Position numbers and translations under genes: made by a program. Below the pieces are notes generated by a model, which worked only from the letters and a program-made list of their open reading frames with translations, was not told the origin of the DNA and ran no database searches. Of a stretch of 64,000 nucleotides of DNA, positions 1 through 64,000 are shown one piece after another (position 1 is the stretch's first letter; each line of letters starts with the position of its first letter). The stretch is from Antitrichia curtipendula (taxonomy: Eukaryota > Streptophyta > Bryopsida > Hypnales > Leucodontaceae), in contig OX579634.1 in the NCBI GenBank assembly GCA_951230915.1, positions 55,875,570-55,939,569 of the forward strand, read 5' to 3'.

Positions 1-236
1 CAAGCCACCTTGTACAGTCATCTCTTGACCCACTAAAAGCTTTTGCTTTTGAACTAAAGTTTAACTGAATTTTGAATTTAAGAACTAGAGTGTCTAAAGA
101 ATGGTATTCTTTGTCCCTTTATAGTACAACCTTTCTAATTGTCAATTGTGTGTTTCGTATCACTTGTTTGGGATGTTTTGTGTGGTTTATTTTTGCAACA
201 TTTTCAAACTTTTGTTTAGTTTCGTTCAAGTTTGAG

Positions 237-1433
237 ATGGCATCAAGTGACCAAGGAAGTCTAGGAGGGGAAGAGCCCTTAGGGTTTGAGTTGGTACAAA
301 ATTGGGTGTGGGAGTTCCTACTTAGGAATACCTTCGGGAAAGATGCAGTGCAAATTGTGTCCGAAACTTGGGGCTTTTTGTTCCCTATACATGTTCAGAG
401 GTTGGTCCAAATGTATTTGGTGAGGGACCTAACAAATATGGTCAATAACCATGAGGAGCAAGTAGACATACCAACAGTCATAAAAACCTTGGATGGATTG
501 CTAGACACACTCGTCCATAGTGACCAAGCCAATGATGACCAAGCCATGTGGGGGCCTGGTTTTGCTCAGCTCACGTTAGAGTCCAGCGTGCTTGAAGAAC
601 CAATCTTTGAGTTGAAAGTCCAGATGATTGGCTTCGAGAGAGATGTACGGTCTGTTGAACTTGACGAAGACGTTAGGAAGCTTCTAGTTGATTTTACTAA
701 TTTTGTGTGGATTCTCTTCGGTCCGATGGCATTGGATTTAATATGTGCAGATATTGTGTCTCCCGATGCAAGAGCGTCATTTACCAGGCCCCGTGCTGCC
801 AAAGACATTCACAAGGAGAGCATGGACATGTTGGAGGCAGCTCTTCAAGGATTTGAACGCCAATACATGGAGTTGACCAAGCAACTGGAGGACCAGAAGG
901 AGCTTTGCGAGAACATGCTTGCAAAAGTGCGCGCTGGTCCAACACCGAATTTTGGGTTTCAGGACGGCAAGTTGCACTGTGCCAAAACAATGAAGGAGAC
1001 GGGGGTGTTTAAGGTGCCCTCTCCTACCAAGTCCATTGTAGAGGTCCCCACCGGGTCTCCACAGTTTGCTTCTGGGTCAAAGTCAACAATGCCATCCCAA
1101 AATGTTGAGTGGAACGACGAAGACACTATTATCATCGACGCTGATCCTAAACTGCAGAGCCTTGGACCCGTAGCTTTGGAGTCCAAATTTCCTACAAAGG
1201 GTGCAAAGGTGAAGGTGTTTCATAAGAAGAAGGAGATGACAGAGTTCTCACCCAAGGAGGATAAAGCTTTGGAAAAGGGTCTTCAAAAGTTTGGAAGGAA
1301 CAATCTTACAAAGATACTTTTGGAGAGACAAATCACATTTGAAAAACGTTCAGTTGCAGATCTTCAAGAGCGCCTTCTTCAGTGCCAGCCGGGCACAAGT
1401 TTGTACGCGGTATGGAAGGGAGTGGGTGGATGA
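237..1433 (+). CDS. Unrecognised protein: coiled coil and degenerate Myb/telobox-like C terminus
   Basis: An open frame of 398 codons from the ATG at 237. The frame is open further upstream, but no ATG precedes this one and the extension is hydrophobic, untypical sequence. I do not recognise the family. Residues about 190-235 are heptad-like and charged, suggesting a coiled coil; the middle is Ser/Pro/Thr-rich and low in predicted structure. The last 65 residues contain SPKEDKALEKGLQKFG followed by RSVADLQERL, which has the spacing of a Myb/SANT helix set. The final helix resembles the telobox VDLKDKW pattern of telomere-repeat-binding Mybs, but the usual tryptophans are replaced by Phe or Leu. 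DNA binding is therefore only a suggestion. It could be a transposon-associated ORF. The frame is intact, so it is probably coding. Confidence 0.55.
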   Translation: MASSDQGSLGGEEPLGFELVQNWVWEFLLRNTFGKDAVQIVSETWGFLFPIHVQRLVQMYLVRDLTNMVNNHEEQVDIPTVIKTLDGLLDTLVHSDQANDDQAMWGPGFAQLTLESSVLEEPIFELKVQMIGFERDVRSVELDEDVRKLLVDFTNFVWILFGPMALDLICADIVSPDARASFTRPRAAKDIHKESMDMLEAALQGFERQYMELTKQLEDQKELCENMLAKVRAGPTPNFGFQDGKLHCAKTMKETGVFKVPSPTKSIVEVPTGSPQFASGSKSTMPSQNVEWNDEDTIIIDADPKLQSLGPVALESKFPTKGAKVKVFHKKKEMTEFSPKEDKALEKGLQKFGRNNLTKILLERQITFEKRSVADLQERLLQCQPGTSLYAVWKGVGG

Positions 1434-4400
1434 GCTTGAGTTCAATCTTTGATGTAGCAGCAGCTTTTTACTTGCTAGACTTCAACCTATGGGTTTAGGA
1501 ATGCCTAGAAGTCTTTGTGCTTAGCCAATCTACCTTTTGATTATGTGCATATCTCTGATTATGAAAAAATGAAATATTCGATTTTTTGGTTCATTTAATG
1601 TTTTGTTGTTTTGTTGCAAATTGAGCATTTGTTTGTTTTTTAGGGGTTAAGGATTTAGGGTTCAGGGTCTTAGGATTGTAGGGTTTGCTCAAAACCACGA
1701 CGGGGGTCGCACAAGGGGTTGATGTCATGGGCTTTTGGGTAGTATAGTGCGGCCCCCATCAACTCGGGTTCGTAGGGTGTCAATACATGGGGGAAACGAA
1801 TCTGCGTTCGAGGTTTATTTTATCTTGGATATTGGTGCAAGGGTCACTTGGATGCCTCCCCCCTCCATATTGGAGTTTAGGAAATGTGCCATTTCAGGAA
1901 GGATTGGGTTTAGTATTTAGGATTCAAGAGGCAGGACAAGGTGACAGGCTAAGTTTGTGTAGTCCATAGGAAAGATTGGAGTCTTTGATTGTTCATGGAG
2001 CTTGTACTTGATGCAAGTCTTTGGTTCTCACTATATTGTGAATTTGCCATGATTCAAACCACTCCATTTTTGAAATGGAATGTTCAAACATTTTGTTAGA
2101 TAAAAACAATAATTTGCCAATAATTCATTGATTAAAAGATATATTATTTCGATTCTTTTGAATATTATGCACGTGAATTTGCATGGTAATACACTAAACA
2201 AGCATATGTAAATAATAAACCAAACCAAAGTCATGGGCAAAGTCCTCTTATATAAAATTATTTAAAGAATATTAGTAATATAAGTCATGGTCACAAGATC
2301 TAAGAACTACAATGATACCACGTTGTATAAAATAGTATAAATTGTAATGTCTCCTATTTTGTCTTTCTCTGAATTCTTTTTTTTGACCCTATTATAAATG
2401 CACCAACGCTCTCAAATAGAGGCTCTTATGCATATTCATACACGTTTTAGATATGCCATCACTAATTGAGAAATAAAAAATTTTAAACTTGTAGAAGACA
2501 TATGGAAGGACAAGTATAACAATTTAGAATTAAATGCTTTCAACTTTTTTTTTTTTGATCCGCTTTTTATTTTCTCAAGCGAGAAACAAATTTGTCAATA
2601 CTTGGTAATTTAAAACTTCCAATACAAGTACTAGGTATAATTCTTTGAATTCCTTAGAGAGCCAATAGGAAAGAGGTTTAGTTTAAACTTTGAAAAATCA
2701 TTTTGAAAGAGACGATTGATGCTTAAAGAAAAGGAATGAAACTCAAAGATCTATTATGTATGTGTATGGTAAACTAGGCTACAACTTCTACGCATTATAT
2801 AGATGTGAAATCCATGATAGTACCACACTTGTTTGCCTTATTTAAGAGTAGAATAACAATGAATTAAAATCATGATTTTCATGTATCTTGGAGTGCCAAA
2901 GTCATGAAAGTCATAGATATTGTACGTAAGTGTATAAAATAGATTGATTGTGCAAGTTCTAAATCTCTTAATCACCTTGTTTGGGTTAAATATAAATTCA
3001 ATTTCAACGTTTTAATTTTAATTTGGGTTTAGGGTTTGAAAAAAAGTAATTTTGTGTGTTGTAGCTCTTTGAAAAATCCAAAACTAGTAGAAGTCATTGT
3101 CATGCCAACCAAAGCATACAACACCACTTTAAATTTGAAAGCGCAAAATGCGATAATGTATATTTTAAAACAAAACTATATTCAAATGATTCTAAATCCT
3201 AAACCCTTTGAAGTCTAATTTCATTTAAATACCTAAAAGGCATTTCATATTAAACTAATGCATGAATTTAAATAATTTGAAACATCCATAAAATTAAATA
3301 TGTTGTTTGTTGTACTTTAATTAAAGATAGGAGCTAGTGGTTGAATTAATAGAGTTCACGTCCAGATCAATGAAGAAATTCAACCAACAAGTAGGGTGTT
3401 TTTTAAACAATCAAGGTTTATGGTAGCTCAAAAGTTTTTCGCGTACTTCTACACTTAAGATGTCATTTAAAAATCAGAATTCAGTATGAACTATGAAGTG
3501 TACATTAAAAAAATCCCATAATTCAAGTAAGGTCCTAAAGAAGGTCCTAAAACACAAAATGGACGCCATTTCCGAAAATGTAAGACACATTCCGTTTGGG
3601 TACACCATGCAAAAGTTAGGAGCGCATGACGTTCAAGAAGCAAATATAAAGAGAGATCTTTTGATATCATTCTTTCAATTTGTACAACAATTGGATTTGG
3701 TCCATGATTTTGCATATTTAAGATGCCTATAGAAAAATGATCTTGCACATCAAATTTTTTCTATACACTTACTTGAAAATTTGGTGAATTTCATGACCTG
3801 ACTTTGGGCAAAGTACTGTGGAATCATAAATGCTAAATCTCATAATTTATTGCTTTCCAATCTTTGAAGTGTTCAATTTACACTTGTATTAGTTTAGCAA
3901 AATATTGTATGTCTGAAAAATCTCTACCTTCATCTTCCAAACAAAATGTGGGTGGGTGGCTACTATTTTACATGCCACTTTAGAACTACAAATGCTGAGG
4001 CTCATTACTCCATCTAAACTTTGATGCAAATTATGCTCCCAAAATGCTCAAGCAAAATATTGAAATATCGTCTTTTGAAGTCATCACAAGTAATTATAAC
4101 CAAATTACAAAGGTGTATATAATACTATCTCCATCCCCAAAAGATCTTATTGTTGGACAAAATGTTCTAGATTAACTAAAGGCAAAAAATAACATTTTGA
4201 AGACCTGTTTTGTGTTGTAAATAGAGTAATGCACTCTTAGAGTTCTTAAAACTTTGAGTTTTGAAGAACTCTATGAAATGCAATTTGGAAAGGTTGAAAA
4301 GTGGAATTTCTGAAGCATTTTCAAAAAGCACCACCACACATTTAATTGTTGAGTGTAGGATTGTCATTTTATGGGCATATAGAATAGGCCAAAGACCATG

Positions 4401-6760
4401 TGTGGACTTCCATTTTGACTCCCTAAACTTCATCTACTCCAATCCGGCAATACTAAAAAGAGGTGCAAAAATTAAGAATGAACAATGTAGATTCATTGGA
4501 CCTCTTCCAATCATTTGATTCGTCTCTTCATTGATGATTGCATGGCCGGAAGGTGAACTACTGTTCATGGTTGTTTCGTTGGTCCTAAATAGCAATCAAA
4601 AGCTGAATCCAACCATTTTGCAACGTCAAAAGTGCAACAGGAGATCATTATTGGACAGACAATTAAGGCCACCAAAAAACCCATCATCAATTGGACAGAA
4701 GGAGTTTCGACTTCATGAAGAGGTTTGTTCATTTATTCTTTCCATTCACAAAATGGTGTACATTGTTGTTTTTTAATCACTAAATGCCCGAGGCACCCAA
4801 ATTTGGTGTTTGCAAAACTTTCAAGTTAAATAAAACCTAACCAAGGTGCTATTTTTAGTAGTTTTAGGTTTAGGGAGTTATTCTTGAAGTCCAATTTTAG
4901 CACCAAAAATCCGATCTTGAAAATAAATGAAAGTCATTTTTCTATGCAAGATTTTGTGCAAGGGTACCCAGTGCAATCTTGACTTCCCTTAGTGTTGAGA
5001 GCTTTTGAAAATGAGCCTCAAATACACTAGATCTTGGAGAAAAAATCTCATTCAAAATTCATTTGAAATAATTGGAGAGAAAGTTTTAAGAAGCCGTAAA
5101 TTGATTGGGGTTATATAAATGAGGCCCTTTAATCTCATATTTTTTGGTCACAAACTTTTTAGATATGATTTGTGTAAAGAGGATTGAAAGATTTTTCCAA
5201 TTTTAGCACCCTCGTGGTCAAACATTATAATCTTTCACTCCATAAGTGATATTGTTTTTGTTTTTTTTCCTATGAGATATCTAACATGTCTAGTTTGAAT
5301 TTGTACGGTTACAATTCCAAAAAAATTGATACAAATTATCAAAATGTTGGCATTTTGTTCAATTTAGAACAAATTTCAGGAAGCCCGAAACAAGCCTTGG
5401 GCATTTAGGGGTTAAGCTTTTGAAAGGAATATTTACTGGACGAAATGCACTGTTTAAAACATTCATCATGGAAGGATTAGATAGCTAAAGATATGAAGAT
5501 TGAGAAGCCTAAAATGATCATTGTGTTTGCTCAATATAACAAATTGTAGGCTATGCAATAAATTTTAGTTTTGGGTGTGCATATACTAAAGCAACTATTT
5601 TTGAAAGTATTTTGACTCGACTTCCTCCATCTACACATTCATGGTATTTTAATTCTCAAATCTTGAACAAATATACAAAGGTAGCATGATTGAAAAGAAG
5701 ATACTTCTGCATAAATTTACTTCTACGTACAAGTTTGAGCACAAACTCTAGAAAGGACCCTTTGTAATGATGATTAAATTTTGGAAAAGTCTTGTGCAAA
5801 GTTCTCGTTGCCATGTGAAAAAAAATTCCATTGCGTTAGAAAACATATCACTTGGATATTAACCCTAAAAGTTAGAAAGCTAGGTTCAGAATTTGAAGTA
5901 CCTTCATAAAGATATTGACAAATGTGTTATATGATCAAATCAATGTTTAATTTGGAATGAACAAAGTACCGTACGTAAATATAAATAAATAAATATATAC
6001 ATATATGTACATTGAAATATTACACTTAAAGGAAGAGCTTTGAAATGATTCAAAAGATAAATATAGGAACTTAGGAAAACATAAAGAAATCGGTTTTAAA
6101 TGATGATAGGGAAAAAAATGACAAGTAAAAAAATCTAACAATCCAAAAATATATTAACAGTTTTAAGAATCATAAATAATATCATGAAAATGAATAAATT
6201 TCAAACACACTGTTGTCGTATCTTTTCATCATATTGCCATTAAAGAATAGTAAAAACATGGTTTGTGAATCTTAAATATGTTTGGTGTAAATAATAAAAT
6301 GATGAAATAATATAGTTAACTTTCTATTTTTGTTTTTGTTGGCTAGGTACATTGGTTAATAATTTTTAGGTATTCGATTAAACAAAATTTAGTGTACTTA
6401 AAACACATTCAGCAAATACCTTTTCACCACTAATCAAACATTGATACACATAAGTACTAGATAATTTTGATAACTTTCTCAATAAGAAACTAGAAATACA
6501 TTTATTTATTTATAAATTACACATAAATTTGAAATCTGTATATACATAAATACAAATATAATTATTAAAATATAAAATTAAATTGATCAAACTCTCTGAA
6601 GTAAATGAATATTTATAGTTTCATTCATTTTTTCTTAAAACTACAAACATTTAATGCCATAAGAATGTTAAGGAGGTACAGTTCAGTCATTGTGTATTAT
6701 TTATTTGTAAGATTATACTAATGAATAATAAACTCATCTTGCAAATGTAGGATTTTCTTG
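1434..6760. other. AT-rich intergenic DNA, no gene seen
   Basis: No convincing coding frame; the open frames here are short, lack splice context and resemble no family I know. A degenerate telomere-like stretch (TTAGGG and AGGGTT words) lies at about 1640-1690, just after the first gene. The rest is AT-rich with poly-A/T runs and looks like eroded transposon-derived sequence. Confidence 0.6.
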
Positions 6761-6764
6761 AGAA

Positions 6765-7010
6765 AGGGTTTAGGGTTTAGGGTTTAGGGTTTTGGGTTAC
6801 AGGAGTGTCCTATGGCTTTTAGGTATTCCTCTGTGTTAGGATTTAGCATTGCTTGTATTCATCAATCTTGGCTAGAATCTCACAAGGAACCCCAAAACCC
6901 AAAGCGTTTTTGAAAATTGTAACTTCTTCGAAACAAAAATTCGAAGGGTTCGGGGAGCTGTTTAGGGTTAGGGTTTGGATTTAGGGTTTGAAGGGTTTAG
7001 GGTTACATGG
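6765..7010 (+). repeat. Interstitial telomere-like repeat (TTTAGGG)n
   Basis: Perfect TTTAGGG units run consecutively at 6768-6790, followed by degenerate units. A second cluster of TTTAGGG/TTAGGG/TTTGGG words lies at 6960-7005. TTTAGGG is the usual plant telomere unit, so this is an interstitial telomeric sequence. Confidence 0.85.
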
Positions 7011-7507
7011 GTATCCTATGGGTTGTTGACTTTTTCTTTTGGGATTTTGGGTTTAGGCAACCCCCCAATTTTCGGGGTCTACGATTCCAATGGTGGTCGT
7101 TTGAACCCGTACAATTGCTTCGATTGCGAGATATAGCAACTTTGACTTTAGGGTGCCTAGCTTTGACTTGGCGATTGTGGATTCCATTGGGAGAACTTTA
7201 AAGTGAGGGTTACGTTCTTGGAATGAGCTCGATGAGGGCTTTCTATGAATGTCTTGTTGGGCTCAAAATAGTAACTTCTATTTTTGACCCTGTAGGAAGG
7301 ATTTAGAGAAATACGACTTCTGTATATGGCTTGTTCTTTCTTTTTGGAATGAACGAAGTTGTAGATCCTATAGGAAGAAGGCACGGGAATGCAGTGCATT
7401 CCGTGTATTTTGTTACACCTTTTAACAAAGGGCTTACACAGTGTAAGATTTCCTTTGAGAATGCAGGTCGACCTCTGAGAATGCAGGGGATTATAGGCCT
7501 ATCTTGA

Positions 7508-7945
7508 CTGATTTTTCCTCCTCTTTCCAACGGGACTACTCTCAAGGTCTAATTCCTTACCGATTGAAAGTTATGGCCGTTTTTAGGTCGCAGTTTTCTT
7601 TGCTGGCAGCAACTTCGGCGACCCAAATCTCCTGCAATTCTTGCCCAATGCAAGAAATTTCAAGTTGGGTTCGGACCGATTTCGTCTCTTCTTTCTAGCG
7701 GTAGTGATCTCGAAGGCTCAGTTTCAACCAATCGAAAATGAGAGGGGATTGAAGGTGGAGGTTTTCATGGGTTGCGGCAACTTCGGCAACTCGTTTGGCA
7801 TCCATTTCTGTTCAATGTGATAAATTAGGGGGCGGGTCTTTACTGATTTCTCCTCTTCTTTGCAACAACGTAAATTACGCCTTCTAATTCCTCCACATTC
7901 AAAAATTGTGCCTATTTTTGGGTTTAGGGGTGTCGCGGCAACCAT
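7508..7945. repeat. Diverged tandem repeat, about 168-bp period
   Basis: Three diverged copies are recognisable by the anchor GATTT(T/C)...TCTTCTTT at 7510, 7678 and 7845 (spacings 168 and 167). A second anchor, GCAACTTCGGC(G/A)AC, occurs at matching offsets in two of them. No gene is apparent in the region; open frames here are repeat readings. Confidence 0.6.
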
Positions 7946-8014
7946 CCACCTGGGGTTGACAGCCTTATTTCTTTGGGTTTTAGCAAAATAAAAAATAAAC
8001 TAAAAGCACCGGTG

Positions 8015-8400
8015 CACTCTTACACCATTACACCTTGTCATGTCGGGGAGCTACATGACAACGAGGGGGTGTTGTAAATTCAGGTGTAATGGGTGGACAC
8101 TGGTACAATTCGGACCTTCGTTGGCCGGGGAGGTACACCCTTCGAAAGGTGTACGGGAGTGCACAGGGTCAACAAACCTACACCATTACACTGCTAGGTG
8201 AGGATTTTACACCAATGCGTGAAGTGTAATGGTGTACAGTTGCAGTGAAGGTGCACTCCTTAACACTCATGTACACCCTTCCACAAGTGTACCTCCTTGG
8301 AGCAAGAAGGTGTAAGGCGGTAGTAGGGTTCAGGGTAAGGATATAACACGGACTCCAGTGTAACGGGTAAACACCAGTACACCATCACACCTCATAACTT
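8015..8400. repeat. Field of TACACC/GGTGTA inverted motifs
   Basis: Short words TACACC, TTACACC and their complements GGTGTA and GGTGTAA recur on both strands more than a dozen times in under 400 bp. The clearest dyad is 8133-8154, a 22-bp palindrome (GTACACC, TTCGAA centre, GGTGTAC) with one mismatched pair. No coding frame explains the pattern. Confidence 0.6.
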
Positions 8401-9270
8401 TGGACCGCACAATTAAAAAGTTATCGTATGACATGTGATTTCCATTGCTTGGTGGGCAGCTCAAAAAATTTTTAGGAAATCATTTTTAAGAAAATTGAAA
8501 ATTTGAAACCAATTTTATAGATCTATATATGCAACTTTAGGTCTGGAATTATTCCATTTTGATTTATGATATCAAAATTATGAGGTGTTCTAGTTTGCAG
8601 GCAGTTGTGCATTTCCTACTCTAAAATAAACTTTGAAGTCCTTTATTTAATTCAGTTCAGGGTATTTTTGAAAAAAAATAAAAACATTGGGTGTAGATAG
8701 ATTATTACAACATTATCACCATTGGGATTGGCATTTTTCAATCCTATAATTAAATTCTTATCAATTTGGTGTTTGGAATCATTCTCTATTTTTTTCTACT
8801 TACTTTTTTTGTCCTATATGTTGTACAATTCCAAATGATCTAAACATTTTCAAGCATATGGCCAACTTGACTTCAAAAATGGATCCAAAGAGTAACCACC
8901 ATTTCGGACATTTTTGCATACAAATCAAATGTGACCTTGTGAAGTGCAGCTGCTCGGTTTTTTGTAGGGACAAAAAAAAGGCTTTGGGTCAATTTAAACA
9001 CTAATATCTTGCAATCTACATGGTGGAAAATTCTGAAATTTTTTCCACACCTTTTCAAACCGGTTTACCACAAGATCCTACGGTTGCATGTGTCCAAAAA
9101 TGTCTTTTTTCTGAAATTTGGTACTTGTATTTGAAATGGCAGTTTAGGAGCGGTTTAGGAGGATACATAGTCAAAAACCTTTGGGGGTTATTGTGGAATA
9201 ACAAGCGGGGTTTAGGCCATGAATTAATCTCCCAATACAAGTGAAAAAAATCAAAAAAATGTAACTAAAA
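8401..9270. other. Intergenic DNA, nothing recognised
   Basis: AT-rich sequence with short open frames on both strands that overlap one another and resemble no known family. I see no RNA gene or repeat structure here. Confidence 0.5.
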
Positions 9271-10010
9271 TGGTCACTGGGAGATCTACCAATAGAATGG
9301 GGAATAAAAGAGCCATGGGCTTAGAAGGGCCATCCAATCGGGAGATCCGCCAATAGAACGGAGAAAAATGAGCACAGGTGAGGGGAAAAGGCTCATTCCA
9401 TCGGGAGATCCGCCGATAGAAAGGAGAATAATGAGCACGGGGGAGAGAGAAGGCTCATCCCATCGGGAGATCCGCCGATAGAAAGGAGAACAATGAGCAC
9501 AGGTGGGGGAGAAGGCTCATCCCATCGGGAGATCCGCCGATAGAAAGGAGAATAATGAGCACGGGGGAGAGAGAAGGCTCATCCCATCGGGAGATCCGCC
9601 GATAGAAAGGAGAACAATGAGCACAGGTGGGGGAGAAGGCTCATCCCATCGGGAGATCCGCCGATAGAAAGGAGAAAAATGAGCACAGGTGGGGGGAGAA
9701 GGCACATCCCATCGGGAGATCCGTCGATAGAAAGGAGAAAAATGAGCACGGGTGGGGGAAAAGGCTCATCCCATCGGGAGATCCGCCGATAGAAAGGAGA
9801 AAAATGAGCACAGGTGGGGGGAGAAGGCACATCCCATCGGGAGATCCGTCGATAGAAAGGAGAAAAATGAGCACGGGTGGGGGAGAAGGCTCATCCCATC
9901 GGGAGATCCGCCGATAGAAAGGAGAAAAATGAGCACATGTGGGGGGAGAAGGCACATCCCATCGGGAGATCCGTCGATAGAAAGGAGAAAAATGAGCACG
10001 GGTGGGGGAA
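9271..10010. repeat. 62/63-bp tandem array with dimeric higher-order repeat
   Basis: About 12 copies of a unit containing TCGGGAGATCCGCCGATAG. Unit anchors fall at 9338, 9401, 9463, 9525, 9587, 9649, 9712, 9774, 9837, 9899 and 9962. Adjacent units alternate in sequence: in the first half AATAATGAGCACGGGG alternates with AACAATGAGCACAGGT; in the second half CCGCCG with CTC alternates with CCGTCG with CAC. This gives dimers of about 124 and 125 bp. The outermost left units are diverged. Overlapping open frames on both strands are a by-product of the repeat. Confidence 0.9.
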
Positions 10011-10352
10011 GGAGAAAGGCTTCTGGAAAATGGCGTCCGAATCAACAAAAGATGGACATTTTCTTATTGATTTGAATACAGCATTGACTGCTTTCACATA
10101 TAGATGTGAAATATGTAGATGTTGATGAAGAACGCATCATATTTTTGTTGATTTGGGTGTGACATATTGGTTGGCAAATGGAACTAATTTTTATTGATCC
10201 AAGAACATATCAATCTCACTTGGGTATCAAACAAGGCTTCTCCAGATATCAAACCGGTCATCCTTAAGTATCAAACATGATCATACGCAAAGTCTGTCTT
10301 CTGTTGTTAGGTACTTTGCATTTCAAGATTACGCCATCTTTGATTCTTGCAG

Positions 10353-10433
10353 AATTGCAGCGGCAGCGAGAGGAGCTTGAAAAAAAATTTGGTTGCAAAC
10401 AGCGGACGCCGGTAACCATGGCGTGCAACAAAG
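10353..10433 (+). other. Candidate orphan exon
   Basis: An 81-nt segment bounded by a consensus acceptor (TTCTTGCAG) and donor (AAAG/GTGAGTTT), open in one frame and encoding a charged peptide (ELQRQREELEKKFG and so on). No family is recognised. It could be an exon of the broken gene relics seen after the assembly gap, but the telomere-like tract and the gap between them prevent linking them. Confidence 0.3.
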
Positions 10434-10589
10434 GTGAGTTTAGGTTGGTTCAGACTCTTCTATTGGGTTTTTAGGGTTCCCGTGAATTTATTCCCGAATA
10501 TTTGGAGTTGCAAGACTATGGGTTGGTGAAAATGCGACATGGGAATATTTTCTAGCATTGGATTCCTTGAAACCCGTTTCAAAGCTCTT

Positions 10590-11074
10590 TCTTTGGGTTT
10601 AGGGTTTAGGGTTTGGGTTTCTATTTTCGGTTTAGGGTTGTTTTTTTCGGTTTGCGGGTTGTAGGGTGGATGGGTTTCTATTTTTCTTTTGGTGTTTTTC
10701 CAATTTCTGGGTCGGTCTATTTTTCGGTGTTCTATTTTTTGGGTTTTTCTTTTTTTCGTTTCGGGTTTCTTGGGTTTTTTGGGTTTCTTGGTTTTCTTTT
10801 TTCTTTTTTTTGGGTTTAGGGTTTGGGTTTGGGTTTGGGTTTGGGTTTGGGTTTGGGTTTCTTTCTTTGGGGTTTGGGTTTCTTTTTATTTGGGTTTCTT
10901 TTTTGGGGGGTTTTGGTTTTGGTTTTAGGGTGTGTAGGGTTCCATTCGGGTCTATGGCACGAACCGGGTCGCGTTCGATTTGGGTGTTGGGTGTTGGGGT
11001 GTGGTTTAGGGTTTAGGGTATGCTTTGGGGTGTTTGATTGTTTCTTGGTTTAGGGTCTCTCGGTTGGGTTTCGG
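10590..11074 (+). repeat. Telomere-like TTTGGG/TTTAGGG low-complexity tract
   Basis: G/T-rich sequence built of TTTAGGG, TTTGGG and GGTTTC words. The most regular part, 10810-10862, is a run of GGGTTT hexamers. It runs into the assembly gap. Translated, it gives Phe/Gly/Trp-rich frames on the plus strand, which are not genes. Confidence 0.85.
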
Positions 11075-11274
11075 NNNNNNNNNNNNNNNNNNNNNNNNNN
11101 NNNNNNNNNNNNNNNNNNNNNNNNNNNNNNNNNNNNNNNNNNNNNNNNNNNNNNNNNNNNNNNNNNNNNNNNNNNNNNNNNNNNNNNNNNNNNNNNNNNN
11201 NNNNNNNNNNNNNNNNNNNNNNNNNNNNNNNNNNNNNNNNNNNNNNNNNNNNNNNNNNNNNNNNNNNNNNNNNN
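11075..11274. other. Assembly gap (200 N)
   Basis: Exactly 200 N at the end of the telomere-like low-complexity tract, so the true size and content are unknown. The round number suggests a placeholder. Confidence 0.99.
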
Positions 11275-11435
11275 AGTCGTTGTTCAAGTTGTTATCTTTA
11301 GCAATGTAGCAAGAATGGTCTTTGTTCAAGTTATTATCTTTGTTCTTGCTATTTCTTACTTTCATCCAATCAAATTGCATGACATTTGGTACTATAAATA
11401 ATAAATAACTAATTTCTTGCCAATTTCGCACGGTC

Positions 11436-11550
11436 TAAGTTTGCCAGCGGTTACACGGCACTTGTATCCAAGAAATTGGAGCAGATTATGAAGATCGAGA
11501 CTGTGATCTTCTCGCCACCGCAGGAGATTGACGAGATTTGGAATGATGTA
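11436..11550 (+). pseudogene. ATP11-like exon fragment (mitochondrial F1-ATPase assembly factor)
   Basis: One open segment reads LEQIMKIETV followed, after a spacer of the family's length, by EIDEIW. This is the spacing seen in ATP11/ATPAF1 proteins (L..I..IE.V, then EI..IW), chaperones of the mitochondrial F1 beta subunit. A donor-like GATG/GTATGT-type junction follows. No other part of an ATP11 gene is visible nearby; the next open segment, from 11620, does not look like ATP11. It is either a stray exon of a relic or a coincidence of a short motif. Confidence 0.3.
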
Positions 11551-11859
11551 TGTCCGATAATTCTATTCTCAACGCTTTCATTTGGAAATGTTGATTTTCC
11601 GTCGCGTCTGATATTTAGGTTGACGAGTCTGTGGTAAGCGGCAGTAAAGGATTATCAACATGTGTGGGTCGCCGGATTCCTGGACGTACATACCGTGCAG
11701 CGTTGAAAGTTTCAGTTTCTTTCTTCCGTGTCTAATGCCTTCATGATTGTATACCTTGACAATTTCTTTTTCAAATCCTCATAGCTTCCCAATAATTTGT
11801 CTTTGAAATTTAAAAATTCTTGCAACATGCTTTGGACAAAGAATGCTTCTTCAACGGTG

Positions 11860-12823
11860 TATTGACCAAGCAAGCCGCTATAGACATAATCATTGTGGAC
11901 GTCTTGGAGGGATTACTTGTTCCTATGGTTTTCATTTCAACAACATCCATTCCACAGTGGAACTAATTCTTTGAGGAAGGGTTTCAGTCTGTCTTTGACT
12001 TTGTGGAAAACTATCTTTACGACAGTAGTGGTCTTCTTGTTATGTACCCTTTTAGTTGTAACATCAAGTCTTACCTCTTAGGTTTTTGTGAAGATTTTGG
12101 ATTCCAAGCTCAAAAAGAGTGGTGGAGGATGAATAGGTTGCACCTCACATCTCCCTCAAATGCTTTTGGCATGATAAACTCTAGAACTATGTCAATAATG
12201 AATGCCCTAAATAACATTTTTTAAATTCTTTCAGATTGAATATTAACTTGAAATTATATGCAGACAATGTGTTTTTCTAAGGTGCTTTACGTGAGAATTG
12301 TTCACATCTATCCACGGTTTTCAATCCAAGACGTTCCAAGTCATGATGCTGTAGAAGTGAATGTTTCCCGAGAGGACATCCTCCAAAAAATTTGCAATAA
12401 AGAGGATGTAAAATTGAATGGCACCATCCCATGATGGGGACCTTAAGAGAAGGTTCAGCCCTTCTTGCAAAGACAATAATCTCACCTAGTGACGTCATCA
12501 TAGACTGCATTGCGTCTACTAGTTTGTTTCCGTTTTTCCTTACATTTTTGTGAAAGCTATTTCACATCATACTACCTTCCACCAAATCATAACGAATATT
12601 GTTCTGTCATCTCAATATGTTTACTAGGCTACTGGTTGCCATATTGTGGCCTTGGAAGAAGATAAGCCTATATTTGAGGCACTCCTTGCTTCGTTCATTT
12701 GCACCGTTGTCCCTATTGAGCCAAACCCTAAGCGCCTTCTAGAATTGACAATTGATTTAGATGACAAGGAGGTGCCAATCCGCCAAGTGACGAAAACATC
12801 CCAATTCAGTAAGTAAGTTATCC
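11860..12823 (+). pseudogene. DNA-methylase (N4/N6)-like pseudogene
   Basis: Several plus-strand segments, in the right order, resemble N4/N6 DNA methylases. From about 11885 there is an IDIIIVD strand where the catalytic motif belongs. From 12003 comes SSGLLVMYP and a Trp-rich stretch. About 12438-12524 reads LREGSALLAKTI...VIIDCIAST, the AdoMet-binding region (normally ending in a TG). After an apparent intron, 12628-12820 reads HIVALEEDKPIFEALL, the following strand and acidic residue. The catalytic-first order fits the permuted beta class. It is broken: an in-frame TAA lies at 11964, the catalytic motif lacks the PP(Y/W) residues, and the glycine loop is damaged. Similar methylase-like ORFs are common in plant repeats; a transposon origin is inferred. 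Confidence 0.45.
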
Positions 12824-12849
12824 CTAATCTTCTTGAATCTGACAACCTA

Positions 12850-15399
12850 GTGTAAGTTTATATTGTTCTTTGTTTTAATATTAGTTTGTTTTTTTCAATA
12901 AGCAATTTGCAAAAATTAAGATGGCGATACATCAATCATTCTTTACAAATCAGGCCTTCTTCTACAATCCTCCAAAATCTTTTCAATTGCCAATATATGC
13001 TAAGGCTATAGATAGATATTCTAAAACCCACGACCCTAAATCATCTTGTAGGGCTCATCATGTAAATCTATGTGTTTTGAAGTTTATAGATGATTTCAAG
13101 ATAGAATCAAACAATGAGTCATTAGATGCTGTTGCAAATTCCAAATCTGATTCTTCTAGTAGCACTTTTGCCATATAGATTCACCAATTCCTCTATTATA
13201 TATCTATGGTGACCTTCGCATATAAGATCTATTGTGTTTCTTTAATACAATATGATATTCTTTGATCCATTATATAATATAAAGAATAATTGTCACCTAA
13301 TTTTGTTCCTACATCCTCTAAATCTTATAATAGTAATCTAGGATCATGATCCCTATAGGCTCTTAGTTTGTCACTTGAAGCTCATGGGGTTTTTTTGTTT
13401 TAGATTTCACAATTTGAAAGAGTGAAAGACCAAAATAAGATGTAACATACCAAAATAGGTGTTTGATCTAAAATAGGGTTTCATGTCTTGAATACCCTAG
13501 ATGCCAACATGTACGTAGTTTAGAAGCCAAAAATGGTGGAAGTTAGAAAGTTTAAGTGATGATGTCAAAAATAGCTTAAACCTATTAAACCAATAATCCA
13601 AGTTAGCTAAATTGGTCCAAGGGAAGTCCAATGAGATCCCTAGGTGCATTCCCAAAGATAGGTCCCGATTTCTCCATTCCATCGATGAAACCGTAAAAGC
13701 TCCATTTATTAGCATTGCAGGGTTATCAAATCAATATGGCCAATGGAGAAGTCCATGGCCAACAAGCGGTGATCTAGGGTTGGAAGCATGCCATGGAGTT
13801 GGATGCAAAATCCATTTGCCAAGATTCTCTCATTTGTGCAAGATTTTCTATTTATCGATAATTAGCAAGGAAGTGGGATTTTATCCTTCCTTCTTCACAT
13901 GTACACAATAAAAATATAAGCTTTCACAAAATTAGAAAAAAATTGAGGAGGAGTCTTTTCCTAATCCTTTGGACATTCCAAACAACCCTAGCCAATCACC
14001 TTAGTTAGAAAAGGCAACTTCAAAAATTAGCTTTTTAACCTTTTATTGACTTAAGTTGGCATTGGGTTTTGATGAGTTTTTTGCAAGGGGAAAAGGAAAA
14101 AAGGGGAAAAAGGGATCCTCGAATGTAGAATGGCCTTTCGGAGCCAATGGCACAATCTGTTTGCGATTTGGAGTTAATCTTCAAAAGTTAGAAATTGGAC
14201 CACCATAGAAATTAAAAAGTCAACAATCTAGGGGTAGGGCAAAATTGTAAGGAAATCTAGAGTTCTAGGATTCCCACGATTAGAACACAATTTTTGCTAG
14301 GTATTAAGGGAATATTGTGAAGAAATCTAAAAGTTCTAAGGTTCCCATGGTGGAAATGGAATTTCCATTGGATAAGTGCAAATCAAGATAAAATCTAGAT
14401 TCTTAGGGTTCCTATGTTTAGAGAGGAGCTCCCAATAGGAAACTTAGAAAAGAAGTTGGTTCTTGGTCATGTATAAAGGAGAACCCAATTTCCAATCAAA
14501 CACCCTAATTGTTGTATTTTAGTCTGTTGGATCCAATTTATGTTGGAATTTTGGCAATTAGCCCAAAACCTTGACAGTGTTTGTATGTCTCTTCTTTTTG
14601 GTCATTTTTTTTGTTTTGTCAAGCTTGTAGAGGTCCCAAGGATCCCTTTGCATCTTGTGTCTTTTTTGGTCACTTGTCTTGAAGCTTTTCTATCCTTATG
14701 TTACTTGTCTTTGGATCCTATAGAGCCTTGAGCCTCTAGGTTCTACTAAAATTGGCAAGGGTCATTTTGTCACATTCTTGTAGGAGTTTTTGAGTTTTTA
14801 ATTGTCATTGTACTAACCCTAGAGTAACCTCCACTGTACCTTGGCAGTGCCGCTTTAGGAGGCCTTTAGTTAAAATGTTGAATCTTATACTAACCACCAT
14901 CATCCTACCACACACATCTTGGGAGCATCTTAGTCACCATTGTCAATTAACCTAGTCAAACCTTGCACGTGTTATTGAGGATTCTATTGAGATGATGGGC
15001 TTTGAACCCCTGCAATTTTAGGCTGTGTGTTAAAATGATAGAACTTTAAATCCCATGATCAAGAAAAGTCTTAGATTTGATGTTAATCCCAAATCAACGA
15101 TGGAGCCTTGAACTCCTCTAACAGTTAACTCCAAAGTTTAGTTTCCAAAACACGTTGGAAACAAACCAAAGTTTAGTATCCAAAAAGTAGACAATAGTCC
15201 CTAGTTTTTGCCAAGCCAAGTCATTTGAATCCCTAGTTATTTCCCAAGTCAAAGTCAACCAAAGTCCCAACCCTCTTCTTTTGTTTTGTATAGTTGGTCA
15301 AATTGAAGTGTGTATTTTTTAGACCCATAAGGACCTCCAACAGACTTCAAGGACCCCTAGACCCCAACAAACTTCCAAACTCCAACAGACCCCAAGGAC
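12850..15399. other. Intergenic DNA, no gene supported
   Basis: Only short open frames, for example 12921-13178 and 13612-13911, without recognisable domains or splice context. Immediately left of the hAT element (15330-15400) there is a CCAAACTCCAACAGACC-like short repeat. I see nothing else. Confidence 0.5.
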
Positions 15400-15407
15400 C
15401 TTCCAAA
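15400..15407. repeat. Left 8-bp target-site duplication of the hAT element
   Basis: CTTCCAAA directly precedes the left terminus; CTTTCAAA directly follows the right terminus at 33954-33961. Seven of eight positions match, and the mismatch is C versus T. An 8-bp duplication is the hallmark of hAT transposition. Confidence 0.75.
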
Positions 15408-15423
15408 CATGGTTGTCATACTG
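15408..15423 (+). repeat. Left terminal inverted repeat of the hAT element
   Basis: CATGGTTGTCATACTG pairs with the complement of the right end, CAGGGTTGTCATAACG, with 13 of 16 matches including ten consecutive bases. Confidence 0.75.
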
Positions 15424-15426
15424 TAC

Positions 15427-15464
15427 GGACGTCCGGTTCACCCGTCCGTCCGTCCGGGACGTCC
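15427..15464. promoter_or_regulatory. Subterminal GGACGTCC palindromes, left end
   Basis: The self-complementary box GGACGTCC occurs at 15427-15434 and 15457-15464, separated by CCGTCCGTCC repeats. The same box with the same neighbours lies at 33913-33920 near the right end. Subterminal repeats are the usual binding sites of hAT transposases, so these are candidate transposase-binding sites (inference). Confidence 0.5.
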
Positions 15465-15529
15465 GTTAGAGGTCTCACCCGCCCGATACAGTCAACACAA
15501 AGTTGACTTTATGAAACCAAAAAAGTAGG

Positions 15530-15868
15530 CCACGGGGACGCCACGGGGACGCCACGTGGATTTAGGAACATGCAGGGCGGGGACTCCATTGAGTGGGGGC
15601 AGGGACTCCATCCAGTAGGGGCAGGGACTCCATCCAGTGGGGGCGGGGACTCCAGTGAGTGGGGGCGGGGACTCCAGTGAGTGGGGGGCGGGGACTCCAG
15701 TGAGAGGGGGCGGGGACTCCAGAGAGTGGGGCGGGGACTCCAAAGAGTGGGGCGGGGATTCTTACGTGGGGGCGGGGACTCCAGCGACTGGGGCGGGAAC
15801 GTGAGGAGGACGGGGCGTGGACGGCACGTGTCGGGGCGGGTACTTGAGGAGCGGGGGAACTATATAAA
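15530..15868 (+). promoter_or_regulatory. GC-box array and TATA promoter of the kinase gene
   Basis: About eleven GGGGCGGGGACTCC-like boxes are spaced 20-23 bp apart (anchors at 15581, 15603, 15625, 15647, 15669, 15692, 15714, 15735, 15756, 15776, 15796), close to two helical turns. A TATATAAA box follows at 15861-15868, then a CCCCGCC-containing leader. A likely 83-nt leader intron runs from GTGAGTG at 15943 to TTGCAG at 16025. The same layout precedes the other two units of the element. Confidence 0.7.
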
Positions 15869-16052
15869 GCGAGTCCCCGCCCTCATTTCTTTGCCAAGTC
15901 CGCGCCCTACGCCTTACACACTAGTTCGTCCCCACGGCCTATGTGAGTGAGTTTGGTGGGTGGTGGGCTTGGCCCTCATATGTGACCCGGTTTTTTTCAA
16001 ATTTTCGGGGCTTTTGTGCTTGCAGAGGCCCATTGAACAATTTCTTTTCGTT

Positions 16053-17633
16053 ATGGCGGGGGAAGGGAGTGCATCGGCGGAGAAACATCCTATGTTTGTA
16101 GATTTAGATGATGTCGGTGAGATGGTAATTCCATTCACGGACAACTTGATGGCCTCAGGTTCATCGAACCCTTCTTCATCAAGCCAAAAGAAACGCAAGA
16201 AAGCACTCAATCCCCATATGCCTCCACATGAATTCATAGTTGAAGGGAGAGCAATAGTTGTGGTGTTCTACACTCGTCGCGGTACGACTATGTTGACCAG
16301 GGAGTATGTGGCGCTCAACGAAGAAGGGTACCACAAACTCACGAGGGACCTGCGAACGGAGCTGGAGTCAAAGTTTGAAGCATCTGAGAAATTCAACAAT
16401 TTCTCCGATTATTGGTTGCACCAAGACTGGCTGGATAAACAGGTGGTTGCCTTCACAACCAATATAGTGTCAAATTGGTGTTACCACATGGGGAAGAAAG
16501 AAGATGGTAGCGATTGGGACACACAAAATAAAGAGGTGGTTGCAAAGTTGAAAATCATTCAAAACTTTGCTCAACAATTTTCTTCATCACGTAAGAAAAA
16601 GCAAGCACCTTGGAAAGCGACAATTGAAGACACCATAACAGCTCATTGTGTTAGTGGAACATTCAAGTGGCTTGAAAGTTCAGTAAAAGTCATCCCCATG
16701 CCGGAACAGAGTGCCGTTGGTTCATATGGGACCGTGAGGAAGGTGATGCTTACAAAACTTCAGAGCATTCTTAGTTGGATATTTTTTGCTGGGAAGAGCT
16801 TGAAAACCACGAATGAAAAGGAGAAGCGCCAAGGAATCATCAATGAGGCGGGCGGGTGTCCAGTGAGACATCCTGGCATCATTCGAATTGCGTACCTCCA
16901 CCCTAAAACAATGGAAGGCTACACGTTATGGTGGAATGGAGGCTCTCTAATTTCTTTCTTATCCAAATACAATTCGAAAGTAAGCGAAACATTGGATGTC
17001 GATGAGATTAAGAATGAACAAGGTACAGGGTTGACAAAAGAGGAGCTTACATGGGTTGCAACTTACCGACGGAACCGAGTGAACTTGGCACTCTCTTTGC
17101 TTGTCATTGTGGGGAAATGCCACGATGCGCAGTACATGCACAACGACATCACTCCATCCAATATTTTGCTCCATTTTGATGATTATAAAGAGCACACGGT
17201 GTATATAGGGATATGTGATTGGGGACTTTCTAGCCGAGCTGTAGAGAAGGAGCCGTCAAGATATGGCTTTCCTAACAAGGACATCCTAGTGAAGGAGAAG
17301 AGAATGCGAAGGTTTGCAGCCCCTGAATTGTTTTATATATACGGAGAGCAAGGTTCGGCAAATTCAATTGAGGCCATGCAAAAAATGCATTTGTATTCCA
17401 TGGCAACTGATGCATATGCGGCCGGATGGATAGCAGCACAAATTTGGAAGGAAGAGTGGGACTCCAAATACTTTACAACAAAGAATCCAGAGCAGTATCA
17501 GAACCTCAGGATCAAATTGGAAAGCCTCATAAAAGAGGATGTGAGTGAAAGGGCGTCAGTGCTAGATGTTCTCGACGCATTGAAGAAGGCCCCCCACTGT
17601 TGGACTATGCCAGAATGTTGTTATCGTATATAG
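16053..17633 (+). CDS. Protein-kinase-like protein, transposon cargo
   Basis: A single open frame of 526 codons; I chose the ATG at 16053 just after the predicted leader intron. The first 200 residues are unrecognised, with a Ser-rich and basic stretch near residues 35-50. The kinase-like domain runs from about 220 to the end. It has a shortened glycine loop (VGSYGTVRKV, 222-231), a candidate ATP lysine K248 in AGK, a catalytic loop HNDITPSN with D365 and N370 (HRD changed to HND), a metal-binding DWG with D389 (DFG changed to DWG), an APE motif at 423-425 and a DAYAAG helix. The three key catalytic residues are therefore present, so activity is possible though the motifs are divergent. Substrate and role are unknown. 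The gene is the first cargo unit of the hAT element, behind its own GC-array promoter. No frameshift or stop was seen. Confidence 0.75.
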   Translation: MAGEGSASAEKHPMFVDLDDVGEMVIPFTDNLMASGSSNPSSSSQKKRKKALNPHMPPHEFIVEGRAIVVVFYTRRGTTMLTREYVALNEEGYHKLTRDLRTELESKFEASEKFNNFSDYWLHQDWLDKQVVAFTTNIVSNWCYHMGKKEDGSDWDTQNKEVVAKLKIIQNFAQQFSSSRKKKQAPWKATIEDTITAHCVSGTFKWLESSVKVIPMPEQSAVGSYGTVRKVMLTKLQSILSWIFFAGKSLKTTNEKEKRQGIINEAGGCPVRHPGIIRIAYLHPKTMEGYTLWWNGGSLISFLSKYNSKVSETLDVDEIKNEQGTGLTKEELTWVATYRRNRVNLALSLLVIVGKCHDAQYMHNDITPSNILLHFDDYKEHTVYIGICDWGLSSRAVEKEPSRYGFPNKDILVKEKRMRRFAAPELFYIYGEQGSANSIEAMQKMHLYSMATDAYAAGWIAAQIWKEEWDSKYFTTKNPEQYQNLRIKLESLIKEDVSERASVLDVLDALKKAPHCWTMPECCYRI

Positions 17634-17639
17634 TATTTA

Positions 17640-19680
17640 GTTTTTTTACTTTTTGTAGCTTAGCATATAGTTCAGGCATAGAAGGTAAATCATCCTCATA
17701 GAGGACCATGTGTATGTACTTCGCAATTGCCGAACACCTCAAATATATATGAAGTCGGATGCATTGTACATTCAAAATCTCATGTGAATATATTAACCTG
17801 CTATGTCATTGTTCTTTCTCATTGCATGTTTATGAGTTCTATGAATTGATGATAAAACTTTTATAAAAATAGTGAATGCAATAGTTTGGTATAAAAATAC
17901 ATACACTTTATCTTTTCACTATGTCTATGTTTTACAATTTTAGAAGTTAATGAAGCCCCCCCAAAATAAAATAAATGATCCAACAAAAAAAAGAATAACA
18001 TTGAAGTACATTGGGATAATTTTAATCATGAACACAAAAAAAGGTTCAAAAAAATTAAAAATTATAAAACGAAAAAAAGAAAAGGAAAGGGAATGATGGA
18101 ACCCAAAAATAAGATTAATGGCTTTGAGTTGAGGTGGAAGAACTTTAGTAAATTAGAAAAAAATAAAGTAGGGAAAGGAAAGATTGAACGAATAAAGCTA
18201 AACTATGAATTCGAATAAAATAGTCTTCTCACTTAATGAACGAAAACAAAATAGAAAATGGAATGTTTGAACAAAAAAAAAAAAAATAACTATGAGTTGG
18301 GATGGGAGAGTTTTAGGAATGAAGCGAACAAAAAAAGATAATCATCCAAGCCAAAAGGAATGGCATAGAGTTGGCATGGGAACTCCTTTGTTCATTAATG
18401 AAAAAAAAAATAGGAAAGGAAATCATGGAACAAATCCGAAATGGCTTGGGGTTGGTATGGAATAATTTTGTGAGAGACATAGACCCACAAAAAATAGTGT
18501 GTCAAAGTGATTTCAACTAACACCCCAAAAAATTTACCATTTAGTTCGGATAGATTTGCGTTACCACAAAAAGTAAATGGAATTTCCTTTAGATGAAAGA
18601 GCTTGGCTAATAAAAGCAAAAAATGAAATTAATAGGAATGATCATTCAAAAATAAATGGCCTCGAGTTGGGATGGAACAATTTTGCTAATAGCGGGAAAA
18701 AAAAATCATTCCACCTTACACAAGTGGCATTGAATTCAAATAATTTTTTTTGGTAATGATGCCCACAAAATAGGGAAGAGAATGAAAACACCAGAAAAAT
18801 TATGGCAATCACTTGAAATGGAAGTGTGCTTTAAAAATCAATGTCTAAAAGGGGAGATGGAGTGACCAAAGCTTTAGAAAAGCATACCAATTTATTTTAG
18901 GATTTTTAGCGGGGGGAATTATTTTTACGGACTTAAATAATCTAACATTAAAAGAAATATGAATGGTGGAGTGCTTTCTTATATAGAAATGATTTGGGTG
19001 TCACTCTAAAATAATGTAACATCCAAAAAATCTATGGAATAGTGGAGTGATTTGGACATGGAAGTGGTTTGGAGGTTACAAACTTATAATGAAGCAATTT
19101 AACACCCAAAAAAAATATGGAATGGTGGATTGATTAAGATATGGAAATTATTGGGGTGTTAGAGTGATACGATCTAACATTAAATCTCAATATGGACTGC
19201 TAGAGTCACTTAAAACATGGAGTAATGTAGAAGGCTCAGAAATCACTCATCTAAGGGCTGGTTCGCATTTCTACAGTATTTCTTTACATGGGAATATTTT
19301 TAAGCTCATCCTTGAAACCAAGAAAAATTGATGAGGAATGTAGCCCAATCGGTTTCATATTTTTTTAAACATTATTGAATTAATTATAAATTTTCAAAGG
19401 AGATGTGTCCTAGGTCCCTATTTATATTCTTACGTCCTTCATATTGCAATTCTAAAGAAAAATGGGGATAGCAAAGACAATGATTGGCTCTTGTGATAAA
19501 GAATGTTTTTTTCCTTCTTTCCTTTTTGTCTTTTGAGGTCAATTTGAAAACTGCATCATATCCATTCTACAACCACTTATAGGGGCAGTTCTTAATGCCA
19601 AAACTCTTTTCGAGCCTTCTACCTTAGGAAATGGAAATATGTCTAAGCACATTAACTTCGTATATTTAAATCATGTCCGC
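17640..19680. other. Spacer of degenerate 75-100-bp repeats
   Basis: No gene. From about 17950 to 18880 the sequence is a chain of diverged units with words such as GGGAATGAT, GAGTTGGGATGG and TTTTAGGAATGAAGC, separated by poly-A. From 18880 to 19220 there is a second family (AATGGTGGAGTGATTTGG). Related units fill the other spacers of the element. Confidence 0.6.
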
Positions 19681-19691
19681 GCCCACTCTCT

Positions 19692-19966
19692 GGAGTCCCC
19701 GCCCCACTCTCTGGAGTCCCCGCCCCACTCTCTGGAGTCCCCGCCCCACTCTCTGGAGTCCCCGCCCCACTCTCTGGAGTCCCCGCCCCACTCTCTGGAG
19801 TCCCCGTCCCACTCTCTGGAGTCCCCGCCCCCACTGTCTGGAGTCCCCGCCCCACTGTCTGGAGTCCCCGCCCCCTCTTGGTGGAGTCCCCGCCCCCACT
19901 CGAAGGAGTCCCCGCCCCAACTCGATGGAGTACCCACCCTGGCGTCCCCCAGCTGCAACTATATAA
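19692..19966 (+). promoter_or_regulatory. GC-box array and TATA promoter of the coiled-coil/RING unit
   Basis: Twelve CTCTGGAGTCCCCGCCCCA-like boxes. The first seven are spaced exactly 21 bp apart (19692, 19713, 19734, 19755, 19776, 19797, 19818), the rest 21-22 bp (to 19927). A TATATAA box lies at 19960-19966, followed by CCGTCCCCGCCTCATTTGTC. The box is the reverse complement of the one in front of the kinase gene. The leader TTCATTGAGCTGGTTGTGAG resembles the transposase leader. Confidence 0.7.
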
Positions 19967-20095
19967 GGCCGTCCCCGCCTCATTTGTCCCCGCCCTGCAT
20001 ACTCTCAGCCTTCCATCTCTTCATTGAGCTGGTTGTGAGCGTTGTGCGGGGTCTACTTGATTGCCACGTGGAGAATTTCGCTTTTTTCTACAAAA

Positions 20096-21367
20096 ATGGA
20101 TACACTACCAAGAATGACCAAGGAAGAACGAGATAGGACCCGACCACGAGCCGGAAACAAACATCGCAAGCGACTACATGTTCTACGAAACCCTGACAAG
20201 CTTGCATTCAGGGGGTGGGAGGGCGTGCTTGAACCATGGACATATGATGACTGCGCCAATTACATTGAGTGGTGCCACATAGACAAGTTGTTCCCGGAAG
20301 AGCGACACAACTGTCACAGACGCTTCCACAAGGCAAATTTAAAATACTGCCTGGACGAAGAGTTTACAAACCGATGCATTGAGGTGTACCAAGTGTTGTA
20401 TGCTCTCTCAAACGTCATACGCAATGAAGTGCAACTTTTCCTTGCACGAGGGGTCTATGCGGAGCTGAAGTTGAACAAGAGAGTGGATTGGTCAACTTTG
20501 AAGCAAATGGGAGAAAATGTCAATATTCCTACTCCAGCAAATGGATTCATTCCAAGGGGGGTAAAAAGATACCCGGAAGGTGGTCTAGGGAAAACAAATA
20601 CGCAGGTTCAAGCACCACGAAGATATGACACTGAAGACTCATCTACGGACGACGACTCAGATGGATCTCGTGTACCAGTTGTAGTCAGCCATAGAACTCA
20701 ACTACTACGAGCTAAAAAGAGGAGGGCTTCGCGTCAAACTGCTGAGGTTTTACACGAAAATGTTGTGGAGGAACAGGTGCCACCTATTGACGAACCAGTG
20801 GTAGGAATTGTGGATGTTACAGCTGCTACAAACCGAATCCAAGGTTTGTTGATTGAAGTGAATGAGAAAAATGAGGAATTGCATTCTTTGTATAATGATG
20901 TTAACAAAATGAGAGAAGACATGCAAGAGAAGGACAACATTATCAATCAACAACAACGTGAGATGGAGGTACTTCGGCACGCTCTTGAGGCAGCAACATT
21001 GGCCAATCGTGGTCAAGATCCACGAGGGGAAGCGCAAGGGCCTTCAAATAATTCTCAAATTCCATTGGAACCTACAGAAGTTGGTGCAACAATGGATACT
21101 CAGGATGATTCTTTGTCCTTTGGAGAATTACCCGCAAATGTAGGTGCAGCAGGGCCAGTGGACCAAAGCATCCAACTGACGGACGCGCTTGCAATGAATT
21201 TGACATTGAAAAATCAATTGCATGCATTGATGGAGCAGTATTACCAATGGAAGCTGGCATGTGTCTTCAGTGTTGACAGGACTAGGCAAATGGTGGAGGA
21301 ATTCAAAAAAATTGACCACAATTACGGCGCACACAATCAAGAGAGGGTTTTTGATTTGACATCGTAG
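20096..21367 (+). CDS. Coiled-coil protein, transposon cargo (ends at in-frame TAG)
   Basis: 423 codons from the ATG at 20096, with no earlier ATG in the leader frame. The N-terminal 40 residues are basic. Residues about 40-135 contain several Trp, Cys and His residues (WTYDDCANYIEWCH; CHRRFHK) but no zinc-binding pattern I can name. An acidic Ser/Asp stretch lies at 179-191, a basic KKRRASR patch at about 207-213 and a strong coiled coil at about 245-302. No family recognised. The ORF ends with TAG at 21365-21367. The next ORF begins only six bases later in the same reading frame, so the two may once have been one protein of about 760 residues with the RING domain in the middle. Alternatives are readthrough, or re-initiation at the second ATG. 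Confidence 0.65.
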   Translation: MDTLPRMTKEERDRTRPRAGNKHRKRLHVLRNPDKLAFRGWEGVLEPWTYDDCANYIEWCHIDKLFPEERHNCHRRFHKANLKYCLDEEFTNRCIEVYQVLYALSNVIRNEVQLFLARGVYAELKLNKRVDWSTLKQMGENVNIPTPANGFIPRGVKRYPEGGLGKTNTQVQAPRRYDTEDSSTDDDSDGSRVPVVVSHRTQLLRAKKRRASRQTAEVLHENVVEEQVPPIDEPVVGIVDVTAATNRIQGLLIEVNEKNEELHSLYNDVNKMREDMQEKDNIINQQQREMEVLRHALEAATLANRGQDPRGEAQGPSNNSQIPLEPTEVGATMDTQDDSLSFGELPANVGAAGPVDQSIQLTDALAMNLTLKNQLHALMEQYYQWKLACVFSVDRTRQMVEEFKKIDHNYGAHNQERVFDLTS

Positions 21368-21373
21368 GCCCTG

Positions 21374-22393
21374 ATGGATGATCATTTCAACATGGATGAA
21401 ATGGCAACCATTGACATTGCTGGTGGACAAACAACCATCGACTGGTCCAAACATGATTGGGATTTCAAGAATGAAGTTGGCTCTGCCGTGGACCATGAAG
21501 GCAATCCATTACTACTGTGGCCAAACCCTTCAACTTTCGTACACGATGGAACTACATGTCCCATTTGCCTTAATCCATTTGGCCCGGAAGGTGGAATGCA
21601 CTTAGGCACGTGTGAACATTTGTACCACCCATTCTGCCTAATTAGCTTGATGTTTGTCCGCCGACGTTGTTCACTATGCAAGGCTCCTTTCCATAAGCGC
21701 TTGTATGAGTTGTTTGGATTAGTTCCCTACATGCCACCGCATTGGGAATTCAATGCTGAAAATGCCCCTGATCATTCTCAGAAGTGGGGAACAGACTTGG
21801 TGTGGAGTTGGAAATTGAACATCCATTCGTCGGGCAAACAACAACTTTGTACCGAATGGGGTTGGGAAAAAGATCCGGCTCAAATTGTGGAGGTGTGCCA
21901 CCACTTGGTTCCATTGAAGGACAACTTTAGCCAAGGACGACGGAATTTCTTCTTCCAATGCTTCAATGGGCATTGGAATGAGGCACAAGAATACTTCCAA
22001 TTTGGACCTCATCCTCTTGGATGGTTGTGGGGCGTTGATGGAGTTCGCATTACTGACGACCAGGGGATGCGGAGGGGAGAAGACATTGACATGCCAGACC
22101 CTGCTGAACTTGCACAACTATCGGAGTCAGAGTGGCGAGAAACCTTTCGAAATGATGGGATGGACTTCTTGTTGGAACAACATAGCCCGGGAACTCTCCA
22201 ATGTCTTCAAAGCCTCAAGCAATCACAAATATTGAAGGCTCTTTTAGAGGAAGACGGACCAGCGAGGAGAACTCGATCCGCAGTTCGTAGACTTCGTTTG
22301 GGAACAGATGAAGACCTTCCAATTCGCGCCGGGACACATGACAATGAGGCTAGACCAAGTGGCAGTACAAGTAGTCCAATGAACATGGACTAA
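21374..22393 (+). CDS. RING-H2 finger protein, transposon cargo
   Basis: 339 codons from the ATG at 21374. A RING finger is clear at residues 62-102: C62-x2-C65, C80-x-H82-x2-H85-x2-C88, C99-x2-C102, the C3H2C3 order of RING-H2 E3 ubiquitin ligases. A Trp-rich region follows (about 125-235: VWSWKLN, WGWEKDP, GHWNEAQEYF, GWLWGVDG) that I cannot assign, then an acidic and Arg-rich tail. E3 activity is inferred from the ligand set only. The ORF lies directly downstream of, and in frame with, the coiled-coil ORF and has no promoter of its own. It is probably the C-terminal part of that protein, cut off by the TAG at 21365. If it is translated at all, that would need readthrough or internal initiation. 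Confidence 0.7.
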   Translation: MDDHFNMDEMATIDIAGGQTTIDWSKHDWDFKNEVGSAVDHEGNPLLLWPNPSTFVHDGTTCPICLNPFGPEGGMHLGTCEHLYHPFCLISLMFVRRRCSLCKAPFHKRLYELFGLVPYMPPHWEFNAENAPDHSQKWGTDLVWSWKLNIHSSGKQQLCTEWGWEKDPAQIVEVCHHLVPLKDNFSQGRRNFFFQCFNGHWNEAQEYFQFGPHPLGWLWGVDGVRITDDQGMRRGEDIDMPDPAELAQLSESEWRETFRNDGMDFLLEQHSPGTLQCLQSLKQSQILKALLEEDGPARRTRSAVRRLRLGTDEDLPIRAGTHDNEARPSGSTSSPMNMD

Positions 22394-22399
22394 GTATAG

Positions 22400-24600
22400 T
22401 TTTGAGTATAGTTTTGAGTGTTTTAGCTAGTGAGCTTAGGTTTTCATAGAAGACTTATTTTCCTAGCACTATAATATTATATAGGCTTATATACTTTCCT
22501 ACTTTGTATTACACTATGCATATGAAATATATTTGATTTTGTTTTGAATGATTTTGCCCAAAGTGACTTCATTTATTTTTTGCACGTACTCATTTGAAAT
22601 TTGAATGGACTTGTGGACTTCATACATATTAAAATTATTTATACCATGAAATGAAATGTCATTGAATTGGAGTACAATTCATTCCCAATTTCCACTCAAT
22701 GAATAGAAGTAGGGAAGGTTGGACGGACCACGAAGGCACGAAGTGGCCCGAACTTGAAATTAGGGGAAAAAACGCTTTTCAAATGTCATTAATGCCTTGA
22801 TGGAAATATATATATGCAAAGGAATGATGGAACTCCCCCCCAAAAGGGATTGAAATAGGTAAAAATTCACTTGCAAAATAGGCAAAGGAATGATAGAGAA
22901 AAGCAAAAAATAGGGAAGTAATTACCTACTTAAAAATGAATGGCATTTAGTTGGGATAGAATAACGTGACAAATGAAGCCCAAAAAAATTAGAATGGGTT
23001 TAGAGAATACAAAATTTAAATGGCCTTTGATTGAGAATTTTAGATGGAGCAATTTTGCTAATGAAGCACAAAAAAAGTAGGAAGGTAAACTGAATGCCAA
23101 AAATTGGCATTGAGTTGGAGAAAAATTAGGAAGAGAATAATAATGCCATTTAGTTTTTATATAACTTGGGATGTAACAATTTTGCTAATCAATCTAAAAA
23201 AAATTGGAAAAGAAATGAATCCAAAAAATTAGGAAAGGGAAAGAATCCCCCCCAAAAAGGAAAGGGAATGAATCCCAAGAAACATTTGATAAGGGAATGA
23301 ATCCCAAAGAAATAGGAAAGGGAATGATATACAAAAAATAAAGGGCATTGGCCATTGGGATGGCATGGGATAATATTGCAAATGAAGTTCAAATAAAATT
23401 AGGAAGTAAATGATATACCCAAAAAAAAGGCATCTATTTGGGATACAATAATCTTGCAAATCACTAACCAAAAATAAGAAGGGCTTAGGTAATACAAAAA
23501 TTAAATTATTTAAATGGCCTTCGGGCTCATGATGGAATGGAGCCATTTTGGCATTTTGCTAATGAATTTTACAAAGATTAGGAAGGGAAAGAAATGTAAG
23601 TGCATTTTAAATGTTGCTAATAAAAACAAACAAATGTGAAAGAAATATGAAACAAATATTGTTTCACATTACCTCTTATGTCATATGAAAAATGGGAAGT
23701 GAATGGATAGACTTCAATTTCGTACCATAAAGAAAAAAATTTAGGGAATCCCTTAGGATGGAATAATTGTGCTAATAAATAAAACAAATAGGAAAGGAAA
23801 TAAGCAAACAAAAATGCTTACCGTTGGATTAAACAATTTTAGGAATTAATGAAGAAAAAAAATAGGAAAGGAAGTGAGTTGGATGAATAAATATTGGCAT
23901 GGAGTTCACATAAAAGAGTTCTATGAATTAATGAAGAAAAAAATGGTGTCTTTGAGTTGGGGACTTGAGGTGGGAGAACTTCAGGAAATAAGCGAAAATA
24001 AAATAGAGATGGAAATGATTCAACAAAAAAAGATGAATTGAAAATTGGGATGGAAGATTGTTAGGAACAAAATAGAAAAAGGAATGATTCAACTAAACCA
24101 AAAAAATTAAATATAATTTGGGATGGGAGAGTCTTACAAATGAAGCATCTACAGAAAAAGAAGACAAAATGATCCAACCCAAAAAGAATGCCATACAATT
24201 GACAAGTTGGGATGGGAGACCTGTGCTAATTCCTGGAAAAAAATAGGAAAGGGAATGATGCCCCCCCAAAAAGGACAGTGACTTAGAATGGAAGACTTTT
24301 AGGAATGAAGCCCGAAAAATTAGGAAAGGAAATGATGGAATTAAAAATTGCAGTTGCATATTGAAGGCCTAGAATTTTAAATAACTCCCCTACTATTTCT
24401 TTCATTTCAAATACAATGCAGTTTTATCCTTTTATCTAGTACACTACATTTCAAAAATATTGATTAAACATTTACTAAATATTTCCTCAAAGTGTCCTAA
24501 ACATTTCCTAAATCAAAGAATTTACATTGTTTTTTACAACCTAAATGATATGTTTGTTCAAAGTAGTTTGAAGTGTTAGAAGAAGTAAGGAAAAACATTT
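22400..24600. other. Spacer of degenerate 75-85-bp repeats
   Basis: No gene. From about 22690 to 24360 the sequence is a chain of diverged units with GGAAAGGGAATGAT, ATTGGGATGGGAGAG and TTAGGAATGAAGC words separated by A-runs, the same family as at 17950 and 26390. 24360-24600 is plain AT-rich DNA. Confidence 0.6.
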
Positions 24601-24604
24601 CTCA

Positions 24605-25026
24605 CCACAACAAAGGAGACATCCTCTTCCATGGATTTTCTTCCAAATCTTAGGCCATGGACCTCTTTATTCGGCATCTTGCTTTCATTGTCTTGTCAGA
24701 ATCCAAAATAAGTTGTTGAGGCTAAATTAATGCTTCCCACTCTCCAAGGAAAAGGGCGGTTCAAGGATGTCGCATTTAAAAGTCTTGCTTCCTGTGCTGG
24801 ACGAGTGAGTCCCCGCCCTGGAGTCCCCGCCCTGCCTTCGAGTCCCCGCCCTGGAGTCCCCGCCCTACCTTCAAGTCCCCGCCCTGCCTTCGAATCCCCG
24901 CCCTGGAGTCCCCGCCCTGACTTCGAGTCCCCGCCCTGCCTTCGAGTCCCCGCCCTAGAGTCCCCGCCCTGACTTCGAGTTCCCACCCTTATTTGAAGTC
25001 CCCACCATGGAGTCCCCGCCCTATTG
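24605..25026 (+). repeat. Duplicated module with GC-box array, copy 1
   Basis: A stretch of about 200 bp (CTCTTCCATGGA..., TATTCGGCATCTTGC...) is followed by about 14 GAGTCCCCGCCCTG boxes from 24807, spaced 14 or 19 bp. The same module recurs at 27355-27800. The array looks like the element's promoters but no TATA box or gene follows; a Tc1/mariner element interrupts it right at its end. Confidence 0.7.
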
Positions 25027-25028
25027 TA

Positions 25029-26263
25029 CAGTACCCTCCAAAAAGTCTTGCAACCCCATTATGAAGTCCTTCAAATTTTCCTTTTTAACTCCATTTTAAG
25101 AACATACTATGAAAAGTATCCTATTAAATCTATTGCTTCATGGAACCTTCACCAACATATGAAATTTCAATGTCTAAAAATAGAAACTCCATTTTTGGTG
25201 AATTATTTTATTTATTTTTCACGATATTACATAATAATTAATTAGAAAATGTGTATGATGATTTTTTAAGATCTAATTGCGTATATATTTAGGAAACATC
25301 ATTGTTCACATCTTTCATATTACAAAGATGCACACTATGTAGGTAAATTTTTTGTCTATTTGGCTTTAATGTATTTTGCAATTTCCTTTCATACATGTTC
25401 AAGGCAAAGGTCATGTATTCAAAAACATTTGAATAAATATTGTCAAATAGGATATCATTAGGAAGCTATGGTATTGTAGAAGCCTACTATATCATGAATT
25501 TTACAGTATGTCTCGCTAACTAGCAACGACTTTGCAACAAAGTGTTACACCTACTACCATCAAGTACTACCACCTTGAGCTGCTATCTTAGCTTTGATTT
25601 GGTTTGGCATCGTAGAAATTGACTTTTGAATACTTTCTTGAGGTATATCCTTGCATGCCATATTCACTAATGTCCACATTTAGTCATTGTTGTAGGATCT
25701 ACATCTTTTTTGTACTCGATCTTTGACTTGCTTCTATAAATTCTCTATAGGATTAAGGTCAAAAGAATTTGGTGGCCACTCAATGAATTTTACATTATGT
25801 CATGGTGCAAAGTTGACCAACATTGCTTAGAACTTCACAAGTTTGCTTATAGAACTTCTAGCAACATCATATATACAATATTTTAGACAAACATTAATTT
25901 TTTCTCACAAAACTTCTAGGCTATGTCTACAAGCAACAATCACTAGAAGCATGCATGCACTAATGTTGATCCTCTCAATCGCAAAACCGGTTGAAATCCA
26001 CTACCTATGATCTTCTACAATGAAATTTTTAAATTAGCATTGTCCCTTTAAATTTAGCTTAGTGTTTTCAAAATCAACCACCTTTCACAAAGAAAGATTT
26101 TTCTAAGAAGTGGAATGAGTTACAACAAGGTGCATGACTCACCTAGTTTGGGGCAAAAAATCTCAATCAAATATCTAAATTTACCTACCATGAGTTTGAT
26201 TTGTAATCAAACTACTCGGATGAGAACTAGACATGGGGTTGCAAGAGTTCTTGGAGGGTACTG
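25029..26263 (-). mobile_element. Nested Tc1/mariner element
   Basis: Terminal inverted repeats of about 31 bp begin CAGTACCCTCCAA and continue CTTGCAACCCCAT on both ends with two mismatches. The element is flanked by TA on each side (25027-25028 and 26264-26265), the Tc1/mariner target duplication. Length is 1235 bp. It carries a broken transposase on the minus strand and sits inside the hAT element at the end of a GC-box array. Confidence 0.85.
25575..25800 (-). pseudogene. Tc1/mariner transposase remnant
   Basis: On the minus strand one frame reads WPPNSFDLNPIENL, the signature around the third catalytic residue of Tc1-type transposases (DD34E: the E of PIEN), followed by KQVKDRVQKR. Stops interrupt the frame right after ENL and again about 25 codons later. 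The distance back to the NFAP motif (normally DNAP, the second aspartate) is only about 15 residues instead of the usual spacing, so there is an internal deletion as well. Not functional. Confidence 0.8.
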
Positions 26264-26389
26264 TACATTCAATTAAAAAAGAGTTCCTTGTGCCAAGTAT
26301 TCCAAAAAATGAATCCCTTTACATGAAGAACAAACTATAACTTGTAACTTCTCATTGTTCTAAGACAAGAATGAAATAAAAAATCAATA

Positions 26390-27350
26390 GGAATAGGAAT
26401 AATGGATTAAAAAACAAATGGCATTGAGTTCGGAACTTCGGATGGAAGAATTTGTTTATGGATGAAGCAAAAGTGATAAGAAAGGGAATGATTCAACAAA
26501 TCAAGAATGGCAATGATTTAGGATGGAAGAGTTTTTGGAACGAAGCAAAGAACAAATATAGGAAAGGGAATGACTAAATAAAAAAAGATTGGCATAGACT
26601 TGGAATAAAAGAGTTTAGGAATTAAAGAAGGAAAAAATAGGAACGTATATAAAAATAGAGAATCGAATGATTCTACATATAACTATTGGCATGCAATTGG
26701 AATTAAAGAGTTTTAGGAATTAATGAAGCCAAACAAAATAGGAAAGGGAATGGTGGAACAAAAATAAAATGGCATTGAATTGAAAACAAAGTGCTTAAGG
26801 AGTTCATGTAGCCAAAAAAACTAAGGGGCATTGAGGTGGAATGGAAGAATTTTAGAAATGAAGCAGAAACAAAAACGAAAAAAAAGAGAATGATGGAACA
26901 AATAAATCATGGCTTTGAATTGAGGTGGTAGAACTTCAAGAAATAAGCAAAAATGAAGTAGGAAAGGGCATGATTCAACAAACAAAGATCGGCATGGTGT
27001 TGGAAGAATACTACAAAAGAGACTTGCTAAGTTTTGAAGCAAAACAAATTGGAAAAGGAGATCATTCAACAAAACAACCCAAAAAATATGAATTGGGATG
27101 GGAGAGTTTTAGGAATGATCCAAATAAATAGGGAAAGGAATGATGGAACCAAAAATGAACATTTGGCTTTGATTTGAGATGGAAGAGTTTTAGGAACAAA
27201 ATAGAAAAAAGAATGATTCAACCAAAAGAAAAAAAATTAGAATAAGTTGGAATGGGAGAGTTCTAGGAATGAAGCCCAAAAAAAAGGAGAGAGAAAGATC
27301 CGACCTCGAATGAATGGCACAAACTTGGGATAGGAGAGTTTTCCTAATAC
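26390..27350. repeat. Spacer of degenerate 75-85-bp repeats
   Basis: Diverged units carrying GAGTTTTAGGAAT, GAAGC, AGGAAAGGGAATGATT and A-runs recur roughly every 75-85 bp. Same family as 17950-18880 and 22690-24360. No gene. 26266-26390 holds nothing recognisable. Confidence 0.6.
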
Positions 27351-27354
27351 CTTT

Positions 27355-27800
27355 CATCACAACGAAGGGGACATGCTCTTCCATGGAGTTTCTTCCAAAT
27401 CTTAGGCCGTGGAGCTCTTTATTCGGCATCTTGCTTTCATTGTCTTGTCAGAATTTGTTGAGGCTAAAATTAATGCTTCCCCCGCTCTAAGGAAAAGGCG
27501 GTTGAAGGATGTCAAGCACAAGCGCATTTCAAAGTCATACTTCCTGGGCTGGACGAGTACGTCCCCGCCCTGGATTCCCCGCCCTGCCTTCGAGTCCCCG
27601 CCCTGCCTTCGAGTCCCCGCCCTGCCTTCGAGTCCCCGCCCTGCCTTCGAGTCCCCGCCCTGCCTTCGAGTCCCCGCCCTGGAGTCCCCGCCCTGCCTTC
27701 GAGTCCTTGCCCTGGAGTCCGCGCCCTGCCTTCGAGTCCCCGCCCTAGAGTCCCCGCCCTGCCTTCAAGTCCGCGCCCTGACTTCGAGTTTGCGCCCTGA
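27355..27800 (+). repeat. Duplicated module with GC-box array, copy 2
   Basis: Matches 24605-25026: the same stretch (CTCTTCCATGGAGTTTC, TATTCGGCATCTTGC, GCTGGACGAGT) followed by a GAGTCCCCGCCCTG(CCTTC) array from about 27560. The copies differ by small indels and substitutions, so the duplication is not recent. Reading frames across the array give repeated SPRPAFE peptides and are not genes. Confidence 0.7.
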
Positions 27801-28745
27801 CTTTGAGTCCATTCCATGGAGTCTGAGATTGAGCTGCGCTCTCTCAAGTTCCTCCATTTGTGTGAATTGTCCGCCCCGGAGTCCGTGCCCTGCGTCCGCG
27901 CCCTAGCACAATCCATTCAGCGAAAACATTGGGGAGTGAAAGCCATTTTTTTTGCCCACGAATTTGGGGGTGTGACGACATTTAATGTTCCCCTTTTTCC
28001 ATGAAAAGGAGGGACACAATCTTCCCAGACCATTAAGGATGGCGAAGGTCAACGTACTTTTCGATGCATCCCCGTGAACACACCTGCATTTCTGTACTGG
28101 AGTCGCGCCTTGGAGTCCGCGCGTTCGAGTCCCCGCCCTGGAGTCCCCGCCCTGCTTTCGAGTCCCCGCCCTGGAGTCCCCGCCCTGCCTTTGAGTCCCC
28201 GCCCTAGAGTCCCCGCCCTGACTTAGAGTCCGCGCCCTGACTTTGAGTCCATTCCATGGAGTCTGAGATTGAGCTACGCTCTCTCAAATTCCTCCATTTG
28301 TGTGAATTGTCCGCCCCGGAGTCCGCGCCCTGTGTCCGCGCCCTAGCACAATCCATTGAGCAAAAACATTGGGGAGTGAAAGCCATTTTTTTTTATTTTT
28401 TGACACAAATGAAACGGGATTTCATTGCAAAAATAGAGTACAAGGCATCAGCCACAAGTGGCCTGATGAAAGGAGATAGACACAACGAAGGACAGACAAG
28501 ACAAAGGACGCAAAGCCGGCAAAACGGGCAAGACGAGGAGACCAACCAGGTGAAAGCCATTTTCTTTGCCCACAAATTTGGGGGCGTGACGACATTTAAT
28601 GTTCCCCTTTTTCCATGAAAAGGAGGGACACAATCTTCCCAGACCATTAAGGATGGCGAAGGTCAACGTACTTTTCGATGCATCCCCGTGAGCACACCTG
28701 CATTTCTGTACTGGAGTCGCGCCCTAGAGTCCGCGCGTTCGAGTC
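27796..28745 (+). repeat. Segment duplicated in tandem (27796-28120 and 28230-28745)
   Basis: Two copies of a segment running from a CCATTCCATGGAGTCTGAG start, through AACATTGGGGAGTGAAAGCC and CCATGAAAAGGAGGGACAC, to TTTCTGTACTGGAGTCGCGC. The first copy is uninterrupted; the second contains a 160-bp insert at 28390-28549. Between and after them lie GAGTCCCCGCCCTG boxes. Short open frames are shared by both copies but have no recognisable product. Confidence 0.8.
28390..28549 (-). mobile_element. 5'-truncated LINE 3' end with 14-bp target duplication
   Basis: Comparison with the uninterrupted copy at about 27940 shows an insert flanked by GTGAAAGCCATTTT on both sides (28376-28389 and 28550-28563). 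On the minus strand the insert ends in a poly-A-like tail preceded by ATGAAATCCCGTTTCATTT, typical of plant LINE 3' ends. No coding part remains. Confidence 0.7.
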
Positions 28746-28974
28746 CCCGCCCTGGAGTCCCCGCCCTGTCTTCGAGTCCTTGCCCTGGAGTCCCCGCCCT
28801 GCCTTTGAGTCCCCGCCCTGGAGTCCGCGCCCTGCCTTCAAGTCTCCGCCCTGCCTTCGAGTCCCCGCCCTAGAGTCCCCGCCCTGACTTAGAGTCCCCG
28901 CCTTGACTTCAAGTCCGCGCCCTATACTTTGGTGACGAAGACGTCCGCGCCCCCTAAACCGCTAAGTATATAAA
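28710..28974 (+). promoter_or_regulatory. GC-box array and TATA promoter of the transposase
   Basis: About a dozen GAGTCCCCGCCCTG / GAGTCCGCGCCCTG boxes (28715-28950) are followed by TATATAAA at 28967-28974. A CATTCCCCACATTTGTC segment then parallels the start regions of the other two units. A leader TTCATTTTGAGCTCCTTGTGAG follows; GTGAGTC at 29053 may be an intron donor. Confidence 0.7.
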
Positions 28975-29234
28975 GGAAAGGAAGACCCAGCATTCCCCAC
29001 ATTTGTCACCTGGCCTCTATTTCTTGGACTTCAATTCATTTTGAGCTCCTTGTGAGTCTACTTGGGTGACAGATGGCCCTAGTTTGCTGCTGAGGTGATG
29101 TCAAAATCAGTTCAAGCAGTGGAGTAGCGCTAACTGCTGTTACTGATACTGTGTTTGGTATATCTTGGATCCTTTTAACTTCAATATAAAGGAGGAGGAA
29201 GACGGAAGAAAATATCCTTGGATCGTTGAACGCA

Positions 29235-32200
29235 ATGGCAAGTCAAAGGAAGCAGACCAAGGAATGGGAGCCGTGGCTTCAGTTTACGGAGAATGGGGTT
29301 AAAGTGACTTGTGTTTTCTGTGCTGGGACCTTCAGTTACAAACGTGAGCGTGCTTTTGCACACTTTGGATATGGCTCCAAATCGGAGAGGTCAATTTGTC
29401 GAAGTATGCCTCGTCCAGTGCGACATAGATTTGCCAATTGTGCAGGATTTGTCCCGCTACGAATCGATGTCGGGGACATGTATGAAGGAGAACCAATTCA
29501 AAGTGTGCCATCTAGAGCAACTCCTCTTGCAAGTTCAAGTGAAGCCACTGAAAATGAGGTGACGGGTGGGATCAATGGTGGAAGAGCGGAAGAAGGGGCA
29601 AACGTTTCAGAAGGAATTGATATTCTACAAACGTCAAATAGTCTTGCTGGATCCAATTCTACGAGATCTGGATCATTACGTCAACAACGCATGGCGGACG
29701 CATTCAACATTGCAAAGAGGAAGGAGTTGGATGAGAAGTGGGCAAGTTTTTTCTATGAAGCGAATGTGCCATTTAATGTGGCAAGGCATCCAGCCTTCAT
29801 TGAAGCGGTGAGGGCAACCTCAGTGGCGAAGTTTGAATACAGTCCACCTTCTTACCATCAATTTAGGACTAATTTGATTGAACCGAGGAGGTTGCAAATT
29901 GAGAAGCAGATTCAAGAGAAGGTTGGATTTGCTGTCAAGCACTACGGGGTGTCGATATGCACCGATGGTTGGGATGATGTCAATCGGAGACCCCACATGA
30001 ATGTGATGATGTCATGCCCCACAGGTGATGTATTTTTGGGGTCAATTGATACTACCTCGCAAAAGAAAACCATGCGCTACATATCGGACCAAATGAACGT
30101 GTACATTGAGAAGGTGGGTCCCAAATATGTAACACAAGTGTGCACAGATAATGCAGCAAACATGCTTGGCGCATTGAAGGACATCACTAACACATACCCG
30201 CATATTTTTGCGCAAGGCTGCATGGCACATGCACTAGATCTCATGTTGGAAGACTGGGCCAAAGTCCAAGAATTTTCCGATTTAATTGCCAGGGCAAAAA
30301 GATTGTGCCAATACATTCGAAACCATCATGCGAGCATGTCGGTTTTCCGCGAGTTGAGTCCGAATCTGCAACTCGTAGTGCCTAGCGAAACCCGCTTCGC
30401 TTGTAATTTCCTCATGTTGCAGCGATTGGTGAAACTCAGAGGAGTCTTGGAGCGGTTGAATAACCACCCACGTGTTCTAAATTTCTTTGATACCCTGAGG
30501 AATGAACAAAATGGACCGCAAGCAGCTACCGCTTCACGTAATGTCAAAAAAACCATTGAAGATGTGGCTTTCTGGCAACGGTGTGTGAATTACGTGTACA
30601 TGACTGAAGACGTATTGAAGGCTTTGCGTGTGTTTGATGGACGAGAACCAGCCATGGGTCGGGCGTGGCTCTTAATGCACAATTTGCGAGGGCATGTGTT
30701 TTCTTTAAGAGAACCACCTTTCAGCTTACGTGATGACATAGCAATCATTTTGGAAGAATCTTTCAGTGCAAGATGGCACATGGTTTTTGAAGATACACAC
30801 TACACAGCGGCCCTTTTGAATCCATACCTCTTGGATAACGTGGCGCTCAGGGAAGATCAAACTGCCCTACGTGCATTGTATAGAGTCATCCGCAACATGA
30901 TGGGGAACCTGGGTGTCAATTTTGATGATGTGATGGCGGAATTAACAGAATTCGAGGAGGGTATTGGACCCTACAGTCCAGCTGAGACACCCAACATCCG
31001 TGCGACACAAATGCTTCCCCACCAATGGTGGCACATGGTTGGAGATTGGGCTCTTTCGAAAATTGCCGTGTGTGTTTTATTCCTCACGTGTTCCGCCAGC
31101 TCCTGTGAAAGGAATTGGAGTATGTATTCCTTTGTTCACAATAAGATCCGAAATCGATTGGCCCCTGAAAAGGCAGAGTCCCTAGTATATATTTATACCA
31201 ATAGCCGTGTACTTCACCAACGACCAGGAGCCGATCCAGTTCGTTGGTATGATGCGAATATGTACTCAGAGAATTCTGATCCAGATGCCCTTGGACCGAT
31301 CTCGGTGAATGAACGCAATCGGGAATTTGACGCACTGCAATCAGAGGAAGAAGAAGAGGTTGATGGGGAAGCCAACCGAGGAGCTCAAGAGTATCCGGCA
31401 AACCCAGATCTTTGGAGGCAAGGAGCCGATCACCTCGAAGAAGCGCGGAACTACTATGGAGATGCTGATGATGGAGAGGAGGAACTCCTTCGTGGTCGTA
31501 GGGGACCACCACCACCAAATCCTCGTCGTAGTCTTTCACCTCCACTTCCTCAAAATGAAGGGGTTGTAGAAGTCCCAACTTTGTCGTCTTCTTTGGAGAC
31601 CGACAATCCAAATGACGATAACGTTGATGATGGTATTTCCCACAACAACAACGACGATGATGACAACCTCCCTCCAGGAAATGGCGGCGGAAATGGCGGT
31701 GGAAATGGAAATGGTGGTGGACATGAAAATGGCGAGAGAAACAGGGGGAGGAATGCGAATCCAAATCATGGAGGATCTTCTCACAATCGAGATGGCAATA
31801 CACGCCCTACGGGAGTAGAACCAGCAACTCGTAACATTAGAGCTCTAGAAAGACAGCATGATAGAAACGTTAGAAATGCAAGAGTGCCACGCCCTTTTGC
31901 AAGAAATCAACCGGCTGGTAACATAAGAAGGCCTTTTGATCTAGAGCATGTGGACCATGATGATGTTTTTGCTTTTGTAGAACCACCCGAAGACATTGCC
32001 CCTGTACCGGCTCCAGTTGCGGGCCATCCTGCTATTTCTGAACATGGTACACAAGTGCCACATTCCCTAGATCCATCTTCAGAAACAATTTCCAATGCCA
32101 TCCAAAGACCTTCTCAAAAACGATTAGGCTCAGTGGGAAATGTTGATTTGACTCTGCAAAGAGTTTCATGTGGTAGACCACCTGTGGCCCCTCGGCCCTC

Positions 32201-32297
32201 CGTTCATCATGAAGTAGGTCAATATCAACAAGCCCGTGGACGGACGAGAGGCCATGGTAGAGCTGCAGGCCGTGGAGGGAGTACAGGCCGAGGATGA
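29235..32297 (+). CDS. hAT-family transposase (BED, DUF659, hATC)
   Basis: 1020 codons from the ATG at 29235. A BED-like finger (CVFC, later H of AHFGYG) lies near residues 26-45. The DUF659/RNase-H-like core follows: first catalytic aspartate in CTDGWDD (about D244), second in CTDNAANM (about D305), and the hAT CxxH motif in GCMAH (about 329-332). The C-terminal dimerisation domain (about 597-660) contains WWHMVGDW and the catalytic glutamate in SCERNWS (about E625). All three acidic residues are present, so the core could be active. A long tail follows: acidic, Asn/Gly repeats, then RG-rich. The frame is closed by TGA at 32295, after which it stays open to 32747; the stop may be a mutation. 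It is the third unit of the 18.5-kb element and has its own GC-array promoter. Confidence 0.9.
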   Translation: MASQRKQTKEWEPWLQFTENGVKVTCVFCAGTFSYKRERAFAHFGYGSKSERSICRSMPRPVRHRFANCAGFVPLRIDVGDMYEGEPIQSVPSRATPLASSSEATENEVTGGINGGRAEEGANVSEGIDILQTSNSLAGSNSTRSGSLRQQRMADAFNIAKRKELDEKWASFFYEANVPFNVARHPAFIEAVRATSVAKFEYSPPSYHQFRTNLIEPRRLQIEKQIQEKVGFAVKHYGVSICTDGWDDVNRRPHMNVMMSCPTGDVFLGSIDTTSQKKTMRYISDQMNVYIEKVGPKYVTQVCTDNAANMLGALKDITNTYPHIFAQGCMAHALDLMLEDWAKVQEFSDLIARAKRLCQYIRNHHASMSVFRELSPNLQLVVPSETRFACNFLMLQRLVKLRGVLERLNNHPRVLNFFDTLRNEQNGPQAATASRNVKKTIEDVAFWQRCVNYVYMTEDVLKALRVFDGREPAMGRAWLLMHNLRGHVFSLREPPFSLRDDIAIILEESFSARWHMVFEDTHYTAALLNPYLLDNVALREDQTALRALYRVIRNMMGNLGVNFDDVMAELTEFEEGIGPYSPAETPNIRATQMLPHQWWHMVGDWALSKIAVCVLFLTCSASSCERNWSMYSFVHNKIRNRLAPEKAESLVYIYTNSRVLHQRPGADPVRWYDANMYSENSDPDALGPISVNERNREFDALQSEEEEEVDGEANRGAQEYPANPDLWRQGADHLEEARNYYGDADDGEEELLRGRRGPPPPNPRRSLSPPLPQNEGVVEVPTLSSSLETDNPNDDNVDDGISHNNNDDDDNLPPGNGGGNGGGNGNGGGHENGERNRGRNANPNHGGSSHNRDGNTRPTGVEPATRNIRALERQHDRNVRNARVPRPFARNQPAGNIRRPFDLEHVDHDDVFAFVEPPEDIAPVPAPVAGHPAISEHGTQVPHSLDPSSETISNAIQRPSQKRLGSVGNVDLTLQRVSCGRPPVAPRPSVHHEVGQYQQARGRTRGHGRAAGRGGSTGRG

Positions 32298-32747
32298 ACA
32301 GAAGATCTGCATATTGGAGAAGCATCATCGCCAAGGCATGCTATTCGTTCACCCCTCGGAATTGGAGCAAGAGATCCAAATAGGGTGATAGAACCGTTCC
32401 TAAGTACATACGTACCAAGACCTAGCCGGTCAACTCCGGCATTTGTTATTCAAACAATTCCAGGTAGGCCTACTATAAATTCTGATGCAGAAGACCCCAA
32501 TGCACAACGACACAAGAGGTTGAAGCGCAAACGTACTCATGGCCAAACAACTATAGAGCTTCGAAATGAAAACTCGGAAGTTGAGGAACATTGGACCACC
32601 GACAGTGGTGAAGCAGAAGATGAATATGACAGCAATGAAGATGCCAATGACGAGGCACCAGAGGATGATGATGTTGTTGTTCGAGATGCTAATGCAGCGA
32701 ATCCAAGTGCCCAAGAAGTTCGTAGGTCGAGTCGTTTGAATAATTGA
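32298..32747 (+). pseudogene. In-frame continuation of the transposase after TGA
   Basis: The transposase frame has no further stop between the TGA at 32295 and TGA at 32745, giving about 149 more codons. The composition continues the tail (Arg/Pro-rich, then acidic, ending VRRSSRLNN). The simplest reading is that the original protein ended near 32745 and TGA arose from CGA. Readthrough is possible but unsupported. Confidence 0.6.
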
Positions 32748-33159
32748 GGTTATTGAATTGCATCGATGGTAGATCTCGGATCTTTAAGAGTTGAAGACAA
32801 TTGTAGCAATTGGAAGAAATATAGACGAGAAGCCAAAAAAATGTTTTGGATAACCTATGAGAAACAGAGAAAGTGAGCGTATTTTGGAAGTATAGATTCA
32901 TTGTATTGATATTGTACTTTGCAATGTATGAATTTTATAAACTATTTTGGTAATCACAAACATTGCAGCCTACCTGTATTTTTTTTGTGTATTTTGTATT
33001 TGATGGGCCTCCTGGAAACCTTGGTGGGGAAATCATGTAAAATACATTCCAGTTACTGGTTCTTTTTAATGCAGTGGGGTCTCCTATTTGTTCCGAATTT
33101 TTTTATACATATATATATATATATTGTAGAACACATAAATTTAATCCACCATTGCTCGT

Positions 33160-33800
33160 CCGCGCCCTCCCACTCACGTTCAGGTCCGCGCCGTACCTGA
33201 AGGAGTCCGCGCCCTAACACGCTGAAGTCCGCGCCCTAACGCGCTGAAGTCCGCGCCCTGCCTGAAGGAGTCCGTGCCCTACCTGTCACAGTGAAGTCCC
33301 CGCCCTGCTTGAAGGAGTCCGCGCCCTGACGCGCTGAAGTCCGCGCCCTGACTGAAGGGGTCCGCGCCCTGACGCGCTGAAGTCCGCGCCCTGACTGAAG
33401 GGGTCCGCGCCCTAACGCGCTGAAGTCCGCGCCCTGCCTGAAGGAGTCCGTGCCCTACCTGTCACAGTGAAGTCCCCGCCCTGCTTGAAAGAGTCCGCGC
33501 CTTGACGCGCTGAAGTCCGCGCCCTGACTGAAGGAGTCCGCGCCCTAACTGTCACACAGAAGTCCCCGCCCTGCTTCGAGGAGTCCGCGCCCTGCTTGAA
33601 GGAGTCCGCGCCCTGACGCTCACACTGAAGTCCCCGCCCTCATTCGATGAGTCCGCGCCCTGAAGCGCTGAAGTCCGCGCCCTGAATGAAGGAGTCCGCG
33701 CCCTGACGCTCACACTGATGTCCCCGCCTTGCTTGAAGGAGTCCGCGCCCTCACGCGCCGAAGTCCGCGCCCTGACTGAAGAAGTCCCCGCCCCTGGATC
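33160..33800 (-). repeat. Right subterminal GC-box array
   Basis: About 28 boxes of the form GAAGTCCGCGCCCTGA or GGAGTCCGCGCCCT, spaced about 20-25 bp and alternating with GACGCGCTGAA or CTGAAGGA linkers. On the minus strand the box reads GGGCGCGGACT, so relative to the element ends it mirrors the left array at 15530-15855. No TATA box or gene follows on either strand. Confidence 0.8.
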
Positions 33801-33937
33801 CAACTGTCCAAGCTGACGTGTCATTGAAAAAAATTCCACAACTTTGAGAAATTGAGGCCGTCCAGTTGGTCCGGACCGTCCGTCCGTCCGGTCCGGTTTG
33901 CCCGTCCGTCCGGGACGTCCGATGACCCTAACTCGCC

Positions 33938-33953
33938 CGTTATGACAACCCTG
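33938..33953 (-). repeat. Right terminal inverted repeat of the hAT element
   Basis: Ends ...TATGACAACCCTG; read inward on the minus strand it is CAGGGTTGTCATAACG, the canonical hAT CAGGG terminus. The target duplication CTTTCAAA follows at 33954-33961. Confidence 0.75.
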
Positions 33954-33961
33954 CTTTCAAA

Positions 33962-35191
33962 CCCCAACTAGTAGATGTAGGGCCAAGTCAGGTATCAAAG
34001 GGCGGGGATAAGGGCCATTGGGCGTAGGACTAGGCAGAAAGACAGACCTGGTAGCGTAGAGAGCCGCGCAAGGCAAGGAACTAAGGGCCGTTGGGGGTGG
34101 GGCTTTAGGGAGTCTTCAAGGAGAAAAATGAAATAGAAGGAAGAGAGAAGAGAGGGGAGGAGGAGAGAATAGAAGTAGGAAAAAAGGGAAGAATACACAT
34201 GGGAAAAAATAGAGAGTAGAAGTAGAAGAAATAGAGAGAAGAAGTAGGAAGAAATAGAAAAAGTAGTAAAAGGAAGTAGAAGAAAAGAAGTAGAAAGAAG
34301 GAAGTAGGAGGTAAAGAGACTAGGAGGAAAATCAACCCCAAAGCACATGCTCTTTAAATTACACTCTCTCTAAGTAAATACCCTTGAAGCTTACTACTCA
34401 CTCATATACCAACTCTAAGCTTCCCATTGCAAGCACATACAAGTGGGAAAGAGGAAGGAGGTGAATTAGTAGGGGAAGTAAAGAAAAGACTTCCAACCAC
34501 TAAAAAGTAGATTAGGTGTCATAGGAATAGCTAGGACATAAGAGGTAGTGCAAAGTGGCCATAACTCTCATCTTGGGTCTCATAAGTAGTGGAAAGTAGA
34601 AATTAATGCATGCTAAGTACCCATTAAGCCACAATTTTGACTTGTAAGTGGTAGGTGGCCACCTCAACCACCACCATTAATACAAGAAGTAGAATAAAGA
34701 TAAAGAAGGAAAAAAATAGGATTTAGAGGGGATAGCCAAGAATTGTGCCAATAGCCAACATACAAAAAATCATTCAATCAAGTGCCAAAGGTGGAATGGC
34801 GTTTTGGGACATGTTGAGAGAAATTTAACCTTGTATTTCTGACCCTACTTTAACCCTTTAGTGACCGGTCGACCACTTTGTGGTCAATTTTGGGACTCTT
34901 GGTCTGATGCTATTCAAAATACATTTGATCACAAAAAACTCAAAGAGTAACGCAATTAGAGTGTCTTCATGGGCTTCAAACAAAACCAAGTTTAAGGGAG
35001 TTGGAGCATTGATGAATTAGCTATGAGGTTGCAAACTCAAATAGCCTGGACCTTCAAATGGAAAGTGTTCAACAAAAATACAAAAAAATGTAAACCAAAT
35101 TGTGAGATTTTTTTGTAACTTGATGTCTTGACAAGGCATAAGGTTTTTTTTTGTAATGTCATGAATGCCCAAAGTAAATTTATGCATTGAT
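33962..35191. other. Intergenic DNA with a purine tract at 34110-34330
   Basis: 34110-34330 is nearly pure A/G on the plus strand (AGAAGTAGGAAGAAATAGA-type units), a possible triplex-forming tract; minus-strand open frames over it (Ser/Phe/Leu-rich) are artefacts. The remainder has no recognisable gene. Confidence 0.7.
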
Positions 35192-35507
35192 GGTCAATTT
35201 CTTTAAAATGGCGGTATTCTGTTAGTTTGGCACTTTTAACAGTTCAGACCGTGCACTCTGAAATGGTCTGAAATCTATACCAACCTTAGATTTCTGAAAT
35301 CTATATCAATAATAGATATTTGAAATCTATAAAAGTTATATATTTTCAAATTGTGTGGTCTAAAATCTATAAAAGTCATAGATGTTTGAAATCTATAACC
35401 ATCCTAGATTTCTGATATCTATACCTATCCTAGATGTCACTTTTATGGTTCAAGGTGGGCACTCTGAAAATGGCACACGGAATACCGCCATTTTAACGAA
35501 ATTGCCC
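35192..35507. mobile_element. MITE-like element, 316 bp
   Basis: Ends form an inverted repeat: GGTCAATTTCTTTAAAATGG on the left and, read inward from the right, GGGCAATTTCGTTAAAATGG, continuing through GCGGTATTC. The interior has about seven copies of the word AATCTATA or its variants. No coding capacity and no clear target duplication (flanks ATTGAT and ATTTAT are only similar). The superfamily cannot be assigned. Confidence 0.65.
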
Positions 35508-35654
35508 ATTTATATAAATTTTGTTTGTACATTTATGATTTGATGTTTGAGGATCTAGATTTAGTAATTATTGTCTTATCATATGGGTAGTTCAATTGTC
35601 CATGTAGTGAGTTATTTTAATTATCTTATAATATAATGTTCACTATGTTCTTTT

Positions 35655-36809
35655 GTAGGAGCCAAGGATTTGTTTGTAATGGTTTGCCAAAGATTCCAGT
35701 GGAACTTCTGCATTTGGCACGGCATCACTTTGCTATAGGTTGGAGTGGCAAAATTGTTCGAGGCACTTATTAAGGCCAAAGTATTGTTGTTAAGCTAGCA
35801 CCTATTGGTTCAGATCGTGCCGAGGTGAGACTCTTTGTGAACCATTTCTATTTTGCTGAAATTTGTGTATATGAAAGCTTTAGATGTATTTGTTCCACTT
35901 ATGTGAATTTTGTTTTTTGTTCAAGCTCTCTTGACAGAGTTTGTGGCCTATCACATGTTGAAGGAATTTTGGGGCAAGTATGTACCACAACTAGTTTCAT
36001 ATGGAACTATTGTTGGAGGAACAATCATGTACATTGCCACGGAGGAAATCTACGCTCATGAAATTGGAATGGGTATGTTACTAACCTTGCTCTTTGCGTA
36101 TTGCTTAATTGTTAAGCTTGCTTATTGCTTATTATGTGTTGCTTACTAAAGAGGCATATACATTGTCAAGAAGGTTATTGGTTATTGTTTAGAGGGGCAT
36201 TAGTTTATTGTATGTGATGTAGTTGGGGTTTTATACATTTAAGCACGGGTATATAGGACCTTTGTCCCGAGAAGTGGTGGATGAGATGTTTGATGCTCTT
36301 GTTGCTGTACACGAGTGTGGGATTCTTCATGGTAACATTTACCCTAGTAATATCTTGTTGGAAAGGGTTGCAAAGGGACAACGAGTAGGTGTCCGATTTC
36401 TTGATTTTGAGTTTGCTCGCTTTGTTACTAGCAATGAGGATTGCAAGAGAGAATATGTTGAGTTGGAGTCCTTAGTAAATGAGTTCACTTGTTAAATGTT
36501 GATGTAACCTCCCAATTTCAATTGGAACAAAGTCAAGTGGTCTAGCAAGGTGTATAGTCTTGTGTTAGTTTTGATAATCCATGAAGGCATGATTTTGGCT
36601 AACATTTATAAATAATGATTCTTAATGTATTTCCTTGTGCACAATGTTGGATTCATTTCATAGGGAAGGCATTAGGGGTACATGAGGAATATGTGTAGTG
36701 GACACGTCATGCCATTGAAGGAGCGTGGTATACTCTGGTGCAAGGGTGGAAAATTTGTGCAAGATGAGGCATTCAACAAGTGGAATAAGATTGTAGACGC
36801 CTTGTTGTG
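35655..36809 (+). pseudogene. Protein-kinase-like gene, broken
   Basis: Four plus-strand segments with plausible splice junctions. 35670-35825 holds a glycine-loop-like GWSGKIVRGTY and VVKLAP (candidate ATP lysine), with TAA at 35771 between them. About 35937-36070 reads EFVAYHMLKEFW, the C-helix region, ending at a GTATGT donor. About 36220-36494 has a catalytic loop HGNIYPSNILL (HRD changed to HGN, so the catalytic aspartate is missing) and a metal site LDFEFAR (DFG changed to DFE). A last short segment runs to TGA at 36807. The pattern resembles the atypical kinase-like family found in many plant and fungal repeats. The in-frame stop and the missing catalytic aspartate argue for a pseudogene or pseudokinase. 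Confidence 0.55.
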
Positions 36810-37899
36810 AACTCTAGCAACTCCAAAAATCCTATAACCCTAAGGGATCTCCTTTTTACATGGAACATTGTAAGGTCATGTTTTGCACTACTCCAAGTTG
36901 CATTACAAGCCCCCAAAGTGTCCTTTTTGTGTGCCACAATGTGTGGTCATATTGTTGCAAAACTCCATGTTGCATTACAAAGGCATGTCATGTTAGATTT
37001 ATAAGTGTTTTGTTTTGTGAATGTATGTTAATCATAAAAACAATCAATGATCTGTTTTTAAGACATTAGATGCTTGCAATCTTCATTTAGATCTACACTG
37101 AAAGGATTTTTTTCATTATTAATTTTTGAATAATAGGATGGCAGCCTTCTGAAGGAAACTGGAAAAAATATGCATGCTTCGTTTGTGCTTGCTTTTGAGA
37201 CGGGGACAAATTCGCAAGTCGCCGAGACAGTGGAACATCCAAAGTAGACCCGTCTGATTGGACTATGAGATTCAACTTAACGATTCAGACCTTCATTTCG
37301 GACATTGATATAAAGACGAACAGGGCCTTCATTCGGACATTGATATAAAGACGAACAGGGCCTTCATTCGGACATTGATATAAAGGCAGACTACAACACT
37401 AACATCTGATTCCTCCTCCCTCGTTCAGTGCGTTCCTGGGCGTTACTCTGCAACGTACTTCGAAACTAAAAATCCTAGGGACACATCTCCACCAGATTTG
37501 TGAAATCTCTGGCAAATATAACGATTTTGACAATAGCCTCAAGCCCAAATAAGAAAACATCCGAACCAATGGTACAAACGTAGACTTGTGGAACTTCAGT
37601 GGTGACACCTGTGCACCATTGAAAAAATTCTTATCGAGAAATTTCAATTCATGCTTTCAATTGTGCATGTGCAATACCTAAATAATCTACAAAACTGCAA
37701 CTTCTTACGAAGTCTGATAACCGAACTCGAACCTTGATTCTGATTCTCGTGACAAAATAGATATATACTAACTAGTATCATCAGGTATGTCTATTCTCAC
37801 AATACTGGTTGAAAGACCTAAGAATTAAGTGAGCACATTCACTCAGATTCAGAACTTGATTAAACAACAAAAAAGGAGGTTGAAAATTTGATATACATC
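36810..37899. other. Intergenic DNA downstream of UTP20, with a 35-bp triplet repeat
   Basis: No gene seen. At 37301-37385 the word GACATTGATATAAAG and its following bases recur three times at 35-bp spacing (37301, 37336, 37371). The 3' untranslated region of the UTP20 gene on the minus strand presumably lies just left of 37900. Confidence 0.6.
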
Positions 37900-40800
37900 T
37901 TACAGACCTCTTTGTCGTTTTTGGTCTACCATTTTTCGTTTCTTCTGTGCTTGGCGCTTCTGATTCAATCTGATCTTGCGTTTAGCATTGCGCTCTGGAT
38001 CCACAAGCACATTGAGCTTTTGTGCTCGTTTGCGTTTCTCTCGCAGATCCTTTACTCCTTGCCGAACATGGTTATATGCTCGTACAAACTCATCCACTCC
38101 TAGTATTCCCCGCAAGTCATCTAGCACTTCATCACCATATGTCTTGAGCTCCTCTGCACTCGCACAGAAACATGGCCATCAGCACTGAACATAATTCCAA
38201 AAAGTCAAGGCAAAGAGAAGCAAATAGAGACGAGCAATTTGAACGAAGAGTTCTAATAACTAGAAATTCAGCAGACGTATGACTCATACCAGACTGGAGC
38301 ACAGTCGCAGAGATCAATCAAAAGACAATAAAACTCTGCAGTTACTCTGCGGCAGTGTCATACCTTGCACTTGCTTAGATGCTGAACCTTCAGTAATTTT
38401 GTATAGAGGTACAAGTATGGACCGCAAATAGGGCTGGATCCCAGCTGATCCTAATCGAAAAGCCATTGCTGAGAACCATTGCAAGACGGCCTTCGCCTGC
38501 CAAGCCATGACACATGTACAAGTCGTCAGTTCAATAATACACCCGGAAGTCATCATCGGAGGAAAGGAGAGAAGGATGAAAATAACACGCGATTCAAGCT
38601 GACCGACTACAAAATATGTTCGGTGTGGTCAGAGCACCTGCGTGGGCTGAACACGAAGAGCAACTTTTTCCAGTCTTCTAAAAAGAAGTGTTGAAGCCCA
38701 ACATGGAGTATTTCCATGCGAATGGTGGTCACCAATCTTTCCAGAAACTGTAGGTACGTCTTGATCCTCGTCTTCAGAGACTCCATCTTCAGCATCCAGA
38801 TTATGGGTCTTGTTCTTCAGAACTCTCTTATTTGCACCGAGAATTTCTTTAGCTTGCTCTATCCTCTTTTGAATCTTTGGTTCCGTGACTTGGAAAGCTG
38901 ATTCCGAAGAAGGAAAAGCAGATGAAACATACAGAAGATTTTTCACAGTTTGATCCGCCAAAGCACTGTCCATAATCTCCGCATCCAGCTGTTCACAGAG
39001 ATACCCAGCAACAAGCAGAAGCCAACTTGGATGCAGCAGTTGCTGTTCAGGCATAGAAAAGAGGAATTAGTAAATGATCTTGATGGAGATTGAATAAATT
39101 ATATCCTAAAGGAGCTCAACTCATATGCAATGCGACAAAACCATTACACCACAAATTCGAAATGCCAATTACAGGGCTACAATAGAACAAACTACACAAG
39201 TGTTTGATAACATCTCTCCCAGTCCCAAACTAGCCATGAAACTAGAATCCAATGCAAGGTAAAAACTTGCCTTTGTGCTGCTGTGTTTATTGTTCTCGCC
39301 ACATGCAACATAGTACATCCCAAGCAACCGTCCTGATGCTAATCGAATCCAGGAGTGCTTGTGCAACAACAAACTGCATACCAACTCCCAGAATTCCTGC
39401 AAAGGGACAACACAAACGCACGCAATGAGAATCAGATTCAAAATATAGGGCATCCGCGAAACCACACAGGAGATCGGGTTATACAGCGACGAGATGACAG
39501 GTACCTGAAGCTCTGACTGAAGGGAGTATTGAGGAAATTGCTGGAGGAGTTTTTGAATCATGATCATCGATGCATAAATTTCTTGCCAGTTTGGGATGTC
39601 GTCTTCTTCCTCTTCTTGGCTTTTGGATGCAGTACCCCTCAAAATAATGATTGTTGCCTCTAACACTTCTTCTACGTGTTTTGCAAACTTATCATTCATT
39701 ACCTCAATCAAAAATCCCAGCACCTACAAAAACGTATGTGAATTTACGAGTTACGAATTTACACGTACTAGAGCCAATAAAATGCAGCACGAAAATCAAG
39801 ATCTGGCAGACAAATGAACAGGACAAAAGGATCATGTAAGGGATCAACACACTCAAAACAAAGACTAGACTGCAAATACAACGTTCTCACCTGTGCTGCA
39901 GGTCGCCACAGGCGGGAATTGTCACCCTTGTACCATGTGAGTGAAAAGTCTACCATCCGCTGAAGGGCACGAGAACCAACCCTGCTCATAAGCACCTTCA
40001 ACACTGTCCCTACCATGGCTCGAACATGATTTGAATTATCATTCACCAGCCTTGCCACTAGTGGTAAGAAAAGTGACTCAGCGTGCTCTTCAACCACAGT
40101 CTCAGGGAACTTCATAATTACTGCATGAAGCATTTCCAGTGCCGCTTCACGACCACTCGCATGCTCGTACCTATTGAGTCAATTGGCAGCAGCATAAGTT
40201 TGTGATCTATACGAACACGATGAAAATCGCAAGAAGTAAAGGACCCAATTGACGCCACGGTATACTCTCACGAAACTATCATTCTTCAAGTCAAGACTGC
40301 TAAAGATAAGAAATTTCTGGCTTTCTAATGGTACATTCAAAGAACTCATCCGAACATGACACGAGAGATAAAGATAGACTCTCAACCCGAAGACTACATT
40401 AGCAAACTAAAAAGAAAACTTTCAAGGTGCTGGAAACACATGAAATCGTACCCTAAGCTTGTTAGGAGGAAGTCAAGGTGCTGCTGAAGACGCTTCACTC
40501 CAAGCGGGTAGTCCAGCAAGAACTGCAGAAAAATTTGACTGCATACTTGTCGAACAGGTGATAGTTGACTTTGAACCATCACTTCAGAAACACGGGTCAT
40601 CATATCATACAGCTCCGGAACAAGAAGCTTGCGACTGACAACAGCCTTCAAGAGAGACAGGGCCGTGCTCCCCGTAGTACTCTCTAAGTCACTGAACACG
40701 GGAAAGCATAGGAGCAAACGGAGTTGATCATCTGTTATTTTTGCCGTCTTGCAGTGTCGAATGAGCGTGATCAGAAGCTGGAAACAAGCCTGCATCACTG

Positions 40801-43800
40801 GAGTATCTGTCTTTCCAGATCGCTGCGCCATATTGAACACTTGCTTGGACATTTTTGCTCCAAATTTATCCACAGAGGGCAGAGGCAACTTCACGAGTAC
40901 ACTCAAACACCTCATTACTCCTGACAATACACCATCGTATTTTGAAGACAAAAATCTGAAGAAGATATCCACCATAGGGTCCAGCATTGATAAAACCAGT
41001 TGATCTTGGAAGCTTATCTTCACTTTCTTCAAGTGGGTGTAGAACAACTGAAGAGCAAACTCTGTAAGCAGATGTGCATTAGGCGTTCCTAGTCCCACAG
41101 CTATTGCATCTTTGTCGTTTCCGTTCCTGTCTTTCCTATAATTCAATTCTGCAGCTTTTCCAGTAACTGTCTTGGTCAACCGTCCAACTCCCTGTCCTTC
41201 CAATTTTGCCTGATTCTTAGCAGCCAATGCAAGCGCTACAGCATTTTCCTCTTTAAGACCATCTTCCATTAGCCCGTGGACCAAAACAAAAAGAGTCTCT
41301 TGACTGACCGAGGAGTTTGATTGTATACCAAGAGCTATTTGCTTCAGCATCGTCTCTACCTTCACACGGTTTTTAGGTGAAAAAGTTTTGGGTAGATTCC
41401 TCCTAATTGGGCCCAACATGGTAGGAACTTGCGTTGGAAAAGTGATAACTTGAGCAATCAGCCTCATGCTTTCAAAAGATCGCATGTGCTTAGTTTCTTT
41501 CATCTTGACAGCAATAGCTTCGACATTTTTTTCTTCTGCTACTTCACCCATAATGTCACTCTCCAGAATCTCCAAAAGTAGCATAAGGCAGTAATCAATC
41601 CCACCTACTTCCACCGTTTCTGTAAGCTTCACAAGAACAGAGTGAAGGGTGTAGCCTAGTACATGGACCTCAAATCCTCTTTTCAGTGAAGCCTTCAACA
41701 CTCCGGCAATGAAATGTAAATATTTAGCACCCAGAGAGGCCGTTACTGCAACTAGTGCAGAACGAGCCTCATCCCTGACGGCCTGGCTGTTTCGATTTTT
41801 AAGCAAATTAGTAATGCTTTGCACTATCCGAGGCAGCTCAAGCTCCATTATTTCCTCCGGCATAAGCTTCAAAATTTTCACCAGCGCAAGGGCCACTGAC
41901 GCATTGACGATATCCATATCCGAAACCATCACCTTGGTGAATTCGGGCAGAACCCGCTTACGAAGAAGAACCTCGATCTCCGATGGCAATGTTCGTGTAT
42001 GATGGTCTTCGGCCTCGTTAGTTGCATTGTCACTAACATTCTCTTCAGTTTTAGACTCAAAGAAGTGGAAAGCATCAAGGGTTGCACACACCAGTCGTAC
42101 TAAAACTTTCTGATGTTCCATTTTTGAGCTGAGGAACCTAAACGATCGCATCAGCAACCCGAAATATGGCTCCCACTGAAGTTGGCCGGCTATACATGCA
42201 ACAGTTTCAATTGCAGATCCCACCAGGTTTCCTTCCTTGTCACCTTTAGCTTCAAATATAGAATTCATAAACAATGGCACAAATATCCTCAAAAGAGCAC
42301 CCTGAGGAAGGCAGACAATCTCGTGAGAAATTGGATCTATATCAGAATATTAATAACACGACATATATCTATGAAGGACTCTGCAATCGAGAAAACAGAT
42401 CAATTCATCACGACAGGACCCCACCGATTACCTGAGAGAAATGTCCAGCATCACACAAAGTCCTGAACTTTGCCATAGCCTTACCCCTTCTGTGAACCTG
42501 CGCAGCCAAATCAGCAGGTATCGTCACGGCATCAGCACCCATACAACCGACTTCAACTTATTCTAAAGTGATCGCAAAGTCAATCTCCATCTTAGTATGT
42601 CTGCACTTAAAGCAATCCAACTAACAGTCTACAGTACCAAAATCTTTAGATGAAGGTGGACGGAATTGCAACCTGAAGATGAACGATATTATAAAAGAAG
42701 TCAACTTCTGGGTCAGTGGACACAAGGCTTTGATATTCGCTCAAGGCCGAATTCCTCGTAAAACTCAGAGCCATTTCACGAAGTAAAGCAACCCACTCCT
42801 GCAGCGGAAGAAGCAGGTTAGTCACTCGATGAATTTAAACTGCTCAGTAATACACATCTCACAGATAGAAACAAAATCTTCATCCTACAGTCTTTGTGAA
42901 AGGTGGTGGAGCTTGGATAAAAGACATAACATCATTAACACCAATAAATCGTTGTACATAGGGTCATCAGCTCAAGTGTCACAATGCAAGTACAAGAGAG
43001 GATATGTTCGTAAGAACCTGAGCTTCAGAAACCAAAAAGAAAATTTGAAAAATAACAGCACTTCACGATTGCCAGAACAGCAAGTTCATATTTCCAGTAA
43101 AGTCGGTGATAATTGCATGTGTCAAACGTACCCTTCTCACAACAAGTAGTTCAGAACCCATCGCATTACGAACATGTGGAAGGAGAAACCTCTGCACCAA
43201 AGACTTCACCGATCCTGACTCAGTCTTAACATGAACCCCGGTTAAGCTAACCTCCACAGGTTCGCCAGCTACTTCCCCATCAGCAGCATCAAGAGCCAAA
43301 TCCGCATCCTCATTGATCTCGTCTGTTTTTTCACCTTGTAAATCGTCAAGAGACTCTTCTTCCGGTAGAGAGGATGCAAACTTCACAAATGACTGCAAAC
43401 GGCTAGAAGAACTATGTCTAAGAGAAATGTCCAATGAACCCATATCAAAAACTGCCTGTGATAAAACAAGAAGTCCCGTTGATCTATTGAGTTGAGCGAA
43501 AAGCGATGCATCCATCCGCTCATAAGCTTGGAGGCGCCGTTCATAGTCGAACTCTTCCATGGTTGAAGTGGACATGGCATTCAGGTCGGCTAGCAACTTC
43601 GCCTGCAAGAAAAAAGCAAAATGAAAGTGAGATATAAGTCCAGATAAATGATGTAAATGAGAGCTCGATCAACAAGGTAACAAATTCAACACATCATTGC
43701 TACGAATCCATCAATTCAAGCGATAAAAACCATACATACAATTTGCACTGGCATATTACATATTTAGCAACGCATCCTCTGAATGCTAGCACATGCGACA

Positions 43801-46800
43801 AGCATTCTAACATCCATAATATTTTTGCTATGAAGTTAGAAATATGAAAAAACTCAGATCAAGAAGTGCGCATGGAATCTCCAGAGTAAACAGAATGAAT
43901 AAGGTTGCATACCACAGACGAAAGGGATGAATCAACTAGTGCAAACTCTTCAAGGGATTGGCAGATAGCAGTGCGATTGCCTTGCATTGAAATTGACGCT
44001 AGCAAGGGAGCCAGGGCTGGAAGACATTTGTCGACACTCTGAACGTCCAATGCTGGGGCCAGACCCCTGAGAATATGGAGAACCTCCATGACGACATCTG
44101 CACCCTCAAACAGGAAAGTGACCCTTTAATATCGACAGGACACTTCAGAGTAAGCATTAAACGACCTTCAGGAAGGTAAGGAAGAAATAAAAGAAGAGAG
44201 TGTGAGCTCTAGTTTCATGGCTAAAGGGAATGAAAACAAGAGGCAGCAGCAGGAAGAGAAAACAGTAATACTAAACTAGGGATTGCCATCATATATAGTC
44301 TAACCTAGATCCATCCGCTTCTTTGCCTTCAAGAAAGGAAGTAACACATCCACCAATTTTGCTGTCTCCTGCTTGTCTTTGACATAATGACTGAGACGAC
44401 TCAGTATTCTAAGTTCGCGTTTCACGGAAAATGCTGCCTTCTTACCCCTGGAAATACAAGGATCGGACCATTCAGTAGTATTGGCCTATAAACTCTTAAA
44501 GCTTACAGATACGCAGGATATAGAGCAGGATAGATGTGCTTTCTGAATAAGAAACCAAAGTCAAGCTTTCAGTGGAACAATCTAATCAAACTCTTTCAAG
44601 GTCTAACAGAATTCGTGAAATAAAAAACGGTATGGTTCTTACTTGATTTTCTCCCGCCTGATCGTCAAGAGATCGTGAACCCTGGCAAGCAGAACCTCCA
44701 GATGAGGTAATAGTACTGTTTTCACTACCTCTTTGCCATCTTCTCCATCTTCTTCCTCAAGATTCAGTAGACCCTCCACAAGACTAACAACTGCTGCTAT
44801 GACGACCGGTGTAGCTGTCCTGTAACTAAATACAGCAATGACATTCGGGACAAGAGTAAGGTCACGAGTAAGAAGAGGTGCCAAAACCACACTTTTCCCC
44901 ATCGATAGAAGGCAGGAGAAAACAGCCCCTGGAGAAGTGCTAGAATGATTCTCTGCAGCAAAATTTTGAATAGATGGCGAAATTGACTGAAAGAAGATAT
45001 CCCAATAAATAGGGTTATAGTCGAAGTCTTCAAACTTGCTCAATACTGTGGCAATTATCTTCAAGCAAAGTGTTCGCAGGTCATGACTGCCTCCGGGGTT
45101 AGTTTTCAGCTTGTCGGCCTCTACCTCATCCTCGTTCACATCTTCTGCATCCATGTCCTCGTCATCGACAACTTTGTCTGCAATCTCCATTAAAATTGTC
45201 GATGGATTTATATCGGAATCGCCAGTGCTAGTATCAACTTTCATGATTGCATTACTTGCTGGATCAGATTGAGTTTCACCGAGCTCCTGAACCGTTGATT
45301 TCTTCAAGGCCTTCAAATCCATATAATCAACTGATCTTGGATCCGCTGGTTCTGATTCCTCAATTCCAATCAAAGATACGTCACATGTTCCCGCTGTGCT
45401 TTCAAGAATCTTGAATACTAGACTAAGTAACGCGTGCAAATAGGGTCCTATTCTTTCCCTGCCAAAAATATCAAGGGAGTCCTTGACCATGTGCAAGAAC
45501 CCCATCTTCCGCTTATACTGCAGAGCTGCTACAGCGCCAAGATCAACCCAGTCAATGAAATTAGAAGTGACCTCTCCTTTCAAAACTGTAGTTTCCCATT
45601 TAGGCGTTGATCCCTCAAATACTTCTAACGCGACTCCAAAGAATGAAGCCTGCAGTGGCCTCAGCAGAAGCGAGAAAAGTGGAGCCAGCTCCTCGGTCTC
45701 TAATTGTGCCAAAAACTGGAGCACTGAATTCCTCTGAACACCTGCTCCAACCTGAATATAATGTAGAAAGTGAGTTAATAAACACTTCAACAAGTATTAA
45801 AGAATCAAAATTGCAATTTTTCGGTAATGTGGACGTAGCCAATCAGTCCAGTATTCAGTAACTCTGTTGCCTTACCTTTCCAGCAAATTTGCCACTGCGT
45901 TTCATAATCTTCGGATACAGAATGCGCAGTATCACTGATATCAATCCAGGCCGATGTTCTTCTTGAACTTGATGCGTCTCTTTTCCGATGGTCCATGTGA
46001 CAAGTTCTTCTCGGAGAGTCGAATATGATATAAGATTTTGCAGAGGTGTCACATGTGTTGTCAGAAAGCCGTCTTTCCAGTTGAGCAGACATTCAAGACT
46101 CAACGACTGAATTGATGGATCATTATCCATAAGAATCCTGCGCAATGTGATTTCGTTCAATAATGACATCATAAAAGAACCCCATCATTTAGTCAAGATA
46201 GAACAAAATATATGCAGCAAACCCGTACACGCTTAACATTCCTCAATTCTGCAAAAATCAACATCTCCAAAACAGAATAAATGCTACAACAATCCTCTCG
46301 CAACAAGGAACAGATGATGCTATGCCCATGAACTCTAATCAGATCATGATAAACGATTGTCCAATTCTCCGACTAGAAGATTCCTAAAGTACTAATTCTG
46401 CAGTTATGGCCAGATATGAGGATAGTAGAATTTTGCAATCACCAAATGTCCTCCATGATGACAAACAATAATTCACTGAGGTGGAGTTAAATTAAACAAA
46501 TCATCTTCAGGAATTGTGAGTGAACATTATTACAAGGGAACTACAGTAGACATTCACCTGTTCAATAAGATTTCCTTCACAAGTGCCCCTTTGTAGAATG
46601 CACGTGCATTCTTCATTTCTTTCAGCAATGTTAGCCATTCTTTCAGGGCTTTCTTCCAATCTTTGCCGCTCCCTCCCTTAACCGAAGCAGAGGAATCACT
46701 GCAACAAGCAACAAGCAACAAGCATACGGTGAATCCCAAGAAGAAAATTAGCCTCACGTGCACAAACGACATGAAGTATCGAGTAATGATAGTCACAGCT

Positions 46801-49800
46801 CAAGCAACCAAAGGAGTGAAACATAAAATATTTACAGCACTCACTTTCTACAAGTCCGAAACAATATCCAAACAGAAATTTCAAAAAAGGGAAGAAGACT
46901 ACCTGTCCTCATCAGTTTGACCAACGAATGCAAGAAAAAGAGGAAGAAGCTGCCTGGACTTCGCTTCTGCAAACTTCGGAAGTTTTTGAATGGTGCGAAG
47001 GAGCAAAGTCAAAAGAGTAGCAGTAGCAGTGCTCTCAGTCTTCTCAGATAATCGAGAATCCAACCTTCCTTGAGAATCTGTCACAAAACCAAAAGCCGTT
47101 TTAGTAAATATCTGACCTCTAAAAGTTATTGCCACCCCACAAGGATAAAAGAAACGTTGTTAAGAGAGTTTTGCTGGTAGGTTACGCTGAAGATAGTTAT
47201 AATAAATGCATAGCTTATTACCTAAACATGGGTTGCAAAAAGAGAATCCACAAGAACGGTAGCAAACATAATAATAGGTTCTATAAACTGTTGAGGCAAG
47301 GAGAATATATTTGATCACTTCCACGCATAAATCTTTCACGAATTATTTACTTTACACAGCATCCGTTCATTTTGCGACTATCCTCAGTTCAACAAAATAG
47401 CACATAACTGCTCGATTCAAAAGAAAGAAGAAAAACACACTTCCCTCTCTTCATCTGACTACACCATGGCCAAATTCCTGGGAGGCTTAATGCACTATAC
47501 GTCGCTTGTACAAACCACTAGCTGAAGTTAAGTCATAGCTTCGTACGCTGCAAATTGCTGGTTAGGAGGAGCAAGGCAGGGCAAATGACTCATTCACATC
47601 ACAAGCAAGGAATGTTGCCTGCGCTTTGTAAAGAAAATCACCTGCTGGAATGGTTTCCTTGCCTTCTGCATCATCGTCTCTCTTAAGTGATTTAAGAACT
47701 GGTTGCGATAAAAAGTCTTCCTGAAAATCCTGTAAGTAGGCTGTCAAGACACCCCAAGCAGTGGCACCCACCGAATCCACCAAAGCAGATAGACATTCCA
47801 TAGCCGGATCCCACAGCACCGAAAATCGATTACACAACACCCCAACCATCGCATGAACAAGTGGGACTACATAAGCACCCGGAATTCGCCCAGCAGAAAC
47901 ATCCACTTGGATGTGAGTAACTATCAGATTACTTTGTCTGCAATTTTCAAGTACCAAGGGAGCGGTCTCTATGGATAGCATCTGCTGTACCAACTGCGCA
48001 AAACACAGCCAAGGAAAACAATCATACTCAATGAACTTGCCGGCCTAGTAAGTATCCTATCACACACTAACTACAAATAAGAGGATCTAAGACTCAATAT
48101 GAGCAAATCCAATCAGGGTAAAAAAATGAAACTCAGATCAGAAGGACCTCGACGTCTTTCACAACCAGGGACAGAAACTTAACGACAAATACAGTACCAA
48201 GTAATGATTGTCATCGTACATGCAATGTGAGTAAAAAATTGTACCTTACTAGTCTGGTTCATCTCTTTCTCATTTGACAAACCGTTACTTCGTTTTTGTC
48301 GTTTAGGGTCGTTCTGAAAACCGTCTTTGTGCAAGTCAGAAAGAGGCTCGAAGTGATTCAAAACTCTTAGTGTAGCAATTCGAAGTGTCTTCTCAGGAGA
48401 TCCCAGATTTCCACTTGCAAGTGCGAGAAATTGGAGCGCAGCAGGAGCACTGAGCTCCGCAGGATATTCTCTAAGGCGACAGTCCGTTTGAAAAGACCTT
48501 TTGTAAAACATGCACAGAAGCAAAGGCAATAGTAAGTCCTAGAAAGATGACTTCTATCATGAACATCTGACAAATGTGCACACTCGATTCTGAGCTGAAC
48601 ATGATGTGAGCACTAGGATCATACGAAACAATCACTTGTGGAGAAAACAAGGAAAAATTCACATCTCAGATCTGGCCACATTCAGAACACCGTACACAGC
48701 TTATTGAAAATTGATACTTACACGATACATCCATGATACGTGTACATCAGCCATCACTTCATTCACAAGACTAAAAATTTCAATAAACCTCGACTCAAAC
48801 ATCCAAGTTAGTCGGTGGCCTAAGAGATGATTACCCAAAAGAAGCGTCCAAGTAATCAGCAACAGCTTTCAAGATAGGTCCCGATTGTATGTGTCGGTTT
48901 GCGAATCCAAGAAAAGTAATTGCACACTCTTTCATACTCGTCAAAGCGGGTGCCTTCTGCAGAACTTCTGTGTGAGCAGACAAAGCTGCTCCAAGTAGAG
49001 TCTCTAACAGTTTCTTCCCGTCTCCACTAGTTAGCATGAAATCCTCTATCTCGCCTGCAAGAGCATTTCATAGTAGTCAGCAGGTTGGTTTGTCAACAAT
49101 CCTATCAAAGATCCTCTAATGTCGCCAACCTAGTCAAAGTTGATTCCTTAATTTTCATACAAACAGGTAGATGCTTAACCTTTCTAGCAGACCCAAATGA
49201 TTCTGTACAACTAATGTAGCTGTAGACTCATAAATTGCATAAGGTTGTGGTATCATTAGATATAAGAAAGCATTCAGATGTCCCAATAATTTAACAATAG
49301 GCAAAAATCCAAAATATCAACCCGGGAGCAACCTGTATCATACGCTGTTATGTATTCTTCAAGAACCACTGCAAATTCCCAGGCTCGTTCCGAGTGGTCG
49401 GCACCAGAGGCCACAACGTGCGGAAAACAATGGAGTGCCATCCACACAGATGCAAGCTCGTACTTTAGAAAAGCCTCTGACTTGGCTGTTTCTTTGCCCT
49501 TTGGCAAAGATGCCCTCACCGATGTCGTTGACTCTTCAATGACCTTAATAATAAAGGTGATGATCTCCGTGCTATCCGGGACATGCTTTATCAAGAACGC
49601 ATTGCTTCCTGAGGGCTCCATCTTTAGGCATAAATCTAGCACCAAAGGAAGCGCTTCTGAGCTATTTTCTTTAATCAAGCCGCAGAGAGCCCTGAAAACA
49701 AAAAGAAGGAATCATGAACTCACAAGTACATCACGTGTTAAGCAGTTTTCAACATCACAAGCTAGATTTCGTGATGTCAGTTAAGAAAGATACATACGCC

Positions 49801-52800
49801 CTTTCACACTCACAGAGGACAACAAATTTGTACATCAGGACTTTCTTAGATGCTTTCCAAGATCTAAAATAGAAGGAGAAGCAAAGAACTTGGCGCAGAA
49901 GGACTTTAAAAGAGGAACAGGCGCACAGAAAATGCTCACGAAATAAGCATGAACTCTCGAAAGCTCAAACGACGCCAACACGGTTTTAGAAGTGCAGAAA
50001 TAGATTAAACACGCAATACTTAGAGATGGAATCGCATATAGAAAGAAGTATCAAACCTCAATAAATAAGGAACAAATGGCCGCACCAAGTCATAGTCCTG
50101 CTCAATGATGCCTCTTAAGAAGGGCAGAAGACTGAACATTCCACAAACAGGATGAATCAAAATTTGAAATAGCCATTAAAACTCAAGAGAGAATAACCAC
50201 AACGATCCTGACCAGACAACGGTCTTTGAATGACTGATCAAAACTCTTGTTCTATTTTCTAATAATGTTGGGGCTCATATCAGGCTTGCACTAGATATGG
50301 TTTCACCAGCATAACAAAAGCGTACCTAGAACTCTTCTGACATGTGAAAGCCATAGCCCAAGTTGGCGCAGTCTTGGCTATAGTTGCTGGACCAAAGCTT
50401 GCACCTGCTTGTCGTCCATGGCTCTTGACTAGAGCCAGCAGTAGTCTCAGGACCTCAGAACACAGAGTTCCTGCAGAGTCTCCTCCTGCCTTTGCAGATT
50501 CCAAAATTGATCCCTCGTTCACTAAAATAAATTGCGGTTGCAGACAACTTGTGGCGATCTCAAAAAGTGGCTTGTAATCTGCACAGAATGCAACAATATC
50601 CATTAATCAGCTCCAGTCAGACCAAATATCAATGCGGGTCAGGGCAACTCCTGTTGCTAAATAACTCATCCATCTGATCGCTCAGTCTCATTCAGCAGAT
50701 TCAAAATATTTAAGCATACAGAAGTTCTCCAAAAGGTGCACTCACCTTTAACGCGTGTTCCTTTGCGATACTCAAGAACGACATTAAGCAGGGAAAGACA
50801 CGCAGCCAGGTGCAACTGCACATCTTCTTTGGAATGTATACTCGTGTCTGGCGACGTAGGAGAAGTTTCATGACCACCATTAGCACCATTCGCAATAAGC
50901 TTACCACCTTCAGAAGATGCTAAATTAGCATGATTAGCATTCCCATTCATTAAACTGGAAGAAACTATCGGGCGAGCATTATGACCACTCTGGCTGATCA
51001 AAGCCATTTTGTCTAATTCTTGCATTATTTCTTCGCGAAGGCAGGTCCACAGAAGCTCTAACTTTTCCCGTTGTACGTCTTCAATTATCCGGCTCAGAGT
51101 TTCCGTCACCAAGGTGAGAGCAACAGACCTCCCCTCTGAAACCAAACACAACAAAAGGCCATTAGCTTATGATAAGGTGTACCATTAAGCAATGAGGGGC
51201 AGAAACGGAGCGGTCATGACTGAAACGGAAGGAATCCAAAGCTCAACCCAGTACTACATTAGGTTGAAGTCAGTCCTGAACATCCACATTAGTAAACAAG
51301 AAAACGAAACCCACCCATATACGACAAGCTTTACCTGATACTCGACAAACTCATCCAAACCTCTTACACGCAATAGCTTTTGTTTAATTCACTTTGAAAA
51401 AGTCAAGGACACGAGCTTCTAATATCTCACACACCTGAAGTTCTGTTCGTCACCCCAGAGAGTATAGAGCGATCGAGCAAAAGTCTCAACAGGGGCTCCG
51501 CACGAGAGTGCAGACCAAAAGAAGGACCTCTGAGTGTGTAACAGAAAAGAGCAGCGCATCCCGATATCTTTGCCTCACCGGGATCTGTTTCAGCTTCCGC
51601 AACTATCCTACGAACTCCTGCAATTCGTGAAAGACAAAGTTTAGCAGGCTCCAGAAATCGTTAGCGTGTTCCGAAATAGACAAATCCACGCATTGAGGCG
51701 CAACACCAACTGAACCAAAGACTGGGAATGGCAATCGTCTTCTTTGGAATTTGACTAGAATGACTTGCCACTGATACTCGTTAAACTATTGGCTCCATCA
51801 GAGATGTTCTGGACGCGATACCTTTGATTAATTGTTTCATAGAGGCATTTCGGAGCAAAAATGAGATGGCCTCAGCTGCAAATTCTTGCACGTAGGCTTT
51901 GGGATAATAACGTAGCCCTTTCGTCACCCTGACAACACCAGAGGTACGAACCAAGTTAAAAGCAGTAAAATCAGCGCGCGGAACTACTTTCCAGAATCGA
52001 AGACGAAAAACGCATTACATCCAGCGTCAACTTCTTAAATACTACCTTCTGATACATACTGTTCCGTCAGAAATCCTTCGAAGTTTCCGTAACCTCCAAG
52101 GTCAAAGACACAACAAAGTACACATTGAGCCAAGATAATGCACTTACTTCAGAGCAAGTGGGATGTCGTTTGTGAGAAGTTTGCTTAGATACTTGATGAC
52201 ATAGGAAATGGAAGTGAATATCTGTTTATCACACAATCCCAGAATTGGACTTAAAACCAGCTCTCATGCAACGGAAGCAGAATACAAAAATAACAAGTGC
52301 ACGAAACGAATTACCATCTCCAAACTTCTGAGGGCAGAGACAGTGAATTTCTTCAGTCGAAAATATTGCTTTCAAGCTCCTCATTCCTCAATAAAGAGTA
52401 AAACACTAAAGCTATCGATAATACTGAAGCACACACCTGTTCAATGAGATCTGGATCGCGATCTGCCCCTTCTTTCAATACGCCCACGCACGCATCCAAA
52501 AACCGCGGAATAAAACTGCAAATTCGATTCCGTCGCACCCCAGCCACCATCACAGCAATGCAACTCAAAACTATTAAAGACCGCAAAACTCTTTCTGTTC
52601 GAGATTAAATATATCCCGGCATCAAGGTCACATTCCAGACGCCAAATCATAGTATCAATGCCACGAGCTGCACTAACCGAAAGGTACGTGCAAGGGTGTA
52701 AATAGGTCTTCTCCGATTGACATTAATCAAACGCATCTCAAGGCATTCAAAACAGGAACGCTGCACAAATGCTTGAAGGATTCAGAAGACACTTACGGTA

Positions 52801-53540
52801 CGAAATCTTCTCTTAAGTCGCGAGACAGAAGCGCAATTAAGCTGCATAAACAAACACACCCAATCATACACGAATTAGTCTCAACAATAGGACAGGTATC
52901 GATAATTATCTGTTTCCTCTCATTTCTCTTCTCATTCCACCAAGCAGACTCAGCTCCTTTCAAGCCTAAGAGCATAGCGGCCTAGAAACACAACCCCGAC
53001 TCAAAAGCAAGGACGTTGTACGCACCTCATGATCGGTTCCAATGAAAGAGCGGAACTCATGTGCACGCGAGTCAACAAGCAATCCATCACCGTCTCTTTG
53101 TGAAATAAAAGCTGCGGTAGTGTCTGCACCACCGGCAGCAGCTGCTGATACACATCGTTGAAATCTGCAGCACTGTTTAACTCCTGCAAGCGTTTCCAAG
53201 CCCTAAAACGTCAGCTAAATCTCAGCTCAGAATCTCCACACTAACAACAGCGATATCGATTGCCCGAAGCGTCTGGAGAAATGTATCTCGAATTGGCGTG
53301 ATTGATTGCGCGGTGAGCAATTGGAAACTATATATTCCTTACCCTCCATTGGACGAGATTCTCGTGGAAAAATGAAGAGCCCTCAGTAGGCTGAAACTTC
53401 ACGGGGGCGAGACTGCGGAACACATCGACGTCGACTTCTTCGACGCGAGTGGCGAAATTCTTGAACACGAAGCGCTTTGCGCCAGGGCCTTTATTGAGAC
53501 TCTTGAGAGGGCGCTGCTGCTGATGCTGCTTGGACGCCAT
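37900..53540 (-). CDS. UTP20: UTP20, small-subunit processome component (DRIM)
   Basis: A HEAT-repeat nucleolar scaffold of the U3 snoRNP / small-subunit processome, needed for 18S rRNA maturation. ATG at 53540 (MASKQHQQQRPLK). Exons 1-8: 53540-53343, 53183-53026, 52841-52797, 52515-52437, 52221-52148, 51928-51822, 51617-51435, 51135-50746. The rest, approximately: 50600-50330, 50150-50057, 49860-49800, 49690-49330, 49050-48831, 48500-48245, 47993-47640, 47080-46905, 46700-46558, 46140-45880, 45752-44640, 44455-44305, 44100-43912, 43604-43132, 42800-42670, 42500-42430, 42300-40453, 40172-39893, 39724-39505, 39398-39232, 39055-38640, 38500-38370, 38160-37900. Junctions follow GT/AG. The N terminus (KRFVFKNFA, EGSSFF, QWR/ELNSAADF) and the basic end (DLREKRKRAQKL) match UTP20. 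The total of roughly 2900 codons is near the family's 2500-2800. No stop was found within the exons; it is probably functional. Confidence 0.9.
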
Positions 53541-53579
53541 CGCTAACGATCCTACATCCTCAGGCAACTAGGAAACCTA

Positions 53580-53588
53580 AAACCCTAA
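53580..53588. promoter_or_regulatory. Telo-box in the UTP20 leader/promoter
   Basis: AAACCCTAA, about 40 bp upstream of the UTP20 ATG (reads TTAGGGTTT on the gene strand). Telo-boxes are established promoter elements of plant ribosome-biogenesis and translation genes. A second copy lies at 54917-54925, at the far side of the duplicated segment. Confidence 0.65.
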
Positions 53589-54907
53589 GCATTACATCCA
53601 GCGTCAACTTCTTAAATACTACCTTCTGATACATACTGTTCCGTCAGAAATCCTTCGAAGTTTCCGTAACCTCCAAGGTCAAAGACACAACAAAGTACAC
53701 ATTGAGCCAAGATAATGCACTTACTTCAGAGCAAGTGGGATGTCGTTTGTGAGAAGTTTGCTTAGATACTTGATGACATAGGAAATGGAAGTGAATATCT
53801 GTTTATCACACAATCCCAGAATTGGACTTAAAACCAGCTCTCATGCAACGGAAGCAGAATACAAAAATAACAAGTGCACGAAACGAATTACCATCTCCAA
53901 ACTTCTGAGGGCAGAGACAGTGAATTTCTTCAGTCGAAAATATTGCTTTCAAGCTCCTCATTCCTCAATAAAGAGTAAAACACTAAAGCTATCGATAATA
54001 CTGAAGCACACACCTGTTCAATGAGATCTGGATCGCGATCTGCCCCTTCTTTCAATACGCCCACGCACGCATCCAAAAACCGCGGAATAAAACTGCAAAT
54101 TCGATTCCGTCGCACCCCAGCCACCATCACAGCAATGCAACTCAAAACTATTAAAGACCGCAAAACTCTTTCTGTTCGAGATTAAATATATCCCGGCATC
54201 AAGGTCACATTCCAGACGCCAAATCATAGTATCAATGCCACGAGCTGCACTAACCGAAAGGTACGTGCAAGGGTGTAAATAGGTCTTCTCCGATTGACAT
54301 TAATCAAACGCATCTCAAGGCATTCAAAACAGGAACGCTGCACAAATGCTTGAAGGATTCAGAAGACACTTACGGTACGAAATCTTCTCTTAAGTCGCGA
54401 GACAGAAGCGCAATTAAGCTGCATAAACAAACACACCCAATCATACACGAATTAGTCTCAACAATAGGACAGGTATCGATAATTATCTGTTTCCTCTCAT
54501 TTCTCTTCTCATTCCACCAAGCAGACTCAGCTCCTTTCAAGCCTAAGAGCATAGCGGCCTAGAAACACAACCCCGACTCAAAAGCAAGGACGTTGTACGC
54601 ACCTCATGATCGGTTCCAATGAAAGAGCGGAACTCATGTGCACGCGAGTCAACAAGCAATCCATCACCGTCTCTTTGTGAAATAAAAGCTGCGGTAGTGT
54701 CTGCACCACCGGCAGCAGCTGCTGATACACATCGTTGAAATCTGCAGCACTGTTTAACTCCTGCAAGCGTTTCCAAGCCCTAAAACGTCAGCTAAATCTC
54801 AGCTCAGAATCTCCACACTAACAACAGCGATATCGATTGCCCGAAGCGTCTGGAGAAATGTATCTCGAATTGGCGTGATTGATTGCGCGGTGAGCAATTG
54901 GAAACTA
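53589..54907 (-). repeat. Copy of UTP20 exons 2-5 inserted upstream of exon 1
   Basis: Positions 53589-54907 repeat 52012-53330 at a constant offset of 1577 bp, and the translated frames are identical throughout. It contains exons 2, 3, 4 and 5 with their introns but not exon 1. The copy is followed by the same CTAGGAAACCTAAAACCC leader that follows exon 1 at 53568-53590. A tandem duplication of exons 1-5 plus leader, followed by loss of exon 1 from the outer copy through an AACTA microhomology, would explain it. An assembly artefact is the alternative. Confidence 0.9.
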
Positions 54908-54944
54908 GGAAACCTAAAACCCTAAGCCCTTAAACCCCTTTCAC

Positions 54945-55145
54945 ACTCGGGCCGACCCTCGGCACTAAGTCCCCGTCAGTTTTGGGGGAAACGCCCCTGC
55001 CCGCTGCCCACCCCCGAAGCTGCCACCTCCTGCCCAAAACTCAAACATGAGTACCTGACCGCCCGGCCCAGGCCATACCCGCTCCCCCCCAGCTGACACG
55101 GTTCTCAGCACCGGCTCTCCGACGTCGCAACTCCGACGCAGGCTC
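54945..55145 (+). repeat. Left MULE terminal inverted repeat
   Basis: GC-rich segment complementary to 63355-63565. At its inner edge (about 55180) a CCTCACAG/GTATGTTT junction looks like a splice donor of a leader exon, consistent with the repeat acting as promoter for the first ORF. Confidence 0.75.
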
Positions 55146-55767
55146 AGACGCTCCGACGTCGCAGCTCCTTCCTCACAGGTATGTTTTTGTTTGTGTATGT
55201 TTCTGCAGGTATGTTTTTGTTTTGTTTGTGTATGTGTTATGTAAAAGTTGAAATTTTGATCTTTGCTTTGTTAGGTTGGGATTGTAATCTTTTTTTTGTT
55301 AGGTTGTAATTTTGTGTCTATCATTGAAACAAATACAATTTCTTGTGGCAATGTGGGTGGTGTTAAATTTTACTTGCATTTTTTATCAACATAGAAGTTA
55401 GTATTTTGAGTCCTCTATCCTTAAACAAAGGATGGTGCTCTATCCTTAAGCAAAGGATGGTTTATAGTATTTAGTTGGAATTGGAGGATTTAGGGTTTAG
55501 GGCTTAAACCCTACATGTTGATGTTGTATTCAATTGTTGTTCAATTGACATGAACTATAGGTTTAGGTAGCATGCAATTTATAGTTTAGTAGTTCTTTGA
55601 GCTTGAAGTAATGTTGTTTTCTAATTTCTACAAGTTTTTTAGAGTTTATTAATCTTCAAGTGTAGGATTTAGATGCATTGTGTTCTTGAGAACATTTGGA
55701 ATATTTTTTTCGTTGCTTCTTAGTGCATGTGACATTTGTGTGATGATTAGGTTTCATTCAAGTTATT

Positions 55768-56748
55768 ATGGCTCCAAAGAGGAAGAGTGTTTGGAAAAGA
55801 GATGAGAGTGCCAAAGAAGCAAGAAGGGCTAGAAGTAAGAGAGAGAATGAAAAAAATGCAGAAGCAAACGCTAAGAGAAGGATTGAAGACAATGTTCAAT
55901 CCAAATTTGAGAGGGAAAGGGCATCCATTTCTCCTCCCATGGCCATGAGTGAGGATGTGAAATCCTCTCCACTAGTGAAGGCCATGGAGAGGGGATTTCT
56001 TGATGATTTGAAAGTCTTTCGTATGAAAGACTACAAATTTGTAGTTCCAATTCTTCAAAACTCCTCCCATGTGTATGTGACTTACATCATTCATGCATTG
56101 CGAGCGTATTTCGACAACACTACAAGTGATGCGATAGAAAAAGGAAAAGCGGAAAGAGTTATGAGTTTCTTTGAAGGTAAAATTCTATTCTTCATATTTT
56201 GTTTTGTTTTCAAATGACATAAGATTGACTTATTGCAAATATGTTGTTATAGGTGTCTCCTTCTTCTAGTTTATTTTCTTGATTTTGGCATACTTTTCAT
56301 GTGAATTACCTCCATTTCATTCTCATTGCTTATTTCTCTTTTCAATGTGGAATTTTGTAGATGATGATGATGATGATGATGATTGGGAGCACTTTGAAAA
56401 TGAAAGGGCATCTCATTTAATTCACCTCCTTCAACTAACGGCTTCTATTACGGAAAGAAGTTGTGAGAAGATGAAAAATTGTGGAAAGAAGATTGGAAAA
56501 CAAAGAGGATGGGGAAGTGGAAACTTCTACATCCTCTTAAAACAAAAGAAATGCAAGATCGAATGAAGATGAAAGCTACGGAAAACACAATTATTGAAGA
56601 AGAAGAGCCTCCAAGAAAACAAGCAAGAGCTTCAACTTCATCAAGAGCTAGAAGCATTAGGAAGGGTAAGTTGGAGGCCAAGCCTACATCTCCAAACCAA
56701 GGTGTAGGGAGAGACAAAGGAAAGGGTAGAGGTAGAGGTAAGAGATAG
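55768..56748 (+). pseudogene. MULE accessory ORF, two exons, frameshifted
   Basis: Exon 1 runs from the ATG at 55768 to 56176 (lysine/arginine-rich start MAPKRKSVWKRDESAK, then helical). The donor GTAAAA is followed by an acceptor TTTTGTAG ending at 56360. Splicing joins the frame into a run of eight aspartates encoded by a (GAT)8 repeat, then WEHFENERASHLIHLLQL. This frame stops at 56564, while an adjacent frame continues to 56748 with an acidic stretch and a basic tail (KGKGRGRGKR) that looks like the original C terminus, so a frameshift is likely near 56450-56560. No family recognised. Its place beside the transposase resembles the second gene of MuDR-type elements, but I see no sequence similarity to claim. 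Confidence 0.5.
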
Positions 56749-56749
56749 G

Positions 56750-58430
56750 TACTTTGCATTGAGAAGAGTATGTTGTTACTATTATGAAGTTCTTCTTGTA
56801 ATGATGCTTTCTCATTGTATCATTCACATATGTAATATCTATCTTTGATTTTATGTACTTGCCTCATTTTATGTGTTTTATTTTGTAAACATGATATTGG
56901 ATGTGTATTTTCAAATTTGAATTATTTTCTTGCATAATTTCTTCAAAAAAATAGGGCAACATGTACAATTGAATTTAAAAAAAAACAAATACACAAATAC
57001 TTTAGTATCCATTGCATACTACAATTATATATATATTTAAAGCAAAAAGCTATTATGGTTTAGTAATCCATGATTTTCAAAGCTAATTATCCTGTACACT
57101 TTGTTATTAAGGCGCATTTCCTTTTCACTTCAATAAATGCCTATGTCTTCTTAGAAACAAAATCACTTATGCACGCTCTTATAAGATTTAGGTTGTACCT
57201 CTATTGGTATTGTTAAAATTTCATATATGTTTCTTTTCAAAGAAATGTACAAAGAAATAAAAACAATACTATGTTGAAAGGGAATTTAAGATCCATCATG
57301 AATCAAGAATTGTAGATTTTGTTTGCTACCCTAAATAATTTGTAGGTTCTGTTATGAATTATTTTTGCATGCATTTCCAATAGATTTGAACATATTTGTC
57401 TTCATCCATAAATAATAAAAAATATTTTAGTATATATTTAGAAACTAAAATAATAATGCACAACATAGTCATTGAAGATGACAAACATTTAGAGCTATAG
57501 GTTTTGTTTTATACAAATGCTACTTCCCATATACTAAGAGGGTTGAATTGGCACATTGAATTAAAGTATTTAATTTAAAGAAATAAGATGAGATTGAAAA
57601 ATACAAAGTTATTAAGAAAAAAATAAAATAAAAAATATAATCTTTCACATTATAACCATATTTTTTATAATATATATACATCTATTTATAAATATTTATA
57701 TTTATTTGCACCTAACACATACTTATAAAAATATAAATATATTCTATGTCTATATATAATTTGCCTACAGTTTACATTTGTAGCTATAAGTATAGCTACA
57801 ACTATAATTATTGAATTAAATATAGGTTCAACTATAACTATAATTATAGGTTTTACACTAAAATTTTCTCTTACACATTGAAAATATTGATTCATTTTTT
57901 AATTTTGTATATTATTTCTCTTCATTTTTTGTGGTATGAAGTACATGCATTGTGATGAATTGCATCCAAAGCATCTCTTCATACCCAAAGTTATTAATGG
58001 GAGAGAATTATGAATCATTTATTCACTTTGGATTGTATTGTTTAAAATTGCAAGTTCATACTAATAAAAGCAATCCCAATCCTAAACTATAATAGAATAA
58101 AAATTTGAAGTAGACATGACTAGTGCTAGAAATATCAATTTTTTCACTCCCTCAATTTTTTTCAATAATCCATATACCTTGTGTATATGTGGATTATCAT
58201 ATTTTTAATTCAATAAACCATATGAAAAAAAAACTCATCATATGGAAGCATACATTGTTGTCAATGGTTCATGCATCCAAAGAACTTTGCTAATAATGAA
58301 GTCCTCTAATTATACCCTTTCACTTTTTCTCTTTAGAAAGAAAGTTCAAAGGGAGACAAACCCTAGGGAACTCTTCATTTGTTTTGCACCTTTGTACTTG
58401 TTTGTTTGAGAGTTCTAGGCTTCTAGAGAG
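56750..58430. other. AT-rich interior of the MULE, no gene seen
   Basis: Very AT-rich DNA with TATAACTATAATTATA-type imperfect palindromic repeats at 57760-57860. No coding frame is supported. Confidence 0.6.
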
Positions 58431-58432
58431 AA

Positions 58433-58790
58433 GGTTTTTCTAATCACTCTTAGGATGCTTGTCATGATATCTAGAGCTACGTGTTTAGAGTATGGAGCAC
58501 TTTGTTTTCAACATTCTAGTAGGTACTTCATTTCATATTGAACACTTGTTCTTCTTGGCTTAGCAATTTAGGGGTGTAGAGAGAGTGTTTTTCTAAACAC
58601 TTGTAGGATGTTTGTTATGACCTTTTCTTCTTGAAATTTAAAGTCTTAAGCATTTCATTTTTTGAATCCTTGTAGACACCTCTTTTTCTTCCAACACTTA
58701 CTATTTCTACTTTAGAGATGTCAAGTTAGAAATGTAGTGTTCTTCTAAACACTTTTTGAGAGCTTCTTGTGATCTTATCTTCTTTGGGTT
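58433..58790 (+). repeat. Three diverged 152-bp repeats upstream of the MULE transposase
   Basis: The anchor (GTGTTTTTCTAAACACTTGTAGGATG and variants) starts at 58433, 58585 and 58737, exactly 152 bp apart each time; the third copy runs into the transposase leader. The copies differ at many positions. Confidence 0.65.
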
Positions 58791-58845
58791 TAGATTATTT
58801 AGCATTTCATTTTCATACTTTCAAGTTTGGCGTAACGGCCTCATC

Positions 58846-61800
58846 ATGGAGGAAGATATTGACTCTCATATTGCCTTCAACGACAATGATTGTTATTATC
58901 CTAGTGATTTTGAGTATGACGAGGAATACGTAGTTGGAATTGAAGACATACTTCAAGGATCTTTAGGAGGTCATCCATCCACTTCTTCTTCAATAGTGGA
59001 AGATGTCTACTTCCACTTGTCTGATTTTGAATCTACTTCTAGTTCTGATGAAGACATGGAGCACACGAGGGAAGGAGATGATGAAGGGGAATCAAACTTC
59101 ATGGCTAATGACGTATGGCATTTCATAGATGAGAACTCAAAACCTTCTTTTCATCATATTTCTGTACAGCCTTCTACAAAATTCATTCAGTTCACTCTTG
59201 CAAGTAAGAACCTCATGATTCAATGTTTACAGAGACAAACATTTCCTACCTTCCATGAGATTCGTGAAGCGGATGGAAATTTTTGTCCGCTTCTCAAAAG
59301 TCATGGAAGATCTGTACATGTCGATGATCCTGTCCACACTCTTGAACGATGGATGAAACTTCAGAATAGTTTGAAGTTGATAGAAACCGTTCATGGAGTC
59401 AGTCTTTCAACTTCAAATGATACGAAAGATAGAGAAATACCTCATGTAGGTATTTGGTCATCTATAGTGTCTACCTCGCATATTGGTCCCAACGAGAAGC
59501 ATTTACCTTTACATGCCACTGTTTCTGCTATACGGAGCAAGTGGATCATGGATCAAAGGGTTGGAGGTATTTTTTTATTGTACATTGAAAGTTGCATTCA
59601 ATCTTGTCCAACTTGTCATGAAAATCAGTTCTGGAATGAGGTTCACAATATTCCTTGTGAACTTGTTAATGACAAACTAGATGAGATATGCAAGACTCAT
59701 ATTGTAGTGAGACGTTTTTCTCAATCAAAACTTACAAAGCATCATAGGATCTCCTATTATCAATGCCATAGAGGGGGAAAAAAAGATCAAGAAAGAGAAA
59801 AAAAGAAGGAGATGTTTCCACTCCCATATGTAGAAGAGAGAGGAAGTCTATGAAATGCCAATGTCAATTTCAAATTAAAGTGAGGATGCCTCTTGGAGAC
59901 GAAAAATGTTCAATGGAATTAGAGAATTCCATGGAAGCAAACATATTTGTGCATTCAAAGCACAGTGGACATCATCCAGGTACAGAAGGTGATAAGATGT
60001 TCTTACCCGTACATCCATTGGTTATTTCCTTTGCAATGAAGAATTTAAAGCATATGATATCTACGTCTACCGTGTCATTGGTATCCGTTCAAGAAGAGAA
60101 GAAAATACAAGCCATGGTTCCAGACAACGAACGTACAACCTATCGATTTTTCCTTATTCCAAAGGAAGTTGAACAACTATCATATTTCAACAGATTAAAT
60201 GGTAATTTCTTCCTTCTAATTTTTTGAAGTTCCTTTTTTTATACTTGGTGTATGATTTGGAATGTCATTACAAATTTATTTTTTTGTGTAGATGCTTTGA
60301 GAATAGACAATTGGGATGCAGCCAATGTGGAAGTCATTAGGCTTCAAGAACAAGGGAAGGTTATATTCTACCAAGAGTATTCTCCAGAGCATGAAGATCC
60401 AAGACAACGACCTTTTATTGTTGTCATATAAGATGACTTCATGAAGAAAAATGCTGAGCGATTTTCAAGGGGTAATTCATGGGCTTTTGATTCAACTTTC
60501 AAAACCAATCACTATGATTTGCCTTTATATGCCGCAGTTGTTCCAAATCAAGATGGGAAAGCTATGCCCGTTTTTTACATGTTATGTACTAAAGACAAAG
60601 AGGGGGGACATGAAGGAATAGCAATAGAACTTGCAATTACACATGTTTTTTCCAACATTGGAGATGTGAGACCATCAGCATTCATCATTGATAAGCACAA
60701 GACTTCATTGAATGCTATACAATATGTTGTCAATAATGACATTCATTGTTGGAAACATGGAAGACTTGGACAAGAACAAATTGCAGGACGGGTTTTCTTA
60801 TGTTGATTTCATGTTATGAAAGCTTGGAGTGAGAATCTCCTCACCCATGTCCCTATATCGGAGAAAGACAAGGTTTGGAGAAGCCTTCATGTACTTTTGA
60901 ATTGCCCAAGAGAAGATCATTTTGAGGAAAACTTGAAGAAATTTTATGCAGATTTTGAGCACATTCTTGGAGTAGAAGAATACATAAGATTTGGATGGGC
61001 CAATGAAACAGTGCCTTGGAGGACAATGTGGCCAAAATTTGGAAGACTCTATGCATATGGTGGAGTGGATACTACAAATCATGTAGAGAGGCATTGGGAA
61101 TGGATTAAATATACCCTATTACAAAGAAAGGTGAATTGATCAATTTGGAACTTGATAGTTGCCATCATTGGAAGTGCAGCCGATGGAAGTCGCATTGGAG
61201 GGCCTACCTTATTGGACCACTTTAAACAAGTACAAGCTATAAGTAAGTACATTTTATTGAGTTGATATTTTCTTTTCTTTTGAAATGCAATGTAATTTAT
61301 CATCAAAAGATACTTGGACTCATGAAAATGCTCTTTAACTTTGAAAAGCAAAGTTTTGAAATGAATCATGAACTTTATCTATTGAGTTTGATAGCATTTG
61401 ACATTCTAATTTGTACTTCATTAAATTATAGGTGATTCAGGGAGGTTCTCTAGAAGAGCAAATGATAAACCTCATCGACGTCGTCTGGCAAGTGTGCAAA
61501 GACTTTTTCAAAAATATCAAAGTCAACCAGAAGATATCTTGGAGGCAGTGGATGTAAATCAAATGATATTCTGTATTAGTAGTGAGACTTCTGCTAATAC
61601 TAGGTACAATGTGTCCCTCAGTACTCATTTTTGTGATTGTGCCTCCACAATTTCAACATGTAAGCACATTCTTGCAGTGCAGTTGATTGTTAAAGAGTAT
61701 TATCAAGATTTGAATTGTGAAGGAGCTTCATCTTCAAATGCAAATGTGGAACAAACTATTGAACCTCTAGTAGAAGACTTCCAAATTGAAGACTCCATGA

Positions 61801-62327
61801 ATGATTGTGAAGAAGATGGTGGTAATGGTGGTGATGGTGGTGACGGTGGTGACGGTGAAGACTTATTAGAAGTCATCCGTGAAATGGAATCTATGTTTGT
61901 ACAAGTGAAGACAAGTATCAAAAATTATGGAAAAGAAGAGATGAAGTATAAAATTGACGTCATGAAGCGGTGCGTGCATTCTATGACGGAGCCTTTCACA
62001 TTTGAAAGACCTTCACGTATTACATTATCAAGCAAAGGTTCTATTTCAACTATTCAAGAGAATGTACAACGTACCAGAATGGGACATAGAAGGACTTCAA
62101 AACAAAAGAACTCTAAAGAGAAAGAAAGGACTTCATTCTTAGGGCAAGAACGACCTATTATAGCACCTCCACCTCACAAATTGGTGTCTACATCCAAACA
62201 AAAAAGGACTATTTTTCCTAAAATTCCCAAGGTTGTCTGCGATGCATGCTTTACTAGAAGCATAATTGAGAAGGGAGATTTAGTAGTGCATTGTCGTAAT
62301 TGTGACAAACTTTTGAAATGTAATTGA
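58846..62327 (+). pseudogene. MULE transposase with SWIM zinc finger, decayed
   Basis: Starts at ATG 58846 with an acidic N-terminal region. The frame shifts near the A-runs at 59775-59805, continuing in the frame that reads KSMKCQCQFQIKV from 59847. An intron (GTAATT at 60203 to TGTAG at 60291) precedes the catalytic core: DSTFK (first aspartate), later IIDKHK (second). Stops interrupt the core at 60429 (TAA), 60804 (TGA) and 61137 (TGA). A second intron ends near 61432. The SWIM finger follows: CDC at 61633-61641 and CKH at 61659-61667. The C terminus has a CDAC...CRNC zinc ribbon-like pair and ends at 62327. The protein cannot be made in full, so the copy is non-autonomous. Confidence 0.85.
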
Positions 62328-62329
62328 AA

Positions 62330-63200
62330 TTTTTTTTCCCCAATGTATGACAATGAATTTGATGTACAGATAGTCATTTCTATATGTTGCCTTATATCTT
62401 GAATAAATAAATACATGCAATTTTCAATGTTCATTGACTTAAAGAATTGAATGTATGCTTTGTTCCATTTCACTTTGTGTTCCATATGTTGGAAGCAAAG
62501 TAAAAGATGGGCAAAGATAAATACTTTAGTAGCCTATATGCATTAGAATTCTAAAAAAACTTGAAGGAAAAGCAATTATGATTGGGTAGTGAATAACTTC
62601 CAGAGTGAACCACCACATCTAGACTAAGTTGTTGAGACGGATTTTATAATCACTTCAAAAAATGCCTATGGTTTTTTTTAAGGCAAATTGACTTCAATAT
62701 ATTAATACATGATATTGTAAGATTTAAGATGCACCTACATTGGCGGGGCGTTAGTCCCTAATGTATCCTTCTCAAATGGTAAACGAAGTCACAATTGCAT
62801 TGACTTTTCTTCAAAATTAGATTTGCAAAAATGAGTTTGTCAATTGAAAGAATACAAAAATTTCAATGAATGACCATGTCAAGAATACCTCATTTCAAAT
62901 CAATTCCAACTAATGCAACTCAAAAAGTAATAATGTCTTCCTTGTCCTTGAATTTAAAAAGAATTTATAAATTTCTCTTTCAAAATTTATAAAAAACCCC
63001 TTAGTGGTACCGTTCGTGAATCCCACTATAAAAATGGAGTCTAGGAATCAAAATCTACAACTTCTATTTGTATATTGGTTCCAAAATATTCTTCTAACTA
63101 ATACTTTATGATGATTTTTCTCAAATCGTTAGTTTGGGAGAATAGTGTGTATGTTTAGGGGTTGACATGTTGAATTATTTTTTTTAAATTAAAAAAAATT
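62330..63200. other. AT-rich DNA inside the MULE right end
   Basis: No gene or structure recognised up to the hairpin at 63221. Confidence 0.6.
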
Positions 63201-63220
63201 AAAGTATGCCTCCCCCCGTA

Positions 63221-63350
63221 CCATACACTGCTGGCCAGGGCAAGGTGAGCCATACACTTTGGCTAATGGTGTATGAGTTAGCCATACACTATTAGCCAGA
63301 GTGTATGGCTCACCATGCCCTGGCCATACACTATGGCTAGCAGTGTATGG
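63221..63350. repeat. Large imperfect palindrome (hairpin)
   Basis: The arm 63221-63275 (starting CCATACACTGCTGGCC) is complementary to 63283-63350, around a 7-base loop. The second arm has an extra 13 bases. The word CCATACACT / AGTGTATGG recurs six times. It lies just inside the right MULE inverted repeat. Confidence 0.8.
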
Positions 63351-63354
63351 CTGG

Positions 63355-63565
63355 GGAGCGTCGGAGCCTGAACTGGGTCGACGGAACGTAGGAATCGCCG
63401 GGTTGATAACCGGGTCAACTGGGAGGCGGGGAGCGGGTATGGCCTGGGCTGGGCGGTCAAGTACTCATGTTTTAATTTTGGGCAGGAGGTGGCAGCTTCT
63501 GGGGTGGGCAGTGGGCAGGGTGTTTCCTCCAAAACTGACGGGGACTTAGTGTTGAGGCCGGCCGA
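63355..63565 (-). repeat. Right MULE terminal inverted repeat
   Basis: Complementary to 54945-55145. The best-matching core runs from about 63393 (GGGAGCGGGTATGGCCTGG) to 63550 (ACTGACGGGGACTTAGTG), with a few substitutions and short indels. Confidence 0.75.
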
Positions 63566-63790
63566 CCAAGTCGAGAGGCCGTGGAATTGAGTGGCCGAAC
63601 TTTGGGCGAGAGTCCCAGGAAATGGACAATAAATGGTAATAAAAAAATCAGAAATGGAGGCTTCGGCCAGTCATAGTGTGAAGCCTCCAAAGGCCAAACC
63701 CAAAGTCCGAAGCCTTGGCAATGAATTCCCACGGCCTCTTGACTTGGTCGACCCATGTTTGAAGTCTCCAAAGGCCAAGCCGAAAGTCCA
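63563..63790. repeat. Fold-back and direct repeats beyond the MULE end
   Basis: 63563-63612 (GCCGACCAAGTCGAGAGGCC..., ACTTTGGGC) is complementary to about 63697-63757 (GGCCTCTTGACTTGGTCGACC). Within the second arm, CTCCAAAGGCCAA(A/G)CC(C/G)AAAGTCC occurs twice, at about 63685 and 63766. No gene is supported to the end of the window. Confidence 0.6.
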
Positions 63791-64000
63791 AACCCATACC
63801 ATTTGTTTGGCTTGTATCCATCTCTCTTTGCATGAATAGTCCATGAATTTCTGAAATTTTCCTCTCACCTTCTTTAACCATGGATTCTAGAAAGGAACGC
63901 ATTCTTGTTCTACTTTCGATTTTCATGGTCATGAAGTATGTCATTGTGGGCATTTTGGCAATGCAAAAACTTGCCATTTTTGAACAAAATGTCCAAATGA

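Follow-up and report, generated by a model that had tools for sequence, protein, structure and literature searches.

The 64-kb stretch of Antitrichia curtipendula DNA analysed here (the window) raises the question of whether the interval 15408-33953, which contains a transposase, a protein kinase and coiled-coil and RING coding sequences, is a single transposon or a set of neighbours. The analyses confirmed, with corrections, that the interval is a single mobile unit: a high-copy transposon of the hAT superfamily, of unusual size at 18.5 kb (Table 1). An earlier note, made from the sequence alone, had placed a ten-base inverted repeat, a CAGGG right end and a 7/8 duplication (CTTCCAAA/CTTTCAAA) at its borders, and all were found there. 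In a window-only control, the 64 kb contained 6249 ten-base inverted pairs more than 1 kb apart, with flanks that agreed at 7/8 or better in 17 entries (15 printed, including the element's own pair; two pairs listed twice). Within the window, then, the end pair does not exceed chance expectation; the ends by themselves were rejected as proof of an element, and the copies decided its reality.

Table 1. Positions in the window of the element's ends, genes, motif arrays (GTCC[C/G]CGCCC) and internal insertion.
Feature	Position	Strand	Details
Left target-site duplication	15400..15407	.	CTTCCAAA; 7/8 identical to 33954-33961
Left terminal inverted repeat	15408..15420	+	CATGGTTGTCATA; identical in 19/19 elements
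Left subterminal region	15421..15500	+	CGTCCGTCC/GGACGTCC repeats
Motif array ahead of kinase	15575..15797	-	TATATAA from 15861
Protein kinase gene	16053..17633	+	526 aa; PF00069; frame open in window copy
Motif array ahead of coiled-coil/RING gene	19677..19939	+	TATATAA from 19960
Coiled-coil/RING gene	20096..22393	+	One 765-codon frame; in-frame stop 21365-21367
Internal motif array	24807..25023	+
Decayed Tc1/mariner-like insertion (type assigned by eye)	25025..26267	.	Inside hAT; 35-bp inverted arms; reverse-strand transposase remnant
Two more internal motif arrays	27561..28343	+	Partly duplicated
Motif array ahead of transposase	28711..28952	+	TATATAA from 28967
hAT transposase	29235..32747	+	1170-codon frame; PF04937, PF05699; in-frame stop 32295-32297
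Right subterminal motif array	33158..33793	+	24 motifs
Right subterminal region	33854..33940	-	CGTCCGTCC/GGACGTCC repeats
Right terminal inverted repeat	33941..33953	-	CAGGGTTGTCATA
Right target-site duplication	33954..33961	.	CTTTCAAA

The element ends recurred genome-wide at 98-100% identity (best 40 left ends of 163 candidates, best 40 right ends of 271). At the seven other left-end loci fetched first, homology started within 7 bases of 15408, and exactly at 15408 in three. The left end is not a degenerate CAGGG, a reading that was rejected, since CATGG is the normal left end of the family (19/19 elements). Across 19 end pairs, the duplications were perfect (8/8) in 14, matched at 7/8 in three and were absent in two, so that 17/19 true pairs had an 8/8 or 7/8 duplication, compared with 0/110 when left and right ends were cross-paired among the first 11 elements. 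The kinase, the coiled-coil/RING gene and the transposase followed one another in the same order and strand in all ten long copies (the window element and nine others). The empty sites at orthologous loci anticipated in the earlier note were matched in part: for one copy, a neighbouring uninterrupted target was recovered, identical at 387/400 positions across the junction and with a single 8-bp CCCGAATG, but this site is paralogous instead of orthologous. Among the fetched loci, the search for empty sites of the other 10 elements gave two short spanning matches, one covering 110 bases at 75% and one covering 85 bases at 85%, which were set aside. The same ends, the same gene order, the different 8-bp duplications and the empty site show that the whole unit transposed and multiplied in the past. 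The many copies sought in the source genome, with the same ends, the same gene order and different duplications, were thus found, and the proposal of an 18.5-kb hAT-like transposon with the kinase and RING as resident cargo was borne out.

Genome-wide lists of the genes were in accordance with this result. Among the best 45 transposase loci of 1906 candidates, 28 were preceded on the same strand by a listed kinase, eight had no listed kinase or end close by, and one listed kinase near a transposase had a different orientation. The best 81 kinase loci of 1475 candidates, obtained with the metagenome relative P0030 as query, comprised 39 that adjoin a listed end in the correct orientation and 42 with no listed end close by, at least eight of which represent another family. 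A listed kinase accompanied 26 of the 40 listed right ends, whereas 200 random placements averaged 0.28 with a maximum of 4. For the coiled-coil/RING gene, the evidence of pairing comes from the ten long copies, a single copy of a second family described below and the C9 pair. Transposases with ends elsewhere, or kinase and RING genes consistently outside the ends, were not seen among the loci listed. Adjacent unrelated genes were rejected as an explanation because the ten long copies share one order and the lists pair kinase with transposase. Chance neighbours, or two adjacent elements taken for one, would agree with an end pair that is not beyond chance in the window, but this possibility is refuted by the ends, order and duplications recurring in separate copies and by the empty site, and is given practically no weight. 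The three genes are almost certainly resident and co-mobilised.

The transposase matched PF04937 (DUF659; 126.8 bits against a cut-off of 34.7, E 7.5e-37) and PF05699 (Dimer_Tnp_hAT; 22.8 bits against 21.4, E 7.7e-5), and its relatives align as far as residue 1170. The earlier description of an intact hAT transposase held for the conserved domains, which are real, but the frame is longer and is interrupted downstream of them in the window copy. The in-frame stops of this gene and of the coiled-coil/RING gene (Table 1) are each private to the window copy and missing from the nine other long copies, and programmed stop read-through was rejected for this reason. Candidate acidic residues for a D-D-E triad were picked by eye, with the known motifs as guide. 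Among the relatives named as eukaryote, those of Chara braunii were nearest (24-34%). Elements of the hAT superfamily such as Ac, Tol2 and Hermes are usually a few kb long and carry the transposase only. The element resembles them in its 8-bp duplication, seen in the end pairs and in the empty site with its single copy, in short inverted ends of the form CA(T/G)GG (CATGGTTGTCATA/CAGGGTTGTCATA), and in the DUF659 and hAT dimerisation domains. It differs from a typical hAT in the size of its long copies (13.9-21.0 kb), its two resident non-transposase genes and its many motif arrays.

The kinase inside the element is real, with a PF00069 match of 37.8 bits (curated cut-off 31.7, E 1.9e-9). Alignment of 22 kinases revealed that K248, N370, D389 and G391 are invariant and that D365 is present in at least 90%; we take these to be the catalytic Lys, HxD...N and DxG motif residues. 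The AlphaFold2 model (mean pLDDT 82) predicts a helical N-terminal region followed by a two-lobed kinase domain, and its PDB matches were kinase domains. Searches for kinase relatives returned four loci in prokaryote contigs, with short matches at 35-44% that were set aside, and none were confirmed in viral contigs.

The four proteins first attributed to the element proved to be the products of three genes, the coiled-coil and RING parts being one gene split by the private stop. Relatives P0001, P0002 and P0009 continue across the stop position, and separate coiled-coil and RING genes were rejected given the single frame in relatives and in the nine other long copies. RING-H2 domains have the cysteine/histidine spacing C-x2-C ... 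C-x-H-x2-H-x2-C ... C-x2-C. This spacing is present in the translation as well as in the three relatives, but the profile score stayed under the Pfam gathering cut-offs (22.6 bits against 27.3 and 27.9), as did that of P0009 (25.8 against 27.3). The structure model was unusable (mean pLDDT 37), and a search of plasmids with the RING part gave no match.

The 10-base motif GTCC[C/G]CGCCC forms arrays ahead of all three genes and close to both ends. It occurred 655 times in 180,468 bp of 11 elements (one copy counted 22 bp too long), once in 44,532 bp of flank and not at all in the 45,454 bp of the window beyond the element. The promoter architecture said to be shared by the genes is indeed common to the three, each being preceded by an array and a TATATAA box. 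The repeat CGTCCGTCC is confined to both element ends on the plus strand of the window and has a single occurrence, at 32238, on the minus strand. AGGGTTT repeats are also present, and Rfam gave no match at the gathering score. These repeats, the pattern of C-to-T decay described below and the Chara braunii relatives of the transposase are in keeping with a streptophyte host. Subterminal repeats of Ac-type elements are transposase-binding sites. It is possible, though rather unlikely, that the arrays are mainly transposase-binding or promoter sites and that the kinase and RING protein tune transposase amount or activity, not silencing; arrays and CGTCCGTCC repeats at the ends favour this explanation, which by itself does not account for the need for two large extra genes. 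It is not exclusive of a role against silencing.

A second, diverged family was found, known from one end and, for the coiled-coil/RING gene, from one copy. Its kinase is 57.6-58.7% identical to that of the first family (8 loci) and lies in reversed orientation, and its end, CAGGGTTGTCACA, similar to that of the first family, was present at the 7 of these 8 loci that were examined, with 6 distinct flanks. In the one copy followed, a full-length coiled-coil/RING gene (53.8%) with two stops lies beside the kinase. The kinase gene is therefore shown to adjoin a like end in the second family, with the coiled-coil/RING gene beside it in one copy; a second-family transposase was not seen at the loci examined. 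Between families, dN was 0.336 and dS 1.54 for the kinase, and dN was 0.345 with dS beyond the method for the coiled-coil/RING gene, these dS values being near or past saturation.

Within the first family, omega was 1.09-1.25 for singletons and 2.45, 0.68 and 0.83 for shared changes (few sites). Changes within the family look neutral, and constraint is therefore visible solely between families. None of the ten long copies had all three genes open together. The C-to-T rate among copies was 2.7% at CG, 2.3% at CHG and 0.9% at CHH, and the copies resemble the product of a recent burst that has since been decaying through C-to-T change; the excess at CG and CHG over CHH suggests that they are methylated. 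Neutral decay within the family is also what passive capture would give, in which a single event enclosed the genes between the ends and they have travelled along without function, but the recurrence of the pair in the second family, the invariant catalytic residues and a dN well under dS between families make it very improbable. The maintenance of both genes as coding sequences in two families could also reflect a benefit to the host, with the element as a Starship-like carrier. This explanation is improbable too, if slightly less so, given that copies decay neutrally after insertion, that arrays proper to the element precede both genes and that the same pair recurs in place of varied cargo. 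The data suggest that the element persists in its host with the aid of these two additional genes, and it is highly likely that both are kept for its own benefit.

What this benefit might be can be approached through known systems. The VANDAL transposase belongs to a superfamily other than hAT. In the available parts of two reports on VANDAL/VANC of Arabidopsis (PMC5735166, PMC10398659), the VANC targets are tandem repeats in noncoding parts of VANDAL elements; accessory genes, noncoding tandem-repeat motifs and array lengths differing between copies are features shared with the element described here. It differs in having a kinase and a RING protein in place of VANC, and in that its anti-silencing role is putative; a scan of four window pieces for the VANC domains DUF1985 and DUF287 found none at E 1. 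By analogy, we consider a role against silencing in particular, in the manner of VANC, somewhat less than an even prospect. For the whole account, a mobile unit with three genes whose kinase and RING protein form an accessory system, most likely anti-silencing, the probability is put at roughly 60%. The transposase would cut and paste the unit via the terminal repeats, and the kinase and RING protein would act in trans to keep the element expressed. Most likely they would counter silencing by host methylation at the GTCC[C/G]CGCCC arrays, as VANC does in VANDAL, and the chemistry would be phosphorylation and ubiquitination directed at a silencing factor or at the transposase. The most specific version, an old giant hAT lineage (accessory proteins 54-58% identical between families) with a kinase and coiled-coil/RING ubiquitin-ligase-like pair lifting silencing at these arrays, is a tentative proposal and rather unlikely in all its parts.

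Other large elements offer further comparisons. ToxhAT of fungal wheat pathogens is likewise hAT-like (14 kb) with extra genes between inverted ends, but the available text on it (PMC6737239) reports no target duplications found. The element described here has such duplications and exists in many copies, and its gene pair occurs in two families. The KDZ, EnSpm and Sola giants of Ectocarpus are also DNA elements of 15-30 kb with extra genes, but are not hAT, going by the accessible portions of the original paper (PMC12477816) and a review (PMC6431247); the word 'kinase' is absent from those portions of both, and 'hAT' from those of the review. Starships of fungi, from the partial accounts at hand, are large and cargo-bearing as well, but are classified by a tyrosine recombinase and reach approximately 700 kb with hundreds of accessory genes. 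That a family of elements of 14-21 kb, present in many copies, holds two additional genes at a constant position indicates that cut-and-paste elements of this kind can keep a multi-gene programme. If silencing is countered, the pair would be a second, testable plant transposon counter-defence besides VANC, and perhaps a sequence-specific chromatin tool. As a minor observation, the stretch occupied by the decayed insertion (25025-26267) was also present in eight of the nine other long copies.

The stretch 15408-33953 is a mobile unit of hAT type, and the interpretation of the earlier note, an 18.5-kb hAT-like transposon with additional genes, holds in its main point. The ends and flanks that it described were present. 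On the window alone the end pair was weak, because a chance control over the 64 kb gave 6249 ten-base inverted pairs more than 1 kb apart, with 17 entries whose flanks in addition agreed at 7 or more of the 8 positions, the element's own pair included (two pairs were doubled among the 15 listed). The reality of the element was decided by the genome of the host (400.2 Mb in 303 contigs; the window is C2:55875570-55939569). There the left 101 bases matched at 98-100% identity in the best 40 of 163 candidates, and the right 101 bases at 99-100% in the best 40 of 271. In seven other left-end loci, the first fetched, homology started no more than 7 bases from the predicted first position, and in three of them exactly at it. 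Among 19 end pairs, the window's included, the duplication was 8/8 in 14, 7/8 in three (the window being one) and absent in two; none of the 110 pairings of mismatched left and right flanks from 11 elements reached 7 matches. The copy at 21.2 Mb of contig C7 sits within a tandem repeat, the adjoining unit of which is the uninterrupted target: its joined flanks agreed with that unit at 387 of 400 positions over the junction, with a single 8-bp site. No clear empty site was found for the other 10 elements among the loci fetched. The duplications and the empty site suggest that the element would move by cut-and-paste with 8-bp staggered cuts.

Features of the window and their coordinates
Feature	Position	Remark
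Left end CATGGTTGTCATA	from 15408	left terminal inverted repeat of the element
Right end CAGGGTTGTCATA (inward reading)	up to 33953	right terminal inverted repeat of the element
Flanks CTTCCAAA (left) and CTTTCAAA (right)	outside 15408-33953	target-site duplication, 7/8 match
Decayed Tc1/mariner-like insertion	25025-26267	lies within the hAT element and has 35-bp inverted arms; type assigned by eye
A-rich spacers between genes	~18.0-18.4, 23.2-24.4, 26.4-27.35 kb	diverged copies of each other
Tandem array	9323-10010	62/125-bp unit, 96% matches at period 125
UTP20 (U3 snoRNA-associated protein 20) exons, flanking the element	40397-45793	- strand
Direct duplicate, 1319 bp	52012-53330 and 53589-54907	100% identity; near the UTP20 gene
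Telomere-like repeats		AGGGTTT

Ten further copies were fetched with their interior, and eight more (13.9-18.9 kb between ends) by their ends alone. Nine of the ten are long (14.8-21.0 kb) and carry the kinase, the coiled-coil/RING gene and the transposase in the same order and on one strand, as in the window. The tenth, a deletion derivative of 795 bases, kept both ends. The search of the source genome proposed earlier thus returned many copies with the same ends and gene order, duplications and one empty site. Among the best 45 of 1906 candidate transposase loci, 28 had a full-length kinase from the listing at 9.5-27.9 kb upstream and on the same strand; 37 had a listed kinase or end and eight had neither. 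A kinase in the other orientation was near a listed transposase once, and that transposase also has a correctly placed one. Among the best 81 of 1475 candidate kinase loci, 39 adjoined a listed end and were correctly oriented to it (a left end in 22, a right end in 26, both in 9). The other 42, which include the eight loci of a second, diverged family, had no such end beside them. A listed kinase was found at 26 of 40 listed right ends, against a mean of 0.28 (maximum 4) under random placement. The copy at C7:11311054-11331053 (loci L019 and L020 of the source genome, G000) is flanked on both sides by diverged coiled-coil/RING gene pieces on the opposite strand, and so may have inserted into a relative.

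The proposal of four proteins in one mobile unit stood as regards resident, co-travelling genes, in the same order in ten long copies, and was corrected in number to three. A single gene of 765 codons encodes both the coiled-coil and the RING part, since the metagenomic relatives P0001, P0002 and P0009 are continuous across the stop that separates the two parts in the window copy, and this stop occurs in none of the nine other long copies; separate genes are thereby ruled out. Its RING profile score falls below the Pfam cut-off, but its RING spacing follows the canonical pattern. The kinase (526 aa) scored above the Pfam cut-off, and structure prediction gave a confident kinase-domain model, with a helical stretch of some 140 residues before it and kinase domains as best matches in the PDB. 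Catalytic residues are kept in an alignment of 22 kinases, D365 in at least 90% of these. Relatives, nearly all metagenomic, numbered at least 30 proteins for the kinase (29-89% identity) and 17 for the RING protein (47-90%). The transposase frame of 1170 codons has one stop, at codon 1021, private to the window copy; the other long copies have stops or frameshifts of their own, and all three genes are open together in none of the ten. The nearest transposase relatives named as a eukaryote are from Chara; they, the telomere-like repeats and the decay pattern of the copies make a plant host likely. A kinase relative (P0019) and a transposase relative (P0099) deposited as 'Bacilli bacterium' seem to be eukaryotic sequences that contaminated a bin.

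Arrays of the ten-base motif GTCC[C/G]CGCCC, varying in length among copies, precede each of the three genes and also lie between genes and at the right end; a TATATAA box stands downstream of the array at each gene. The motif occurred 85 times within the window's element and never elsewhere in the window. In 11 elements it occurred 655 times in 180,468 bp (a total 22 bp too high through one copy), against once in 44,532 bp of their flanks; this sole occurrence separates a kinase from a coiled-coil/RING gene, both of them diverged. The A-rich spacers had no match outside the element in the window self-comparison.

The kinase of the second family is 57.6-58.7% identical to the window's, and its eight loci share 94.5-98.3% DNA identity over matched stretches. 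Its end, CAGGGTTGTCACA, adjoins the kinase in the seven loci, out of eight, that were looked at, one flank being common to two of them. The one copy followed has a full-length coiled-coil/RING gene (53.8% identity, two stops) head to head with the kinase, which is therefore reversed relative to the first family. The core of its motif arrays is identical to the first family's. Between families, the kinase had a dN of 0.336 and a dS of 1.54; the coiled-coil/RING gene had a dN of 0.345, with a dS above the range of the method. Near the 795-base derivative, at C9:19139893-19144560 of the source genome (loci L031 and L032), a diverged coiled-coil/RING gene and kinase are likewise arranged head to head, the pieces being 76% identical to P0007 and 81-85% to P0025, both metagenomic relatives.

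Judged from sequence, the co-travel, the between-family constraint and the common arrays suggest that both accessory genes work for the element. In a less likely but plausible alternative, the transposase would bind the arrays, and the kinase and the coiled-coil/RING protein would control the transposase. For genes serving the element, the closest model would be VANC of VANDAL elements, an accessory protein that binds tandem repeats in noncoding VANDAL parts and causes methylation loss (PMC5735166, PMC10398659). By Pfam, neither of the present proteins is a VANC relative. The nearest hAT element with extra genes encountered was ToxhAT (PMC6737239), and giant elements from non-hAT superfamilies are already known (PMC12477816, PMC6431247). 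Among the open-access titles and abstract openings listed, none concerned a hAT element in which a kinase or RING gene is resident.

Mean DNA identity among the ten long copies was 98.5% for the kinase, 98.7% for the coiled-coil/RING gene and 98.3% for the transposase. Most changes were confined to one copy, most were C-to-T or G-to-A, and their pattern was neutral (omega 1.09-1.25 for singletons; 2.45, 0.68 and 0.83 for the few shared changes), with C-to-T rates of 2.7% at CG, 2.3% at CHG and 0.9% at CHH. This high identity, the private neutral C-to-T changes and the CG/CHG excess are read as the mark of a single, recent burst in which the entire 18-kb unit multiplied, probably followed by methylation and decay. 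The Tc1/mariner-like insertion is common to eight of the nine other long copies and therefore predates the burst. Elsewhere in the window, the 1319-bp duplicate is either a recent duplication or an assembly artefact.
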